DNA of 64,000 nucleotides from Kitasatospora sp. NBC_01250 (lineage in GTDB: Bacteria > Actinomycetota > Actinomycetes > Streptomycetales > Streptomycetaceae). The notes under the pieces were generated by a model. The model searched no databases. It was not told where the DNA came from and saw nothing but the letters and a program-made list of their open reading frames with translations. A program made the translations under genes and the position numbers. Of this stretch, positions 1 through 64,000 are shown one piece after another. The stretch spans positions 1,798,001 through 1,862,000 of the forward strand of contig NZ_CP108476.1 in the NCBI RefSeq assembly GCF_036226465.1, in the 5' to 3' direction. Position 1 is the first letter of the stretch. The number at the start of each line of letters is the position of its first letter.

Positions 1-3000
1 GAAGTTCAGACCGGCCGCGCGCACGCCGATCCGGACCTGGCCCGCCTCCAGCGGCGCGACGGCCGCCGGGTACTCGACCAGCGCCAGGTTGTCCAGCGTT
101 CCCTTGACCGGGATGTCCAGCCGCCAGGCGACCGCGCCGACCGGCTCGGTGAGCGCGTCGTCGCCCACTACCCGCACCAACCTGCTGACGTAGCACTCTC
201 CCTGACGCAGCGCCAGCTCCGGCTCGCCGGAGACCAGCGCGGCCGGCAGGGCGGCCGCCGAGGCGTCGTCCAGGTCCAGCAGCACGAACCGATCGGGGTT
301 CTCCGCCTGCGCGGAGCGGATCAGGCCCCAGACCGCGGCGTGCGCCGGGTCGGCCGGCTCCTCCCCCGCCAGCGGCGCGACCGCACCCCGGGTCACCAGG
401 ACGAGGCGCGAGTCGGCGAACCGCTCCTCGGCGAGCCAGTCCTGCACCAGGCCCAGCACCCGGTGCGTCACCTCCCGCACCGCGTCCGCCGACGGCTCGC
501 CGCCGCGCGGCGCACACGGCACGAACACCGCCTCCGGCACCACCTCGGCCGCCGCCACCGCCGCCAGATCGGCGAAGGTCTCGGCCCCGGCGAAGGCGCC
601 GAGCGCGGCCCACCGGCCGGGCGCGGGCGCGGTGGCGGGGACGGGAGCACCGGCGGGGACGGGCAGCGCCGTCCACTCCACCCGGAAGAGCGCCTCGTGG
701 TGCGCGGCGCGGGCGGCGCCCAGCTGCTCGGCGGAGATCTCGCGCAGCGCCAGCGAGCGCACCGACATCACCGGCGCGCCGGTGCCGTCGGCGAGTTCGA
801 GCGCCACCTCGCCCTGGCCCAGCGGCACGACCCGCACCCGCAGCGCGGCGGCGCCGGTGGCGTGCAGGGCGACGCCGGTCCAGCTGAACGGCAGACCGCC
901 GCGCAGCGCACCGTCGGAGCGCTCGGAGCCGTCAGCGCCGTCAGCGGCGCCGAGCGCATGCAGGGCGGCGTCCAGCAGCGCGGGGTGCAGGCCGAACCGG
1001 TCGGCGTCCTCCTCGGTGCCGGTGGGCAGCGCGATCTCGGCGAAGATCTCGCTGCCGCGCAGCCAGGCGGCCCGCAGGCCCTGGAAGGTGGGCCCGTAGC
1101 CGAAGCCGGCCTCGATCAGGCCGGTGCGCAGCTGCTCGACGTCGACGGCGCGGGCGCCGGCCGGCGGCCAGGCGGTCAGCTCGAAGCCGGCCGGCGCGGC
1201 CCCGGCGCCGAGCACACCGGTGGCGTGCCGGGTCCACGGCTCCTCGGCCGGGGCGCCCTCGATCCGCGAGTGCAGGCTGAGCGAGCGGCTGCCGTGCTCG
1301 TCGGCGCCGCTGACCACGATCTGCAGCTGCACGCCGCCCTGCTCGGGCAGCAGCAGCGGGGCCTCCAGGGTGAGTTCCTCGACCAGGTCGCAGCCGACCT
1401 GGTCCCCGGCCCGGATCGCCAGGTCGACGAAGGCGGTGCCGGGCAGCAGCACGGTGCCCCGCACCGCGTGGTCGGCCAGCCACGGGTGGGTGTCCAGGGC
1501 GAGGCGGCCGGTGAAGAGGAAGCCGTCGACGTCGGCCAGCGCCACCGCGGCGCCCAGCAGCGGGTGGTCGGCGCTGCCCTGGCCGATCGCGGCGACGTCG
1601 CCGAGCGGGCTGCCGCTCTCCAGCCAGTAGCGCTCGCGCTGGAAGGCGTAGGTGGGCAGCTCGACCCGGACGGCCTGCTGGCCGGCGAAGACGCCGTCCC
1701 AGTCGAGCACGCTGCCGCGCACCTGGGCCTGGGCCAGCGCGGCGGTGAAGCTGTGGACCTCCGGGCGCCCGGCCCGCAGCAGCGGCAGGAAGGCGACCGG
1801 CTCGGTGACGCACTCCTGGCCCATCGCGGACAGCACGCCGTCCGGACCCACCTCGACGAAGGTGCGCACGCCTTCGCGCTCCAGCGTCTCGACGGCGTCG
1901 GCGAAGCGGACGGCCTCGCGGACGTGGCGCACCCAGTACTCGGGGTCCGTCAGGTCGGCACCCTGGTCCAGCGTCGAGACGATCGGGATCTTCGGGGCGC
2001 GGTAGGTCACCACCTGGGCGCAGCGCCGGAACTCGTCCAGCATCGCGTCCATCCGCGGGGAGTGGAAGGCGTGGCTGACCTGCAGGCGCTTGACCTTGCG
2101 CCCCTCGGTGCGCAGTTGCTCGGCGAGGGCCGCCACCGCGTCCTCGTCGCCCGCGATCACCACGGCCCGGGGCCCGTTGACGGCGGCGACGGCGACGTCC
2201 GCGCGGTCGGCGAGCAGCGCCAGCACCTCGGCCTCGGTGGCCTGGACGGCCAGCATGGCGCCGCCGCCGGGCAGTTCCTGCATCAGGCGGCCACGGGCGG
2301 CGACCAGCAGCGCCGCGTCCGCCAGGCTGAGGACGCCGGCCGCGTGCGCGGCGGCCAGTTCGCCGATCGAGTGGCCGGCCAGGACGTCCGGGGTCAGGCC
2401 CCAGGATTCGGCCAGCCGGAAGAGCGCCACCTCGACGGCGAAGAGCGCGGGCTGGGTGTAGGCGGTCAGGTGCAGCAGCCCGGCCTCCTCGGAGCCCTCG
2501 GCGGCGAACAGCACCTCGCGCAGCGGGCGGTCCAGCTGCAGGTCCAGGTGGCCGCAGGCCTGGTCGAGCGCCGTGGCGAAGACCGGGAAGGTCGCGTACA
2601 GCTCGCGGCCCATCGCCAGGCGCTGGCTGCCCTGGCCGGTGAAGAGGAACGCCGTGCGGCCGGCCACCGGGGTGCCCCGGACCAGTCCGGGCAGCTCGCC
2701 GCCGTCGGCCAGGGCCCGCAGCGCCCGTTCGAAGTCCGCGCGCTCACCGGCCAGCAGCACCGCGCGGTGCTCGAAGCCGGCCCGGGTGGTGGCCAGCGAG
2801 TGGCCGAGGTCGGCCGGGCGCTGCCCGGGGTGGGCGGCCAGGTGGGCGAGCAGCCGCTCGGCCTGGCCGCGCAGCGCCTCGGGGGTCCGGGCGGACAGCG
2901 CCCAGGGCAGCACGGCCGGGGTGACGGCCGCGGGCGCGGCGGTGACCGGCTCCGCGGCGGCGGCCGGGGCCTGCTCGATGACGGCGTGCGCGTTGGTGCC

Positions 3001-4644
3001 GCTCATGCCGAAGGAGGAGACGGCGGCCCGGCGCGGGCGGTCCAGCTCCGGCCAGGGCAGCGCCTCGGTGAGCAGCTCGACCGCGCCCGCGCTCCAGTCC
3101 ACGTGCTCGCTGGGCCGGTCGACGTGCAGGGTGCGCGGCAGCACGCCGTGCCGCATCGCCATCACCATCTTGATCACGCCGCCGATGCCGGCTGCGGCCT
3201 GGGTGTGGCCGATGTTGGACTTCAGCGAGCCCAGGTACAGCGGGTGTTCGGGGCGCTGCTGGCCGTAGGTGGCGAGCAGCGCCTGGGCCTCGATCGGGTC
3301 GCCGAGGGTGGTGCCGGTGCCGTGCGCCTCCACGGCGTCGACCTCGGCGGGCGTCAGGCGGGCGTCGGCCAGGGCCTGGCGGATGACGCGCTGCTGGGCG
3401 GGGCCGTTCGGGGCGGTCAGGCCGTTCGACGCGCCGTCCTGGTTGATCGCGGTGCCGCGCACCACGGCGAGCACCGGGTGGCCGTTGCGCTCGGCGTCGC
3501 AGAGCCGCTCGACCAGCAGCATGCCGACGCCCTCGCCCCAGGCGGTGCCGTCGGCGGCCTGCGCGAAGGGCTTGCAGCGGCCGTCGGGGGCCAGGCCGCG
3601 CTGGCGGCTGAAGGCGATGAAGGAGCCGGGGTTGGCCATCACGGCCACGCCGCCGGCCAGCGCCACGCCGCACTCGCCGCGGCGCAGCGACTGCACCGCG
3701 AGGTGCAGGGCGACCAGCGAGGAGGAGCAGGCGGTGTCGATGGTGACGGCCGGGCCCTGGAAGCCGAAGGTGTAGGAGAGCCGGCCCGAGGCGACGCTCA
3801 GCGCACTGCCGGTGACCAGGTAGCCCTCCAGGCCCTCGGTGGCCTCGTGCAGGCGCGGGCCGTAGTCCTGCGCCTCGGCGCCGATGAAGACGCCGGTGCG
3901 CGACTCGCGCAGGGTGGTGGGGTCGATGCCGGCGCGCTCGAAGGCCTCCCAGGAGGTCTCCAGGAGCAGGCGCTGCTGCGGGTCCATCGCCAGCGCCTCG
4001 CGCGGCGAGATGCCGAAGAAGCCGGGGTCGAAGGTGTCGGCGTCGTGCAGGAACCCGCCGGCCTGGGCGTAGCTGGTGCCGGGGTGGTCGGGGTCCGGGT
4101 CGTAGAGGCCGCCCAGGTCCCAGCCGCGGCCGGCCGGGAAGGCGGAGATCGCGTCGGTGCCGTCCGCCACCAGCTGCCACAGCCGCTCGGGCGAGTTCGC
4201 CTCGCCGGGGAACCGGCAGGCCATCGCGACGATCGCGATCGGCTCGTCGTCGGCGGAGCCCAGCGGCACCACGGTGCCGGTGTCGGCGGCCAGGCCCAGC
4301 AGTTCGGTGCGCAGGTGGCGGGCGAGCGAGGCTGCGGTGGGGTGGTCGAAGACCAGGGTGACCGGCAGCCGCAGCCCGGTGGCGGCGGCCAGCCGGCTGT
4401 GCAGGTCGACGGCGGCCAGCGAGTCGAAGCCGAGCTCCAGGAACGGGCGGTCGGCCTCGACCGGGGCGGCGGGCTTTCCGCGCAGGGATTCCGTCGCCTG
4501 GTCCAGCACCAGGGCCAGCAGCAGGCGCTGCTGCTCCGCCACCGAACGGTCGGCCAGCCGCTGTTCCCAGGACGCCCGCGCCGCGGTATTTCCGGCACCC
4601 GTACCGTCCGGCTCCGAAATGAGACCCTCGGACTGGTTCATCAT
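1..4644 (-). CDS. Type I PKS with N-terminal loading ACP (ACP-KS-AT-DH-ER..., C-terminus outside window)
   Basis: Chain-initiating modular PKS cut by the left edge; 1,548 residues are visible and no stop is reached. Seen in order: a carrier domain (LGFDSL, Ser about 75), KS (about 125-550; TACSSS with Cys about 306; EAHGTGT), AT (about 660-960; GHSIGE near 758 and HAFH near 860, the malonyl-CoA pattern), DH ([11 protein letters not shown] near 1058), and the first residues of an ER (GVRAAGLNF at the edge). There is no coiled-coil docking segment and no loading AT or KSQ before the first ACP. In macrolactam and aminopolyol systems this design goes with a discrete acyltransferase that delivers a pre-made starter to the ACP, and such a gene lies at 8826-9758. 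The start is one of two adjacent ATGs (4644 or 4641) behind GGTGGAG. The first extension step is predicted to use malonyl-CoA and to be reduced by an ER; the KR and module ACP lie beyond the edge. Confidence 0.95.
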
Positions 4645-4686
4645 CGCGCTCCACCACCCAGCAGACGGTATCCAACACCGTCAGCC

Positions 4687-4766
4687 ACCCTGCCAGCGCC
4701 GGTGAGCAGCAGAAACCCCTACGGCCCCCCGGCCACCCCTACCCAATCCCCTGCCGACCCCTGACC
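4687..4766 (-). promoter_or_regulatory. Promoter of the loading PKS with four AGGGG repeats
   Basis: On the minus strand AGGGG occurs four times (plus-strand CCCCT at 4758, 4748, 4736 and 4716), at spacings of 10, 12 and 20 bp. A CAGGGT hexamer at 4692-4687 lies 23 bp after the last copy, where the other cluster promoters have TAGNNT. This gives a leader of about 35 nt before the ATG at 4644. Assignment as promoter and activator site is inference from the shared layout. Confidence 0.6.
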
Positions 4767-4890
4767 GAATTCCGGCGCCGGAAAAGGCATTTCCGAAAAG
4801 CCGCGCCGGCCGTGCGGAAATACCCTCCGACGGCTGCGGTAATGCCGGAACCGCCATTTCCGGACCGGCGCGCCAGCGCCGTGCCCCGGG

Positions 4891-6528
4891 TCAGCCCGCT
4901 TCGAGGAACGGGGCGAGCAGGCGCGGCACGGCCTGCTCGGCGAACGCGAGCCCCTCGGCCACGCCCACGTCGCGCACCCGGTAGGCGCCGCCGCCCGCGG
5001 ACGTGGTCGCGGTGAGCGTGAGCAGCCCCAGGCGGCGCTGGAACGGGGACTGGCTGATGCTCCAGCCGATCACCCCGGCGCGCTCCAGGGCGACCGTGCG
5101 CCGGGCGAAGGTGCCCGCGCGGGTCACCAGGTAGTCGCCGACCAGCGCGTGGCCCAGCGCCCGGTGGGCGTCAACGGCCAGCCAGAGCGCCACGGGCAGC
5201 AGGACGACGGCGACCGCGGCGGCGACCGGCAGCAGCACCGGCAGCCAGATGCCGGGCAGCGCCAGGGCTCCGGCGGTGAGGGCGACCAGCGCCACCGCCC
5301 GGTTGATCCGGCGCCGCCGGGCCGCCGCCGGGTGCGGGCGCAAGGCGGCCGTCAGCGGGGACGGCTGATCGTCCGGCAGCAGTGCGCCGACCACCCGCAG
5401 GGCGTGCGCGCGCGGCGCGGCCGGCAGCAGGGCGCCGCGGGTACGGTTCTCCTCGGCGCTGCCGAGGCCGGTGGCGATGGCGTTCAGCCGCGCACCGCCG
5501 GCGCGGCGCAGCAGGAACGGTTCGACCAGTTCGACGCCGCGCAGCCGGCGTTCCTCGATGGAGACCGAGCGGTGGATCCACAGCCCGCGCCGCACCCGCA
5601 GGATGCCGCCCTCCTCGCGCTCCAGGCGGTAGCCGTACCAGCCTTCGAGGTACTGGCCGACCGCGGCCAGCGTGCCGAGCACGGCCACCAGCAGCAGCGC
5701 CAGCGGCAGCGCGAGCCACAGCGGCACGGCGGTGAAGGCGGTGGTCAGCCCGTGCACCAGGCCCAGCTTCAGCGGGTCGACACCCAGGTCGTGCAGGATC
5801 TTGTAGGCGGTGCCGAGGAGCGCGAAGAGGCTGCCGACCCCCCAGATGGTGAGCGGGGCGTAGCGCAGCCACTGCCAGGACAGTTCGGCGAGCGGCGGCG
5901 GCGCCTCGGGGCCCGGCTCGCCGGGCCGCTGGGCGATCAGGGTGGCCCGGCGGTTGAGCAGGTCCTGGCGCAGCGCGCCGGCCTGGACCGCGGTGACGCC
6001 GTCCAGCCGCAGCGCCCGGCCGGCCGAGCCGCCGTGCGCACCGGCGCCGATGCTGACGGTGGCGAGCCCGAGCAGGCGGTGCAGCGGACGGGCGGTGATG
6101 TCCGCGCTGCGGATGCGCTCCAGCGGGACGGCGCGGCGGCTGCGGAAGAGCAGGCCCGAGCGCAGCTCCAGCCGCTCGGTGGTGATCCGGTAGCCGGTGG
6201 TCAGCAGCCGGGTCAGGTTGAGGCCGGCCACCACCAGGAAGGCCGTGGTGAGCGAGGCGAGGGTGATCAGCGCCTGCAGGCCGGGCCGGCCGCCGGTGCC
6301 GAGCAGGGTGGCGAGGGTGGTGAAGGCGGGCGGGGCCAGCCAGGCCAGGTGGACCGGGATCAGCCGCGGACTGAGCCGCTGCCAGGCGGGCTCGTTGGGC
6401 TGGGCGGCCTCGGCGGGCCGGGTGGGCCCGGCGGCTGCGGCGCCGTCCGTCGTCCCGGCGGTGTCGGCGCTCCCTGCGCTCCCTGCGGTCCCGGCCGTCC
6501 CGGCCGGTTCCTGGGTGCCGGTGCTCAC
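4891..6528 (-). CDS. Membrane PH-domain protein, YdbT-like
   Basis: 545-residue membrane protein of the bacterial PH (bPH2/YdbT) family. The N-terminus is a low-complexity Ala/Gly/Thr stretch; hydrophobic helices then alternate with PH-like blocks that start with patterns such as GYRITTERLELRSG, GYRLEREEGG and GDYLVTRAGTF. Three PH repeats can be made out. The GTG start at 6528 overlaps the stop of the upstream partner (GTGA), behind GGGGGA, so the two are translationally coupled. In Bacillus subtilis the ydbST pair belongs to the SigW envelope-stress regulon and protects against an antimicrobial peptide. The biochemical role is unknown. Lying between the starter ligase and the loading PKS, it may protect the membrane against the polyene; that is inference. 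Confidence 0.85.
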   Translation of the reverse strand: MSTGTQEPAGTAGTAGSAGSADTAGTTDGAAAAGPTRPAEAAQPNEPAWQRLSPRLIPVHLAWLAPPAFTTLATLLGTGGRPGLQALITLASLTTAFLVVAGLNLTRLLTTGYRITTERLELRSGLLFRSRRAVPLERIRSADITARPLHRLLGLATVSIGAGAHGGSAGRALRLDGVTAVQAGALRQDLLNRRATLIAQRPGEPGPEAPPPLAELSWQWLRYAPLTIWGVGSLFALLGTAYKILHDLGVDPLKLGLVHGLTTAFTAVPLWLALPLALLLVAVLGTLAAVGQYLEGWYGYRLEREEGGILRVRRGLWIHRSVSIEERRLRGVELVEPFLLRRAGGARLNAIATGLGSAEENRTRGALLPAAPRAHALRVVGALLPDDQPSPLTAALRPHPAAARRRRINRAVALVALTAGALALPGIWLPVLLPVAAAVAVVLLPVALWLAVDAHRALGHALVGDYLVTRAGTFARRTVALERAGVIGWSISQSPFQRRLGLLTLTATTSAGGGAYRVRDVGVAEGLAFAEQAVPRLLAPFLEAG

Positions 6529-7025
6529 GTCGCGTCCCCCGGGGTGGCCTGGGTGACGGCGGTCAGGTGCTCCACGACCTCGGCGGCCCGGTGCCGGTCC
6601 AGCCCCCGGATGGTCACGGCGCCCGCGACGGAGGCCGTGGTGACCTTGACGGCGCTGAGCCCGAAGAGCTGCTCCAGCGGGCCGCGCACGGTGTCCACGG
6701 TCTGGATCCGCGACAGCGGCGCCACCCGCCGGCGCTGCCAGAGCCAGCCGGAGGCGGTGTAGACGGCCTGGTCGGTGGTCTCCCAGCGGTGCACCCGGTA
6801 GCGCCACAGCGGCATGACGACCAGGTAGCAGAGTCCGGGCAGCAGGACGGCCAGGAAGAGCGGGCCGAAGACGAACCGGGCCGGCGGGATGAGCAGGTCG
6901 AGCACGCCCAGCACCAGCGCGGTGGGCATCGGGATCAGTGCGGCCCGCACCACCCACCAGGCGATGGCCCGGCGCTCGACCCGGTGGCGGGGCGGGCGCA
7001 GGCGAGGTCCGTCGGAGTGGGGCAC
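6525..7025 (-). CDS. Membrane PH-domain protein, YdbS-like
   Basis: 166-residue protein with two hydrophobic helices near residues 25-75 followed by one bacterial PH domain (VHRWETTDQAVYTASGW through VTIRGLDRH), the normal size and layout of YdbS. It starts at GTG 7025 behind a strong GGGAGGAA. Its stop overlaps the start of the YdbT-like gene, so the pair forms one unit. It follows the acyl-CoA ligase by 92 bp on the same strand with no terminator seen between, so it is probably read from the ligase promoter near 8670. Function in the family is poorly known; membrane-stress or antimicrobial protection is the best-supported theme. Confidence 0.85.
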   Translation of the reverse strand: MPHSDGPRLRPPRHRVERRAIAWWVVRAALIPMPTALVLGVLDLLIPPARFVFGPLFLAVLLPGLCYLVVMPLWRYRVHRWETTDQAVYTASGWLWQRRRVAPLSRIQTVDTVRGPLEQLFGLSAVKVTTASVAGAVTIRGLDRHRAAEVVEHLTAVTQATPGDAT

Positions 7026-7117
7026 GGTGTCGTTCCTCCCGCTCGGGGGCCGCGGCCGGCCGGCTGCGGGGCAAGGAGGCGGCCCGGCGACTGGCGCCCC
7101 GCCGCCCGGACGATCGA

Positions 7118-8563
7118 TCAGGCGATATCCCGATGAGTCGTCATATTACTTGCGTTTTCGGCGAGCTCCGTCATCCGGCGCTTGTCCGGCTTGCCGTTGC
7201 GGTTGAGCGGGAACTGCTCCACCACGATCACCCGGTTGGGCTGCTCGTAGGCCGGCAGCAACTCGCCCAGCACCGCGCGCCAGTGGGCGGCGTCGCGCTG
7301 CTGCTCGTCCTCCACGAAGAAGACCAGGCTGCTGCCGCGGCGCTCGTCCGGCAGCGGCACGATCCGCACCGAGCAGCCGCCGGCCGCCGCCTTGCGCTCG
7401 ACGATCTCGGGGTAGAGCGTGTAGCCGTTGCGGTGCACCGCGAACTTGCGGCCCAGCACGAAGAGGTTGCCCGCCGCGTCGAGGTAGCCGAGGTCCCCGG
7501 TGCGGAAGACGCGCTGGTCCACCGGGTCGATCCCGCCGTCCGGGGTGAGGTAGCCGACCATCACGTCCGGTGTCTCAACGAGCAGTTCGCCCACCTCGCC
7601 GGCCGGCACCTCGTTCTCCTCGTCGTCCACCACCCGCACCCGCAGGCCGTCCATGACCTGCCCGCAGGAGACGGCGTTGTCGCTGGTGGCGAAGGCCACG
7701 TTGCCCGCCTCGGTGCTGCCGTAGCTGTCCAGCAGCGGCAGGCCGAAGCGTTCGACGTAGCGCTCCACCAACGACTGGTCGAGCGGGGCGGCGCCGCTGC
7801 AGAACATCCGCACCGTGCGCAACGCCCCGGCCAGGGAGGGCTTCTGGCCGATGATGTTCAGCATGCTGCGGTAGCTGGCCGGGGTCGCGTCCAGCACGGT
7901 GGCGCCCGAGTGCCCGGCCATCCGCAGCGCCCGGTCGGCGCGCTTGTAGGGGGCGATCACCAGTGACCCCTGGACGATCCAGGCGATCAGCACCATCGAC
8001 AGGCCGTACTGGTGCGAGAAGGGCAGCAGCGGCAGCAGGACGTCGTCGGCGCGGTGGCCCATGTGCCGGGCGTTGCGCTCCAGGTTGGCCAGCATCCGGC
8101 CGCCGTTCTTGACGATGCCCTTGGGCTCGCCGGTCGACCCGGAGGACCACATGATCAGCGCGTCGTCCAGGTCGGACCAGGCGTCGAACGAGAGCCGCTC
8201 CTCGGTGACCGCCAAGTCGGGTGCGGCGGAGATCAGTTCGTAGAGGTAGACGGGCTCGGTGTCGGCCGGCACCGGGGCGTCGTCGTCCACCAGGACCAGC
8301 TTGGTGCCGGCCCGCCGGATGATCGAGCCGGTGGCCTCCTGCTTCTCCTGCTGGTCCACCAGCACCACCGAGGCGCCCAGGTGCATCAGGGCGAAGAGGA
8401 CCGAGACATAGGCGATCGAGTTGCCGGCCTTCAGCAGTACCCGGTCGCCCAGTCCCACGCCCCGCTCCCGCAGGACCTGGGCGATCCGCAGGGTGTCCTG
8501 CTCGAACTCGGCGAGCGTCGCTGCGGAGTTCTCCGCGAGGATCTTGGCCGGCATCGGCTCCAC
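7118..8563 (-). CDS. Acyl-CoA ligase, probably for the nitrogen-bearing starter acid
   Basis: 481-residue ANL-superfamily enzyme: ATP activates a carboxylic acid as acyl-AMP, which is then passed to CoA. Motifs seen are the P-loop (SSGSTGEPKG), DSYGSTEAGN, RTGDLGYLD, and the C-terminal catalytic Lys (PLNRNGKPDK). It lacks a carrier domain. With the neighbouring monooxygenase, nitrilase-type amidase and discrete AT, the likely substrate is 4-guanidinobutyrate or a similar omega-amino acid, by analogy with azalomycin and ECO-02301-type pathways. The start is uncertain: GTG 8563 gives the full frame, while ATG 8554 is an alternative starting MPAKILAENS. The last dozen residues (tail ending TTHRDIA) are coded by less G+C-rich DNA and extend past the usual ligase end. 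Confidence 0.88.
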   Translation of the reverse strand: MEPMPAKILAENSAATLAEFEQDTLRIAQVLRERGVGLGDRVLLKAGNSIAYVSVLFALMHLGASVVLVDQQEKQEATGSIIRRAGTKLVLVDDDAPVPADTEPVYLYELISAAPDLAVTEERLSFDAWSDLDDALIMWSSGSTGEPKGIVKNGGRMLANLERNARHMGHRADDVLLPLLPFSHQYGLSMVLIAWIVQGSLVIAPYKRADRALRMAGHSGATVLDATPASYRSMLNIIGQKPSLAGALRTVRMFCSGAAPLDQSLVERYVERFGLPLLDSYGSTEAGNVAFATSDNAVSCGQVMDGLRVRVVDDEENEVPAGEVGELLVETPDVMVGYLTPDGGIDPVDQRVFRTGDLGYLDAAGNLFVLGRKFAVHRNGYTLYPEIVERKAAAGGCSVRIVPLPDERRGSSLVFFVEDEQQRDAAHWRAVLGELLPAYEQPNRVIVVEQFPLNRNGKPDKRRMTELAENASNMTTHRDIA

Positions 8564-8669
8564 TCATCCTTCTCGTGCTCGGCGGCCCACCGCGGCCGCC
8601 CGCATGCCCGGGCGGCCGGGGGTGGTGTCAAAGGGGGATTCGGGGCGGGCCGGGCCCGCACGTAACCGG

Positions 8670-8717
8670 AGGCTACCGAGCACCCGGCAGGGGCCGGAAC
8701 CCCTAACCGACCCCAGT
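8670..8717 (-). promoter_or_regulatory. Promoter of ligase-ydbS-ydbT unit, 11-bp GGGG direct repeat
   Basis: Minus strand reads TGGGG then, 11 bp on, AGGGG (plus CCCCA at 8711 and CCCCT at 8700). A TAGCCT hexamer follows at 8675-8670, 24 bp after the second repeat. The distance to the ligase start is about 105 bp. The DNA from this site to the AT stop at 8826 holds only a short 6-bp hairpin at 8734-8753. Confidence 0.65.
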
Positions 8718-8825
8718 CGGCCGACCGTCAACTACCCACATCCATAAGTGGGTTGGGCACGGCGAAAGCGCCGCCCGCGGATTCCGTCCGGGCGGTGCGG
8801 CCACCGGCGCGGCGGCCCGGCCCGG

Positions 8826-9758
8826 TCAACCACCGGGCTTGAGCGCCGACTCCGGGGCGAGGGTGAGGGCGGTGAGGCTCTCGGTGGTGCACTTGAGGCG
8901 GCGCAGCAGGCGGTCCCGGCCGACGATGGCGATGCGCCGCACGCCCTGCGCGACCAGCGTGTCCACCACGCCGGGCCAGCGCATCGGCCGGGTGTAGCCG
9001 CCCAGGATCCACTCCCGGGCCTGCTCGGCGGTGGTGACCAGCGAGCCGTCCTGGTCGGAGACGATCGGCAGCAGCGGATCGCGCAACCGGTGGCCGCCGA
9101 GCACCTCCTGGTCGATCCGCTCACGCAGCGGGGCGAAGATCGCCGCGTGAGCGGGCGGGCGCATGGTGTAGAGGGAGTAGCCGCCGACCGCACCGATCCG
9201 CTGCTTGAAGCCCTCCAGCGCCCGCTCGTCGAGGGACACCATGTGCATGTCGTGGTCCAGGTACGAGGAGATCTCGAACCACTCGTCGGCCACGGCCAGT
9301 TCGGCCAGCAGCTCGTCGAGGGCGGCCGGGCCGACCTTCACGAAGGAGTGGGTGACGATCCCGGTGTGCTGCTCGGCGAAGTACTCGCGCTCGCAGCGGG
9401 CGAGTTCGGCGACCAGCAGCACGCACTCCTCGAACGGCAGCACACCCGCGTGCGCGGCGGCGGCCATCTTGCCGAAGCTCACCCCCGCGCAATGGTCGAC
9501 CGGGCCCGGCAGTTGCGCGCCGCCCCACTCGACCAGGGCGAGCGAGGCGACGAACGAGGTGATCTGTGCGACCTCGGCATAGTCGTCCTCGCTCTGCCGC
9601 AGGGCGTCGAAGATCCGGTAGCCGAGTACCTCGTCGGCGATCGCAAAGCGTTTTCTGGCCTGCCTGTTGACCACCATGAACCGACCGAAGTCGGCGAATC
9701 GCGACGGGCCCATGGCGGGAAAGACGATAGCGCTGCTACCCGGCTCACCGGTCGTCAT
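8826..9758 (-). CDS. Discrete acyltransferase for loading the starter onto the PKS ACP (VinK-like)
   Basis: 310-residue stand-alone enzyme of the malonyltransferase (FabD/PKS-AT) fold. The start is taken at ATG 9758 (MTTGEPGSSAIVFPAMG) because the fold begins there; the frame extends 18 codons upstream without a better start. The nucleophile elbow reads GVSFGK (Ser 94) in place of the common GHSxG. A likely catalytic His is in PPAHAAIF (His 204). The Arg that binds the malonyl carboxylate is not evident, which fits a non-malonyl substrate. Family members such as VinK move an unusual starter onto the N-terminal ACP of the first PKS; here the acceptor would be the ACP at the start of the 1-4644 protein. 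It has its own repeat-containing promoter, divergent from the nitrilase gene. Confidence 0.85.
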   Translation of the reverse strand: MTTGEPGSSAIVFPAMGPSRFADFGRFMVVNRQARKRFAIADEVLGYRIFDALRQSEDDYAEVAQITSFVASLALVEWGGAQLPGPVDHCAGVSFGKMAAAAHAGVLPFEECVLLVAELARCEREYFAEQHTGIVTHSFVKVGPAALDELLAELAVADEWFEISSYLDHDMHMVSLDERALEGFKQRIGAVGGYSLYTMRPPAHAAIFAPLRERIDQEVLGGHRLRDPLLPIVSDQDGSLVTTAEQAREWILGGYTRPMRWPGVVDTLVAQGVRRIAIVGRDRLLRRLKCTTESLTALTLAPESALKPGG

Positions 9759-9793
9759 GTCAGCCCGTTCTCTCGGCCGTGTCGGTCGCCCCG

Positions 9794-9839
9794 AACCTAT
9801 CGGCAGGGACAATCCCCGCCACCCCTGTCCGACCCCTAG
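9794..9839 (-). promoter_or_regulatory. Acyltransferase promoter with 11-bp AGGGG direct repeat
   Basis: Minus strand has AGGGG twice, exactly 11 bp apart (plus CCCCT at 9833 and 9822). TAGGTT at 9799-9794 lies 22 bp after the second copy. The predicted leader to ATG 9758 is about 30 nt. It is back to back with the rightward promoter at 9893-9941. Confidence 0.65.
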
Positions 9840-9892
9840 GCCCCCTTCTCCCCGTGCGCCGGCGCGCCTTTCACCGCCGACCCGAACGCCGC

Positions 9893-9941
9893 CCTAGGGG
9901 CACGTTAGGGGTTGCCCGGATTATTCGGACACCCATAGCTT
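9893..9941 (+). promoter_or_regulatory. Promoter of nitrilase-monooxygenase operon, 11-bp AGGGG direct repeat
   Basis: Plus strand has AGGGG at 9896 and 9907 (11 bp), with TAGCTT at 9936-9941, 24 bp after the second copy. The 18 bases around the repeat closely match the minus-strand sequence at 50802-50785 in front of the large PKS gene. Confidence 0.7.
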
Positions 9942-10011
9942 CGGCGGCGGCAATGCCCGTCCCGGATGATTCCGCTGCCGATGATTCCACCGCACCACGA
10001 GGAAGCCCGCG

Positions 10012-10815
10012 ATGAGAATTGCTTGCTGGCAGGCCGCGTGCGGCTCCCCCGACGTTCCGCACCTGCTGGAGCGGCTTCGGACGGCGGCCCGGCAGGCGGC
10101 CGAGGCGGGCGCGGAGCTGCTGGTCGCCCCGGAGATGACCGTGGGCGGCTACCCGCTGCGGCCCGGCATGCTGGCCGAGGCCCGTGAACCGGCCGGTGGC
10201 CGGCACGGCGCCGCAGTGGCCGGGATCGCCCGCGAGCACCGCATCGCGCTGCTGTACGGCTGGCCGGAGAGCGACGGGGACGCGGTCTACAACGCGAGCC
10301 GGCTCGTCTCCGCCGAGGGCGTCCCGCTGGCCGGCTACCGCAAGGCGCACCTGTTCGGCGAGGTGGACCGGTCCCGGTTCGTGCCGGGCGACAACGGCGT
10401 GGTGCAGGCGCGGCTCGGCGAACTGACGGTCGGTCTGCTGATCTGCTACGACGTCGAGTTCCCGGAGGCCGTCCGGGCCCACGCCCTGGCCGGCACCCAA
10501 CTGCTGCTGGTGCCGACCGCACTGATGAACCCCTGGCACGTGGTCGCGCGCACCCTGGTGCCCGCCAGAGCCTTCGAGAGCCAGCTCTACATCGCCTACG
10601 CCAACTGGATCGGCGAGCGCGGCGGCCTGGACTTCTGCGGGCTGAGCACCGTGGCGGCCCCGGACGGCACCCGGCTCACCCGGGAGGAGCCCACCGAGGG
10701 CCTGCTCCTGGCCGAGATCGACCCGGCGGTGGTGGCCAAGGCGCGCCGCGACACTCCCTACCTCCATGACCGGCGCCCCGAGCTCTACCAGGGCCTGCCC
10801 GACCGCCTGGGCTGA
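10012..10815 (+). CDS. Nitrilase-superfamily amidohydrolase (starter amide to acid)
   Basis: 267-residue carbon-nitrogen hydrolase with the full Glu-Lys-Cys triad: Glu41 (APEMTVGG), Lys111 (YRKAHLFG) and Cys145 (LICYDVEFPEA). Members cleave linear amides or nitriles to acids. It starts at ATG 10012 behind GAGGAAG and is followed after 33 bp by an amino-acid 2-monooxygenase gene, whose product would be the amide substrate. The likely reaction is 4-guanidinobutyramide (or 5-aminovaleramide, 4-aminobutyramide) to the free acid, which the ligase at 7118-8563 would then activate. The family and triad are seen directly; the substrate is inferred from context. Confidence 0.9.
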   Translation: MRIACWQAACGSPDVPHLLERLRTAARQAAEAGAELLVAPEMTVGGYPLRPGMLAEAREPAGGRHGAAVAGIAREHRIALLYGWPESDGDAVYNASRLVSAEGVPLAGYRKAHLFGEVDRSRFVPGDNGVVQARLGELTVGLLICYDVEFPEAVRAHALAGTQLLLVPTALMNPWHVVARTLVPARAFESQLYIAYANWIGERGGLDFCGLSTVAAPDGTRLTREEPTEGLLLAEIDPAVVAKARRDTPYLHDRRPELYQGLPDRLG

Positions 10816-10848
10816 CCGCGCGAGCCGGGTCCCGAAAGGTGTCCACCG

Positions 10849-12534
10849 ATGTCCCTCAGTGCCCGCGCATATCCGGCCGCGCGTGATGTGACCGCACCCC
10901 TGACGATGTTCGGCCCCGACTTCCCCTTCGCCTACGACGACTGGCTGCGCCACCCCGCCGGACTCGGCTCGCTGCCCGCCGCGCGGCACGGCACGCCGGT
11001 GGCCGTGGTCGGCGGCGGCATGGCGGGCCTGGTCGCGGGCCACGAGCTGCTGCGCCTGGGGCTGCGCCCGGTGCTCTACGAGGCCGGTGAGCTGGGCGGA
11101 CGGATGCGGTCGGTGCCGTTCGCGGCGGACCCGCGGTACGCCGCCGAACTGGGTGCGATGCGCTTCCCGGTCGCGGCCAGCACGCTGTTCCACTACATCG
11201 ACGCGCTCGGCCTGCGCACCCGCCCCTTCCCCAACCCGCTGGCCCCGGGCACCCCCAGCACCCTGGTGCACCTGGGCGGCGAGCGGCACTACGCGCGGGC
11301 CGTCGAGGACCTGCCGCCGGTCTACCAGCAGGTGGCCGACGCCTGGCAGAAGACGCTGCTGGACCAGGCCGAGCTGGCGGTGATGGAGGACGCCGTGCGC
11401 CGGCGCGACACCGTGCTGCTCAAGGCGGTGTGGAACCGTATGGTGCGCACCCTGGACGACCAGTCCTTCTACGGCTTCCTGGCCGCCTCACCGTACTTCC
11501 GCTCGTTCCGGCACCGGGAGCTGTTCGGCCAGGTCGGCTTCGGCACCGGCGGCTGGGACACCGACTTCCCCAACTCGATCCTGGAGGTGCTGCGGGTGGT
11601 GTTCACCGGCGCCGACCAGGACCAGGTGGGCATCGTCGGCGGCACCGGGCAGCTGGTCCAGGGCCTGTGGCGGCGGCCCGCGGGCCGGGCCGCGCACTGG
11701 CCGGCCGACACCTCGCTCGCGAGCCTGCACGAGGGCACCCCCCGTCCAGCGGTGACCGCGCTGCGGCGGGTGGCCGGGGGCGTGCTGGTGGAGGACGCGG
11801 GCGGCGGGCGGGCGAGCTACCCGGCGGTGGTCCACACCCCGCACGTGTGGACGCTGCTGAGCCAGATCGACTGCGACCCCGCACTGCTCTCCACCGAGCA
11901 GTGGACGGCCGTCGAGCGGACCCACTACATGGGCTCCTCCAAGCTGTTCGTGCTCACCGACCGGCCGTTCTGGCGGGACCGGGACGGTGCGACCGGCCGC
12001 GACACGATGAGCATGACGCTCAGTGACCGGATGCCGCGCGGGGTCTACCTCTTCGACGAGGGCCCCGACCGGCCCGGGGTGATCTGCCTCTCCTACACCT
12101 GGAACGACGACTCGCTGAAGGTCGCGACGCTGAGCGACGAGCAGCGCCTGGAGGTGCTGCTCGGGGCGCTGCGCGAGATCTACCCCGGGGTCGATCTGCG
12201 GCGGCACATCGTCGGACCGCCGGTCTCGGTGACCTGGGAGACCGACCCGCTGTTCATGGGCGCCTTCAAGGCCAATCTGCCGGGGCAGTACCGCTACCAG
12301 CGCCGGCTGTTCGGCCAGTTCGTCCAGGACGGCCTGCCGCCCGAGCGGCGCGGGCTCTTCCTGGCCGGCGACGACGTCTCCTGGACGGCCGGCTTCGCCG
12401 AGGGCGCGGTCACCACGGCGCTGAACGCCGTCTGGGGCGTGCTGCACCACCTCGGTGGCGCCACCAGCCCGGAGAACCCCGGTCCGGGGGACCTCTTCGA
12501 CCAGCTCGCTCCGGTGCTGCTGCCGGAGGACTGA
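10849..12534 (+). CDS. FAD-dependent amino-acid 2-monooxygenase (Arg/Lys type)
   Basis: 561-residue flavin amine-oxidase-fold protein. The FAD-binding site reads VAVVGGGMAG (residues 51-60) followed by an E-x-x-x-x-x-G-G-R pattern (YEAGELGGRM). The C-terminal FAD motif is LFLAGDDVSWTAGFAEGA. The length and the ~50-residue extension before the Rossmann fold match lysine/arginine/tryptophan 2-monooxygenases, which decarboxylate an amino acid oxidatively to the one-carbon-shorter amide. Start ATG 10849 has AAAGGTG upstream. Arginine giving 4-guanidinobutyramide is the usual case in guanidino-polyene clusters. Lysine or ornithine cannot be excluded from sequence alone. Confidence 0.88.
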   Translation: MSLSARAYPAARDVTAPLTMFGPDFPFAYDDWLRHPAGLGSLPAARHGTPVAVVGGGMAGLVAGHELLRLGLRPVLYEAGELGGRMRSVPFAADPRYAAELGAMRFPVAASTLFHYIDALGLRTRPFPNPLAPGTPSTLVHLGGERHYARAVEDLPPVYQQVADAWQKTLLDQAELAVMEDAVRRRDTVLLKAVWNRMVRTLDDQSFYGFLAASPYFRSFRHRELFGQVGFGTGGWDTDFPNSILEVLRVVFTGADQDQVGIVGGTGQLVQGLWRRPAGRAAHWPADTSLASLHEGTPRPAVTALRRVAGGVLVEDAGGGRASYPAVVHTPHVWTLLSQIDCDPALLSTEQWTAVERTHYMGSSKLFVLTDRPFWRDRDGATGRDTMSMTLSDRMPRGVYLFDEGPDRPGVICLSYTWNDDSLKVATLSDEQRLEVLLGALREIYPGVDLRRHIVGPPVSVTWETDPLFMGAFKANLPGQYRYQRRLFGQFVQDGLPPERRGLFLAGDDVSWTAGFAEGAVTTALNAVWGVLHHLGGATSPENPGPGDLFDQLAPVLLPED

Positions 12535-12599
12535 GGGTCCGTCACCCGACGGGCCGGCAGGCGCGCAAGACGCTCAGCACACGAACCACGGGGGAAGCG

Positions 12600-13034
12600 A
12601 TGGAACTACTGGAACAGGGAATCCGCGGCGAGCCGGCATGGACCGTGCCGTGCAGGGCGACCGGCCGGAGCGGTGCGGACAAAGTCATGGCACAGTTGAT
12701 CAGCGCAGCCCAGCCCACGTGGGTCGAACTCCTCACGGGCCTGGACACCACGGAGTTCGAGGAGCTGCTGCACGCCCTGCGGCCGCACACCGAGGCGGAC
12801 GCACCGCGGGTGGGGCGACGCTGGACGCTCTGCCTGGCGGACCGGGTCCTGCTGGTCTCGGTCTACCGCCGCACCAACCTGACCATGCGTGAGGTCGCCG
12901 TGGTGTTCGGGATCTCCAAGTCGGCCGCCGACCGGATCGTCGGCCAGCTCGGGCCGCTGCTCGACCTGCCGCCGGTGCGCCACCGGCGCTCCCGGCTGAC
13001 CCTGCGGCTGGACCGCATGACCGACGAGGCGTGA
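12600..13034 (+). CDS. Short HTH protein like the N-terminal part of an IS5-type (DDE_Tnp_4) transposase
   Basis: 144-residue protein. The second half (RRWTLCLADRVLLVSVYRRT... then VFGISKSAADRIVGQL) matches the helix-turn-helix domain at the front of IS5/DDE_Tnp_4 transposases. The reading frame stops just after the HTH, with no catalytic DDE part and no further transposase sequence downstream. It follows the monooxygenase by 65 bp, starts at ATG 12600 behind a purine-rich GGGGGAA, and is followed by a strong hairpin terminator, so it is placed like a normal last gene of the starter operon. It may be a decayed transposase or a domesticated DNA-binding protein; I cannot decide. An internal ATG at 12690 (MAQLISAAQP) is an alternative start. 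Confidence 0.6.
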   Translation: MELLEQGIRGEPAWTVPCRATGRSGADKVMAQLISAAQPTWVELLTGLDTTEFEELLHALRPHTEADAPRVGRRWTLCLADRVLLVSVYRRTNLTMREVAVVFGISKSAADRIVGQLGPLLDLPPVRHRRSRLTLRLDRMTDEA

Positions 13035-13073
13035 ACTGACGTTTGATCAGAAGTGAACAACAGGTGAACCAGC

Positions 13074-13115
13074 CGACCGGGCCGGTCCAGTCAACGCGCT
13101 GGACCGGCCCGGTCG
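13074..13115 (+). terminator. Strong GC hairpin ending the starter operon
   Basis: A perfect 17-bp inverted repeat (13074-13090 and 13099-13115) with an 8-nt loop, 40 bp after the stop of the HTH gene. There is no clear T run, which is common for actinomycete terminators. Confidence 0.75.
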
Positions 13116-13125
13116 TTGGCGTTCC

Positions 13126-13183
13126 CAAGAGTGCCCGATCGGGCACATCGACGCTCGCCGGCCTGCCCGATCGGGCACTCTTG
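13126..13183. repeat. Twin 14-bp palindromes forming a 20-bp inverted repeat
   Basis: The palindrome TGCCCGATCGGGCA occurs at 13132-13145 and again at 13164-13177, 32 bp centre to centre (about three helical turns). The flanks also pair, so 13126-13145 and 13164-13183 form a perfect 20-bp stem with an 18-nt loop. It could be a paired operator, a second terminator, or a remnant of a small mobile element. Confidence 0.75.
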
Positions 13184-13826
13184 CACCTCAACTGGCAGCC
13201 CTCGGCGCCCTAACGGGACAACCGCACCGCACCGCCGGACCGGCGCCGCCCGACCCGCCGCGACCGGAGTGAAACCTGGTGGACCATCAAACTCTGTCTG
13301 AAATCTGAGAGTTAACACGGTGTTTCCCACCCTCGTGCCGCCCCGGCACGGGCCGATCGCTGCCCGATTTGTCGCGCCATGTCGGATCAATCACCCCAAC
13401 CCGCCCCCCGGGCGACTCCCGGGCCGGCCGCCATCCTCAATTCTTGATCAGTTCTCCACGACAGACGTGTCCCGGTCACCCGAGCAGTGTTATGTTTCCG
13501 ACCAGCTGTCCCGCAACTCGCCAAGGCCGGACCACAACGGCCTACCTGTGCGCGGATATGGAGTGCTGCGGCCCCACCCGTCCGGTGCGGACCGACTACT
13601 CACCGCTGCCCAGGTGAATTCCAGTCATTAGAATGTCGTCAAGATTTTCGTGCATTTCATCTGGGAGAAATGTGTTCCAGCACGGAGTGCGGCCGGCCTT
13701 TCCTCTGCAAAAGACCGCCGTGCCGGAGTCCCCCCTCACCCCCCGGGCCGAATCCGACTTAGTGGAACCGTCGACCTCGAGACCTCGCCTGGGCCGGATT
13801 CAGGACCCGAAGCAAGGAGCAGCCAT
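13184..13826 (+). other. Non-coding leader region before the LAL regulator
   Basis: No credible gene here: the open frames lack ribosome sites and are short. The DNA is locally richer in A+T than its surroundings. A TAGAAT hexamer at 13629-13634 matches an actinomycete -10 box and would leave a leader of roughly 185 nt, but no good -35 is seen. None of the AGGGG repeats found at the other cluster promoters is present. Confidence 0.4.
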
Positions 13827-16664
13827 ATGACGGGCCGTCCTGACCTCATCGAACGCACCGAAGAACTGCTTGTCCTCAACAGCATCACCACCGCCGCGCT
13901 CCAGGGCGCCGGCTCGGTCGGCCTGGTGGTCGGCCCGGTGGCCAGCGGCAAGTCCGTCCTGCTCAGCGCCCTGGGCGAGCAGGCGGGCGCGGCCGGAGCC
14001 ACGGTGCTGCGCGCCACCGGTGCGCAGGCCGAGGCCGGCACGCCGCTGAGCATCGTCGGCCAGCTGCTGCACCAGGCCCCGCTGGATGCCGACGGTGCCG
14101 TGCGGACCCGGCACCTGCTGGCGGTCGCGGCCCGGGCCACCGGCCCCGACCAGCTGCCGGCCGATCTGGTGCAGGCGCTGTGCGGCGTCCTGTTCGACCT
14201 GTCGAAGACCATCCCGCTGCTGATCTGCGTCGACGACGCCCACCACGCCGACCCGTTCTCCCTGCAGTGGCTGCTCTTCCTGATCCGCCGGCTCGGCACC
14301 GCCCGGATCGCCGTGGTGCTCACCGAGCGCACCGCCCGCCAGCACCCGCGGCCCGCCTTCCACGCCGAGCTGCTGCGCCAGCCGCACTGCCGCCGGATCA
14401 TGCTCGGACCGCTCAGCCACGAGGGCGTGGTCCACCTGCTCGGCACCCGGCTGGAGACCGAGCGGGCCGCGGAGCTGGCGCCCCGGGTGGACGCGCTCAC
14501 CGGCGGCAACCCCCTGCTCGTGCACGGTCTCCTGGAGGACCTGCGCTCGTCCACCCGGCACTCCCTGGACCAGTACCCGGCCGGTCTCGGTGACGGGTTC
14601 GCCTTCTCCCAGGCCGTGGTGAGCTGCCTGCACCGCAGCGAGCCGGCCGCGCTCGCGGTGGCCCGCGGCATCGCCGTCCTCGGCGACCAGGCCTCCGACC
14701 ACCTGCTCGGCCAGTTGCTCGGCCTCTTCCCCAGCCTGGTGGCCGGGGTCATCGACGGCCTGCACTCGGCAGGCCTGCTGGAGGACGGCCGGTTCCGGCA
14801 CCCCGCGGTGCGCACCGCCGTCCTGCACGACACCGACGCCGCCGAGCTCAGCGCCCTGCACACGCAGGCCGCCCGGCTCCTCTACGGCCAGGGCGCGCCC
14901 GAGCGGGCCATCGCCGAGCAGCTGCTCGCCTCCGACCGGCCCGGTGAGGGCTGGAGCACCCGGGTCCTGTGCGACGTGGCCCGGCAGGCGCTCTTCGACG
15001 GTGACGCGGACCTGGCCCGGCGCAGCGTGGAGCACGCCCACCGCGGCTGCACCGACCCCCGCGAGCGCGCCAAGGTGCTGACCCTGCTGGCCGGCGTCGA
15101 GTGGCAGTTGCAGCCCGGCAGCGCCACCCGGCACCTGCCGATGCTCACCGCCGCCCTGCGGGCCGGCGAGCTGGACGACCGGGACTCGGTGGTGGTCGTC
15201 AAGTACCTGCTGCGGCACGGCCGGATCACCGAGGCCACCCACCTGCTGGAGCACCTGCTGACCCTGGGCCGGCCGATCGACGCGCGGACCGCCTCCGAGG
15301 TGCAGACCGTCAAGCTGCAGTTCTCCAGCTCCTACCCGGGCGCGCTGGCCGAGCTGCGGCCGTTCGGCTCGTGCAACGTCAACCAGGACCGCACGCCGGC
15401 CGCCGTGCGCGCCGACCCGCAGCTGCAGGCCGCCGCCGCCCTGGACGAGGTGCTCAGCGGCCGGGCCGACGAGAACACCTTCCTCGGCGCCGAGCAGGTG
15501 CTGCGCAGCATCGGGCTGACCTACCGCCACTGGGAGCAGGTCGAGTTCGCGCTGCTCGCGCTCGTCTACGGCGACCAGCTGGAGCGCGCTGCCTTCTGCT
15601 GCGAGCAGTTGCTGGGCCGGGTCGGCCGGGCCGCCGAGGGCATCCGCCCGCCGCTGCTGGCCCTGCGCGGCCTGATCGCGGTGCGCCAGGGCCGGCTGGT
15701 GGACGCCGAGCGCTACGCCACCAGCGCCCTGGAGCAACTCCCCTGGAACGCCTGGGGGGTGAACATCGGCCTGCCGCTCGCCACGCTGCTGATGACCTAC
15801 ACCCTGATGGGCAAGTACGAGGACGCCGCCCAGCTGCTCAACCGGCCTGTCCCGCAAGCCATTTACCAGACCCGCTACGGCATGCACTACCTGTTCGCCC
15901 GCGGTGAGTTCCGGCTTGCCACCAACCACCCGCACGCGGCCCTGGACGACTTCCTGATCTGCGGCGAGATGATGCAGGACTGGGACCTCGACCTGCCGAG
16001 CGTGGTGTCGTGGCGCAGCGCGGCGGCCCGGGTCCACCTGCAGATGGGCAACCACCAGCAGGCCAAGGTGCTGATCGACGAGCAGACCAAGCGGCTGCAG
16101 CCCGGCCCCTCGCGCTCGCGCGGCCTCACCATGCGGCTCAGCGCCGCGGTCGCCGAGCTCAAGTACCGGCCCTCGCTGCTGCGCCAGGCCGTGGACGACC
16201 TCCAGCGCTGCGGCTCGCGGGTCGAACTGGCGCTGGCCCTGGCCGACCTGGGCTACGCCCACCAGAACCTGGGCGACCACAAGCGCTCCCGGATCATGAT
16301 GAGCCGGGCCTGGCAGCTGGCCAAGGAGCAGAGCGCCGAGCCGATCCAGCGCGGGCTGTCCAGCATGTTCTCGGAGCTGCGCGAGGAGGTGGCACCGGCA
16401 CCGGCCACCGAGGTGGCCACGGCCGAGGCCGCCGGCTCCACCGCCTCCGCCACGGACGGGCTGAGCGACGCCGAGCGGCGGGTCGCCGGGCTGGCCGCGC
16501 TCGGACACAGCAACCGCGAGATCGCCCGTGAGCTGTTCATCACGGTCAGCACGGTCGAGCAGCACCTGACCCGGGTCTACCGCAAGCTCAAGGTCACCCG
16601 GCGCAGCGATCTGCCGAGCGACCTCTGCCTGGTGACGAGCGGCTCCGCCTGGTACGCCTCCTGA
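13827..16664 (+). CDS. LAL-family LuxR transcriptional activator
   Basis: 945-residue large ATP-binding LuxR regulator. Walker A reads GPVASGKS near residue 40 and Walker B reads LLICVDDAHHAD near 135. A long TPR-like helical middle follows, then a C-terminal LuxR HTH (LSDAERRVAGLAALGHSNRE to EQHLTRVYRKLKV). The start is ATG 13827, seven bases behind AAGGAG; the frame is open further upstream but without a ribosome site. LAL proteins are typical pathway activators of macrolide and polyene clusters. It is the leading candidate for binding the AGGGG repeats, though this is inference. It stands alone and converges on the type II thioesterase gene across a shared hairpin. Confidence 0.93.
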   Translation: MTGRPDLIERTEELLVLNSITTAALQGAGSVGLVVGPVASGKSVLLSALGEQAGAAGATVLRATGAQAEAGTPLSIVGQLLHQAPLDADGAVRTRHLLAVAARATGPDQLPADLVQALCGVLFDLSKTIPLLICVDDAHHADPFSLQWLLFLIRRLGTARIAVVLTERTARQHPRPAFHAELLRQPHCRRIMLGPLSHEGVVHLLGTRLETERAAELAPRVDALTGGNPLLVHGLLEDLRSSTRHSLDQYPAGLGDGFAFSQAVVSCLHRSEPAALAVARGIAVLGDQASDHLLGQLLGLFPSLVAGVIDGLHSAGLLEDGRFRHPAVRTAVLHDTDAAELSALHTQAARLLYGQGAPERAIAEQLLASDRPGEGWSTRVLCDVARQALFDGDADLARRSVEHAHRGCTDPRERAKVLTLLAGVEWQLQPGSATRHLPMLTAALRAGELDDRDSVVVVKYLLRHGRITEATHLLEHLLTLGRPIDARTASEVQTVKLQFSSSYPGALAELRPFGSCNVNQDRTPAAVRADPQLQAAAALDEVLSGRADENTFLGAEQVLRSIGLTYRHWEQVEFALLALVYGDQLERAAFCCEQLLGRVGRAAEGIRPPLLALRGLIAVRQGRLVDAERYATSALEQLPWNAWGVNIGLPLATLLMTYTLMGKYEDAAQLLNRPVPQAIYQTRYGMHYLFARGEFRLATNHPHAALDDFLICGEMMQDWDLDLPSVVSWRSAAARVHLQMGNHQQAKVLIDEQTKRLQPGPSRSRGLTMRLSAAVAELKYRPSLLRQAVDDLQRCGSRVELALALADLGYAHQNLGDHKRSRIMMSRAWQLAKEQSAEPIQRGLSSMFSELREEVAPAPATEVATAEAAGSTASATDGLSDAERRVAGLAALGHSNREIARELFITVSTVEQHLTRVYRKLKVTRRSDLPSDLCLVTSGSAWYAS

Positions 16665-16697
16665 CGGCTTGTCCGCCCCGCGGCGCGGGTGTGCACG

Positions 16698-16740
16698 AGG
16701 GCCCGCAGCGGGCCGGCTCCGGCCGGCCGCTGCGGGCCCT
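16698..16740. terminator. Bidirectional hairpin between convergent genes
   Basis: A 14-bp perfect stem (16698-16711 with 16727-16740); the 15-nt loop can pair further. It lies between the stops of the LAL gene and the type II TE gene and would serve both strands. Confidence 0.75.
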
Positions 16741-16752
16741 GGCCGCACTGGG

Positions 16753-17514
16753 TCAGCCGGTGTAGGGGCGCAGCCGGTCGGTGATCTCGCCGAGCACCGC
16801 GCGCTGCTGGGCGGCCAGGTAGAAGTGGCCGCCGGGGAAGACCCGCAGCGAGAAGTCGCCGGTGGTCTCCTCGGCCCAGACCTTGGCCTCGTCCACGGTG
16901 GACTTGGGGTCGTCGTCGCCGATCAGCGTCACGATCGGGCAGCTCAACGGGCCGCCCGGCGGGCGCTCGTAGGTCTCGATCGCCCGGTAGTCGTTGCGGA
17001 TCGCGGGCAGGATCATCCGCAGGATCTCCTCGTCGCCCAGCAGCGCGGTGTTGGTGCCGCTGAGCGTCTTGAGCTCGCCCACCAGGCCGTCGTCGTCGCG
17101 CTGGTGGACGAACTCGGCGCGGTGGGTGGCCGGGCCGCGGCGCCCGGAGACGAAGAGCGCGGCCGGCACCCGCCCCTCGGCCTCCAGCCGGCGGGCCAGC
17201 TCGAAGCCGAGGACCGCGCCCATGCTGTGGCCGAACAGGGCCAGCGGACGGTCGTCCAGCGCGCCCAGAACGCGGTGGACCTGGTCGGCCAGCTCGGTGA
17301 TGGTCCCGATGCTCGGCTCCAGCCGCCGGTCCTGACGCCCCGGGTACTGCACCGAGAGCACCTCGATCTGCGGCGACAGGGCGGCCGACACCGGGAAGTA
17401 GAAGCTGGCCGAGCCACCGGCGTGCGGCAGGCAGAGCAGGCGCACCTTGGCGTCGGGGGCCTGGTGGAAGCGGCGTATCCACAGGTCGTGTGCGGCGCTG
17501 GTCGGGACGCTCAT
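16753..17514 (-). CDS. Type II thioesterase (editing)
   Basis: 253-residue alpha/beta hydrolase. Features seen are the N-terminal LLCLPHAGGSASFYFP, the nucleophile GHSMGA (Ser about 96), the acid region IGDDDPKST and the catalytic His in GGHFYL. Such TEs remove wrongly loaded or decarboxylated groups from PKS carrier domains. It starts at ATG 17514 with only a weak GAGAG upstream. It follows the TE-bearing PKS gene on the same strand after 232 bp that contain a tandem repeat, so it may be read through from the PKS operon. Confidence 0.95.
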   Translation of the reverse strand: MSVPTSAAHDLWIRRFHQAPDAKVRLLCLPHAGGSASFYFPVSAALSPQIEVLSVQYPGRQDRRLEPSIGTITELADQVHRVLGALDDRPLALFGHSMGAVLGFELARRLEAEGRVPAALFVSGRRGPATHRAEFVHQRDDDGLVGELKTLSGTNTALLGDEEILRMILPAIRNDYRAIETYERPPGGPLSCPIVTLIGDDDPKSTVDEAKVWAEETTGDFSLRVFPGGHFYLAAQQRAVLGEITDRLRPYTG

Positions 17515-17539
17515 TCGGATCTCTCGTCTCTCTCGGGTC

Positions 17540-17594
17540 GGTGCGGTTCTCGTGCTCGGTGCGGTTTCTCGTGCTCGGCGCGGTTCTCGCGGTC
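17540..17594 (-). repeat. Three imperfect ~18-bp tandem repeats before the type II TE
   Basis: Plus-strand units at 17540-17557, 17558-17576 and 17577-17594 share GGTGCGGTTCTCGTGCTC with a few changes; the middle unit is one base longer. They lie 26 bp upstream of the TE start. The rest of 17515-17746 shows no gene. Confidence 0.6.
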
Positions 17595-17746
17595 GGGCGT
17601 GTCGGGGTCGGGCGGGCCGGGGCCGGACGGGCGCCGTGGCCGGTCCGGCCGACGTGCGGGGAGCCGCCCCGGCCCGCGGGGGTCGGGCCGGGACGGCGGT
17701 CTGTGCCCTCCCACCGTAGGCGGAAAGGGGGCCGGGAGTCCGGGGA

Positions 17747-20700
17747 TCACCGCATCGAGCGCAGCCAGTCCTCGATCAGCTCGGCGACGACGGCGGCGTG
17801 CTCCTCCATCACGGTGAAGTGGTCGCCCGGTCCGTCCACCGCGGTGTGCGGCAGCGGCCAGGACGCCTGCACCGCCGCGGTGACCGGCGCCGGTCCGCCG
17901 TCCACCGCAGGGGCGGTCAGCGGACCGGCGGCCCGGACCAGCAGGGTGGGCGCGGTGATGGCGGTGGGCCGGCGGTCGGCGAAGAGCCGCAGGTAACCGC
18001 CCATCGCGGTGAGCCTGGCGTCGTCCATCGGCACGTAGCCGCCCTCGCGGGCGAGCATGGCCCCGGTCAGCACCGGCAGGATCCGGGCCGCGACGCCGAG
18101 GCCGGCGGTGTCGGAGCGGTCCGCGTCCGAGTCACCGGTGTCACTGCCGTCGGCCTCCGGGCCGGTGAAGGAGTAGGTGTCCACCAGGACCACACCGAGC
18201 GGACCGCTGCCCAGTTCCTCCAGCCGGGCCGCCGTGGCCTGCGCCAGCAGTCCGCCGGTGGAGTGGCCGAGCAGGACGAACGGCGCTCCCCCGGTGGCCC
18301 GCAGCACCGCCCGGGCACCCAGTTCGAGCATCGCCCCGGCCGTCTCCGGCAGCGACTCGCCCGCCAGGTAGCCCGGCAGCGGCAGCGCCAGGACCTCGCG
18401 CCGGCCCCGGAAGGCCGCCGCGATCCGGGCGTACTGGTGCGGGCCGGAGATCGCGAGCAGCGAGGGCAGGCAGACCAGCAGCGGCTGCTCGGGCCCCTCG
18501 GCCAGCCGGAGCAGCTCCGGTGCCAGCTCGGCCGCTTCGTCCTGCGCGAAGGCGGGCCGGAAGCGGGAGGCCGCGAAGAGCAGGGCCATGAACTCCTCGC
18601 TGCGCCCGCTTGCGGCGGCGGTGCGCAGCATGGCCGCCATGGTGCCGGCCGGCCCGCTCTCCGACGCCTCGGCCGCCGCGGCGGCCGCCCCCGGAGCGTC
18701 CGACGACTCCAGCTGCCGGTTCAGCCGGGCGGCCAGCAGCCGCGCGGTGGGGTGGTCGAAGAGCAGCGTGGCGGGCAGCCGCAGACCGGTCGCCAGAGCG
18801 AGCCGGTTGCGCATCTCCACCGAGGTCAGCGAGTCGAAACCGAGCTCCAGGAAGGCGCGTTCGATGTCCACCGCCTCCGGGCCCGGGTGGCCGAGCGCGG
18901 CGGCGGCGTGCGCGCGCACCAGATCGAGCAGGATCGCCTCGCGCTCCGGCCCGGTGCGGCCGGCCAGCTGCGCGGCGAGCGCCCCGGCCGACTCCTGCCG
19001 ACCGGCGGCGGCCCGGCGCACCGGCACCCGCAGCAGGCCGCGCAGCAGCGCCGGCACCTGCCCGGTCGCCGCGGCGTGGGCGCGCAGACCGGCCAGGTCG
19101 AGCTTGACCGGCACCAGCAGCGCCTCGTCGAGCGCCTCGGCGGCGTCGAACAGTGCCAGCCCCTCGGCGAAGGAGAGCGGCGCCACACCGCCGCGGGCCA
19201 GCCGCCGCCGGTCCGCCTCGCCCATCTCGCCGGTCATCCCGGAGGCGGTCTCCCACAGGCCCCAGGCCAGCGAGGTCGCCGGCAGGCCGTGGGCGCGCCG
19301 GTGCTCGGCGAGTGCGTCCAGGAAGGCGTTGGCCGCCGCGTAGTTGGCCTGCCCCGGGCCGCCGAAGACGCCGGCCACCGAGGAGAAGAGCACGAAGGCG
19401 TCCAGCTTCTGATGCTGCGTCAGTTCGTGCAGCAGCCAGGCCGCGTCGACCTTCGGGCGCAGCACCCGGTCGACCCGCTCCGGGGTGAGCGAGACCACGG
19501 CGCCGTCGTCGAGCGCACCGGCCGCGTGCACCACGGCGGTCAGCGGGTGCTCCGCCGGCACCGAGGCGAGCAGCTCGGCCATCGCCGTCCGGTCGGCCGC
19601 GTCGCACGCGGCGAACCGCGCCTCGGCGCCGAGCCCGGCCAGCTCGCTCCGCAACTCGGCGGCCCCGGCGGCCGCTTCGCCACTGCGCGAGACCAGCAGC
19701 AGGTGCCGCACGCCGTGTTCGGCGACCAGGTGACCGGCCAGCAGGCGGCCCAGCTCGCCGGTGGCGCCGGTGAGCAGCACCGTCCCGGCGGGGTTCCAGC
19801 CGGGACGCGCCGCGGCGGCCTCGTCCTGCTGGGCGGGCAGGGCGGCCCGGGTCAGCCGGGGGGCGATCAACCCACCGCCTCGGAGGGCGAGTTGCGGCTC
19901 GTCCAGGGTGCACGCGAGGTCCAGCACGGCGGCGGACCGCGCGGTCCCGTCCAGATCGATCAGGACGAACCGGTCGGGGTTCTCGGTCTGCGCGGTGCGG
20001 ATCAGGCCCCAGACGGCGGCCGACGCCAGGTCGGTCACGTCCTCGCCGGGCCGGGCGGCCACCGCGCCACGGGTGACCAGCACCAGCCGCGCGTCCGCCG
20101 TGCACTCCTGCGCGAGCCAGCCCTGCACCAGCTCCAGCGCCCGGTGCACCGCCTGGTGCGTCGCCTGCACGGTGTCGGCGGCGGGGAGGGTACCGGCGGC
20201 GGGCGGCGGGCAGCAGGCCAGCACGACCGGCGGCATCGGCGCCCCGGCGGCGACCGCGTCCGCCAGCGCGGCCGGGTCGGCGTACCGGGCGGTCCCGGTG
20301 CCGGGCAGGCCGGTGGCCCAGTCCTCGGGGTCCGGGCCGAGCAGCGCCCAGTCGGCGCCGCGGGCGGCGGCCTCGGCGGGTGCCGGCAAGGCGACCCACT
20401 CCCGGCCGAACAGCGCGTCACTTACCCCGCCGCCGGCGGCCCCGAACTGCTCGGGCGAGACCGGGCGCAGCGCGAGCGAGTCCACGCTCGCCACCGGGGC
20501 TCCGGCCGCGTCGGTCAGCTCCAGCGCGATCGCGTCCTCGCCGACCGGCCGGATGCGGGCCCGCAGGTCGGTCGCGCCGGTGGCGCACAGGCGGACCCCG
20601 CTCCAGGCGAACGGCAGCCGCCCACCGCCGGTGTCCGCGACGATGCCGCCGAGCGCCAGGGTGTGCAGGGCGGAGTCGAGCAGCGCCGGGTGCAGGCCGA

Positions 20701-23700
20701 AGGCCTCGGCCTGCGGCCGGCACTCCTCGGGCAGGGCGAGCTCGGCGAAGATCTCGCCGTCGCGCCGCCAGGCGGCCCGCACGCCCCGGAAGGCCGGACC
20801 GTAGGCGAAGCCGAGGGCGGCGAAGGCGTCGTAGAGGCCGTCCACGCCGACGGGTTCGGCGTCCTGCGGCGGCCACGGCGTCGCGGTGCCCGCCGGGGCG
20901 GTGGCACCGGCCGGGGCGGTGGACAGCTCGCCGGTGGCGTGCCGGGTCCACGGCTGCTCCAGCGGCGCGTCCTCGCGCCGCGCGTGCAGGGCGAACCGGC
21001 GCCGTCCGGCGGTGTCCGGCGTGCTCACGGTCAGCTGCAGCTGGACCGCGCCGCGCTCGGGCAGCACCAGCGGAGCCTCCAGGGTCAGCTCCTCCAGGTG
21101 GTCGCAGCCGACCTGGTCGCCGGCCCGGATCGCCAGGTCCACGAAGGCCGTGCCGGGCAGCAGCACCGCGCCCATGACCGCGTGGTCGGCCAGCCACGGG
21201 TGGGTGTCGAGGGCCAGCCGGCCGGTGAACAGGTGGCCGTCGGCGTCCGCGAGGGTGACCGAGGCGCCCAGCAGCGGGTGCTCGGCCGCGCCCAGACCGG
21301 CCGAGGAGACGTCCCCGAAGACCCCGGCGTACGGCTTGGGCCAGTAGCGCTCGCGTTGGAAGGCGTAGGTCGGCAGGTCGATCCGCCGCGCGCCACGGTC
21401 GGCCAGGAAGCCAGACCAGTCCACCTGGATGCCGCGGACATGCGCCTCGGCGAGCGAGGCGAACAGCCGCTCCGGACCACCCTCGTGACGCCGCAGCGTC
21501 CCGAACGCCACCGCATCGCGCCCGGCGGCCTCGATGCCCTCCTGCACCGCCATCGCCAGCACCGGATGCGCACTCACCTCGACGAACGTCCCGAAGCCCT
21601 CCGCGAGCAGCGCCCCGATCGCGTTCTCGAACTCCACCGTCGCCCGCAGATTGGTGAACCAGTACTCCGCATCCATCCCGGAACCGTCCACCACCTCACC
21701 CGACACCGTCGACAGCAACGGCACCGCACCGGCCCGGGGACGAACCGGCGCCAGCAGCTCCAGCAGCTCGCCCCGGATCGCCTCCACCTGCGCCGAGTGC
21801 GAGGCGTAGTCCACCGGCACCCGCCGCGCCCGCACCCCATCCGCCTCGCACGAGGCCAACAGCTCGTCCAGTGCCGCCGGTTCACCCGACACCACCACCG
21901 ACGACGGCCCGTTCACCGCCGCCACCGACACCCGCTCCTCACCCCAAGCGGACAGCCGCTCGCGCACCTCGGCCACCGGCAGCGCCACCGACACCATGCC
22001 GCCCCGGCCCGCCAACCCGGCAGCGATCGCCCTGCTGCGCAGGGCCACCACCCGCGCACCGTCCTCCAGCGACAGCGCACCCGCCACCACCGCCGCCGCG
22101 ATCTCCCCCTGCGAATGACCCACCACCGCCGCCGGACGAACCCCCGCCGACCGCCACACCTCCGCGAGCGACACCATCACCGCCCACAACACCGGCTGCA
22201 CCACCTCCACCCGCTCCAACGCCCCCGCATCACCCAGCACATCGAGCAACGACCACCCCGCCACGAACGGCGACAACGCAACCGCACACTCCCCCATCCG
22301 CGCCGCGAACACCGGCGAGCACTCCAACAACTCCACCGCCATCCCCACCCACTGCGACCCCTGCCCCGGGAAGACGAACGCCACCCTCCCCGCCGAGCCG
22401 GTCACCCCGCGCACCACCTCCGCCGCGGCCCCACCCGAGGCCAGCGCCGCCAAGCCGCGTTCCGCCGCCTCGCGATCACCCGCGACCACCACCGCCCGGT
22501 GCTCGAAGGACGCGCGGGTCGTGGCCAGCGCCGCCGCGACGTCCGACAGCGCGATCTCGGGCTCGGTGTCGAGCCGGCCGAGCAGCCGCGCCGCCTGCTC
22601 GCGCAGGGCCGGCTCGGAGCGGGCGGACAGCAGCCACGGCACCGCCGTCCCGCTCGCCACCGGTGCCGCAGCCACCGCGGCCGGCTCCTCGTCCTCGGGC
22701 GCCTGCTCGAGGATCACGTGCGCGTTGGTGCCGCTGAAGCCGAAGGACGACACCGCGGCCCGGCGCGGCTCGCCGGTCTCCGGCCAGGGCCGGGACTCGG
22801 TGAGCAGCTCGACCGCGCCCGCCGTCCAGTCCACGTGCGGGGTCGGCTCGCCGATGTGCAGCGTCCTGGGCAGCACGCCGTGGCGCATCGCCATGACCAT
22901 CTTCATGATCCCGGCGGCACCGGCCGCGGCCTGGGTGTGCCCGAGGTTGGACTTGACCGAGCCGAGCCAGAGCGGCCGCTCCGCGGTGTGCTCACGGCCG
23001 TAGGTGGCCAGCAGCGCCTGCGCCTCGATCGGGTCGCCCAGCGGCGTCCCCGTCCCGTGCGCCTCGACGGCGTCCACCTGGTCGGCCGTCAGCCGGGCGT
23101 TCGCCAGGGCCTGGCGGATCACCCGCTGCTGGGCCGGGCCGTTCGGGGCGGTCAGGCCGTTCGAGGCGCCGTCCTGGTTGATCGCCGAGCCGCGCACCAC
23201 GGCGAGCACCGGGTGCCCGTTGCGCCGCGCGTCCGAGAGGCGCTCGACCAGCAGCATGCCCACGCCCTCGGCCCAGCTGGTGCCGTCCGCGTCGGCCGAG
23301 AACGGCTTGCAGCGGCCGTCGGCGGCCAGCCCCCGCTGGCGGCTGAACTCTACGAACGAGGTCGGCGAGGCCATCACCACCGAGCCGCCGGCCAGCGCCA
23401 TCGTGCACTCACCGGTGCGCAGCGCCTGGGCGGCGAGGTGCAGGGCGACCAGCGAGGAGGAGCAGGCGGTGTCGATGGTGACCGCCGGGCCCTCCAGGCC
23501 GAAGGTGTAGGAGACCCGCCCCGAGGCGACGCTGCTGGAGCTGCCCGTCCCGACGTAGCCCTCCATGGCGTCGGCCGACTGCATCAGCAGCGGGGCGTAG
23601 TCGCCGTACATCACGCCCGCGAAGACGCCGGTGCGGCTGCCCTTGACCGAGGCCGGGTCGATGCCCGCCCGCTCGAAGGCCTCCCAGGAGGTCTCCAGGA

Positions 23701-26700
23701 GCAACCGGTGCTGCGGGTCGATCGAGATCGCCTCGCGCGGCGAGATGCCGAAGAAGCCCGGGTCGAACAGGCCCGCGTCGTGCAGGAAGCCGCCCTCGCG
23801 GGTGTAGGAGGTGCCCGGCCGCTCCGGGTCGGTGTCGTAGAGCGCCGCCAGCGGCCAGTCACGGTCGGTGGGGAAGCCGGAGACGCCGTCGCCGCCGTCG
23901 GCCACCAGGCGCCACAGGTCCTCCGGCGAGGCGACCCCGCCGGGGAACCGGCAGGCCATGCCGATGATCGCGATCGGGTCGTCGTCCGACGGCGTGAGGA
24001 CCGCGGCGGCGGCAGCGGCCGGCAGGGTGCCGAGCAGTTCCTCGCCCAGCAGTTCGGCGATGGCCAGCGGGTTGGGGTGGTCGAAGACCAGGGTGGTGGG
24101 CAGCCGCAGTCCGGTGACGGCGTTCAGGCGGTTGCGCAGTTCCACCGCGGTGAGCGAGTCGATGCCGAGGTCCCGGAAGGCCCGGTCGGTCTCCACCGCG
24201 TGCGCGCCCGGGTAGCCCAGCACCGTGGCGGCCTCGGTGCGGACCAGCTCCACCAGCGCACCCGCCCGGTCGGCCTCGGGCAGGGCGGCGAGCCGCTGCG
24301 CCAGCGCCGAGCCGCCCGCACCGCCCGCCGCCTCGGCCGCGCGGCGCATCGGCGCCCGCACCAGGCCGCGCAGCAGCGGCGGCAGCAGGCCGGCTTCGGC
24401 CAGGCCGCGCAGGCCGGCCAGGTCCAGCCGGATCGGGACGTAGCTCGCGCCGTCCAGCGCGGTGGCGGTGTCGAGCAGCGCCAGGCCCTCCGCCGAGGTC
24501 AGCGCGCCGACCCCGCCACGGGCCATCCGCTGGGTGTCGGAGCCGCTCAACTCCCCTGCCATGCCGCCGTCCTCGGCCCACAGGCCCCAGCCCAGCGAGG
24601 TCGCGGGCAGGCCCGCCGCCCGGCGCTGCTGGGCGAGCGTGTCCAGGAAGGCATTGGCGGCGGCGTAGTTGGCCTGGCCCGCGGTGCCGAAGGTGCCCGC
24701 CGCCGAGGAGAAGAGCACGAAGGAGGTGAGGTTCTGATGCTTCGTCAGTTCGTGCAGGTGCCAGGCCGCGTCGACCTTGGGCCGCAGCACGGCGGCCAGC
24801 CGCTCGGGAGTGAGCGAGGAGATCACACCGTCGTCGAGCACACCGGCGGTGTGCACCACGGCGGTCAACGGGCGCTCCAGCGAGGCGAGCAGCGCCGCCA
24901 GCGCCGCCCGGTCCGCCACGTCACAGGCCGCCAGCGACACCTCCGCGCCCGACTCCCGCAACTCGGCCGCCAGTTCGACCGCACCAGCGGCCCGCGCACC
25001 ACGACGCGAGACCAGCAACAGCCGCCGCACACCCCGCACCGCCACCAGATGCCGCGCCACCAGCGCACCCAGCGTCCCCGTCGCACCCGTGACCAGCACC
25101 GTCCCACCCGACGCCAGGTCCGACGCCAGGTCCGGCTCCGGCTCCAGCTCCAGCTCCAGCTCCAGCTCCAGCTCCAGCTCCAGGACAGGCTCGGCCTCGG
25201 ACCCGGGCTCAGGCTCGGCCTCGGGCTCGGCGACCGGCACCCGGGCGAGCCGCGGCGCGTACGCCGACCCGTCGCGCAGGGCGAGTTGGGGCTCACCGGT
25301 GGCGAGCGCGGCCGACAGGGTCTCGTGCGAGAGGTCCCCGACCGTGTCGAGGTCGAGCAGCAGCACCCGGTCCGGGTTCTCCGCCTGCGCGGAGCGGAGC
25401 AGGCCACGGACGGCGGCCGCCGGGAGGTCGGTCACCGCGTCCTCGTCCCCGGTGGTGACCGCGCCCCGGGTCAGCGCCACCAGCCGGGTCTCGGTGAACT
25501 CCTCGGTGGCCAGCCACTGCTGCACCAGCGCGAGAGCCTCGGCGGTGCGCCGGTGGGTGGCGGCGGGGAGGTCGGGGTCGGCCGGCGCGGTGAAGGAGGC
25601 GACCAGGGTCCGCGGGAGCGGGGCGCCCTGATGGACCGCTTCACGCAGCGCGGCGAGGTCGGCGTAGCCGACCGCCTGGTCCGGGCCGTAGCCGTAGCCG
25701 TCGGCGGCGCCGAGCACCGCCCACGGTCCGCCGTCGGCCGCGGGCGCGGCCGGGAGCGGGACGGGGTGCCAGACCGGCTGGAAGAGCGACTCGTGGTGAG
25801 CGGTCCGGCTCGCCGTCAGCTGCTCCATCGCCACCGGTCGCAGCACCAACTCGGCCACCGTGGCCACCGGTGCCCCGGTGCCGTCGGCGAGGGAGAGCGA
25901 GACCGAGTCCGGCCCCTTCGGCGCGATCCGCACCCGCAGGGCGACCGCACCGGCCGCGTGCAGGGCGACACCGCTCCAGGCGAACGGCAGCCGGGCCTGC
26001 CCGGTGTCCGGCAGCACACCGCCGATGCCGATCGCGTGCAGCGAGGCGTCGAGCAGCGCCGGGTGCAGGCCGAACCAGGCGGCCTCGGTCCGGTGGGCCT
26101 CGGGCAGCTCGACTTCGGCGAACAGCTCGCCGTCGCGCCGCCAGGCCTGGCGCAGGCCCCGGAAGGCCGGTCCGTAGCCGTAGCCGGCCGTGGCGAGCGT
26201 GTCGTAGAGCGCGTCGACCGCGAGCGGCTCGGCGTCGGCGGGCGGCCACACGGCGGGCTCGACGGACGCCGGTGCACCGGGGTCCTGGGCGAGCAGACCG
26301 GTGGCGTGCCGGGTCCACGGCTCCTCGGCGGGCGCATCCTCCGGCTGCGAGTAGAGGCTGACGGTGCGCCGGCCGGACTCGTCCGCGGTGCCGACCCAGA
26401 GCTGCACCCGGACGGCGCCCTTGGCGGGCAGGACGAGCGGTGCCTCCAGCGACAGCTCGTCCAGCAGCCCGCAGCCGACCTGGTCGCCGGCCCGGATCGC
26501 CAGCTCCACGAAGGCGGTGCCCGGCAGCAGCACGGTCCCGGCCACGGCGTGGTCGGCCAGCCACGGGTGGGTGTCGACGGCGAGGCGGCCGGTGAACAGG
26601 TGGCCGTCGGCGTCCGCGAGGGTGAGCGAGGCGCCCAGCAGCGGGTGGTCGGCCGCGCCCAGACCGGCCGAGGTGACGTCGCCGATCCAGCCGGTCAGCG

Positions 26701-29425
26701 GCCGGGGCCAGAACTGCTCGTGCTGGAAGGCGTAGGTGGGCAGGTCGACGCGTTGGGCGCCGAGTCCGGTGAAGAGTGCGGGCCAGTCGACCTTGGCGCC
26801 GCGCACGTGCAGTTGGGCGAGGGCGGTGGTGAACGTCTCCGCCTCCGCGCGATCACGGCGCAGCACGGGCGTGAACAGGGCCTCGTCCTCTGCGCTCACG
26901 CAGGCCTGCGCCAGCGCGCTGAGGGTGCCGTCCGGGCCCAGCTCCAGGAAGGTACGGACGCCCTGGCTCTCCAGCGCCGTGATCGCCTCGGTGAAACGGA
27001 CGGCCTCGCGGACGTGGCGCACCCAGTACTCGGGATCGGTCAGGTCGGCGGACCGGTCGAGCGTGGAGACGATCGGGATCTTCGGCTCGTGGAAGGTCAG
27101 TTGGGCGGCGATCGCGCGGAACTCCGCCAGCATCGGCTCCATCAGCGGCGAGTGGAACGCGTGGCTGACGGTGAGCCGCTTCGTCCTGCGGTCCAGCTTC
27201 TCGGCCAGCTCCAGCACCGCCGGCTCGGCACCCGAAAGCACCACGGCCGAAGGCCCGTTGACGGCGGCGATCCCCACGTCGCAGCGGTCGGCCAGCAGCG
27301 GCAGCAGCTCCTCCTCGCTCGCCTGCACCGCCACCATCGCACCACCGGCAGGCAGGTGCTGCATCAGCCGGCCACGCGCCGCCACCAGCCGCGCGGCATC
27401 GGCCAGCGAGAGAACACCCGCGACATGCGCGGCGGCCAGCTCACCGATCGAGTGCCCCGCCAGGAAGTCCGGCCGCACACCCCACGATTCGACGAGACGG
27501 AAGAGCGCCACTTCGAGCGCGAAGAGCGCCGGCTGGGTGTAGGCGGTCTGGTCGAGCAGCGCATCGGCCTCCGCCAGCGGCGTCTCCAGATGCCGGTCCA
27601 GCTCGACGCGGACCGCGTCGTACGCCGCGGCGAACACCGGGAACGCGTCGTACAGTTCAGCGCCCATCCCGGCGCGCTGGCTGCCCTGCCCCGCGAAGAG
27701 GAACGCCGTCCGCCCCGCCGTGCCCGCACGCCCGGCCACGGCGCGCGCCGTCGACTCGCCGCGCGACAGTGCCGTCAGCGCCCGGCGCAGTTCCTCGCGT
27801 TCGCCGCCGAGCACGACCGCACGGTGCTCGAAGGCGGCGCGGGTGGTGGCCAGCGAGAAGGCGGTGTCCAGCGTGGACAGGTCGGGATCGGCGTCCAGCC
27901 GGCCCAGCAGTCGCTCGGCCTGGCCGCGCAGCGCCTCCGGTGTGCGGCCGGAGAGCAGCAGCGGCGGGTGTCCGACGACGACGGGTGCGACCGGGGCCTC
28001 GTCGGCGGGCTCGGGCGCCGGTCCGGCGTCCGGCGCCTGCTCCAGGATGATGTGCGCGTTGGTCCCGCTGAAACCGAAGGAGGAGACCGCCGCCCGGCGG
28101 GGCTCGCCCGTCTGCGGCCAGTCCCGGGCCTCGCTCAGCAGTTCCACCGCGCCCGCCGACCAGTCCACGTGCGTCGAGGGCTCGCCGACGTGCAGCGTCT
28201 GCGGCAGCACCCCGTGCCGCATCGCCATGACCATCTTCATGATCCCGGCAGCACCGGCGGCGGCCTGGGTGTGCCCCAGGTTGGACTTCACCGAGCCGAG
28301 CCAGAGCGGCCGGTCGGCCGGGCGGCCCTGACCGTAGGTGGCGAGCAGCGCCTGCGCCTCGATCGGGTCGCCCAGCGAGGTGCCGGTGCCGTGCGCCTCG
28401 ACCGCGTCGACCTGGTCGCCGGTGAGGGCGGCACTGGCCAGCGCCTGCTTGATCACCCGCTGCTGGGACGGACCGTTCGGTGCCGTCAGACCGTTGGAGG
28501 CGCCGTCCTGGTTGACCGCGCTGCCCCGGACCACGGCGAGCACGGGGTGCCCGTTGCGCCGCGCGTCCGAGAGCCGCTCGACGAGCAGCATGCCGACGCC
28601 CTCGCCCCAGCCGGTGCCGTCCGCGTCGTCCGAGAAGGCCTTGCAGCGCCCGTCGGTGGCCAGTCCGCGCTGGCGGCTGAACTCGACGAAGGTGCTGGGC
28701 GTCAGCATCACCGTGACGCCACCGGCCAGCGCCAGCGTCGACTCGCCCGAGCGCAGCGACTGGCAGGCCAGGTGCAGCGCGACCAGCGAGGAGGAGCAGG
28801 CGGTGTCGATGGTGACCGCCGGACCCTCCAGGCCCAGCGTGTAGGAGACCCGGCCCGAGGCGATGCTGCCCGAGGTACCGGTCCCCAACTGTCCCTCGAG
28901 GCCCTCGATCGACTGCTGCAGCAGGACGCCGTAGTCGTTGTACATCACGCCGACGAAGACGCCGGTCCGGCTGCCCCTGAGGGTGGCCGGATCGATGCCC
29001 GCCCGCTCCAGCGCCTCCCAGGAGGCTTCCAGCAGCAGCCGCTGCTGCGGGTCCATCGACATCGCCTCGCGCGGCGAGATCCCGAAGAAGCCCGGGTCGA
29101 AGGCCCCCGCGCGGTCCAGGAACCCGCCCTCGCGGGAGTAGGAGGTGCCGGGGTGGTCGGGGTCGGGGTGGTAGAGGTTCTCGGTGTCCCAGCCCCGGTC
29201 CTCGGGGAAGAACGAGACCGCGTCCCGGCCGCCCGCGACCAGGTCCCACAACCCCTCCGGCGAGGCCACACCACCGGGGAAGCGGCAGGCCATGCCGACG
29301 ATCGCGATCGGCTCGTGCTCGCCGTCCTCGAACTCCTTCAGCCGGCGACGCGTCTCGTGCAGATCCGCGGTCACGCGCTTCAGGAAGTACCGAAGCTTCT
29401 CCTCGGCCACCATCTCAGCCGACAT
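17747..29425 (-). CDS. Type I PKS, two modules plus terminal thioesterase
   Basis: 3,892 residues. An N-terminal coiled-coil docking segment (about 1-35) is followed by module A: KS (Cys about 208), AT (GHSIGE near 657, HAFH; malonyl), DH ([11 protein letters not shown] near 960), KR (GATGTLG near 1447, LDD so B-type), ACP (GIDSL near 1760). Module B has KS (Cys about 1987), AT (GHSQGE near 2437, YASH near 2540; methylmalonyl), DH ([11 protein letters not shown] near 2748), KR (LDD), ACP (LGFDSL near 3532) and a TE (GHSTGG near 3720, His in [10 protein letters not shown]). It is therefore the last PKS of the line, adding C2 and then C3 units as enoyl groups and releasing the chain, probably as the free acid for amide formation. 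Start ATG 29425 has AGAGGTG upstream and lies 43 bp after the four-module gene. The module B AT has different codon habits from its surroundings. Confidence 0.96.
25141..25182 (-). repeat. Seven-copy hexanucleotide repeat coding (Leu-Glu)n
   Basis: Plus-strand GCTCCA is repeated seven times without error and encodes alternating Leu-Glu around residues 1414-1428. It lies in the acidic linker just before the NADPH site of the module A KR. Slippage would change the linker by two residues per unit without breaking the frame. Confidence 0.9.
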
Positions 29426-29468
29426 GTCAGGTCACCTCTCGGGATGTTGCGACAAAAGCGGGCGGCGA

Positions 29469-32400
29469 TCAGGAGATGCCGAATTCCTTGCCGATGAAGT
29501 CGAACAGGTCGTCGTCGCTGGCCTCGTCGAGCTGCTCGGCCACCTCGGCGTCCGCGGCGGGGGCCTGCTGGTCGTTCCACCGGGTGAGCAGGGCCTGCAG
29601 GCGGTTGGCGACCCGCAGGTGGGCCTCGGTGTCCGGTGCCGTCCCCAGCAGGGCGGCCTCCAGCCGGTCCAGCTCGTCGAGCAGCGGTGCGACGGCCTGT
29701 GCCGGGTCGGGCACCACCTCCGCCCGCAGCAGGTCGACCAGGGCCATCGGGGTCGGGTAGTCGAAGACCAGGGTGGCCGGCAGCCGCAGACCCGTCACCC
29801 CGTTGAGCCGGTTGCGCAGCTCGACGGCCGTCAGCGAGTCGAAGCCCAGGTCCTTGAAGGCCCGGTCGGCCTCCACCGCGTGCGGGCCGGCATAGCCGAG
29901 CACCGCCGCCACCTCACCGCAGACCAGCTCCAGCACGACCGCCTCGCGGTCCTCCTCGGCCACGCCCGCCAGCCGCTGGGCGAGCGACGGTCCGCTCGCC
30001 TCCACCGCACGGCGGACGGCGACGCCGCGCACCAGGCCGCGCAGCAGCGGCGGCAGCATCCCCGCCTCGGCCCGCTCCCGCAGACCGGCCTGCTCAAGAC
30101 GGACCGGCACCAGCACCGGATCACCAGCACCGAGCGAGGCGTCCAGCAGCGCCAGCCCCTCGGCCGCGGAGAGCGGCAGCACACCGCCGCGCGCCATCCG
30201 CTCGACCTCGGCCGCACCCAACTCCCCCGCCATACCGCCGTCCTCGGCCCACAGACCCCAGGCCAACGACACCGCCGGCAGCCCCGCCGCCCGACGGTGC
30301 TGAGCGAGTGCGTCCAGGAAACTGTTCGCCGCCGCGTAGTTGGCCTGCCCCGCATTGCCGAACACACCGGCAGCGGAGGAGAAGACCACGAACGCGGACA
30401 GATCCTGATGCCTCGTCAGCTCGTGCAGATGCCAAGCAGCATCCACCTTCGGCCGCAGCACCGCAGCCAGCCGCTCCGGAGTCAGCGAGGAGATCACCCC
30501 GTCGTCCAGCACACCCGCGGTGTGCACCACCGCGGTCAGCGGCTGCTCCAGCGAACCGAGCAGCGACGCAAGGGCCTCCCGGTCCGCGACGTCACAGGCC
30601 GCGAACCGCACCGAAGCACCCAGCTCCGCCAGCCCGGCCGCCAACTCGGCAGCCCCGGGGGCTGCTCCGCCACGACGCGAGACCAGCAGCAGACTCCGCG
30701 CACCGTACTCCGCCACCAGATGCCGGGCCACCAGACCACCCAGCGAACCCGTCGCACCCGTGAGCAGCACCAGGCCCGCCGGATCCAGCAGCGGCAGCTC
30801 GGCCCCGGCCGCCACCGGCACCCGCGCCAACCGCGCCGCGAACGCCCGGCCCTCCCGCAACGCCAGCTGCGGCTCACCGGCGGCCAGCGCGCCGGGCAGC
30901 ACGGACAGCGACGCGTCGTCCACGTCCACCAGCACGATCCGGCCCGGGTTCTCCGACTGCGCCGACCGCAGCAGACCGAGCACCGCCGCCGACGGCAGAT
31001 CCGTGACGTCCTCCTCGGCGCTGACGGCCACCGCACCGCGCGTCACCACCACCAGCCGGGAGCCGGCGAACGCCTCCTCCGCCAGCCACTCCTGCACCAG
31101 CGCCAGCATGCGGTGCAGAGCCGCATGGGTGGCCGCGGCGCCATCGACGGCGCCGGTCGGCAGGAGCGGCACGACGACCGTGTCCGGCACGATCCCGCCC
31201 AGTCCCTCCAGGTCGTCGAAGCACTCCGCGCCCGCCAGCCCGAGGCCGTCCGCACCGAGCACCCCGACCGCACCGAGCGAGCCGGCCGACGGCAGCGCCA
31301 CGCCCGTCCACTCCGGTCGGAGGAGCGCCTCGTGCCGACCGCCGCTGCCCGCCAACTGCTCGGGCGAGAAGGCCCGCAGGACGAGCGAGTCGATCGACGC
31401 CACCGGCGCACCCGACCCGTCCGCCACCGCCAGCGACACCGCATCCGGACCCGCCGCCGCCAGCCGCACCCGCACCTCGGCCGCGCCGGTGGCGAAGAGC
31501 GAGACACCCGACCAGGCGAACGGCAACCGCCCCTGGCCGGTGTCCTCCAGCAGGCCACCGAGCGCGATCGCGTGCAAGGTGGCGTCCAGCAGCGCCGGAT
31601 GCAGACCGAAGTGGCCCGCCTCCGCCCGGCTGCCCTCGGGGAGCGCGACCTCGGCGAACAGCTCGTCACCGCGCCGCCAGGCCGCCCGCAGCCCCTGGAA
31701 CACCGGGCCGTAGCCGAAGCCGGCCGTCGCGAAGCCGTCGTACAGGCCGTCGACGGCCACCGGCTGCGCACCGGTCGGCGGCCACTGGGTCAGGTCGCCG
31801 GGCAGCCCGACCCGCGCCTCGGCGGCATCGACCGCCAGCAGGCCGTTGGCGTGCCGGGTCCACGGCTGGTCCGGTTCGGCGTCCTCGGCCCGCGAGTACA
31901 GGCCGACCCCGCGCCGACCGCTCTCGTCCGGCGCGGCAACGGTCACCTGGACCTGCACCGCACCCTTGGCCGGCAGCACCAGCGGCGCCTCCAGGGTCAG
32001 TTCCTCCACCACGCTGCAGCCGACCTGGTCGCCGGCCCGGATCGCCAGCTCCACGAAGGCGGTGCCCGGCAGCAGCACCGTGCCGGCCACCGCGTGGTCG
32101 GCCAGCCACGGGTGGCTGTCCACCGCGAGCCGCCCGGTGAAGACGTGGCCGTCGCCGTCCGCGAGCGCCAACGAGGCACCCAGCAGCGGGTGGTCGGCTG
32201 CCCCCAGACCGGCCGAGGCGACATCGCCCACCAGGCCCGCACGGACCCGGGGCCAGAAGTTCTCCTGCTGGAAGGCGTAGGTCGGCAGGTCGACGCGTTG
32301 GGCTCCGAGTCCGGTGAAGAGTGCGGGCCAGTCGACCTTGGCGCCGCGCACGTGCAGCTGGGCGAGGGCGGTGGTGAAGGTCTCCGCCTCCGCGCGATCG

Positions 32401-35400
32401 CGGCGCAGCACGGGCGTGAACAGGGCCTCGTCCTCGGGGCTCACGCAGGCCTGGCCAAGGGCGCTGAGGGTGCCGTCGGGGCCCAGCTCCAGGAAGGTAC
32501 GGACGCCCTGGCCCTCCAGCGCCGTGATCGCGTCGGCGAACCGCACGGCCTCGCGGACGTGGCGCACCCAGTACTCGGGGTCGGTCAGGTCGGCGGACCG
32601 GTCGAGCGTGGAGACGATCGGGATCTTCGGCTCGTGGAAGGTCAGTTCACCGGCGATCGCGCGGAACTCCGCCAGCATCGGCTCCATCAGCGGCGAGTGG
32701 AACGCATGGCTGACGGTGAGCCGCTTCGTCCTGCGGTCCAGCTTCTCGGCCAGCTCCAGCACCGCCTGCTCGGCACCCGAAAGCACCACGGCCGAAGGCC
32801 CGTTGACGGCGGCGATCCCCACGTCGCAGCGGTCGGCCAGCAGCGGCAGCAGCTCCTCCTCGCTCGCCTGCACCGCCACCATCGCACCACCCGCGGGCAG
32901 CGCCTGCATCAATCGGCCACGGGCGGCCACCAGCTTGGCGGCATCGGCCAGCGAGAGAACGCCCGCGACATGCGCGGCGGCCAGCTCACCGATCGAGTGC
33001 CCCGCCAGGAAGTCCGGTCGCACACCCCACGATTCGACGAGACGGAAGAGCGCGACTTCGAGCGCGAAGAGTGCCGGCTGGGTGTAGGCGGTCTGGTCGA
33101 GCAGGGCATCGGCCTCGGCCAGCGGCGTCTCCAGGTGCCGGTCCAGCTCGACGCGGACCGCGTCGTATGCCTCGGCGAACACCGGGAAAGCGGCGCGGAG
33201 TTCGGCGCCCATCCCGGCGCGCTGGCTGCCCTGGCCGGTGAACAGGACCGCGCTGCGGCCCGCCGAACCGGCGCCGCCGATGACGACCCGCGCCGCCGAC
33301 TCGCCGCGCGACAGCGCCGCCAGGCCGCGGCGCAGCTCCTCGCGATTGCCGCCCAGGACCGCCGCGCGGTGTTCCAGCACCGTGCGCGTCGTCACCAGCG
33401 AGTAACCGACGTCGACCGGGTCGAGCGCCGGCTCGGCGTCCAGGTGGGCGAGCAGTCGCCCGGCCTGGCCGCGCAGCGCCTCCGGCGTGCGGCCGGAGAG
33501 CAGCAGCGGCGGGTGTCCGACGACGACGGGTGCGGCCGGGGCCTCGTCGGCGGGCTCGGGCGCCGGCTCGGCGTCCGGCGCCTGCTCCAGGATGATGTGC
33601 GCGTTGGTCCCGCTGAAACCGAAGGAGGAGACCGCCGCCCGGCGGGGCTCGCCCGTCTGCGGCCAGTCCCGGGCCTCGCTCAGCAGTTCCACCGCGCCCG
33701 CCGACCAGTCCACGTGCGTCGACGGCTCGCCGACGTGCAGCGTCTGCGGCAGCACGCCGTGGCGCATCGCCTGCACCATCTTGATGATCCCGGCGGCGCC
33801 CGCCGCGGCCTGGGTGTGCCCCAGGTTGGACTTCACCGAACCGAGCCAGAGCGGCCGCTCCGCGGTGTGCTCGCGGCCGTAGGTGGCCAGCAGCGCCTGG
33901 GCCTCGATCGGGTCGCCGAGGGTGGTGCCGGTCCCGTGCGCCTCGACGGCGTCGACCTGGGCCGGGGTCAGACGCGCACTGGCCAGCGCCTGCTTGATCA
34001 CGCGCTGCTGGGACGGCCCGTTCGGCGCCGTCAGTCCGTTGGAGGCACCGTCCTGGTTGACCGCGGAGCCGCGCACCACGGCCAGCACCTGGTGCCCGTT
34101 GCGCCGTGCGTCCGACAGGCGTTCCACCAGCACCATGCCGACGCCCTCGCCCCAGGCGGTGCCGTCCGCGTCGTCCGAGAACGGCTTGCACCGCCCGTCG
34201 GCGGCCAGCCCGCGCTGGCGGCTGAACTCCACGAAGGTGCCCGGCGTCAGCATCACCGTGACGCCACCGGCCAGCGCCAGCGTCGACTCGCCCGAGCGCA
34301 GCGACTGGCAGGCCAGGTGCAGCGCGACCAGTGACGAGGAGCAGGCGGTGTCGATGGTGACCGCCGGACCCTCCAGGCCCAGCGTGTAGGAGACCCGGCC
34401 CGAGGCCACACTGCCCGAGGCCCCGGTGCCGACCTGGCCCTCCATCGCCTCCACGGACTGCTGGAGCAGCGCGCCGTAGTCGTTGTACATCACACCCACG
34501 AAGACGCCGGTCCGGCTGCCCCGGAGCGAGGTCGGGTCGATGCCCGCCCGCTCGAACGCCTCCCAGGAGGTCTCCAGCAGCAGCCGCTGCTGCGGGTCCA
34601 TCGAGAGCGCCTCGCGCGGCGAGATGCCGAAGAAGCCGGGGTCGAAGAGCCCTGCCTCGTGCAGGAAGCCGCCCTCCCGGGTGTAGGAGGTGCCGGGGTG
34701 GTCGGGGTCCGGGTGGTAGAGGTTCTCGGTGTCCCAGCCCCGGTCCTCGGGGAAGAACGAGACCGCGTCCCGGCCACCGGCCACCAGGTCCCACAGGCCC
34801 TCCGGCGTGGTCACCCCGCCGGGGAAGCGGCAGGCCATGCCGACGATCGCGACCGGATCGTCGTCGACGGCCGCGGCCGGCACGGACGGCTCGCCGTCCT
34901 CGGGCCGCGCGCCCAGCAGCTCGGCACCGAGCAGCCCCGCGAGCGCGGTCGGCGTCGGGTAGTCGAAGACCAGCGTGGCCGGCAGCCGCAGACCCGTCAC
35001 CCCGTTGAGCCGGTTGCGCAGCTCGACCGCCGTCAGCGAGTCGAAGCCCAGGTCCTTGAAGGCCCGGTCGGCCTCCACCGCATCCGGCCCGGTGTAGCCG
35101 AGCACCGCCGCGACCTCGGCGCGGACCAGCTCCAGCAGCACCGCCGCCCGCTCGGTCTCGGCCACGGCCGCGAGCCGCTGGGCCAGCGCCGACGCAGCGG
35201 CACCGCTGACGGCCTCGACGGTGCGCCGCATCGGCGCCCGGACCAGGCCGCGCAGCAGTGGCGGCAGCATCCCCGCCTCGGCCCGCTCCCGCAGACCGGC
35301 CTGCTCAAGACGGACCGGCACCAGTACCGGATCACCCGAGCGCACCGAGGCGTCCAGCAGCGCCAGCCCCTCGGCCGCGGAGAGCGGCAGCACACCGCCG

Positions 35401-38400
35401 CGCGCCATCCGCTCGACCTCGGCCGCACCCAACTCCCCGGCCATACCGCCGTCCTCGGCCCACAGACCCCAGGCCAACGACACCGCCGGCAGCCCCGCCG
35501 CCCGACGGTGCTGGGCAAGTGCGTCCAGGAAACTGTTCGCCGCCGCATAGTTGGCCTGCCCCGCATTGCCGAACACACCGGCGGCCGAGGAGAAGACCAC
35601 GAACGCGGACAGATCCTGATGCCTCGTCAGCTCGTGCAGATGCCAAGCAGCATCCACCTTCGGCCGCAGCACCGCAGCCAGCCGCTCCGGAGTCAGCGAG
35701 GAGATCACCCCGTCGTCCAGCACACCCGCGGTGTGCACCACGGCAGTCAGCGGCTGCTCCAGCGAACCGAGCAGCGACGCAAGGGCCTCCCGGTCCGCGA
35801 CATCGCAGGCCGCGAACTCCACCGAAGCACCCAGCTCCGCCAGCCCGGCCGCCAACTCGGCAGCCCCGGGGGCTGCTCCGCCACGACGCGAGACCAGCAG
35901 CAAGCGCCGCGCACCGTACTCCGCCACCAGATGCCGGGCCACCAGACCACCCAGCGAACCCGTCGCACCCGTGAGCAGCACCAGGCCCGCCGGATCCAGC
36001 ACCGGCGCCTCGGCCTCGGCCACCACCACCCGCGCCAACCGCGCCGCGAACGCCCGGCCCTCCCGCAACGCCAGCTGCGGCTCGCCCGCGTCGATCGCAC
36101 CGGGCAGCGCGGCCAGCGACAGGTCGTCCATGTCGATCAGCACGATCCGGCCCGGGTTCTCCGACTGCGCCGACCGCAGCAGACCGAGCACCGCCGCCGA
36201 CGGCAGATCGGCCACGCCGTGCTCGGTGGTACCGGCCACCGCGCCCCGGGTCACCACCACCAGCCGGGAGCCCGCGAACGCCTCCTCCGCCAGCCACTCC
36301 TGGACCAGCCCCAGCGTGCGGCGCACCGCCTCATGCGTGGCCGCGACGACATCCACGGCATCGGTCGGCAGGAGCGGCAGGAGCGGCAGCACGACGGTGT
36401 CCGGCGCTGCCGGGACCAGCTCGCTCAACTCCGCGACGCACCTGGCCCCCGCGAGCCCGAGACGATCCGCACCGAGCACCGCGACCGAACCGGGCGACTC
36501 CGACGACGACAGGGCGACCCGCGTCCAGTCGGGCCGGAACAGCGCATCGTGCCGGTCCCCGTGGCCCGCCAACTGCTCGGCCGAGAAGGGCCGCAGCACG
36601 AGCGAGTCGATCGACGCCACCGGCGCACCCGACCCGTCCGCCACCGCCAGCGACACCGTGTCCGGACCCGCCGCCGACAGCCGCACCCGCACCTCGGCCG
36701 CACCGGCGGCAAAGAGCGAGACACCCGACCAGGCGAACGGCAACCGCCCCTGGCCGGTGTCCTCCAGCAGCCCGCCCAGCCCGATCGCATGCAGGGTCGC
36801 GTCCAGCAGCGCCGGATGCAGACCGAACAGGCCCGCCTCCTCGACGACCTCCGCCGGCAGCGCCACCTCGGCGAACAGCTCCTCGCCACGCCGCCACGCC
36901 GCCCGCAACCCCCGGAACGCCGGACCGTACCCGAAGCCCACCGCCTCGAAGCCCGGATAGACCGCGTCGACCGCGACCTCCTCGGCACCCGCCGGCGGCC
37001 ACTGCGCCAACTCGAACGACGCCACCCGCTCACCCACCGCCAGCACACCCGTCGCGTGCCGCATCCAGGGCTCGCCGAACGGCGCGTCCTCGGCACGCGA
37101 GTACATGCTGACGCTGCGCCGGCCCGCCTCGTCCGGTGTGCCGACCCACAGCTGCACCTGAACGCCGCCCTTCGCCGGCAGGACGAGCGGAGCCTCCAGC
37201 ATCAGCTCGTCCAGCAGGCCGCAGCCGACCTGGTCGCCGGCCCGGATCGCCAGCTCCACGAAAGCGGTGCCCGGCAGCACCACGCTGCCCGCGATCGCGT
37301 GGTCGGCCAGCCAGGGCTTCGCCTCGACCGCGAGCCGACCGGTGAACAGGTGGCCGTCGGCATCCGCGAGCGCCAGCGAGGCACCGAGCAGCGGGTGATC
37401 CGCCGAGCCGAGACCGGCCGACGCGACGTCACCGACCCAGCCGGTCAGCGGCCGGGGCCAGAAGCGCTCGTGCTGGAAGGCATAGGTCGGCAGACCCACC
37501 CGGTGGGCGCCGAGCCCGGCGAAGCGCGCCGGCCAGTCGACCTTGGCGCCGCGCACGTGCAACTGGGCGAGGGCGGTGGTGAACGTCTCCGCCTCCGCGC
37601 GGTCACGGCGCAGCACGGGCGTGAAGAGCACCTCGTCCTCGGCGGTCGCGCAGGCCTGGCCGAGCGCGGAGAGCGTGCCGTCCGGGCCCAGCTCCAGGAA
37701 GGTGCGGACGCCCTGGCCCTCCAGCGCCGCGATCGCGTCGGCGAAGCGGACGGCCTCGCGGACGTGGCGCACCCAGTGGTCGACCGTGGTGGGGTCGGCG
37801 TCCTGGTCGAGCGTGGAGACGATCGGGATCCGCGGTTCGTGGAAGGCCAACTCCGATACCACCGCGCGGAACTCGGCGAGCATCGGCTCCATCAGCGGCG
37901 AGTGGAACGCATGGCTCACGGTCAGCCGCCTGGACTTGCCACCCAGCTGCCCGGCCAGCTCCAGCACCGCCGCCTCGGTGCCCGAAAGCACCACGGAGGT
38001 CGGCCCGTTGACGGCCGCGATACCGACGTCGGAGCGGTCGGCGAGCAGCGGCAGCACCTCCGCTTCGGCGGCCTGGACGGCCACCATGGCGCCACCGGCG
38101 GGCAGCTGCTGCATCAGCCGGCCGCGGGCGGCCACCAGCCTGGCGGCGTCGGCGAGCGAGAGGACGCCCGCGACGTGCGCGGCGGCCAGCTCACCGATCG
38201 AGTGCCCGGCCAGGAAGTCCGGCCGCAGGCCCCAGGATTCGACCAGGCGGAAGAGCGCGACTTCGAGGGCGAAGAGCGCGGGCTGGGTGTACGCCGTCTC
38301 GTCGAGCAGCGCACCGGCCTCGGCCAGCGGCACCGCCAGGTGCCGGTCCAGCTCGGCGGTGGCGGCGTCGTAGGCCGCGGCGAACACCGGGTAGGCGGCG

Positions 38401-41400
38401 TGGAGTTCGGCGCCCATGCCGAGGCGCTGGCTGCCCTGCCCCGCGAAGAGGAACGCCGTCCGCCCCACCGTGCCCGCACGCCCGGCCACGGCCCGCGCCG
38501 CCGACTCGCCGCGCGACAGCGCCGCCAGCGCGTCACGCAGTTCCGCACGGTCGCCGCCGACCAGCACGGCCCCGTGCTCCAGGGCGGCCCGGCCGGTGGC
38601 CAGGGAGAAGCCGACGTCGACCGGGTTGAGCGCCGGCTCGGCGTCCAGCTGGGCCAGCAGCCGCTCGGCCTGTCCGCGCAGCCCCTGCGCCGTGCGCGCC
38701 GACAGCACCCACGGCAGCACGGGCATGCGCTCGGCCGGCCTCGGCGACGCCGGCGCCGCCTCGTCGGCGGGCGCCTGCTCCAGCAGGATGTGCGCGTTGG
38801 TGCCGCTGATCCCGAAGGAGGAGACCGCGGAGCGCCGCGGCTCGCCCGTCTGCGGCCACTCCTGGGCCCGGCTCAGCAGCTCCACCGCTCCGGCGGACCA
38901 GTCCACGTGCGTCGACGGCTCGCCGACGTGCAGCGTCTGCGGCAGCACCCCGTGCCGCATCGCCATCACCATCTTGATCACACCGGCCGCGCCCGCCGCC
39001 GCCTGGGTGTGGCCGAGGTTGGACTTGACCGAGCCGAGCCAGAGCGGCCGGTCCTCGGTGTGCTCCTGACCGTAGGTGGCGAGCAGCGCCTGGGCCTCGA
39101 TCGGGTCGCCCAGCGAGGTGCCGGTGCCGTGCGCCTCCACCGCGTCGACCTGGGCCGGCGTCAGGCGCGCATTGGCCAGCGCCTGGCGGATCACCCGCTG
39201 CTGGGACGGCCCGTTCGGCGCCGTCAGTCCGTTGGACGCACCGTCCTGGTTGACCGCGGAGCCGCGGACGATGGCCAGCACCTGGTGCCCGTTGCGCCGC
39301 GCGTCGGAGAGCCGCTCGACCAGCACCATGCCGACGCCCTCGCCCCAGCCGGTGCCGTCCGCGTCGTCCGAGAAGGCCTTGCAGCGCCCGTCCGTCGCCA
39401 GCCCGCGCTGGCGGCTGAACTCCACGAAGGTGCCCGGCGTCAGCATCACCGTGACGCCGCCGGCCAGCGCGAGGGTCGACTCGCCCGAGCGCAGCGACTG
39501 GCACGCCAGGTGCAGCGCGACCAGCGAGGAGGAGCAGGCGGTGTCGATGGTGACCGCCGGACCCTCCAGGCCCAGCGTGTAGGAGACCCGGCCGGAGGCC
39601 ACACTGCCCGTCGAGCCGGTGCCGACCTGGCCCTCCAGGCCCTCGATCGAGTGCTGCAGCACGACGCCGTAGTCGTTGTACATCACACCGACGAAGACGC
39701 CGGTCCGGCTGCCCTTGAGCGAGGTCGGGTCGATGCCCGCCCGCTCGAAGGTCTCCCAGGAGGTCTCCAGCAGCAGCCGCTGCTGCGGGTCGATCGACAG
39801 TGCCTCGCGCGGCGAGATGCCGAAGAAGCCCGGGTCGAAGTGACCGGCGTCGTGCAGGAAGCCGCCCTCGCGGGTGTAGGAGGTGCCCTGGTGGTCGGGG
39901 TCCGGGTGGTAGAGGTTCTCGGTGTCCCAGCCGCGGTCCTCGGGGAAGAAGGAGATCGCGTCCCGGCCGCCCGCGACCAGGTCCCACAGGTCCTCGGGCG
40001 AGGCCACCCCGCCGGGGAAGCGGCAGGCCATGCCGACGATCGCGATCGGCTCGTCGTCGACGGCCGCGGCCACCACGGCGGGCAGGCCGTCCCCGGGCAG
40101 CGCGCCCAGCAGCTCGGCACCGAGCAGCCCGGCCAGCGCGGTCGGGGTCGGGTAGTCGAAGACCAGGGTGGCCGGCAGTCGCAGTCCCGTGGCTCCGTTG
40201 AGACGGTTGCGCAGCTCGACCGCCGTCAGCGAGTCGAAACCGAGCTCCTTGAAGGCGCGGGAGCCGTCCACGGAGACGTGGTCGGGGTAGCCGAGCACCG
40301 CGGCGACCTCGGCGCAGACCAGCGCCAGCAGCGCGGCCTCGCGCTCGTCCTCCGGCAGCGCCAGCAGCCGCTGGGCCAGGGCCGATCCGGCACCGCCGCC
40401 CGCCGCCTTCGCCGCGCGCCGCACCGGCACCCGGACCAGGCCGCGCAGCAGCGGCGGCAGCAGGCCGAGCCCGGCCTGGGCGCGCAGGCCCGCGAGATCG
40501 AGCTGGACCGGCACCAGGACCGGGTCCGGGGCCTGCACGGACACGTCGAAGAGCAGCAGGCCGTCCTCGGCGGTCAGCGCGGTGACTCCGCCGCGCGCCA
40601 TCCGCTCGACGTCCGAGCGGACCAGGGCCGCGCCCATCCCGCCGTCCTCGGCCCACAGACCCCAGGCCAGCGAGAGGGCCGGCAGACCGGCGGCGTGCCG
40701 GTGCTCGGCGAGCGCGTCCAGGAAAGCGTTGCCCGCCGCGTAGTTGCCCTGCCCGGCCGCACCGAACACCCCGGCAGCGGAGGAGAAGACGATGAACGCG
40801 GCAAGGTTCTGATGCTTCGTCAGCTCGTGCAGGTGCCAGGCCGCATCGACCTTGGGCCGCAGCACCGCAGCCAGCCGCTCCGGAGTCAGGGACGAGATCA
40901 CCCCGTCGTCCAGCACACCCGCGGTGTGCACCACGGCGGTCAGCGGCTGCTCCAGCGAGGCGAGCAGCGACGCAAGGGCCTCCCGGTCCGCCACGTCACA
41001 GGCCGCGAACCGCACCGAGGCACCCAGCTCGGTCAGCCCGGCCGCCAACTCCACCGCACCCTCGGCCGCTTCACCGCGCCGCGACACCAACAGCAGCCGA
41101 CGCACCCCGTACTCGCTCACCAGATGCCGCGCGAAGAGACCACCCAGCGTCCCCGTCGCACCGGTCACCAGCACCGTGCCCTCCGGGTCCAGCCGCACCG
41201 GCGACACCTCGTCACCGGCCGCCGAAGCCCGCACCAGACGCGGCACATACGCCGCACCCGCACGCAGCGCCACCTGCGGCTCACCCACCTCCACGGCCGC
41301 CGCCAGCACGGACGACGAAGCATCGTCCACGTCCACCAGCACGCTCCGGCCCGGATTCTCCGACTGCGCCGACCGCAACAGACCCAGAACCGCCGCCGAC

Positions 41401-44400
41401 GGCAGATCACGCACGTCCTCACCCGGCAACGCAGCCACCGCACCACGCGTCACCACCACAAGCCGGGAATCGGCGAACGCCTCCTCCGCCAACCACTCCT
41501 GCACCAGCGCCAAGGCAACGCGCACAGCCTCATGGGTGGCTGCGACAACGTCCCCGGCCTCCACCGGCAGCACAGGCAGCACAGGCAGCACGATCGTGTC
41601 CGGCACCGCCGCGACCAGCTCGCGCAACTCCGCGACACACCTGGCCCCCGCGAACCCGAGGCCGTCCTCACCCAGCACCGCCACCGCACCGAGCGACCCG
41701 GCCGACGGCAGCGCCACACCCGACCACTCCGTCCGGAACAACGCCTCGGACCGCCCACCACCAACCGCCAACTGCTCGGCCGAGAAAGGCCGCAGCACCA
41801 GCGAATCGACCGACGCCACCGGCGCACCCGTGCCATCGGCCACCACCAACGACACCGCACCCGTGCCCACCGCCGACAACCGCACCCGCAACTCCACCGC
41901 ACCCGCAGCGAAGAGCGACACACCCGACCACGCGAACGGCAACCGCCCCTCACCCGGCTCCGCCACCAGGCCACCCATCAGCCCGATCGCATGCAACGAC
42001 GCGTCCAACAACGCCGGATGCAGACCGAACAGACCCGCCTCCTCAGCCGCCTCCTCCGGCAGCACCACCTCGGCGAACACCTCACCACCACGCCGCCAGG
42101 CCGCCCGCAACCCACGGAAGACCGGACCGTAACCGAAGCCCGCCGCCTCGAAGTTCGGGTAGACCGCCTCGACCGGCACCGTCTCCGCACCGGCCGGCGG
42201 CCACTGCGTCAGCTCGAACGACGCCGCCCGCTCGCCCACCGCGAGGACACCGGTCGCGTGCCGGGTCCACGGCTCCTCCGGTCCCGCGTCCTCCAGCCGC
42301 GAGTGGACCGAGAGTTGACGTCGACCGGCCTCGTCGGGCCCACCCACCGCGACCTGCATCTGAACGCCACCGCGTTCCGGCAGGACGAGCGGCGCCTCCA
42401 GCGTCAGCTCGTCCAGCAGGTCGCAGCCGACCTGGTCGCCGGCCCGGATCGCCAGCTCCACGAAGGCCGTGCCCGGCAGCAGGACGACCTCGCCGACGGC
42501 GTGGTCGGCCAGCCAGGGGTGGGTGTCCACCGCGAGCCGCCCGGTGAAGAGCAGCCCGTCGGCGTCGGCCAGGCCGACGAAGGCGCCCAGTAGCGGGTGA
42601 TCGGCCAGGTCGAGACCGAGCAGGGCAACGGCCGCCTCGCCCACCGGAATCGGCGGCGCCTCCAGCCAGTAGCGCTCGTACTGGAAGGCGTAGGTGGGCA
42701 GGTCGATCCGCCGGGCACCGGTGCCCGCGAAGACGGCCGACCAGTCGAGCTTGACGCCGCGCACGTGCAGCTGGGCGAGGGCGGTGGTGAAGGTCTCCGC
42801 CTCCGCCCGGTCACGGCGCAGCACGGGAGCGAACAGCGCCTCGTCCTCGGCGCTCACGCAGGCCTGGCCGAGTGCGGAGAGCGTGCCGTCCGGCCCCAGC
42901 TCCAGGAAGCTGCGCACCCCCTCCGCCTTCAACACCGCGATCGCGTCAGCGAACCGCACCGCCTCACGGACATGCCGCACCCAGTACTCCACCGAAGCCA
43001 GATCCGCCGACCGGTCCAACGTCGACACGATCGGGATCCGCGGCTCCCCGAAAGCCAACCCCGCCACCACCGCACGGAACTCCGCCAGCATCGGCTCCAT
43101 CAACGGCGAATGGAACGCATGACTCACCGTCAGCCGCCTGAACCTGCCACCCAGCCGACCCACAACCTCCAACACCCCCGCCTCGGCACCCGAAAGCACC
43201 ACAGCAGCAGGCCCGTTGACCGCAGCAATCCCCACATCCGAACGCCCCACCAGCAGCGGCAACACCTCCGCCTCGCCCGCCTGCACCGCCACCATCGCAC
43301 CACCCGCAGGCAACGCCTGCATCAACCGCCCACGCGCCACCACCAACCGCGCCGCATCCGCCAGCGACAACACCCCCGCCACATGCGCCGCCGCCACCTC
43401 ACCAATCGAATGCCCCACCAAGAAGTCCGGCACCACACCCCACGACTCCACCAACCGGAACAGCGCCACCTCCAACGCGAACAACGCCGGCTGCGTATAC
43501 GCCGTCTCATCCAGCAGCCCACCGGCCTCGGCCAGCGGCGTCTCCAGGTACCGGTCCAACTCCACACGGACCGCTTCATAGACCTCGGCGAACACCGGGA
43601 ACGCAGCACACAACTCCGCCCCCATCCCCGCCCGCTGACTCCCCTGCCCCGCGAACAGGAACGCCGTCCGCCCCGCCGAACCCGCCACACCCAGCACCGC
43701 ACACGCCGCGGCCGGCTCGCCGGCCGCAAAGGACGCCAACTCGGCGTCGAGCAGCTCGGGTTCGGCGATCGGCAGGATCACGCGGTGTTCGAAGGCCGTG
43801 CGGGTGGTGGCGAGCGAGAAGGCGAGGTCGGGCAGGGTGGTCCCGGGCCGCTCCCGCAGGTGTTCCCGCAGCCGCTCGGCCTGCGCCCGCAGCGCCTCGG
43901 GGCTCTTCGCCGACAGCACGACGGGCAGTACGGGCATCACAGGCACGGCAGGCAGTACCGGCAGCACGGACGCGGACGCCACGGACGCCACAGGCACTGC
44001 CGGCGGCTCCTCGATGATGGCGTGCGCGTTGGTGCCGCTGATGCCGAAGGAGGAGACGCCGGCCCGGCGCGGCCGGTCGCCCTGCGGCCACTCCCGGGCC
44101 TCGGTGAGCAGTTCCACCGCCCCGGCGGACCAGTCCACGTGCGTCGACGGCTCGCCGACGTGCAGCGTCTGCGGCAGCACCCCGTGCCGCATCGCCATGA
44201 TCACCTTGATGATGCCCGCGACACCGGCCGCCGCCTGGGTGTGGCCCAGGTTGGACTTGACCGAGCCGAGCCAGAGCGGCTGCTCCTCGGTGTGCTCCTG
44301 GCCGTAGGTGGCGAGCAGCGCCTGCGCCTCGATCGGGTCGCCGAGGGTGGTGCCGGTGCCGTGCGCCTCGACCAGGTCGATCTGGTCCCCGGTCAGCCCG

Positions 44401-47400
44401 GCCGAGGCCAGCGCCTGGCGGATCACCCGCTGCTGGGACGGCCCGTTGGGCGCGGTCAGGCCGTTGGACGCGCCGTCCTGGTTGATCGCCGAGCCGCGCA
44501 CGACCGCGAGCACCGGGTGCCCGTGGCGGCGGGCGTCGGAGAGCCGCTCGACCAGCAGCATGCCCGCGCCCTCGGCCCAGCCGGTGCCGTCCGCGTCGTC
44601 CGAGAACGACTTGCAGCGCCCGTCGCGGGCCAGGCCGCGCTGGCGGCTGAAGTCGACGAAGGTGTCGGGCTTGGCCATCACGGTCGCGCCGCCGGCCAGC
44701 GCCATCGTGCACTCGCCGGTCCGCAGCGCCTGGATCGCCCAGTGCAGCGCGACCAGCGAGGAGGAGCAGGCGGTGTCGACGGTGACCGCCGGGCCCTCCA
44801 GGCCCAGCACGTAGGAGACGCGGCCCGAGGCGATGCTGCCCGAGTTGCCGGTGCCGAGGTAGCCCTCGACGCCCGGCGGGATGGCGGGCAGCCGGGTGAT
44901 GTAGTCGTGGTACATGATCCCGGCGAAGACGCCGGTCCGGCTGCCGCGCACCGAGTCCAGGTCAATGCCGGCCCGCTCGAAGGCCTCCCAGGAGGTCTCC
45001 AGGAGCAGCCGCTGCTGCGGGTCCATCGCCAGCGCCTCGCGCGGCGAGATCCCGAAGAAGGCCGGGTCGAAGTCGCCGGCGCCGTGCAGGAAGCCGCCCT
45101 CGCTGGTGTACGAGGTGCCCGGGTGGTCCGGGTCCGGGTGGTAGAGGTTCTCGACGTCCCAGCCGCGGTCGGTGGGGAAGGCGGAGATGCCGTCGGCCCC
45201 GGCGGCGATCAGCTGCCACAGGTCCTCGGGCGAGCGCACCCCGCCCGGGTAGCGGCAGGCCATGCCGACGATGGCGATCGGGTCGTCCGAGGCGGCGACC
45301 GGCGCGGGGGCGGCCTCGGTGGCGGCCTCGCCCAGGCCCAGCGCCTCGGTGTGCAGGTAGCCGGCGAGTGCGGCGGGGGTCGGGTAGTCGAAGACGACGG
45401 TGGCCGGCAGGCGGACCCCGGCCACGCTGTTCAGCCGGTTGCGCAGCTCGACCGAGGTCAGCGAGTCGAAGCCGATCTCGCGGAAGGCCTTGGCCGGGTC
45501 GACGGTGTGGGCGCCCGCGTGGCCCAGCACCAGGGCGACCTGGGTGCGGACCAGCTCGACGAGGGCGCGCTGCTGCTCCTCCTCGGTGAGCGCGAGCAGG
45601 CGCTGCACCAGCGTGGCGTCCCCGCCCGCGCCGCCGGCGGCGGCCACCCGGCGGACCGGGGTGCGCACCAGGCCCGCCAGCACGGCGGGCAGGCGGCCGG
45701 TCCTGGCCTGGTGGCGCAGCCCGGCCTGGTCGAGCCGGATCGGCACCAGGGTGGCGGCGGGCCGGACGAGCGCCGCGTCGAACAGGGCCAGGCCCAGCTC
45801 GCCGGTGAGCGGGGCGACGCCGTTGCGGGTCATCCGCTCGACGTCGGCCTCGTCCAGGGTTCCGGCCATGCCGCCGGCCCACAGGCCCCAGGCCAACGAG
45901 GTGGCCGGCAGCCCGGCCGCCCGGCGCTGCTCGGCGAGCCCGTCCAGGAAGGCGTTGGCCGCCGCGTAGTTGCCCTGCCCGGCCGCGCCGAACACCCCGG
46001 CGGCGGAGGAGAAGAGCACGAACGCGGCAAGGTTCTGATGCTTCGTCAGTTCGTGCAGGTGCCAGGCCGCGTCCACCTTGGGTCGCAGCACCGCGTCGAC
46101 CCGCTCCGCCGTCAGCGAGGAGACGATGCCGTCGTCCAGCACACCGGCGGTGTGCACCACGGCGGTCAGCGGGTGCTCCAGCGATCCGAGCAGCCCGGCC
46201 AGCGCCTCCCGGTCCGCCACGTCACAGGCCGCGAACCGCACCGAGGCGCCCAGTTCGGTCAGCCCGGCCGCCAACTCCGCCGCGCTCTCGGCCGCTTCAC
46301 CGCGCCGCGACACCAACAGCAGCCGACGCACCCCGTACTCGCTCACCAGATGCCGCGCGAAGAGACCACCCAGCGTCCCCGTCGCACCGGTCACCAGCAC
46401 CGTGCCCTCCGGGTCCAGCCGCACCGGCGACACCTCGTCACCGGCCGCCGAAGCCCGCACCAGACGCGGCACATACGCCGCACCCGCACGCAGCGCCAGC
46501 TGCGGCTCGCCCAGCTCCACCGCACCGGGCAGCGCCGAAAGCGACGCGTCGTCGACGTCCACCAGCACGATCCGGCCCGGGTTCTCCGACTGCGCCGAGC
46601 GCAGCAGGCCCAACGCCGCCGACGACGGCAGATCGGCGACATCCTCACCCGGCAGGGCGGCCACCGCACCGCGGGTCACCACCACCAGGCGGGAATCGGC
46701 GAACGCCTCCTCCGCCAGCCACTCCTGGAGCCGGGCGAGCACCTCCTGGACGGCCGTGCGGGCCTCCTCGGCCGAGCCCGCGGCAGCGCCGATCGGCAGG
46801 TGGAGGGTGGTGGGCGCGGAGCCGTCGGTGCCCAGGCGCGCGGCCAGGGCGGCCAGGCTCTGCGGTGCGTCGACGCCGTGCCCGGCGGCGAGCAGGCCGG
46901 CGGCGAGGCCGAGCGGGTCGGGGCCGACGACGGTGTGCCGCTCGGCGGGCGCGTCGGCGGGCTCGGGCAGCGTGAGGGGCGTCCAGGTGAGTTCGAACAG
47001 CGCCTCGGCGACGGCGGCGGCGAGGCGGTCGGCCTCCTGGAGCTGGACGGGGGCGATCGGGCGCAGCACCAGGCTCTCGACGGTGGAGACCAGCGCGCCG
47101 GCGGCGTCCACGGCGGTGAGCGCGACGGAGTCGGGACCGGCCGGGGCGATCCGCACCCGCAGCGTGGCGGCGCCGACCGCGTGCAGCGCGACCCCGGTGA
47201 AGGAGAACGGCAGCCGCCCCTGCGCGGGGCCGCCCTGCCCGGTGGTGAGGGCCACGGCGTGCAGGGCCGCGTCGAGCAGCGCGGGGTGCAGGCCGAAGCC
47301 GGCCGCCTCGCCGGCGGCGGACTCGGGCAGCGCGACCTCGGCGAAGACCTCCTCGCCGCGCACCCAGGCGGCGCGCAGGCCCTGGAAGACCGGGCCGTAG

Positions 47401-50400
47401 CCGAAGTCGGCCTCGGCGAGCGCCTGGTAGAAGCCGGTGAGCTCGACCGGGGCGGCCTCGGCGGGCGGCCAGACGGCGGTCTCGAAGCCGGCCGGGGCGG
47501 TGGTGGTGCCGGTGCCGAGCAGGCCCTCGGCGTGCCGGGTCCACGGCTCGTCGTCCTCGGCGTCCTCCGGGCGGGAGTAGACGGTCAGCGGGCGCAGCCC
47601 GGTCGCCTCCGCCCGGCCGACCCACAACTGCACCTGGACGCCGCCCGTTTCGGGCAGCACCAGCGGCGCCGCCAGGGTCAGCTCCTCCAGCCGGTCGCAG
47701 CCGACGTGGTCGCCGGCCCGCATCGCCAGTTCGACGAAGGCGGTGCCGGGCAGCAGCACCGAGCCGGCCACCGCGTGGTCGGCCAGCCAGGGGTGGGTGT
47801 CGACCGCGAGGCGGCCGGAGAAGAAGAAGCCGTCGCTGTCGGCGAGTGCCACGACCGCGCCGAGCAGCGGGTGGTCGGCAGAGCCGAGGCCGATCGCGCG
47901 CGCGTCGGCCGGCAGCGGGGCCGAGCGGTCGATCCAGTACTCCTCGTGCTGGAAGGCGTAGGTGGGCAGGTCGACCCGCCGGGCGCCGCGGCCGGCGAAG
48001 ACGGCCGGCCAGTCGAGCCGGACCCCGCGCACGAACAGCCGCGCCAGGCCCGCGGTGAACGCCTCGGCCTCCGGGCGTCCGGGCCGCAGCACCGGGGCGA
48101 GGACGGCCTCCTTGGTGACGCACTCCTGGGCCAGGGCGGTGAGGGTGCCGTCGGGCCCCAGCTCCAGGAAGGTGCGCACGCCCTCGGCCTCCAGGCCGGC
48201 CACGGCGTCCTGGAACCGCACGGCCTCGCGGACGTGGCGCACCCAGTGGTCCGCGGAGCAGAGCTCCTCGGCGGTGGCGAGCCGGCCGGTGCGGGTGGAG
48301 ACGATCGGGATCCGCGGCGCGGCGTAGCTCAGCCGCTCGGCGACGGCGCGGAAGGTGTCGAGCATGCCGCTCATCAGCGGCGAGTGGAAGGCATGGCTGA
48401 CGGTGAGGCGCTTGGTCTTGCGGCCCAGCTCCGCGAGCTGCCCGGCCACCGCCAGGACGGCCGGCTCGGCGCCCGAGAGCACCACGGCCGAAGGCCCGTT
48501 GACGGCGGCGATCGCCACGTCCGCGCGGCCCGCGAGCAGCGGGAGCACCTCGGCCTCGGCGGCCTGCACCGCCAGCATCGCGCCGCCGGCGGGCAGCGCC
48601 TGCATCAGCCGGCCGCGCGCGGCCACCAGCGCGGCGGCGTGGCCGAGGGTCAGCACACCGGCGACGTGCGCGGCGGCGATCTCACCGATCGAGTGCCCGG
48701 CCAGGTAGTCCGGGCGCACCCCCCAGGACTCGACGAGGCGGAACAGCGCCACCTCGATCGCGAAGAGCGCGGGCTGGGTGTATCCGGTCCGGTGCAGCAG
48801 CTCGGGGTCGGCGACGGCCTCCTTGAGCGGGCGCTCCAGGTAGCGGTCCAGCTCGGCGCAGGCCGCGTCGTAGGCCTCGGCGAACACCGGGAAGGCGTCG
48901 TACAGTTCGGCGCCCATGCCGAGGCGCTGGCTGCCCTGCCCGGCGAAGAGGAAGGCCACCCGGCCCACCGGACCGGTGCTGCCCTGCTGCGCGCCGGCAC
49001 TCTCCTCGCCGCGGGCGAGGGCGGCCACCGCCCGCCGCAGTTCGTCGCGCTCGCCGCCGACCACGACGGCCCGGTGCTCGAAGGCGGCCCGGGTGGTGGC
49101 CAGCGAGAAGCCCACGTCGACCGGGCCCACCGCGGGCCCGGCGTCCAGCAGGGCGAGCAGCCGGGCGGCCTGCTCGGCCAGCGCCTGCTCGGTGCGCCCC
49201 GACAGCACCCACGGCACCACCGGGGTGCGCACGGTCACCGCGGGCTGCTCGGCGGCCTCGTCGGCCGGCGGCGCCTGTTCGAGGATGGCGTGCGCATTGG
49301 TGCCGCTGAAGCCGAAGGAGGAGACGGCGGCGCGGCGCGGTTCCTCGCCCTGCGGCCAGGCCTGCTCCGCGGCGAGCAGCCGCACGGCGCCCGCGGTCCA
49401 GTCGACCACCGGCGAGGGCTGCTCGGCGTACAGGGTGCGGGGCAGCACGCCGTGGCGCATCGCCTCGACCATCTTGATCACACCGGCGACGCCCGCGGCG
49501 GCCTGGGTGTGGTTGAGGTTGGACTTGACCGAGCCGAGCCAGAGCGGGCGGTCCGCGGGGCGGTCCTGGCCGTAGGTGGCGAGCAGCGCCTGCGCCTCGA
49601 TCGGGTCACCGAGCGAGGTGCCGGTGCCGTGCGCCTCGACGGCGTCGACCTGCTGGGGCGTCAGCCGGGCGTCCGCCAGGGCCTGGCGGATGACGCGCTG
49701 CTGCGAGGGGCCGCTGGGGGCGGTCAGGCCGTTGCTGGCGCCGTCCTGGTTGACGGCGGTGCCGCGCACGATCGCCAGCACCGGGTGCCCGTTGCGCCGC
49801 GCGTCGGAGAGCCGCTCGACGAGCAGCATGCCGACGCCCTCGCCCCAGCCGGTGCCGTCCGCACCGGCGGCGAACGCCTTGCAGCGGCCGTCGGCGGCAA
49901 GACCCCGCTGGCGGCTGAAGTCGACGAACGCCTCGGGGGTGGACATCACGGTGACGCCGCCGGCCAGCGCCAGCGTGGACTCGCCGCGGCGCAGCGACTG
50001 GCAGGCCAGGTGCAGGGCGACCAGCGAGGAGGAGCAGGCGGTGTCGATGGTGAGCGCCGGGCCCTCCAGGCCCAGCGTGTAGGCGACCCGGCCCGAGGCG
50101 ATGCTGGCCGAGCTGCCGGTGCCCAGAAAAGCCTCGACGCCCTCCGGCACGGCGTGCAGGCGGGCGGCGTAGTTGTGGTAGATGACACCGGCGAAGACGC
50201 CGGTGCGGCTGCCGCGCAGGGTGGCCGGGTCGATGCCGGCCCGCTCGAACGCCTCCCAGGAGGTGGTCAGGAGCAGCCGCTGCTGCGGGTCCATCGCGAG
50301 CGCCTCGCGCGGCGAGATGCCGAAGAACGCCGGGTCGAACTCGGTGGCCCGGTGCAGGAAGCCGCCCTCGTCGACGTAGGAGGTGCCCGGGTGGTCCGGG

Positions 50401-50651
50401 TCCGGGTGGTAGATGGCGTCGCGGTCCCAGCCGCGGTTGACGGGGAAGGCGTCGACGGCGTCCCGGCCCTCGTGCACCAGGCGCCACAGCTCCTCCGGCG
50501 AGGCGACGTCGCCGGGGAAGCGGCAGGCCATGCCGATGATGGCGATCGGTTCGTGGTCGGCGCTCTCCACCTCCTGGAGGCGCTGGCGGGTCTGCGCCAG
50601 ATCGGCGGTCACCCACTTGAGGTAGTCACGAAGCGTCTCTTCATTCGACAT
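29469..50651 (-). CDS. Type I PKS, four KS-AT-DH-KR-ACP modules
   Basis: 7,060 residues, starting at ATG 50651 ([15 protein letters not shown]) with GAGGTG upstream; the first 30 residues form a coiled-coil docking segment. Approximate landmarks (KS Cys, AT Ser, DH His, KR glycine loop, ACP Ser) are: module 1 at 205, 654, 957, 1422, 1729; module 2 at 1960, 2414, 2715, 3162, 3472; module 3 at 3704, 4150, 4450, 4895, 5203; module 4 at 5434, 5887, 6184, 6634, 6937. All ATs read GHSIGE and HAFH, so malonyl-CoA. All KRs have LDD (B-type), predicting trans double bonds. DH of module 2 has [11 protein letters not shown], off the HxxxGxxxxP pattern. The last 80 residues are a docking tail ending [11 protein letters not shown] that faces the next PKS, 43 bp downstream. 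The protein would build a tetraene segment. Confidence 0.97.
30200..30780 (-). repeat. KR-region duplicate, module 4 copy
   Basis: Nearly identical in DNA to 35411-35991 (module 3), including a stretch of over 150 bases without difference starting at 30376. It covers part of the KR and suggests recent duplication or gene conversion. Confidence 0.8.
35411..35991 (-). repeat. KR-region duplicate, module 3 copy
   Basis: Partner of 30200-30780 at an offset of 5,211 bases. Confidence 0.8.
41061..41272 (-). repeat. KR-region duplicate, module 2 copy
   Basis: Identical by eye over 212 bases to 46287-46498, at an offset of 5,226. It spans the front of the KR and its upstream linker. Confidence 0.85.
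46287..46498 (-). repeat. KR-region duplicate, module 1 copy
   Basis: Partner of 41061-41272. The flanking DNA on both sides diverges, as expected for a conversion tract. Confidence 0.85.
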
Positions 50652-50746
50652 CTGATTGCCCACCTCTTCAACGCATCCAGTCGGCTCACGTCGCGCTTCG
50701 ACGGAATTCACCGGCAGGAATTCGCAGCCACCTCGCCCATGGCATT

Positions 50747-50802
50747 TCGCTAGCCAGATGATGGTCGGGCCCCAGGGGCCCCTCAACCCCTAACCGTCCC
50801 CT
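50747..50802 (-). promoter_or_regulatory. Promoter of the large PKS operon with AGGGG repeats
   Basis: Minus strand has AGGGG three times (plus CCCCT at 50798, 50787 and 50779; spacings 11 and 8 bp). TAGCGA at 50752-50747 lies 26 bp after the last copy. The core closely matches the site at 9893-9914. It lies in the 360-bp divergent gap between the four-module PKS and the ligase-ALAS gene. No clear rightward promoter was found in the rest of that gap (50803-51011). Confidence 0.65.
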
Positions 50803-51011
50803 AGGGCGCTGCCCGTGCGCTGCTCACCGCGCCCGTGGCGTGCGCCGATCCGGCAGTAGCCGATCGGGTACCCCCGTGGTGCCCCGTGGCGGGGGCCCGG
50901 TCCGGCGGCCCGTTCGCCCATTGCCGGTGGGTCGGCCCAGCGGAAAAGCTGGCGTGAGTCCGTGCAAGACCGCGGACCGGGCCAGGGCAAGCGCATTGAA
51001 TCGAGGTCACC

Positions 51012-53810
51012 ATGGCTGATCCGGACGACTCGCAGACCGGCGGTTACGCCGCCGAGATCATGGCGGCACTGGCGGCGGACCCGGACCGCGCCGCCCTGTC
51101 CTGGCAGGGTCGCGACGTGCGGGCCGGCGACTTCGCCGACGCCGTCAGCGGCGCGGTGCACACCCTGCGCGGCCTCGGGGTCGGTCCCGGCAGCATGGTG
51201 GGCATCCTGGTGACGCCCAACAGCCCCGACATGTTCAGCGCGCGTCACGCCGCCCATCTGCTCGGCGCCGCCGTCTGCTACCTCGGCACGATCAACCCGG
51301 GGTCGGCCAAGCGGGTGCTGCCGGTCGAGGGACAGCTGCGGATCCTGCGCGACACGGCCGTCTCGGTGCTCTTCACCGATGCCGAAAACGTGGCGCGGGC
51401 CGCCGAGTTGGCTGCTCTGGCGGACACGCCGCCGACGATCACCGGCTACCACCTGGACGCGGCGGGCGCGGTGCCGATCGCCGCGCGGCCCGCGGCGGAG
51501 CTCGGCGAGAGCACGCCGTTCGACGCCGAGGCGCTGGCCGCGGTGCTGTTCACCAGCGGCAGCACCGGGCGCCCCAAGGGCATCCGGATGTCCAACCGCA
51601 TCTGGGAGAGCAGCGTCCGCACCAACCTCGGCTCGATGATCGAGGCCGACCACCCCCGGATGCTCGTCACCACCCCGCTGAGCCACACGGTCGGCCCGAT
51701 GGCCGACGCCGTCCTGCTCTCCGGCGGAACGGTCGTGCTGCACGAGGAGTTCGAGCCCGGCGCGGTGCTGCGCACGGTGGCCGAGGAGAAGATCACCCGG
51801 ACCTTCATGGCCACCGAGCACCTCTACCGCCTGCTCGACCACCCCGACAGCCGCACGGCCGACCTGACCACGCTCTGGCTGCTGATCTACACCGGCAGCG
51901 CCGCGGCACCCGCCCGACTGGCCGACGCCGTCGAGGTGTTCGGCTTCCGGCTGCTCCAGGCCTACGGGGCCAGCGAGGGCGGCCGGATCACCCACCTCAA
52001 CCCCTGGGAGCACCAGGACCCGCGACTGCTCTCCTCGGTGGGCCGCCCGTTCCCCGAGGTCGAGGTCAAGGTGTGCGACCCCGACTCCGGCGCCGAGGTC
52101 CCGGTGGGGACCCAGGGCGAGGTGTGGTTCCGTTCGCCGCACGTGATGGACGGCTACTGGGACGACCCCGAGCTGTCGGCCACCGTGCTGCGCGACGGCT
52201 GGGTGCGCACCGGCGACCTCGGCCGGCTCGACGAGGACGGCCTGCTGTACCTGCTGGACCGGATCGCCGACGTGGTCAAGACCCGGGGCGTCAAGGTCCA
52301 CCCGACCGAGGTGGAGCGCGCCGTGCTGGCGCTGCCCGGCGTCGCGCACGCCGCGGTCTACGGCGTCAAGGACGCCGACAACGTCGAACACGTGCACGCG
52401 GCCGTGGTGCTGCAGCCCGGTGCCGGGATCGGCGCCGAGGACATCCGGTCCCACGTCGCCGCGGCCCTGTCCCCCGTGCACGCCCCCGAACACATCATGC
52501 TGCTCGACGAGCTCCCGCTGAACGCCTCCGGCAAGCCGGACAAGCCGCAGCTGCGCGCGCTGGGCCTCGTTCCTCAGAAGGCGAGTGACACCACCATGAC
52601 CCAACACCTGGAATTCTTCACCCGTGAGATGCAGGAATTTGCCGACCAGGCGCGGCAGTTCCTGGAGATCGGCCGCCGCGTCGGCCGGTTCCCCAGCGCC
52701 ACCGCGCGCGAGGGGCACAAGGGCGGCGAGCTGGAGATCAGCGTCTGGTGCAGCAACGACTACCTCGGCATGGGCCAGAACCCGTCGGTGCTGGCGGCCA
52801 TGAAGGAGGCCATCGACACCTTCGGGGCCGGCTCCGGCGGTTCGCGCAACATCGGCGGCACGAACTACCACCACGTGCTGCTGGAGAAGGAACTCGCGGC
52901 GCTGCACGGCAAGGAGGCGGCGCTGCTGTTCACCTCCGGCTACACCGCGAACGACGCCGCGCTCACCGTGCTGGCCGGCCGGATGCCCGGCACCGTCGTC
53001 TACTCCGACCAGCTGAACCACGCCTCGATCATCGACGGCCTGCGCCACAGCGGCGTGGAGAAGCGGATCTTCCGCCACAACGACGTCGCGCACCTCGACG
53101 AGCTGATGGCCGCCGACGGCGACCGCCCCAAGCTCGTCGTCATGGAGTCGGTGTACTCGATGTCCGGTGACATCGCGCCGCTCGCCGAGATCGCCGAGGC
53201 CGCCCGGCGCCACGGCGCCACCACGTACATCGACGAGGTGCACGCGGTCGGCATGTACGGCCCCGAGGGCGCGGGCATCGCCGCCCTGGAGGGCATCGCC
53301 GACGAGTTCACCGTCGTGATGGGCACCCTCGCCAAGGGCTACGGCACCTGCGGCGGCTACATCGCCGGCCCCGCCGCGATGATCGACGCGGTGCGCGGCT
53401 TCGCCCGCGGCTTCATCTTCACCACCTCGCTCCCGCCGGCCATCGCGGCGGGCGCGCTGGCGGCGGTGCGGCACCTGCGCTCCTCGGACGAGGAGCGCAC
53501 CCGCCTGCGGGAGAACGCGCAGCTGCTGCACCGGCTGCTGACCGAGCGGCGCATCCCGTTCGTCTCGCCGATGTCCCACATCGTCTCCGTCTTCGTCGGC
53601 GAGGACAGCACCTGCCGCCGGGCCTCGGCCATGCTGCTGGAGCGCTACGGCATCTACGTGCAGGCGATCAACGCCCCGAGCGTCCGCGAGGGCGAGGAGA
53701 TCCTGCGCGTGGCCCCCTCGGCCACACACACCACGGCCGACGTCGAGAAGTTCGCCGAGGCGCTGGACGCCATCTGGCAGGAGCTCGGCATCGCCCGCAC
53801 CGAGGGATAG
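51012..53810 (+). CDS. AMP-ligase fused to 5-aminolevulinate synthase (C5N unit)
   Basis: 932 residues starting at ATG 51012 (GAGG five bases upstream). Residues 1-528 are a complete ANL ligase: [33 protein letters not shown] and catalytic Lys in [10 protein letters not shown]. From Met529 ([11 protein letters not shown]) the rest is a complete PLP enzyme of the 5-aminolevulinate synthase type: [19 protein letters not shown], and GTLAKGYG with Lys 775 for PLP. Actinobacteria make haem precursors from glutamate, so an ALAS in such a genome marks C5N (2-amino-3-hydroxycyclopentenone) formation. In asukamycin, moenomycin and ECO-02301 pathways the ligase, ALAS and amide synthetase are separate proteins. 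The ligase half is more likely the amide synthetase joining the C5N amine to the polyene acid, with the next gene the ALA-CoA ligase, but the roles could be reversed. There is no linker between the two enzymes. Confidence 0.9.
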
Positions 53811-53901
53811 CGCCCGGCGGCCGGCCGGGTGCCCCCGTCACCCGGCCGGCGGCCGTACCCCGCACAGCGGACAGCGGACAGCGATCGACCCTGGAGGTGT
53901 G

Positions 53902-55488
53902 GTGACTCTCTCGGTAGCGGCCGTGCTCGCCGAATCGGCGGCCCGGCGACCGGACCACCCGGCGATCACCCTCGGCCGGGAGCAGGTGACCTACCGCGAC
54001 CTGTGGCTGCGGGCCCGCCGGTACGCGAGCGTGCTGGCGGCGCAGGGCATCCGCCCCGGCGACCGGGTCGCGCTGCTGCTGCCCAACGGACTGGCGTTCC
54101 CGCCCGCCTACTTCGCCGTGCTCGCGCTCGGCGCGGTCGTCGTGCCGGTGCACGCGCTGCTCAGGGCGCCGGAGATCGAGTACGTGCTGCGCGACAGCGC
54201 CGCCCGGGTGCTCGTCTGTGCCGGGCCCCTGCTCGCCGAGGGCCGCAAGGGCGCGGAGGTCGCCGGCGTGCCGCTGCTCACGGTGGACGCTCCCGAGGAG
54301 CGCGAGGCGCCGCGGCTGGATCTGCTGGCCGAACGGGCCGAGCCGGTCGCCGGGTACGCGCAGTGCGAGCCAGGGGACCTCGCGGTGGTGCTCTACACCT
54401 CCGGCACCACCGGCCGGCCCAAGGGTGCGATGCTCACCCACCTCAACATCACGATGAACGTCGGCGTCGGGATGCTCTCCCCCTTCGACTTCCGGCCCGA
54501 GGACGTGCTGCTCGGCTGCCTGCCGCTGTTCCACACCTTCGGCCAGATCTGCGGCATGCTCACCTGCTTCCGCGCCGGCGCCGCCATGGTGCTGATGGAG
54601 CGCTTCGACGGCCCCGGCGCCCTGGAGCTGATGGCGGCCCACGGCTGCACGGTGTTCATGGGCGTTCCGACGATGTACCTGGCGCTGCTCGACGCGGCGG
54701 CCCGCGACCCGCGCCGGCCGCCGCTGGACCGTGCCTTCTCCGGTGGCTCGGCGCTGCCGGTCACGGTGCTCCAGGAGTTCCGGGAGACCTTCGGCTGCGA
54801 GATCTACGAGGGCTACGGCCTGACCGAGACCTCGCCGTCGGTCTGCTACAACCAGCGGGCCTGGCCGTGCCGCCCCGGCACGGTCGGCAAGCCGCTGTGG
54901 GGCGTGACGGTGGAGATCGCCCGCGCCGAGCTGGAGGGCCGGATCGAGCTGCTGCCGGTGGGCGAGGTGGGCGAGATCGTCATCCGCGGCCACGGTGTGA
55001 TGGCCGGCTACCTGGGCCGTCCCGAGGCCACCGCCGAGGTGCTGGTGGACGGCTGGTTCCGCTCCGGCGACCTCGGGGTCAAGGACGCGGACGGCTATCT
55101 GTCCGTCGTCGACCGCAAGAAGGACCTGGTGCTGCGCGGCGGCTACAACGTCTACCCGCGCGAGGTCGAGGAGGTGCTGGTGCACCACCCGGCGATCGCC
55201 GAGGTCGCGGTCGTCGGGGTGCCGCACGCGCGGCACGGCGAGGAGGTCTGCGCGGTGGTGCGCGCCCGGCCCGGCGCCGAGCCCGGCGCGGAGCTGGGTG
55301 CGGAGATCGTCGCCTGGAGCAGGCAGCGGCTGGCCGCGTACAAGTACCCGCGGCTGGTGGAGTTCGTCGACGCGTTCCCGCTCGGCCCCAGCGGCAAGGT
55401 GCTCAAGCGCGAGCTGGCGGCCCGGTTCGGCGGCGGCGGCGGCCCCGAAACGCGCCGACCCGACGTTCGCCGACCTGAACTTCGCTGA
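53902..55488 (+). CDS. Acyl-CoA ligase, probably 5-aminolevulinyl-CoA ligase of C5N formation
   Basis: 528-residue ANL ligase with YTSGTTGRPKG, EGYGLTETSPS, RSGDLGVKDADG, VDRKKDLVLRGGYNVYP and terminal Lys in PLGPSGKVLK, the pattern of fatty-acyl-CoA ligases. It follows the ligase-ALAS gene by 91 bp on the same strand, so the two form an operon. In C5N pathways one ligase turns 5-aminolevulinate into its CoA ester, which then cyclises to the aminocyclopentenone; this gene fits that step best. Two GTG codons are possible starts: 53902 is taken because GGAGG then has four spacer bases, whereas 53899 leaves one. The last ~18 residues are a Gly/Arg-rich tail. Confidence 0.87.
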   Translation: MTLSVAAVLAESAARRPDHPAITLGREQVTYRDLWLRARRYASVLAAQGIRPGDRVALLLPNGLAFPPAYFAVLALGAVVVPVHALLRAPEIEYVLRDSAARVLVCAGPLLAEGRKGAEVAGVPLLTVDAPEEREAPRLDLLAERAEPVAGYAQCEPGDLAVVLYTSGTTGRPKGAMLTHLNITMNVGVGMLSPFDFRPEDVLLGCLPLFHTFGQICGMLTCFRAGAAMVLMERFDGPGALELMAAHGCTVFMGVPTMYLALLDAAARDPRRPPLDRAFSGGSALPVTVLQEFRETFGCEIYEGYGLTETSPSVCYNQRAWPCRPGTVGKPLWGVTVEIARAELEGRIELLPVGEVGEIVIRGHGVMAGYLGRPEATAEVLVDGWFRSGDLGVKDADGYLSVVDRKKDLVLRGGYNVYPREVEEVLVHHPAIAEVAVVGVPHARHGEEVCAVVRARPGAEPGAELGAEIVAWSRQRLAAYKYPRLVEFVDAFPLGPSGKVLKRELAARFGGGGGPETRRPDVRRPELR

Positions 55489-55501
55489 GGCAAGTGGCAG
55501 T

Positions 55502-56179
55502 TCACACCGCCAGCAGCCCGTCCTCCAGCGCGCGGACGACGGCCAGGGTGCGGTTGGGGCAGTTCAGCTTGGTCAGCACGTTGCCGACGTGGCGCTTCAC
55601 CCCGTGCTCGGAGATCTCCAGCTGGCGGGAGACCTGCTTGTTGCTCAGGCCCTCGGCCACCAGCCGCAGCACCTCCAGCTCGCGCGGGGTCAGCGCGGCT
55701 CCCGCCGGCGCGCCCACCTGGCCGCCGCGGACCGAGGCCTGGCCGGCCCGCACCAGCAGCTGGCGGGCCAGCGTGCCGGAGACGTGGAACTTGCCCGCCA
55801 TCACGTCGAGGACGGCCTCGCGCAGGGTCTGCGGGTCGAGCTCGGACCAGTCCAGGACGCCCTGGGCCTCGTACTCCGCCAGCGCCGCCGCGTCGATCCC
55901 GTCGGGCCCGTCGACCAGCAGCAGCAGCCGGGCGCCCTGGGCGCAGAGCGCCCGGACGGTCTCCCGGGTGCGGCCGGTGGCCAGCTCGGCCGAGGCGGTC
56001 AGGATCAGGTCGAAGCGCTTCCCTGCCGCCGAACAGGCTTGTCCGCCACCGGGGTTGAACGACTGGACCGCGCCGAGGCGGTCGGGGAAGCGGATCATGC
56101 CCTCGACCCCGAACCGCTGCAGCGCGTTCTCCAGCACCAGGGCGATACTGAGCTGGGTCTGGTCCACCTGAGTTCCCAC
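55502..56179 (-). CDS. Orphan NarL/LuxR-type regulator with degenerate receiver
   Basis: 225 residues. The C-terminal LuxR HTH is clear (LTPRELEVLRLVAEGLSNKQ then ISEHGVKRHVGNVLTKLN). The N-terminal half has the length of a response-regulator receiver, but the usual phospho-acceptor strand reads FDLILTASAE with no Asp at the expected place, and no sensor kinase is nearby. The start is taken at GTG 56179 with AAGGAA upstream; ATG 56209 is in frame but lacks a ribosome site. It converges on the acyl-CoA ligase gene with only 13 bp between stops. A TACGGG direct repeat upstream suggests cluster control. Confidence 0.85.
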   Translation of the reverse strand: MGTQVDQTQLSIALVLENALQRFGVEGMIRFPDRLGAVQSFNPGGGQACSAAGKRFDLILTASAELATGRTRETVRALCAQGARLLLLVDGPDGIDAAALAEYEAQGVLDWSELDPQTLREAVLDVMAGKFHVSGTLARQLLVRAGQASVRGGQVGAPAGAALTPRELEVLRLVAEGLSNKQVSRQLEISEHGVKRHVGNVLTKLNCPNRTLAVVRALEDGLLAV

Positions 56180-56231
56180 GCTTTCGTTCCTTCGACCGAT
56201 CCGGATCAAGACAGTCAGTCACCGGTGGGCC

Positions 56232-56280
56232 AGGCTAACGACGGGGCCTCGGCCGGGACACCCGTAGCCACCCCGTAGCC
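56232..56280 (-). promoter_or_regulatory. Promoter of the orphan regulator with 11-bp GGCTACGGG repeat
   Basis: Minus strand has GGCTACGGG twice at exactly 11 bp (plus CCCGTAGCC at 56272 and 56261). TAGCCT at 56237-56232 lies 23 bp after the second copy. The layout equals that of the AGGGG promoters, but the repeat core differs (TACGGGG rather than TAGGGG). Confidence 0.6.
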
Positions 56281-56406
56281 GACCGCGCACCGCCCTCGTC
56301 CAGGGCGTCGGTGCAGTTCAGCGGCGGTGGGCAACGGCCGCCGAATAGGGGTCGCGGGCGGCGCCGCCGCGCCACCGCACCGGGTGGCGCGGTGGCGCAC
56401 CGGTGC

Positions 56407-59514
<3,108 letters not shown>

Positions 59515-59594
59515 CACAATCTCTTGTGCCGTTCGGCGAACGAGCGCCCGGCACGGTCGTCGGGCGCGAGGTCATCGGGGCCAGGCCCTGAGCA

Positions 59595-59614
59595 CCTGCC
59601 CGGCCCCGGGCAGG
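59595..59614 (-). terminator. GC-rich hairpin between PKS and NRPS genes
   Basis: Nine-base arms CCTGCCCGG and CCGGGCAGG with two bases between, in the 154-bp gap. It may attenuate read-through from the PKS into the NRPS-like gene. No T run is seen. Confidence 0.35.
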
Positions 59615-59668
59615 CCCCAGCACGCTCGGTGCCGGCCCGGGGCCGCGTGAACTCCTCGTGTCAGGTCA

Positions 59669-62600
59669 TCAGTTGCCACTGCCCTGGGAGCGGCCGAGCT
59701 GGTCGTTGATGAAGGCGAAGAGCTCGTCGTCGGAGGCCGCCCTGAGCTGCCCGGTGTCCACCGCACCGGGTCGGCCCTCGGTGCCGGCCGGGACGGCGGG
59801 GCCGCCGATCCTGCCCAGCAGCGCCTCCAGCCGGGCCGCCAGGGTGCCGCGCAGCTCGCCGTCGGCCACCGGAGCCTGGGCGAACACCGCCTCCAGCCGG
59901 TCGAGTTCGGCCAGCAGCGGCTCCGCGCCGGCCGCCGGGGCGGGGGCGACCTCGGCGAGCAGCAGCTCGGCGAGCGCGGCGGGCGTCGGGTGGTCGAAGA
60001 CCAGCGTCGCGGAGAACCGCAGCCCGGTGGCCGCGTTCAGCCGGTTGCGCAGCTCGATGCCGGTCAGCGAGTCGAACCCGAGCTCCTTGAAGGCCCGTTC
60101 GGCCTCGACGGACTCCGGCCCCGAATGCCCGAGCACGGCGGCGACCTGGGTGCAGACCAGCTCCAGCAGCAGCATGCGGCGCTCCGGCTCGCCCAGCCCG
60201 GTCAGCCGCTGCGCCAGCGTCGGCCCCGCAGCCGCGCTCGACGCGATCCGCGCGGCCCGGCGCACGGGGTTGCGCACCAGGCCGCGCAGCAGCGGCGGCA
60301 CGGTGGCCGGGTCGGCGTGGGCGCGCAGCCCGGCGACGTCCAGGCCCATCGGGGCGAGGGTGCTGCGGCCCAGGGCCGCCGCGGTGTCGAGCAGCGCCAA
60401 GCCCTGGCCGGAGGCGAGCGGGGTGATGCCGCCGCGGGCCATCCGCTCCAGGTCCGCCGCGCCGAGCTCGCCGGTCATCCCGCTGCTCTGCGCCCACAGG
60501 CCCCAGGCGAGGGAGAGGGCGGGCAGACCGCGCTGCGCCCGGTGGGTGGCCAGCGCGTCCAGGAAGGCGTTGGCAGCCGCGTAGTTGCCCTGCCCCGCAC
60601 CGCCGAGCGTGCCGGCGACCGAGGAGTAGAGCACGAAGGCCGACAGGTCGAGCCCGGCGGTCAGCTCGTGCAGGTTGAGCGCCGCGTCCACCTTGGGGCG
60701 CAGCACCGCGTCGAGCCGCTCGGGCGTCAGCGCGTCGACCACGCCGTCGTCGAGCACGCCGGCGGTGTGGATGACGGCGGTGAGCGGGCGCTGCAGGGAG
60801 CCGAGCAGCGCGGCGAGTGCGGCGCGGTCGGCCGCGTCACCGGCCGCGACCGTCACGGTGGCACCCGACTGCTCCAGCTCGGCGACGAGTTCGGCCGCGC
60901 CCGGGGCCTGGAGGCCGCGCCGGCTGGTGAGCAGCAGGTGGCGAGCGCCGTGCTCGGTGACCAGGTGCCGGGCGGCCAGCGCCCCGAGGGTGCCGGTCGC
61001 ACCGGTGATCAGCACGGTGCCGTCCGGGTCCAGCGGGGCCGGGACGGTGAGGACGACCTTGCCGATGTGCTTGGCCTGCGAGACGAAGCGGAAGGCCTCC
61101 GGCGCGCGGTGGATGTCCCAGGTCGCGATCGGCAGGTGCGCCAGCGCCCCCTGCTCGAAGAGCGCGAGGACGGCGGCGAGCATCTCGCCGGTGCGCTCGG
61201 GTCCGGCCTCGATCAGGTCGAAGCCCTGGTAGCGCACCCCCGGGTGCTCGGCCGCCACCTGCTCCGGATCGCGGACGTCCGTCTTGCCCATCTCCACGAA
61301 CCGCCCGCCGCGCGGCAGCAGCCGCAGCGAGGCGTCCACGAACTCCCGCGCCAGCGAGTCGAGCACCACGTCCACGCCCCGGCCACCGGTGGCCGCGCGG
61401 AACCGCTCCTCGAAGTCCAGGTCACGCGAGGAGGCGATGTGCTCGTCGTCCAGACCGAGCTCACGCAGCGCGCCCCACTTGCCCGCACTCGCGGTGCCGT
61501 AGACCTCCGCACCCAGGTGCCGGGCCAGTTGCACCGCCGCCATGCCCACACCACCGGCCGCCGCGTGGATCAGCACCGACTCGCCCGCCCGCAGGTCCGC
61601 GAGGTCCACCAGCGCGTAGTAGGCGGTGAGATGGACCACCGGGACGGCCGCCGCCTCGGCGAAGCTCCAGCTCTCGGGCATCCGGGCGATCATCCGGCGA
61701 TCGACCACCGCGACGGGCGCGAAGCCGCCCGACATCATGCCGAACACCCGGTCGCCGACGGCGAGATCGGTGACGTCGGGGGCGACCTCCAGCACCACAC
61801 CGGCGCCTTCCAGCCCCAGCAGCCCGGCGTTGCCCGGGTACATGCCCAGCGCGTTGAGCACGTCACGGAAGTTCAGGCCGGTGGCCCGCACCCCGATCCG
61901 CACGCTGCCGGGCTCCAACGGCGCGACGGCCGCCGGGTGTTCGATGAGCGCCAGGTTGTCCAGGGCGCCCTTGACCGGGATGCCCAGGCGCCAGGCGACC
62001 GCGCCCTCGGGCGGGGTCAGCGCCGCGTCGGTGGCGATGCGCGCCAGCCTCGGTGCATGGCAGGCTCCCTGACGGATCGCCAGTTCGACCTCCGGCAGTG
62101 CCAGGGCGGCGGGCAGGGTGGCGGCCGAGGAGTCGGCGCCGTCGAGGTCGAGCAGCACGAACCGCTCGGGGTTCTCCGCCTGCGCCGAGCGCACCAGACC
62201 CCACAGCGCGGCCCCGGCCGGATCCACCAGCCGCTCCCCCGCCAGCGGCGCCACCGCGCCCCGGGTCACCAGCACCAGCCGGGAGTCCGCGAACCTCGCC
62301 TCGGCCAGCCAGGCCTGCAGCAGGCCCAGCACCCGGTGCGTCACCTCCCGCACCGCAGCGGCCGAAGGACCGCCGGCCGGCACCAGCGGCAGGCAGGGCA
62401 CCAGCACCACCTGCGGCACCACCTCGGCCGCCGCCACCGCCGCCAGGTCCGCGAAGGCCTCGGCGGTGCCGTCCGGCAGCTCCAGCCCGTCGCCGAGCAC
62501 CGCCCAGCGGCCGCTGCGGGCCGCCTCGGCGGCGGTCGGCAGCGCGGTCCACTCGACCGCGAAGAGCGAGTCGTGGTGGGCGGCGCGCGCCGCGTCGCGC

Positions 62601-64000
62601 AGTTGCTCGGCGCCGACCGGGCGCAGCACCAGCGAGTCGACGGTGGCCACCGGCTCCCCGGTGGCGTCGGCGACGGCCAGGGCGATCGTGTCCGTGCCCT
62701 GCGGGGTGATCCGCACCCGCAGGGCGCCGGCCCCGGCGGCGTGCAGGGTCACGCCGCTCCAGGCGAACGGCAGCCGGCCCCCCTCGGCACCGCTGCCCTG
62801 CAGGAAGGTGCCGTGCAGTGCGGCGTCGAGCAGCGCCGGGTGCAGGCCGAACAGGCCCGCCTCCGGCTCGGTGCCCGCGGGCAGCGCGACCTCGACGAAG
62901 ATCTCCTCGCCCAGCTGCCAGGCGGCGGTCAGCCCCTGGAAGGCGGGCCCGTAGGCGAACCCGCCCACGGCCAGGCGCTCGTAGAAGCCGGTGGTCTCCA
63001 GCGGCACGGCCTCGGCCGGCGGCCAGGGGGCGAGCGCACCGGCACCGGCCGGCCGCTCCGCCGCAGCGGTGCCGAGCAGGCCGTCGGCGTGCTTGGTCCA
63101 CGGCTCCTCGGCCGCCGCGTCCTCGGCCCGGGAGTGGATGGACAGCGCCCGGTTGCCCGTCTCGTCGGCAGCGCCCAGCCAGAGCTGGAGCTGGCGGGCG
63201 CCCGTCTGCGGCAGGACGAGCGGGGCCTGGAGGGTCAGCTCCACCACCCGGTCGCAGCCCACCTGGTCACCGGCGCGGACCGCGAGCTCGACGAAGGCGG
63301 TGCCGGGCAGCAGCACGGTCCCGGAGACCGCGTGATCGGCCAGCCAGGGGTGGGTGCGCAGGTCCAGGCGCCCGGTGAACAGGTGGCCGTCCGACTCGGC
63401 GAGCGGGGCGGCGGCACCGAGCAACGGGTGCGCGGGGGCCGCCAGTCCGGCCGAGGCGACGTCGGCGGCCCACAGCGCGGGCGGCTCCAGCCAGTAGCGC
63501 TCGCGCTGGAAGGCGTAGGTGGGCAGGTCGACGCGCCGGGCGCCGGTGCCCGCGAAGACGGCGGCCCAGTCGAGAGCGGCACCGCGCACGTGCAGCCGGG
63601 CGAGGGCGGCGGCGAAGACCGACGCCTCGGCGCGGTCGCGGCGCAGCACGGGGGCGAGGACCGCCTCCTCCTCGGCGCTCACACAGGCCTGCGCCAGCGC
63701 GCTGAGGGTGCCGTCCGGGCCCAGCTCCAGAAAGGCGCGGACGCCGTGGCTCGCCAGCGCCGTGATCGCGTCGGCGAAACGGACGGCCTCGCGCACGTGG
63801 CGCACCCAGTACTCGGGGTCGGTCAGGTCGGCGGACCGGTCGAGCGTGGAGACGATCGGGATCTTCGGCTCGTGGAAGGTCAGTTCGGCGGCGATCGCGC
63901 GGAACTCCGCCAGCATCGGCTCCATCAGCGGCGAGTGGAACGCGTGGCTGACGGTGAGCCGCTTCGTCCTGCGGTCCAGCTTCTCGGCCAGCTCCAGCAC
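59669..64000 (-). CDS. Type I PKS, C-terminal part of a fully reducing module (AT-DH-ER-KR-ACP)
   Basis: The last 1,443 residues of a PKS whose start lies beyond the right edge. Seen are the end of an AT (HAFH near residue 18 of the visible part; malonyl), DH ([11 protein letters not shown] near 223), ER (GLNFRDVL near 707; NADPH loop [13 protein letters not shown]), KR (GATGTLG near 998; LDD, B-type), and ACP (LGFDSL near 1310). A C-terminal docking tail ends [16 protein letters not shown]. The module should give a fully saturated two-carbon unit. Its docking tail resembles that of the four-module PKS, so it hands the chain to another PKS and is not terminal. The first 270 bases are almost identical to AT DNA at 26.9-27.2 kb. 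Confidence 0.96.

Follow-up and report, generated by a model that had tools for sequence, protein, structure and literature searches.

Paired AGGGG-type boxes at the predicted promoters of a polyketide cluster in Kitasatospora sp. NBC_01250 as probable operators of its own LAL regulator

The DNA analyzed here is a window of 64,000 nt (positions 1,798,001-1,862,000, forward strand, of contig NZ_CP108476.1, assembly GCF_036226465.1) from Kitasatospora sp. NBC_01250; its polyketide cluster covers 174 kb of the 9.0-Mb genome that was scanned. Two candidate regulators are encoded in the window. The LAL regulator gene (13827..16664, plus strand) encodes a protein of 945 aa with an N-terminal AAA_16 ATPase (E 7.4e-14 on the longer frame 13650-16664) and a C-terminal LuxR helix-turn-helix (GerE, E 1.7e-12 near the C-terminus), while the orphan LuxR regulator gene (55502..56209, minus strand) encodes a LuxR-type helix-turn-helix.

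The loading PKS gene, of which the 5' part lies at 1..4644 (minus strand), continues outside the window to genome position 1767104. It is preceded by a box array (4716..4762, minus strand) with AGGGG at 4762, 4752, 4740, and 4720 (here and below, box coordinates on the minus strand are the 5' base of each box), in which the spacings are 10, 12, and 20 and the 20-bp gap holds a degenerate GGGGGG; the predicted -10 box CAGGGT (4687..4692, minus strand) lies 23 nt past the last box. The starter-unit acyl-CoA ligase gene (7118..8563, minus strand, Pfam AMP-binding) follows the pair TGGGG 8715 / AGGGG 8704 (8700..8715, minus strand), spaced by 11 bp, with the predicted -10 TAGCCT (8670..8675, minus strand) 24 nt past the box. 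Upstream of the VinK-like loading acyltransferase gene (8826..9758, minus strand; Pfam VinK_C on the longer frame 8826-9812), AGGGG boxes are found at 9846, 9837, and 9826 (9822..9846, minus strand), of which 9837/9826 form the 11-bp pair, and the predicted -10 TAGGTT (9794..9799, minus strand) comes 22 nt past the box. On the plus strand, the pair AGGGG 9896 / AGGGG 9907 (9896..9911, spacing 11 bp) and the predicted -10 TAGCTT (9936..9941, 24 nt past the box) precede the operon of a nitrilase-type amidohydrolase and a flavin amine oxidase (10012..12534; Pfam CN_hydrolase, Amino_oxidase), which by analogy may serve starter-unit supply.

The large PKS operon is preceded by the pair AGGGG 50802 / AGGGG 50791 (50787..50802, minus strand, spacing 11 bp), by an additional AGGGG at 50783-50779, and by the predicted -10 CATCAT (50758..50763, minus strand), 23 nt past the pair. 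Its open frame (29469..50786, minus strand) lies downstream of the pair; since the mechanical start of this frame overlaps the promoter, the true start should be further in. A weaker variant pair, ACGGGG 56276 / ACGGG 56265 (56261..56276, minus strand, spacing 11 bp), which falls outside the strict layout defined below, stands upstream of the orphan LuxR gene with a predicted -10 TAGCCT (56232..56237, minus strand) 23 nt past the box. Just beyond the window we also identified two further sites, each upstream of another large PKS gene. Altogether, seven predicted biosynthetic promoters of the cluster carry paired AGGGG-type boxes at a near-fixed distance to the promoter core, and the box sites span about 107 kb. 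An earlier, sequence-only reading of the window had listed six repeat sites with -10 hexamers, a main spacing of 11 bp (10, 12, and 20 at the loading PKS), and a gap of 22-24 bp to the -10 box; all sites and hexamers were read back at the same positions with the same spacings, and the gap holds at the loading PKS, ligase, acyltransferase, nitrilase, and orphan regulator promoters.

For the large PKS, the hexamer TAGCGA at 26 bp had been named as the -10 box; CATCAT at 23 nt is in register with the other promoters instead and is probably the -10 box. The rejected TAGCGA reads TCGCGA in the related genome L096, where CATCAT is CATAAT. It had further been suggested that an activator is bound over the -35 region. 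There is good support for a single activator that uses direct repeats at a fixed distance from the -10 box, but its proposed location probably needs a small shift: assuming a 17-bp spacer, the -35 hexamer would not be covered, as the proximal box would stop just short of it on the upstream side.

The DNA has 74.6% G+C and GGGG runs are frequent in it, so that the boxes might be a chance product of G-rich DNA beside real promoters. However, the full layout (strictly, two boxes 10-12 bp apart and a -10 box 22-25 nt downstream) was found at seven sites in the 174-kb cluster, at none in reversed controls, and at none in a background sample of 48 random genome regions of 20 kb each (960 kb). The consensus GGGGNNGGTTAGGGGTT with one mismatch at most had five matches in the 9.0-Mb genome, 5/5 in the cluster; 19 of the 24 matches listed lay elsewhere in the genome, all with two mismatches, and the reversed control gave seven genome matches at two mismatches or fewer. 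The simpler pattern AGGGGN6AGGGG matched 23 times in the 9.0 Mb, five of the matches lying inside a stretch of about 102 kb that belongs to the cluster. A weight matrix trained on the cluster's own sites and those of its relatives, run over 224 kb, placed the six 11-bp promoters and the orphan LuxR promoter as its top seven sites. Because GGGGNNGGTTAGGGGTT is derived partly from the cluster's own sites, independent support comes from the pair of sites beyond the window, from the orthologous promoters described below, and from the background sample. The genome-wide comparison of motif density, which had been put forward as a check, showed enrichment rather than equal density in both the consensus scan and the background sample.

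Across 394 genomes, the exact motif TAGGGGN5TAGGGGTT occurs 45 times, versus three for the reversed pattern, and the offset of the -10 box is fixed there too: in 28 non-redundant exact sites (sites of this cluster type included), TANNNT was counted 19 times at offsets 22-25 and twice over the rest of the range from 0 to 41. Among the 150 matches listed of a larger number, box spacings had peaks besides 10-12 at 15, 18, 21, and 24, which probably reflect repetitive coding sequence.

In five related genomes the cluster is present, its LAL is 74-85% identical, and the sites lie at orthologous promoters. The loading PKS has the four-box array and a -10 box CAGGCT at the equivalent position in 5/5 relatives; the ligase pair is found with two mismatches or fewer in 4/5 and the nitrilase pair likewise in 5/5; the acyltransferase has three-box arrays in 4/5 (two boxes in L069) and the -10 box TAGGCT in all five; and the large PKS pair is conserved in 4/5, not being seen in the draft genome G001. 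Spacings of 10 and 12 bp also occur at the acyltransferase and loading PKS promoters of the relatives. With boxes conserved position by position in this way, a fixed -10 offset, and no full-layout site in the random regions, a chance origin is scarcely credible, and binding of the boxes by an activator is likely, as a prediction from these patterns. Conserved proteins other than the LAL, e.g., that of the open reading frame at 12600-13034, likewise accompany the motif in these five genomes.

Both the LAL and the orphan LuxR regulator had been considered as activators. According to the present analysis, the repeats are probably operators of the cluster's own LAL-type (MalT-like) regulator, which would switch all seven biosynthetic promoters together; the LAL is kept in the five relatives and is found near sites elsewhere, whereas the orphan regulator was dropped as a candidate. 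The orphan LuxR protein is encoded within the cluster and contains a LuxR-type helix-turn-helix; its own promoter carries a repeat pair and a -10 box, and through the TACGGG variant there it could act as an autoregulating activator. However, it has no ortholog in the five motif-keeping relatives (best matches E 3e-17 to 7e-16, 40-44% identity), the closest true homolog of the protein is a paralog in the own genome at 56%, and its recognition helix is unlike that of LALs, which makes an activator role highly improbable. Lacking an ortholog there, it is likely a target rather than the activator, and the variant site suggests that its gene is also under the LAL.

In 20 genomes with other cluster types, a LAL gene was no more than 10 kb away from 9 of 26 exact sites (0.16 expected) and no more than 100 kb away from 17 of 26 (1.39 expected), although the expected numbers overstate independence because several motif clusters are orthologous. 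The recognition helix STVEQHLTR is common to nearly all aligned LALs, including those near sites. Nine of the 26 exact sites had no LAL (E ≤ 1e-40) on their contig; the contig is short in some of these cases, but it measures 673 kb in G040 and 355 kb in G289. No site with two mismatches or fewer was seen in the stretches examined around the LAL genes of Streptantibioticus (39%) and Kibdelosporangium (36%). A reader of the boxes other than the LAL might be the small conserved protein of 12600-13034, judged by eye to have a helix-turn-helix, or a global regulator without linkage to the cluster. The small protein is 68-78% identical in 5/5 relatives and is encoded between the oxidase and the LAL gene; however, it had no convincing match in 40 regions around sites or LALs of other clusters (best E 0.007), and a global regulator would leave the zero sites in the 960-kb background unexplained, so that a reader of either kind is very unlikely.

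The 11-bp period also calls for comparison with SARP activators. According to the sections of the reports available, SARP operators consist of directly repeated heptamers that are separated by spacers of about 4 bp and lie over the -35 region, and their period fits the repeats here (PMC10972967, PMC6510168); for ActII-ORF4, DnrI, and the SARP-LAL PimR the same sections give direct repeats of about 11-bp period near -35, which differ from the present boxes in their heptamers (TCGAGNN, CGGCAAG), the PimR operator being described without -35 overlap (PMC5930380, PMC10972967, PMC6510168). A candidate BTAD gene is located at genome positions 1913284-1916724, just past the cluster edge, and its BTAD match, at 1915906-1916343, falls some 6 kb after the last site; a BTAD gene is also near sites in G168 (about 6 kb) and G383 (about 28 kb), and in G006 a site near the contig end is upstream of a SARP-like frame, in a genome with no LAL at E ≤ 1e-40. 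Within the window, the earlier statement that there is no SARP gene was borne out, as none of the 29 listed of 32 own-genome BTAD matches falls there.

Against a SARP, in 7/7 genomes where a site is no more than 10 kb from a LAL, no BTAD match fell within 100 kb of an exact site or on its contig (117 matches, a complete listing); a SARP gene is near sites in three other genomes (G000, G168, and G383, within 28 kb). As there are 12-32 BTAD genes per genome, a few near sites are expected by chance. In the 11 genomes searched (a set of eight, with matches listed in part, and the set of seven, four being in both), the BTAD genes listed were overall no nearer to sites than their number predicts, except at the cluster's own edge and in G168. 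The G383 BTAD gene has no counterpart on the G246 contig with the same cluster; no match to the own BTAD gene was seen in the equivalent region of G005, and among 24 listed of 27 BTAD matches of G005 none is on the cluster contig. Moreover, the distance between the last repeat and the -10 box is about 8 bp for SARPs, whereas it is 22-25 nt here. A SARP-type activator of these promoters is therefore quite unlikely.

With the LAL as the preferred activator, tandem arrays of at least two asymmetric (T/C)AGGGG boxes would be its binding sites, and it would bring RNA polymerase to the seven biosynthetic promoters in a coordinated way. If the -10 hexamer is placed at -12 to -7, the proximal box would be at about -40 to -36 and the distal box at about -51 to -47; judging from these positions, the LAL would occupy one face of the helix immediately before the -35 hexamer. 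MalT forms ATP-dependent oligomers, and LAL oligomers of the same kind might place one helix-turn-helix domain per box, which would fit arrays of three or four boxes. A PDB sequence search with the LAL gave 13 matches, all of them LuxR-type DNA-binding domains of response regulators and not MalT. No gene-facing box pair is present in the 480 nt upstream of the LAL gene in 6/6 genomes, so that the LAL would be controlled from outside the loop; in L058, boxes upstream of the LAL are on the opposite strand and point away.

LAL activators on G-rich direct repeats are already known. MalT, the prototype of the ATP-dependent LAL activators, recognizes repeated GGGGA(T/G)GAGG boxes close to -35 according to the sections available, which also describe the Actinoplanes MalT site as an inverted repeat, TCATCC-5nt-GGATGA (PMC7567727, PMC6099782, PMC9628970). 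The present boxes resemble those of MalT in being asymmetric, G-rich, and directly repeated, with two or more per promoter, and they end 22-25 nt before a -10-like hexamer of the predicted promoters. Unlike MalT boxes, which the cluster sites are not, they read (T/C)AGGGG, have a 10-12 bp period and a 22-25 nt gap, and precede biosynthesis rather than maltose genes. NemR (Li et al. 2019) is reportedly a LAL that activates nemadectin biosynthesis and belongs to a type I PKS cluster, and its consensus is said to be TGGGGTGKATAGGGGGTA, two GGGG boxes 10-11 bp apart; in this form it would be very similar to the ligase site, while belonging to another cluster with other box flanks. This consensus was not confirmed here: with one mismatch at most, TGGGGTGKATAGGGGGTA matched once across the 394 genomes, at a place some 40 kb away from a LAL, versus five times for the reversed form, and it had no match in the own genome.

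G-boxes are not read by all LALs. Among LALs with mapped or proposed sites, those of SCO6993 (S. coelicolor) are reported in the excerpts available as short palindromes with no common consensus, and that proposed for TpdR (Rhodococcus) as a 15-nt direct repeat of another sequence (PMC9628970, PMC6099782). MilO of mildiomycin, of the LuxR family, is likewise described in part of its report as an activator with three direct repeats (PMC11784345). A published description of the present box layout was not found in the literature searched, which consisted mostly of papers outside subscription.

According to the available parts of previous studies, many type I polyketide clusters contain LAL activators, which serve for raising yields and waking silent clusters (PMC7105598), about 19 having been reported by 2016, of which only AveR and PikD were studied in any depth (PMC5015266). 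A box and -10 layout readable from the sequence would tell the LAL-controlled operons, the cluster ends, and the promoter bases to alter; here it joins four PKS promoters and the starter-supply genes, over the whole span, under one predicted activator.

The layout extends to a second LAL of the same genome (39% identity), which was chosen by protein alone. Its 80-kb flanks contain four sites of the layout, as predicted, three of which were traced to PKS, adenylation-carrier protein, and P450 genes. The earlier expectation that the motif is restricted to this cluster stands for the consensus form, which is confined to it within the genome, but not for the layout, whose 10-bp form also surrounds the second LAL; together with the motif in clusters of other species, this places the layout with a regulator class and not with this cluster alone. 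The strict layout was present at four of 10 further LALs, and box pairs counted around other LALs with the -10 box left out were not above permuted hexamers (two and three mismatches; ranks 7 and 23 of 30). The spacing is 11 bp in 7/7 strict sites of the own cluster and 10 bp in 4/4 around the second LAL. We tentatively consider, as a rather doubtful but possible extension, a common LAL operator code in modular polyketide clusters, in which STVEQHLTR would read (T/C)AGGGG boxes with helical-turn phasing, 22-25 nt from the -10 box, and two LALs in one cell would keep their clusters apart by spacing; if true, the regulon of almost any such LAL could be read from sequence alone. Contrary to a separation by spacing, the loading PKS array of the own cluster has other intervals as well, one of them 10 bp.

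All the AGGGG-type direct repeats and -10 hexamers that the sequence-only reading described at the cluster promoters were recovered as stated when the sequence was read back. Beyond the window, two more 11-bp pairs were found, their proximal boxes starting (5' base) at genome positions 1890181 and 1909865; each immediately precedes a further, co-oriented large PKS gene. When 224 kb of joined own sequence was scored with a weight matrix, the top seven sites with a -10 hexamer were the six 11-bp promoters and the promoter of the orphan LuxR gene, a ranking that shows cleanness rather than discovery, since the matrix was trained on sites from this cluster and its relatives. The other two of the nine sites above threshold scored lower, the eighth lying inside a PKS gene, and the loading PKS array, which has other spacings, was missed by the 11-bp matrix.

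A strict layout was then defined as a proximal (T/C)AGGGG that has a further (A/T/C)GGGG 10-12 bp upstream of it and, 22-25 nt downstream, one of the hexamers TANNNT, CAGNNT and CATNAT. It occurred seven times in the 174 kb of the cluster, a count that is partly built in because CAGNNT and CATNAT were admitted on account of the window's own cluster, versus no site in 960 kb of sampled background (48 regions scattered over the own genome); the proposed promoter signature is thus not equally dense across unrelated genes. No strict site was found in the 50 kb beside the cluster or in reversed sequences. The background zeros, as well as the result at a second LAL (MalT-like regulator), are not built in by the choice of -10 forms.

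This second LAL of the own genome is 39% identical to the LAL of the window (13827-16664, +), and its 80 kb of flanks contain four strict sites, all of them 10-bp pairs. Three were traced to downstream genes: a PKS gene, a P450 gene and one encoding an AMP-binding plus carrier protein. The fourth faces away from the P450 gene. These sites are the strongest result, because nothing about them was used beforehand. They belong to a second type I PKS locus (genome 2627693-2710488), whose adenylation-carrier protein resembles by eye that of window 56407-59517. Flanks of ten LALs were also examined, picked by protein alone, if from genomes in which a site at another place was already known, and the strict layout was present at four of them. 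With the -10 requirement, TAGGGG ranked first among 30 permutations at one, two and three mismatches; without it, TAGGGG ranked first only at one mismatch, and 7th and 23rd at two and three.

Across 394 family genomes, the exact pattern TAGGGGN5TAGGGGTT gave 45 matches in 27 genomes, and the reversed pattern gave three. Nineteen of these fall in seven genomes with the window's cluster type, to which G168 was assigned solely because its LAL is 73% identical; the other 26 are spread over 20 genomes. For TAGGGGN{0,20}TAGGGGTT, 150 matches out of a longer list showed periods of 11, 10 and 12 in 31, 14 and 10 cases, respectively; further peaks at 15, 18, 21 and 24 are probably coding repeats. A set of 28 non-redundant exact sites, which includes sites of the window's cluster type, was scanned for TANNNT over offsets 0 to 41: 19 occurrences lie at offsets 22-25 and two anywhere else. 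This constant distance between box and -10 hexamer speaks most strongly for the boxes being parts of promoters. The downstream frame was PKS-like at its start or matched the loading PKS in eight of 20 regions read (G307, two in G117, two in G376, G344, G292 and G124); the remaining regions had frames of other kinds, and one gave no frame.

The cluster is held by five related genomes, whose LALs are 74-85% identical to the own LAL. At two mismatches or fewer, the nitrilase site is present in all five and the ligase site in four. Box arrays with a matching -10 precede the acyltransferase and loading PKS genes in all five, where the site before the PKS starting at 1909721 was also read; the window's large PKS site is present in four, and that before the PKS starting at 1890135 in three, to which G002 adds a candidate match. 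TAGCGA is probably not the -10 hexamer of the large PKS: it reads TCGCGA in the related locus L096, and the relatives carry CATCAT or CATAAT 22-24 nt beyond the box pair. In 11 more distant Streptomyces ligase clusters (L060-L066, L070-L073), the fetched loci (flanks of up to 10 kb) contained no LAL and no site at two mismatches or fewer, and the fetched loci L059 and L068, with a distant LAL, likewise had no site at this threshold.

A LAL gene (E <=1e-40) was located within 10 kb of nine of the 26 exact sites outside the cluster type (0.16 expected) and within 100 kb of 17 (1.39 expected), numbers that are less independent than they suggest, since some of these clusters look orthologous to each other (e.g., G376, G191, G124 and G117, judged by their similar promoters) and others are more remote guanidino clusters. 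Nine of the 26 had no such gene on their contig. The STVEQHLTR helix is nearly invariant in LALs near sites and common to most other aligned LALs. The orphan LuxR (55502-56209, -), also proposed as the reader of the boxes, differs in this helix and has no ortholog in the five relatives, where its best matches reach 40-44% identity. Its only close homolog found (56%) lies at genome 8208854-8209546 (+), within a 1118-aa open frame.

A SARP protein is a much less likely reader than the LAL. BTAD matches mark such genes; in the lists for four genomes, the own genome and G168 each have one match some 6 kb off a site and G383 has one 28 kb off, while none of the 24 listed for G005 was on the cluster contig. 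Chance alone should bring some of the 12-32 BTAD genes of a genome near a site, and in seven other genomes none of 117 matches was within 100 kb of a site or on its contig. The own genome has a BTAD gene of 1146 aa just past the cluster edge (1913284-1916724, -), without a match in the corresponding G005 region. In locus L200 (G006:C7), an exact site at position 10182 stands ahead of a SARP-like frame and is followed after 23 nt by TAGCCT; no LAL at E 1e-40 was detected in the G006 genome. A further, unlikely candidate reader is the small ORF at 12600-13034 (+, 144 aa), which has a helix-turn-helix look by eye, gave no NCBIfam match, and is kept at 68-78% identity in all five relatives between the amine oxidase and LAL genes; at a guess, it is possibly a domesticated transposase N-terminus.

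With the -10 hexamer set at -12 to -7, the proximal box would span roughly positions -40 to -36 and the one upstream of it -51 to -47, which puts the -35 hexamer position, often TTG in the sites, directly after the proximal box. The LAL, a predicted activator, would then act from directly upstream of -35. According to PMC7567727 and PMC5015266, E. coli MalT uses repeats of GGGGA(T/G)GAGG near the -35 region and is active as an ATP-bound oligomer. The three- and four-box arrays at the loading PKS and acyltransferase promoters would fit an oligomer with several DNA-binding heads. A LAL activator with G-rich direct repeats is of an already known kind. An operator consensus has reportedly been given for NemR, a sign that one or more operators of this class may have been mapped before. 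For the box sequence, its phasing, the fixed gap and the spread over many clusters, no description was found in the literature searched; a general LAL operator code would be the novel case.

Upstream of the LAL gene itself (window ~13347-13826; six genomes aligned), no box pair faces the gene, whose level therefore probably depends on some other signal. By eye, the six genomes share a block around GTGTTATGTT with a GACAG..TGTCCCG-like inverted repeat after it, a possible target of the factor that controls the LAL. In L058 alone, TAGGGG boxes about 12 bp apart lie there on the opposite strand, facing the small ORF.

The own genome is a single 9.0 Mb contig, and the window is the middle of a ~170 kb polyketide cluster. 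Besides the loading PKS (from 4644 leftwards) and the large PKS genes, its minus strand encodes a VinK-like acyltransferase, a thioesterase, a CoA ligase, an adenylation-carrier (NRPS-like) protein and the orphan LuxR; in addition to the LAL, its plus strand encodes a nitrilase, a flavin amine oxidase, a fusion of a CoA ligase with an aminolevulinate-synthase-like (ALAS) domain, and another ligase. We take the starter genes and the ligase-ALAS pair to resemble those of guanidino/amino polyol polyketides, e.g., ECO-02301. Among named genomes, the closest five clusters come from three Streptacidiphilus, one Kitasatospora and a strain filed as Saccharothrix sp. ST-888. Two of the five share their site positions exactly with G170 and G154, genomes assigned to the same genus as the window, which makes Kitasatospora the probable host. 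The last-named record (L058, NZ_JYJF01000110.1) corresponds to G154 and carries the window's cluster; its Saccharothrix label looks wrong. Finally, a bPH_2-domain frame of 727 aa (4891-7074, -) adjoins the loading PKS and is retained beside it in the five relatives. Homologs with 47-52% identity were found in other LAL/PKS clusters (G117, G376, G124 and G040), and such a protein is an odd companion for a PKS.
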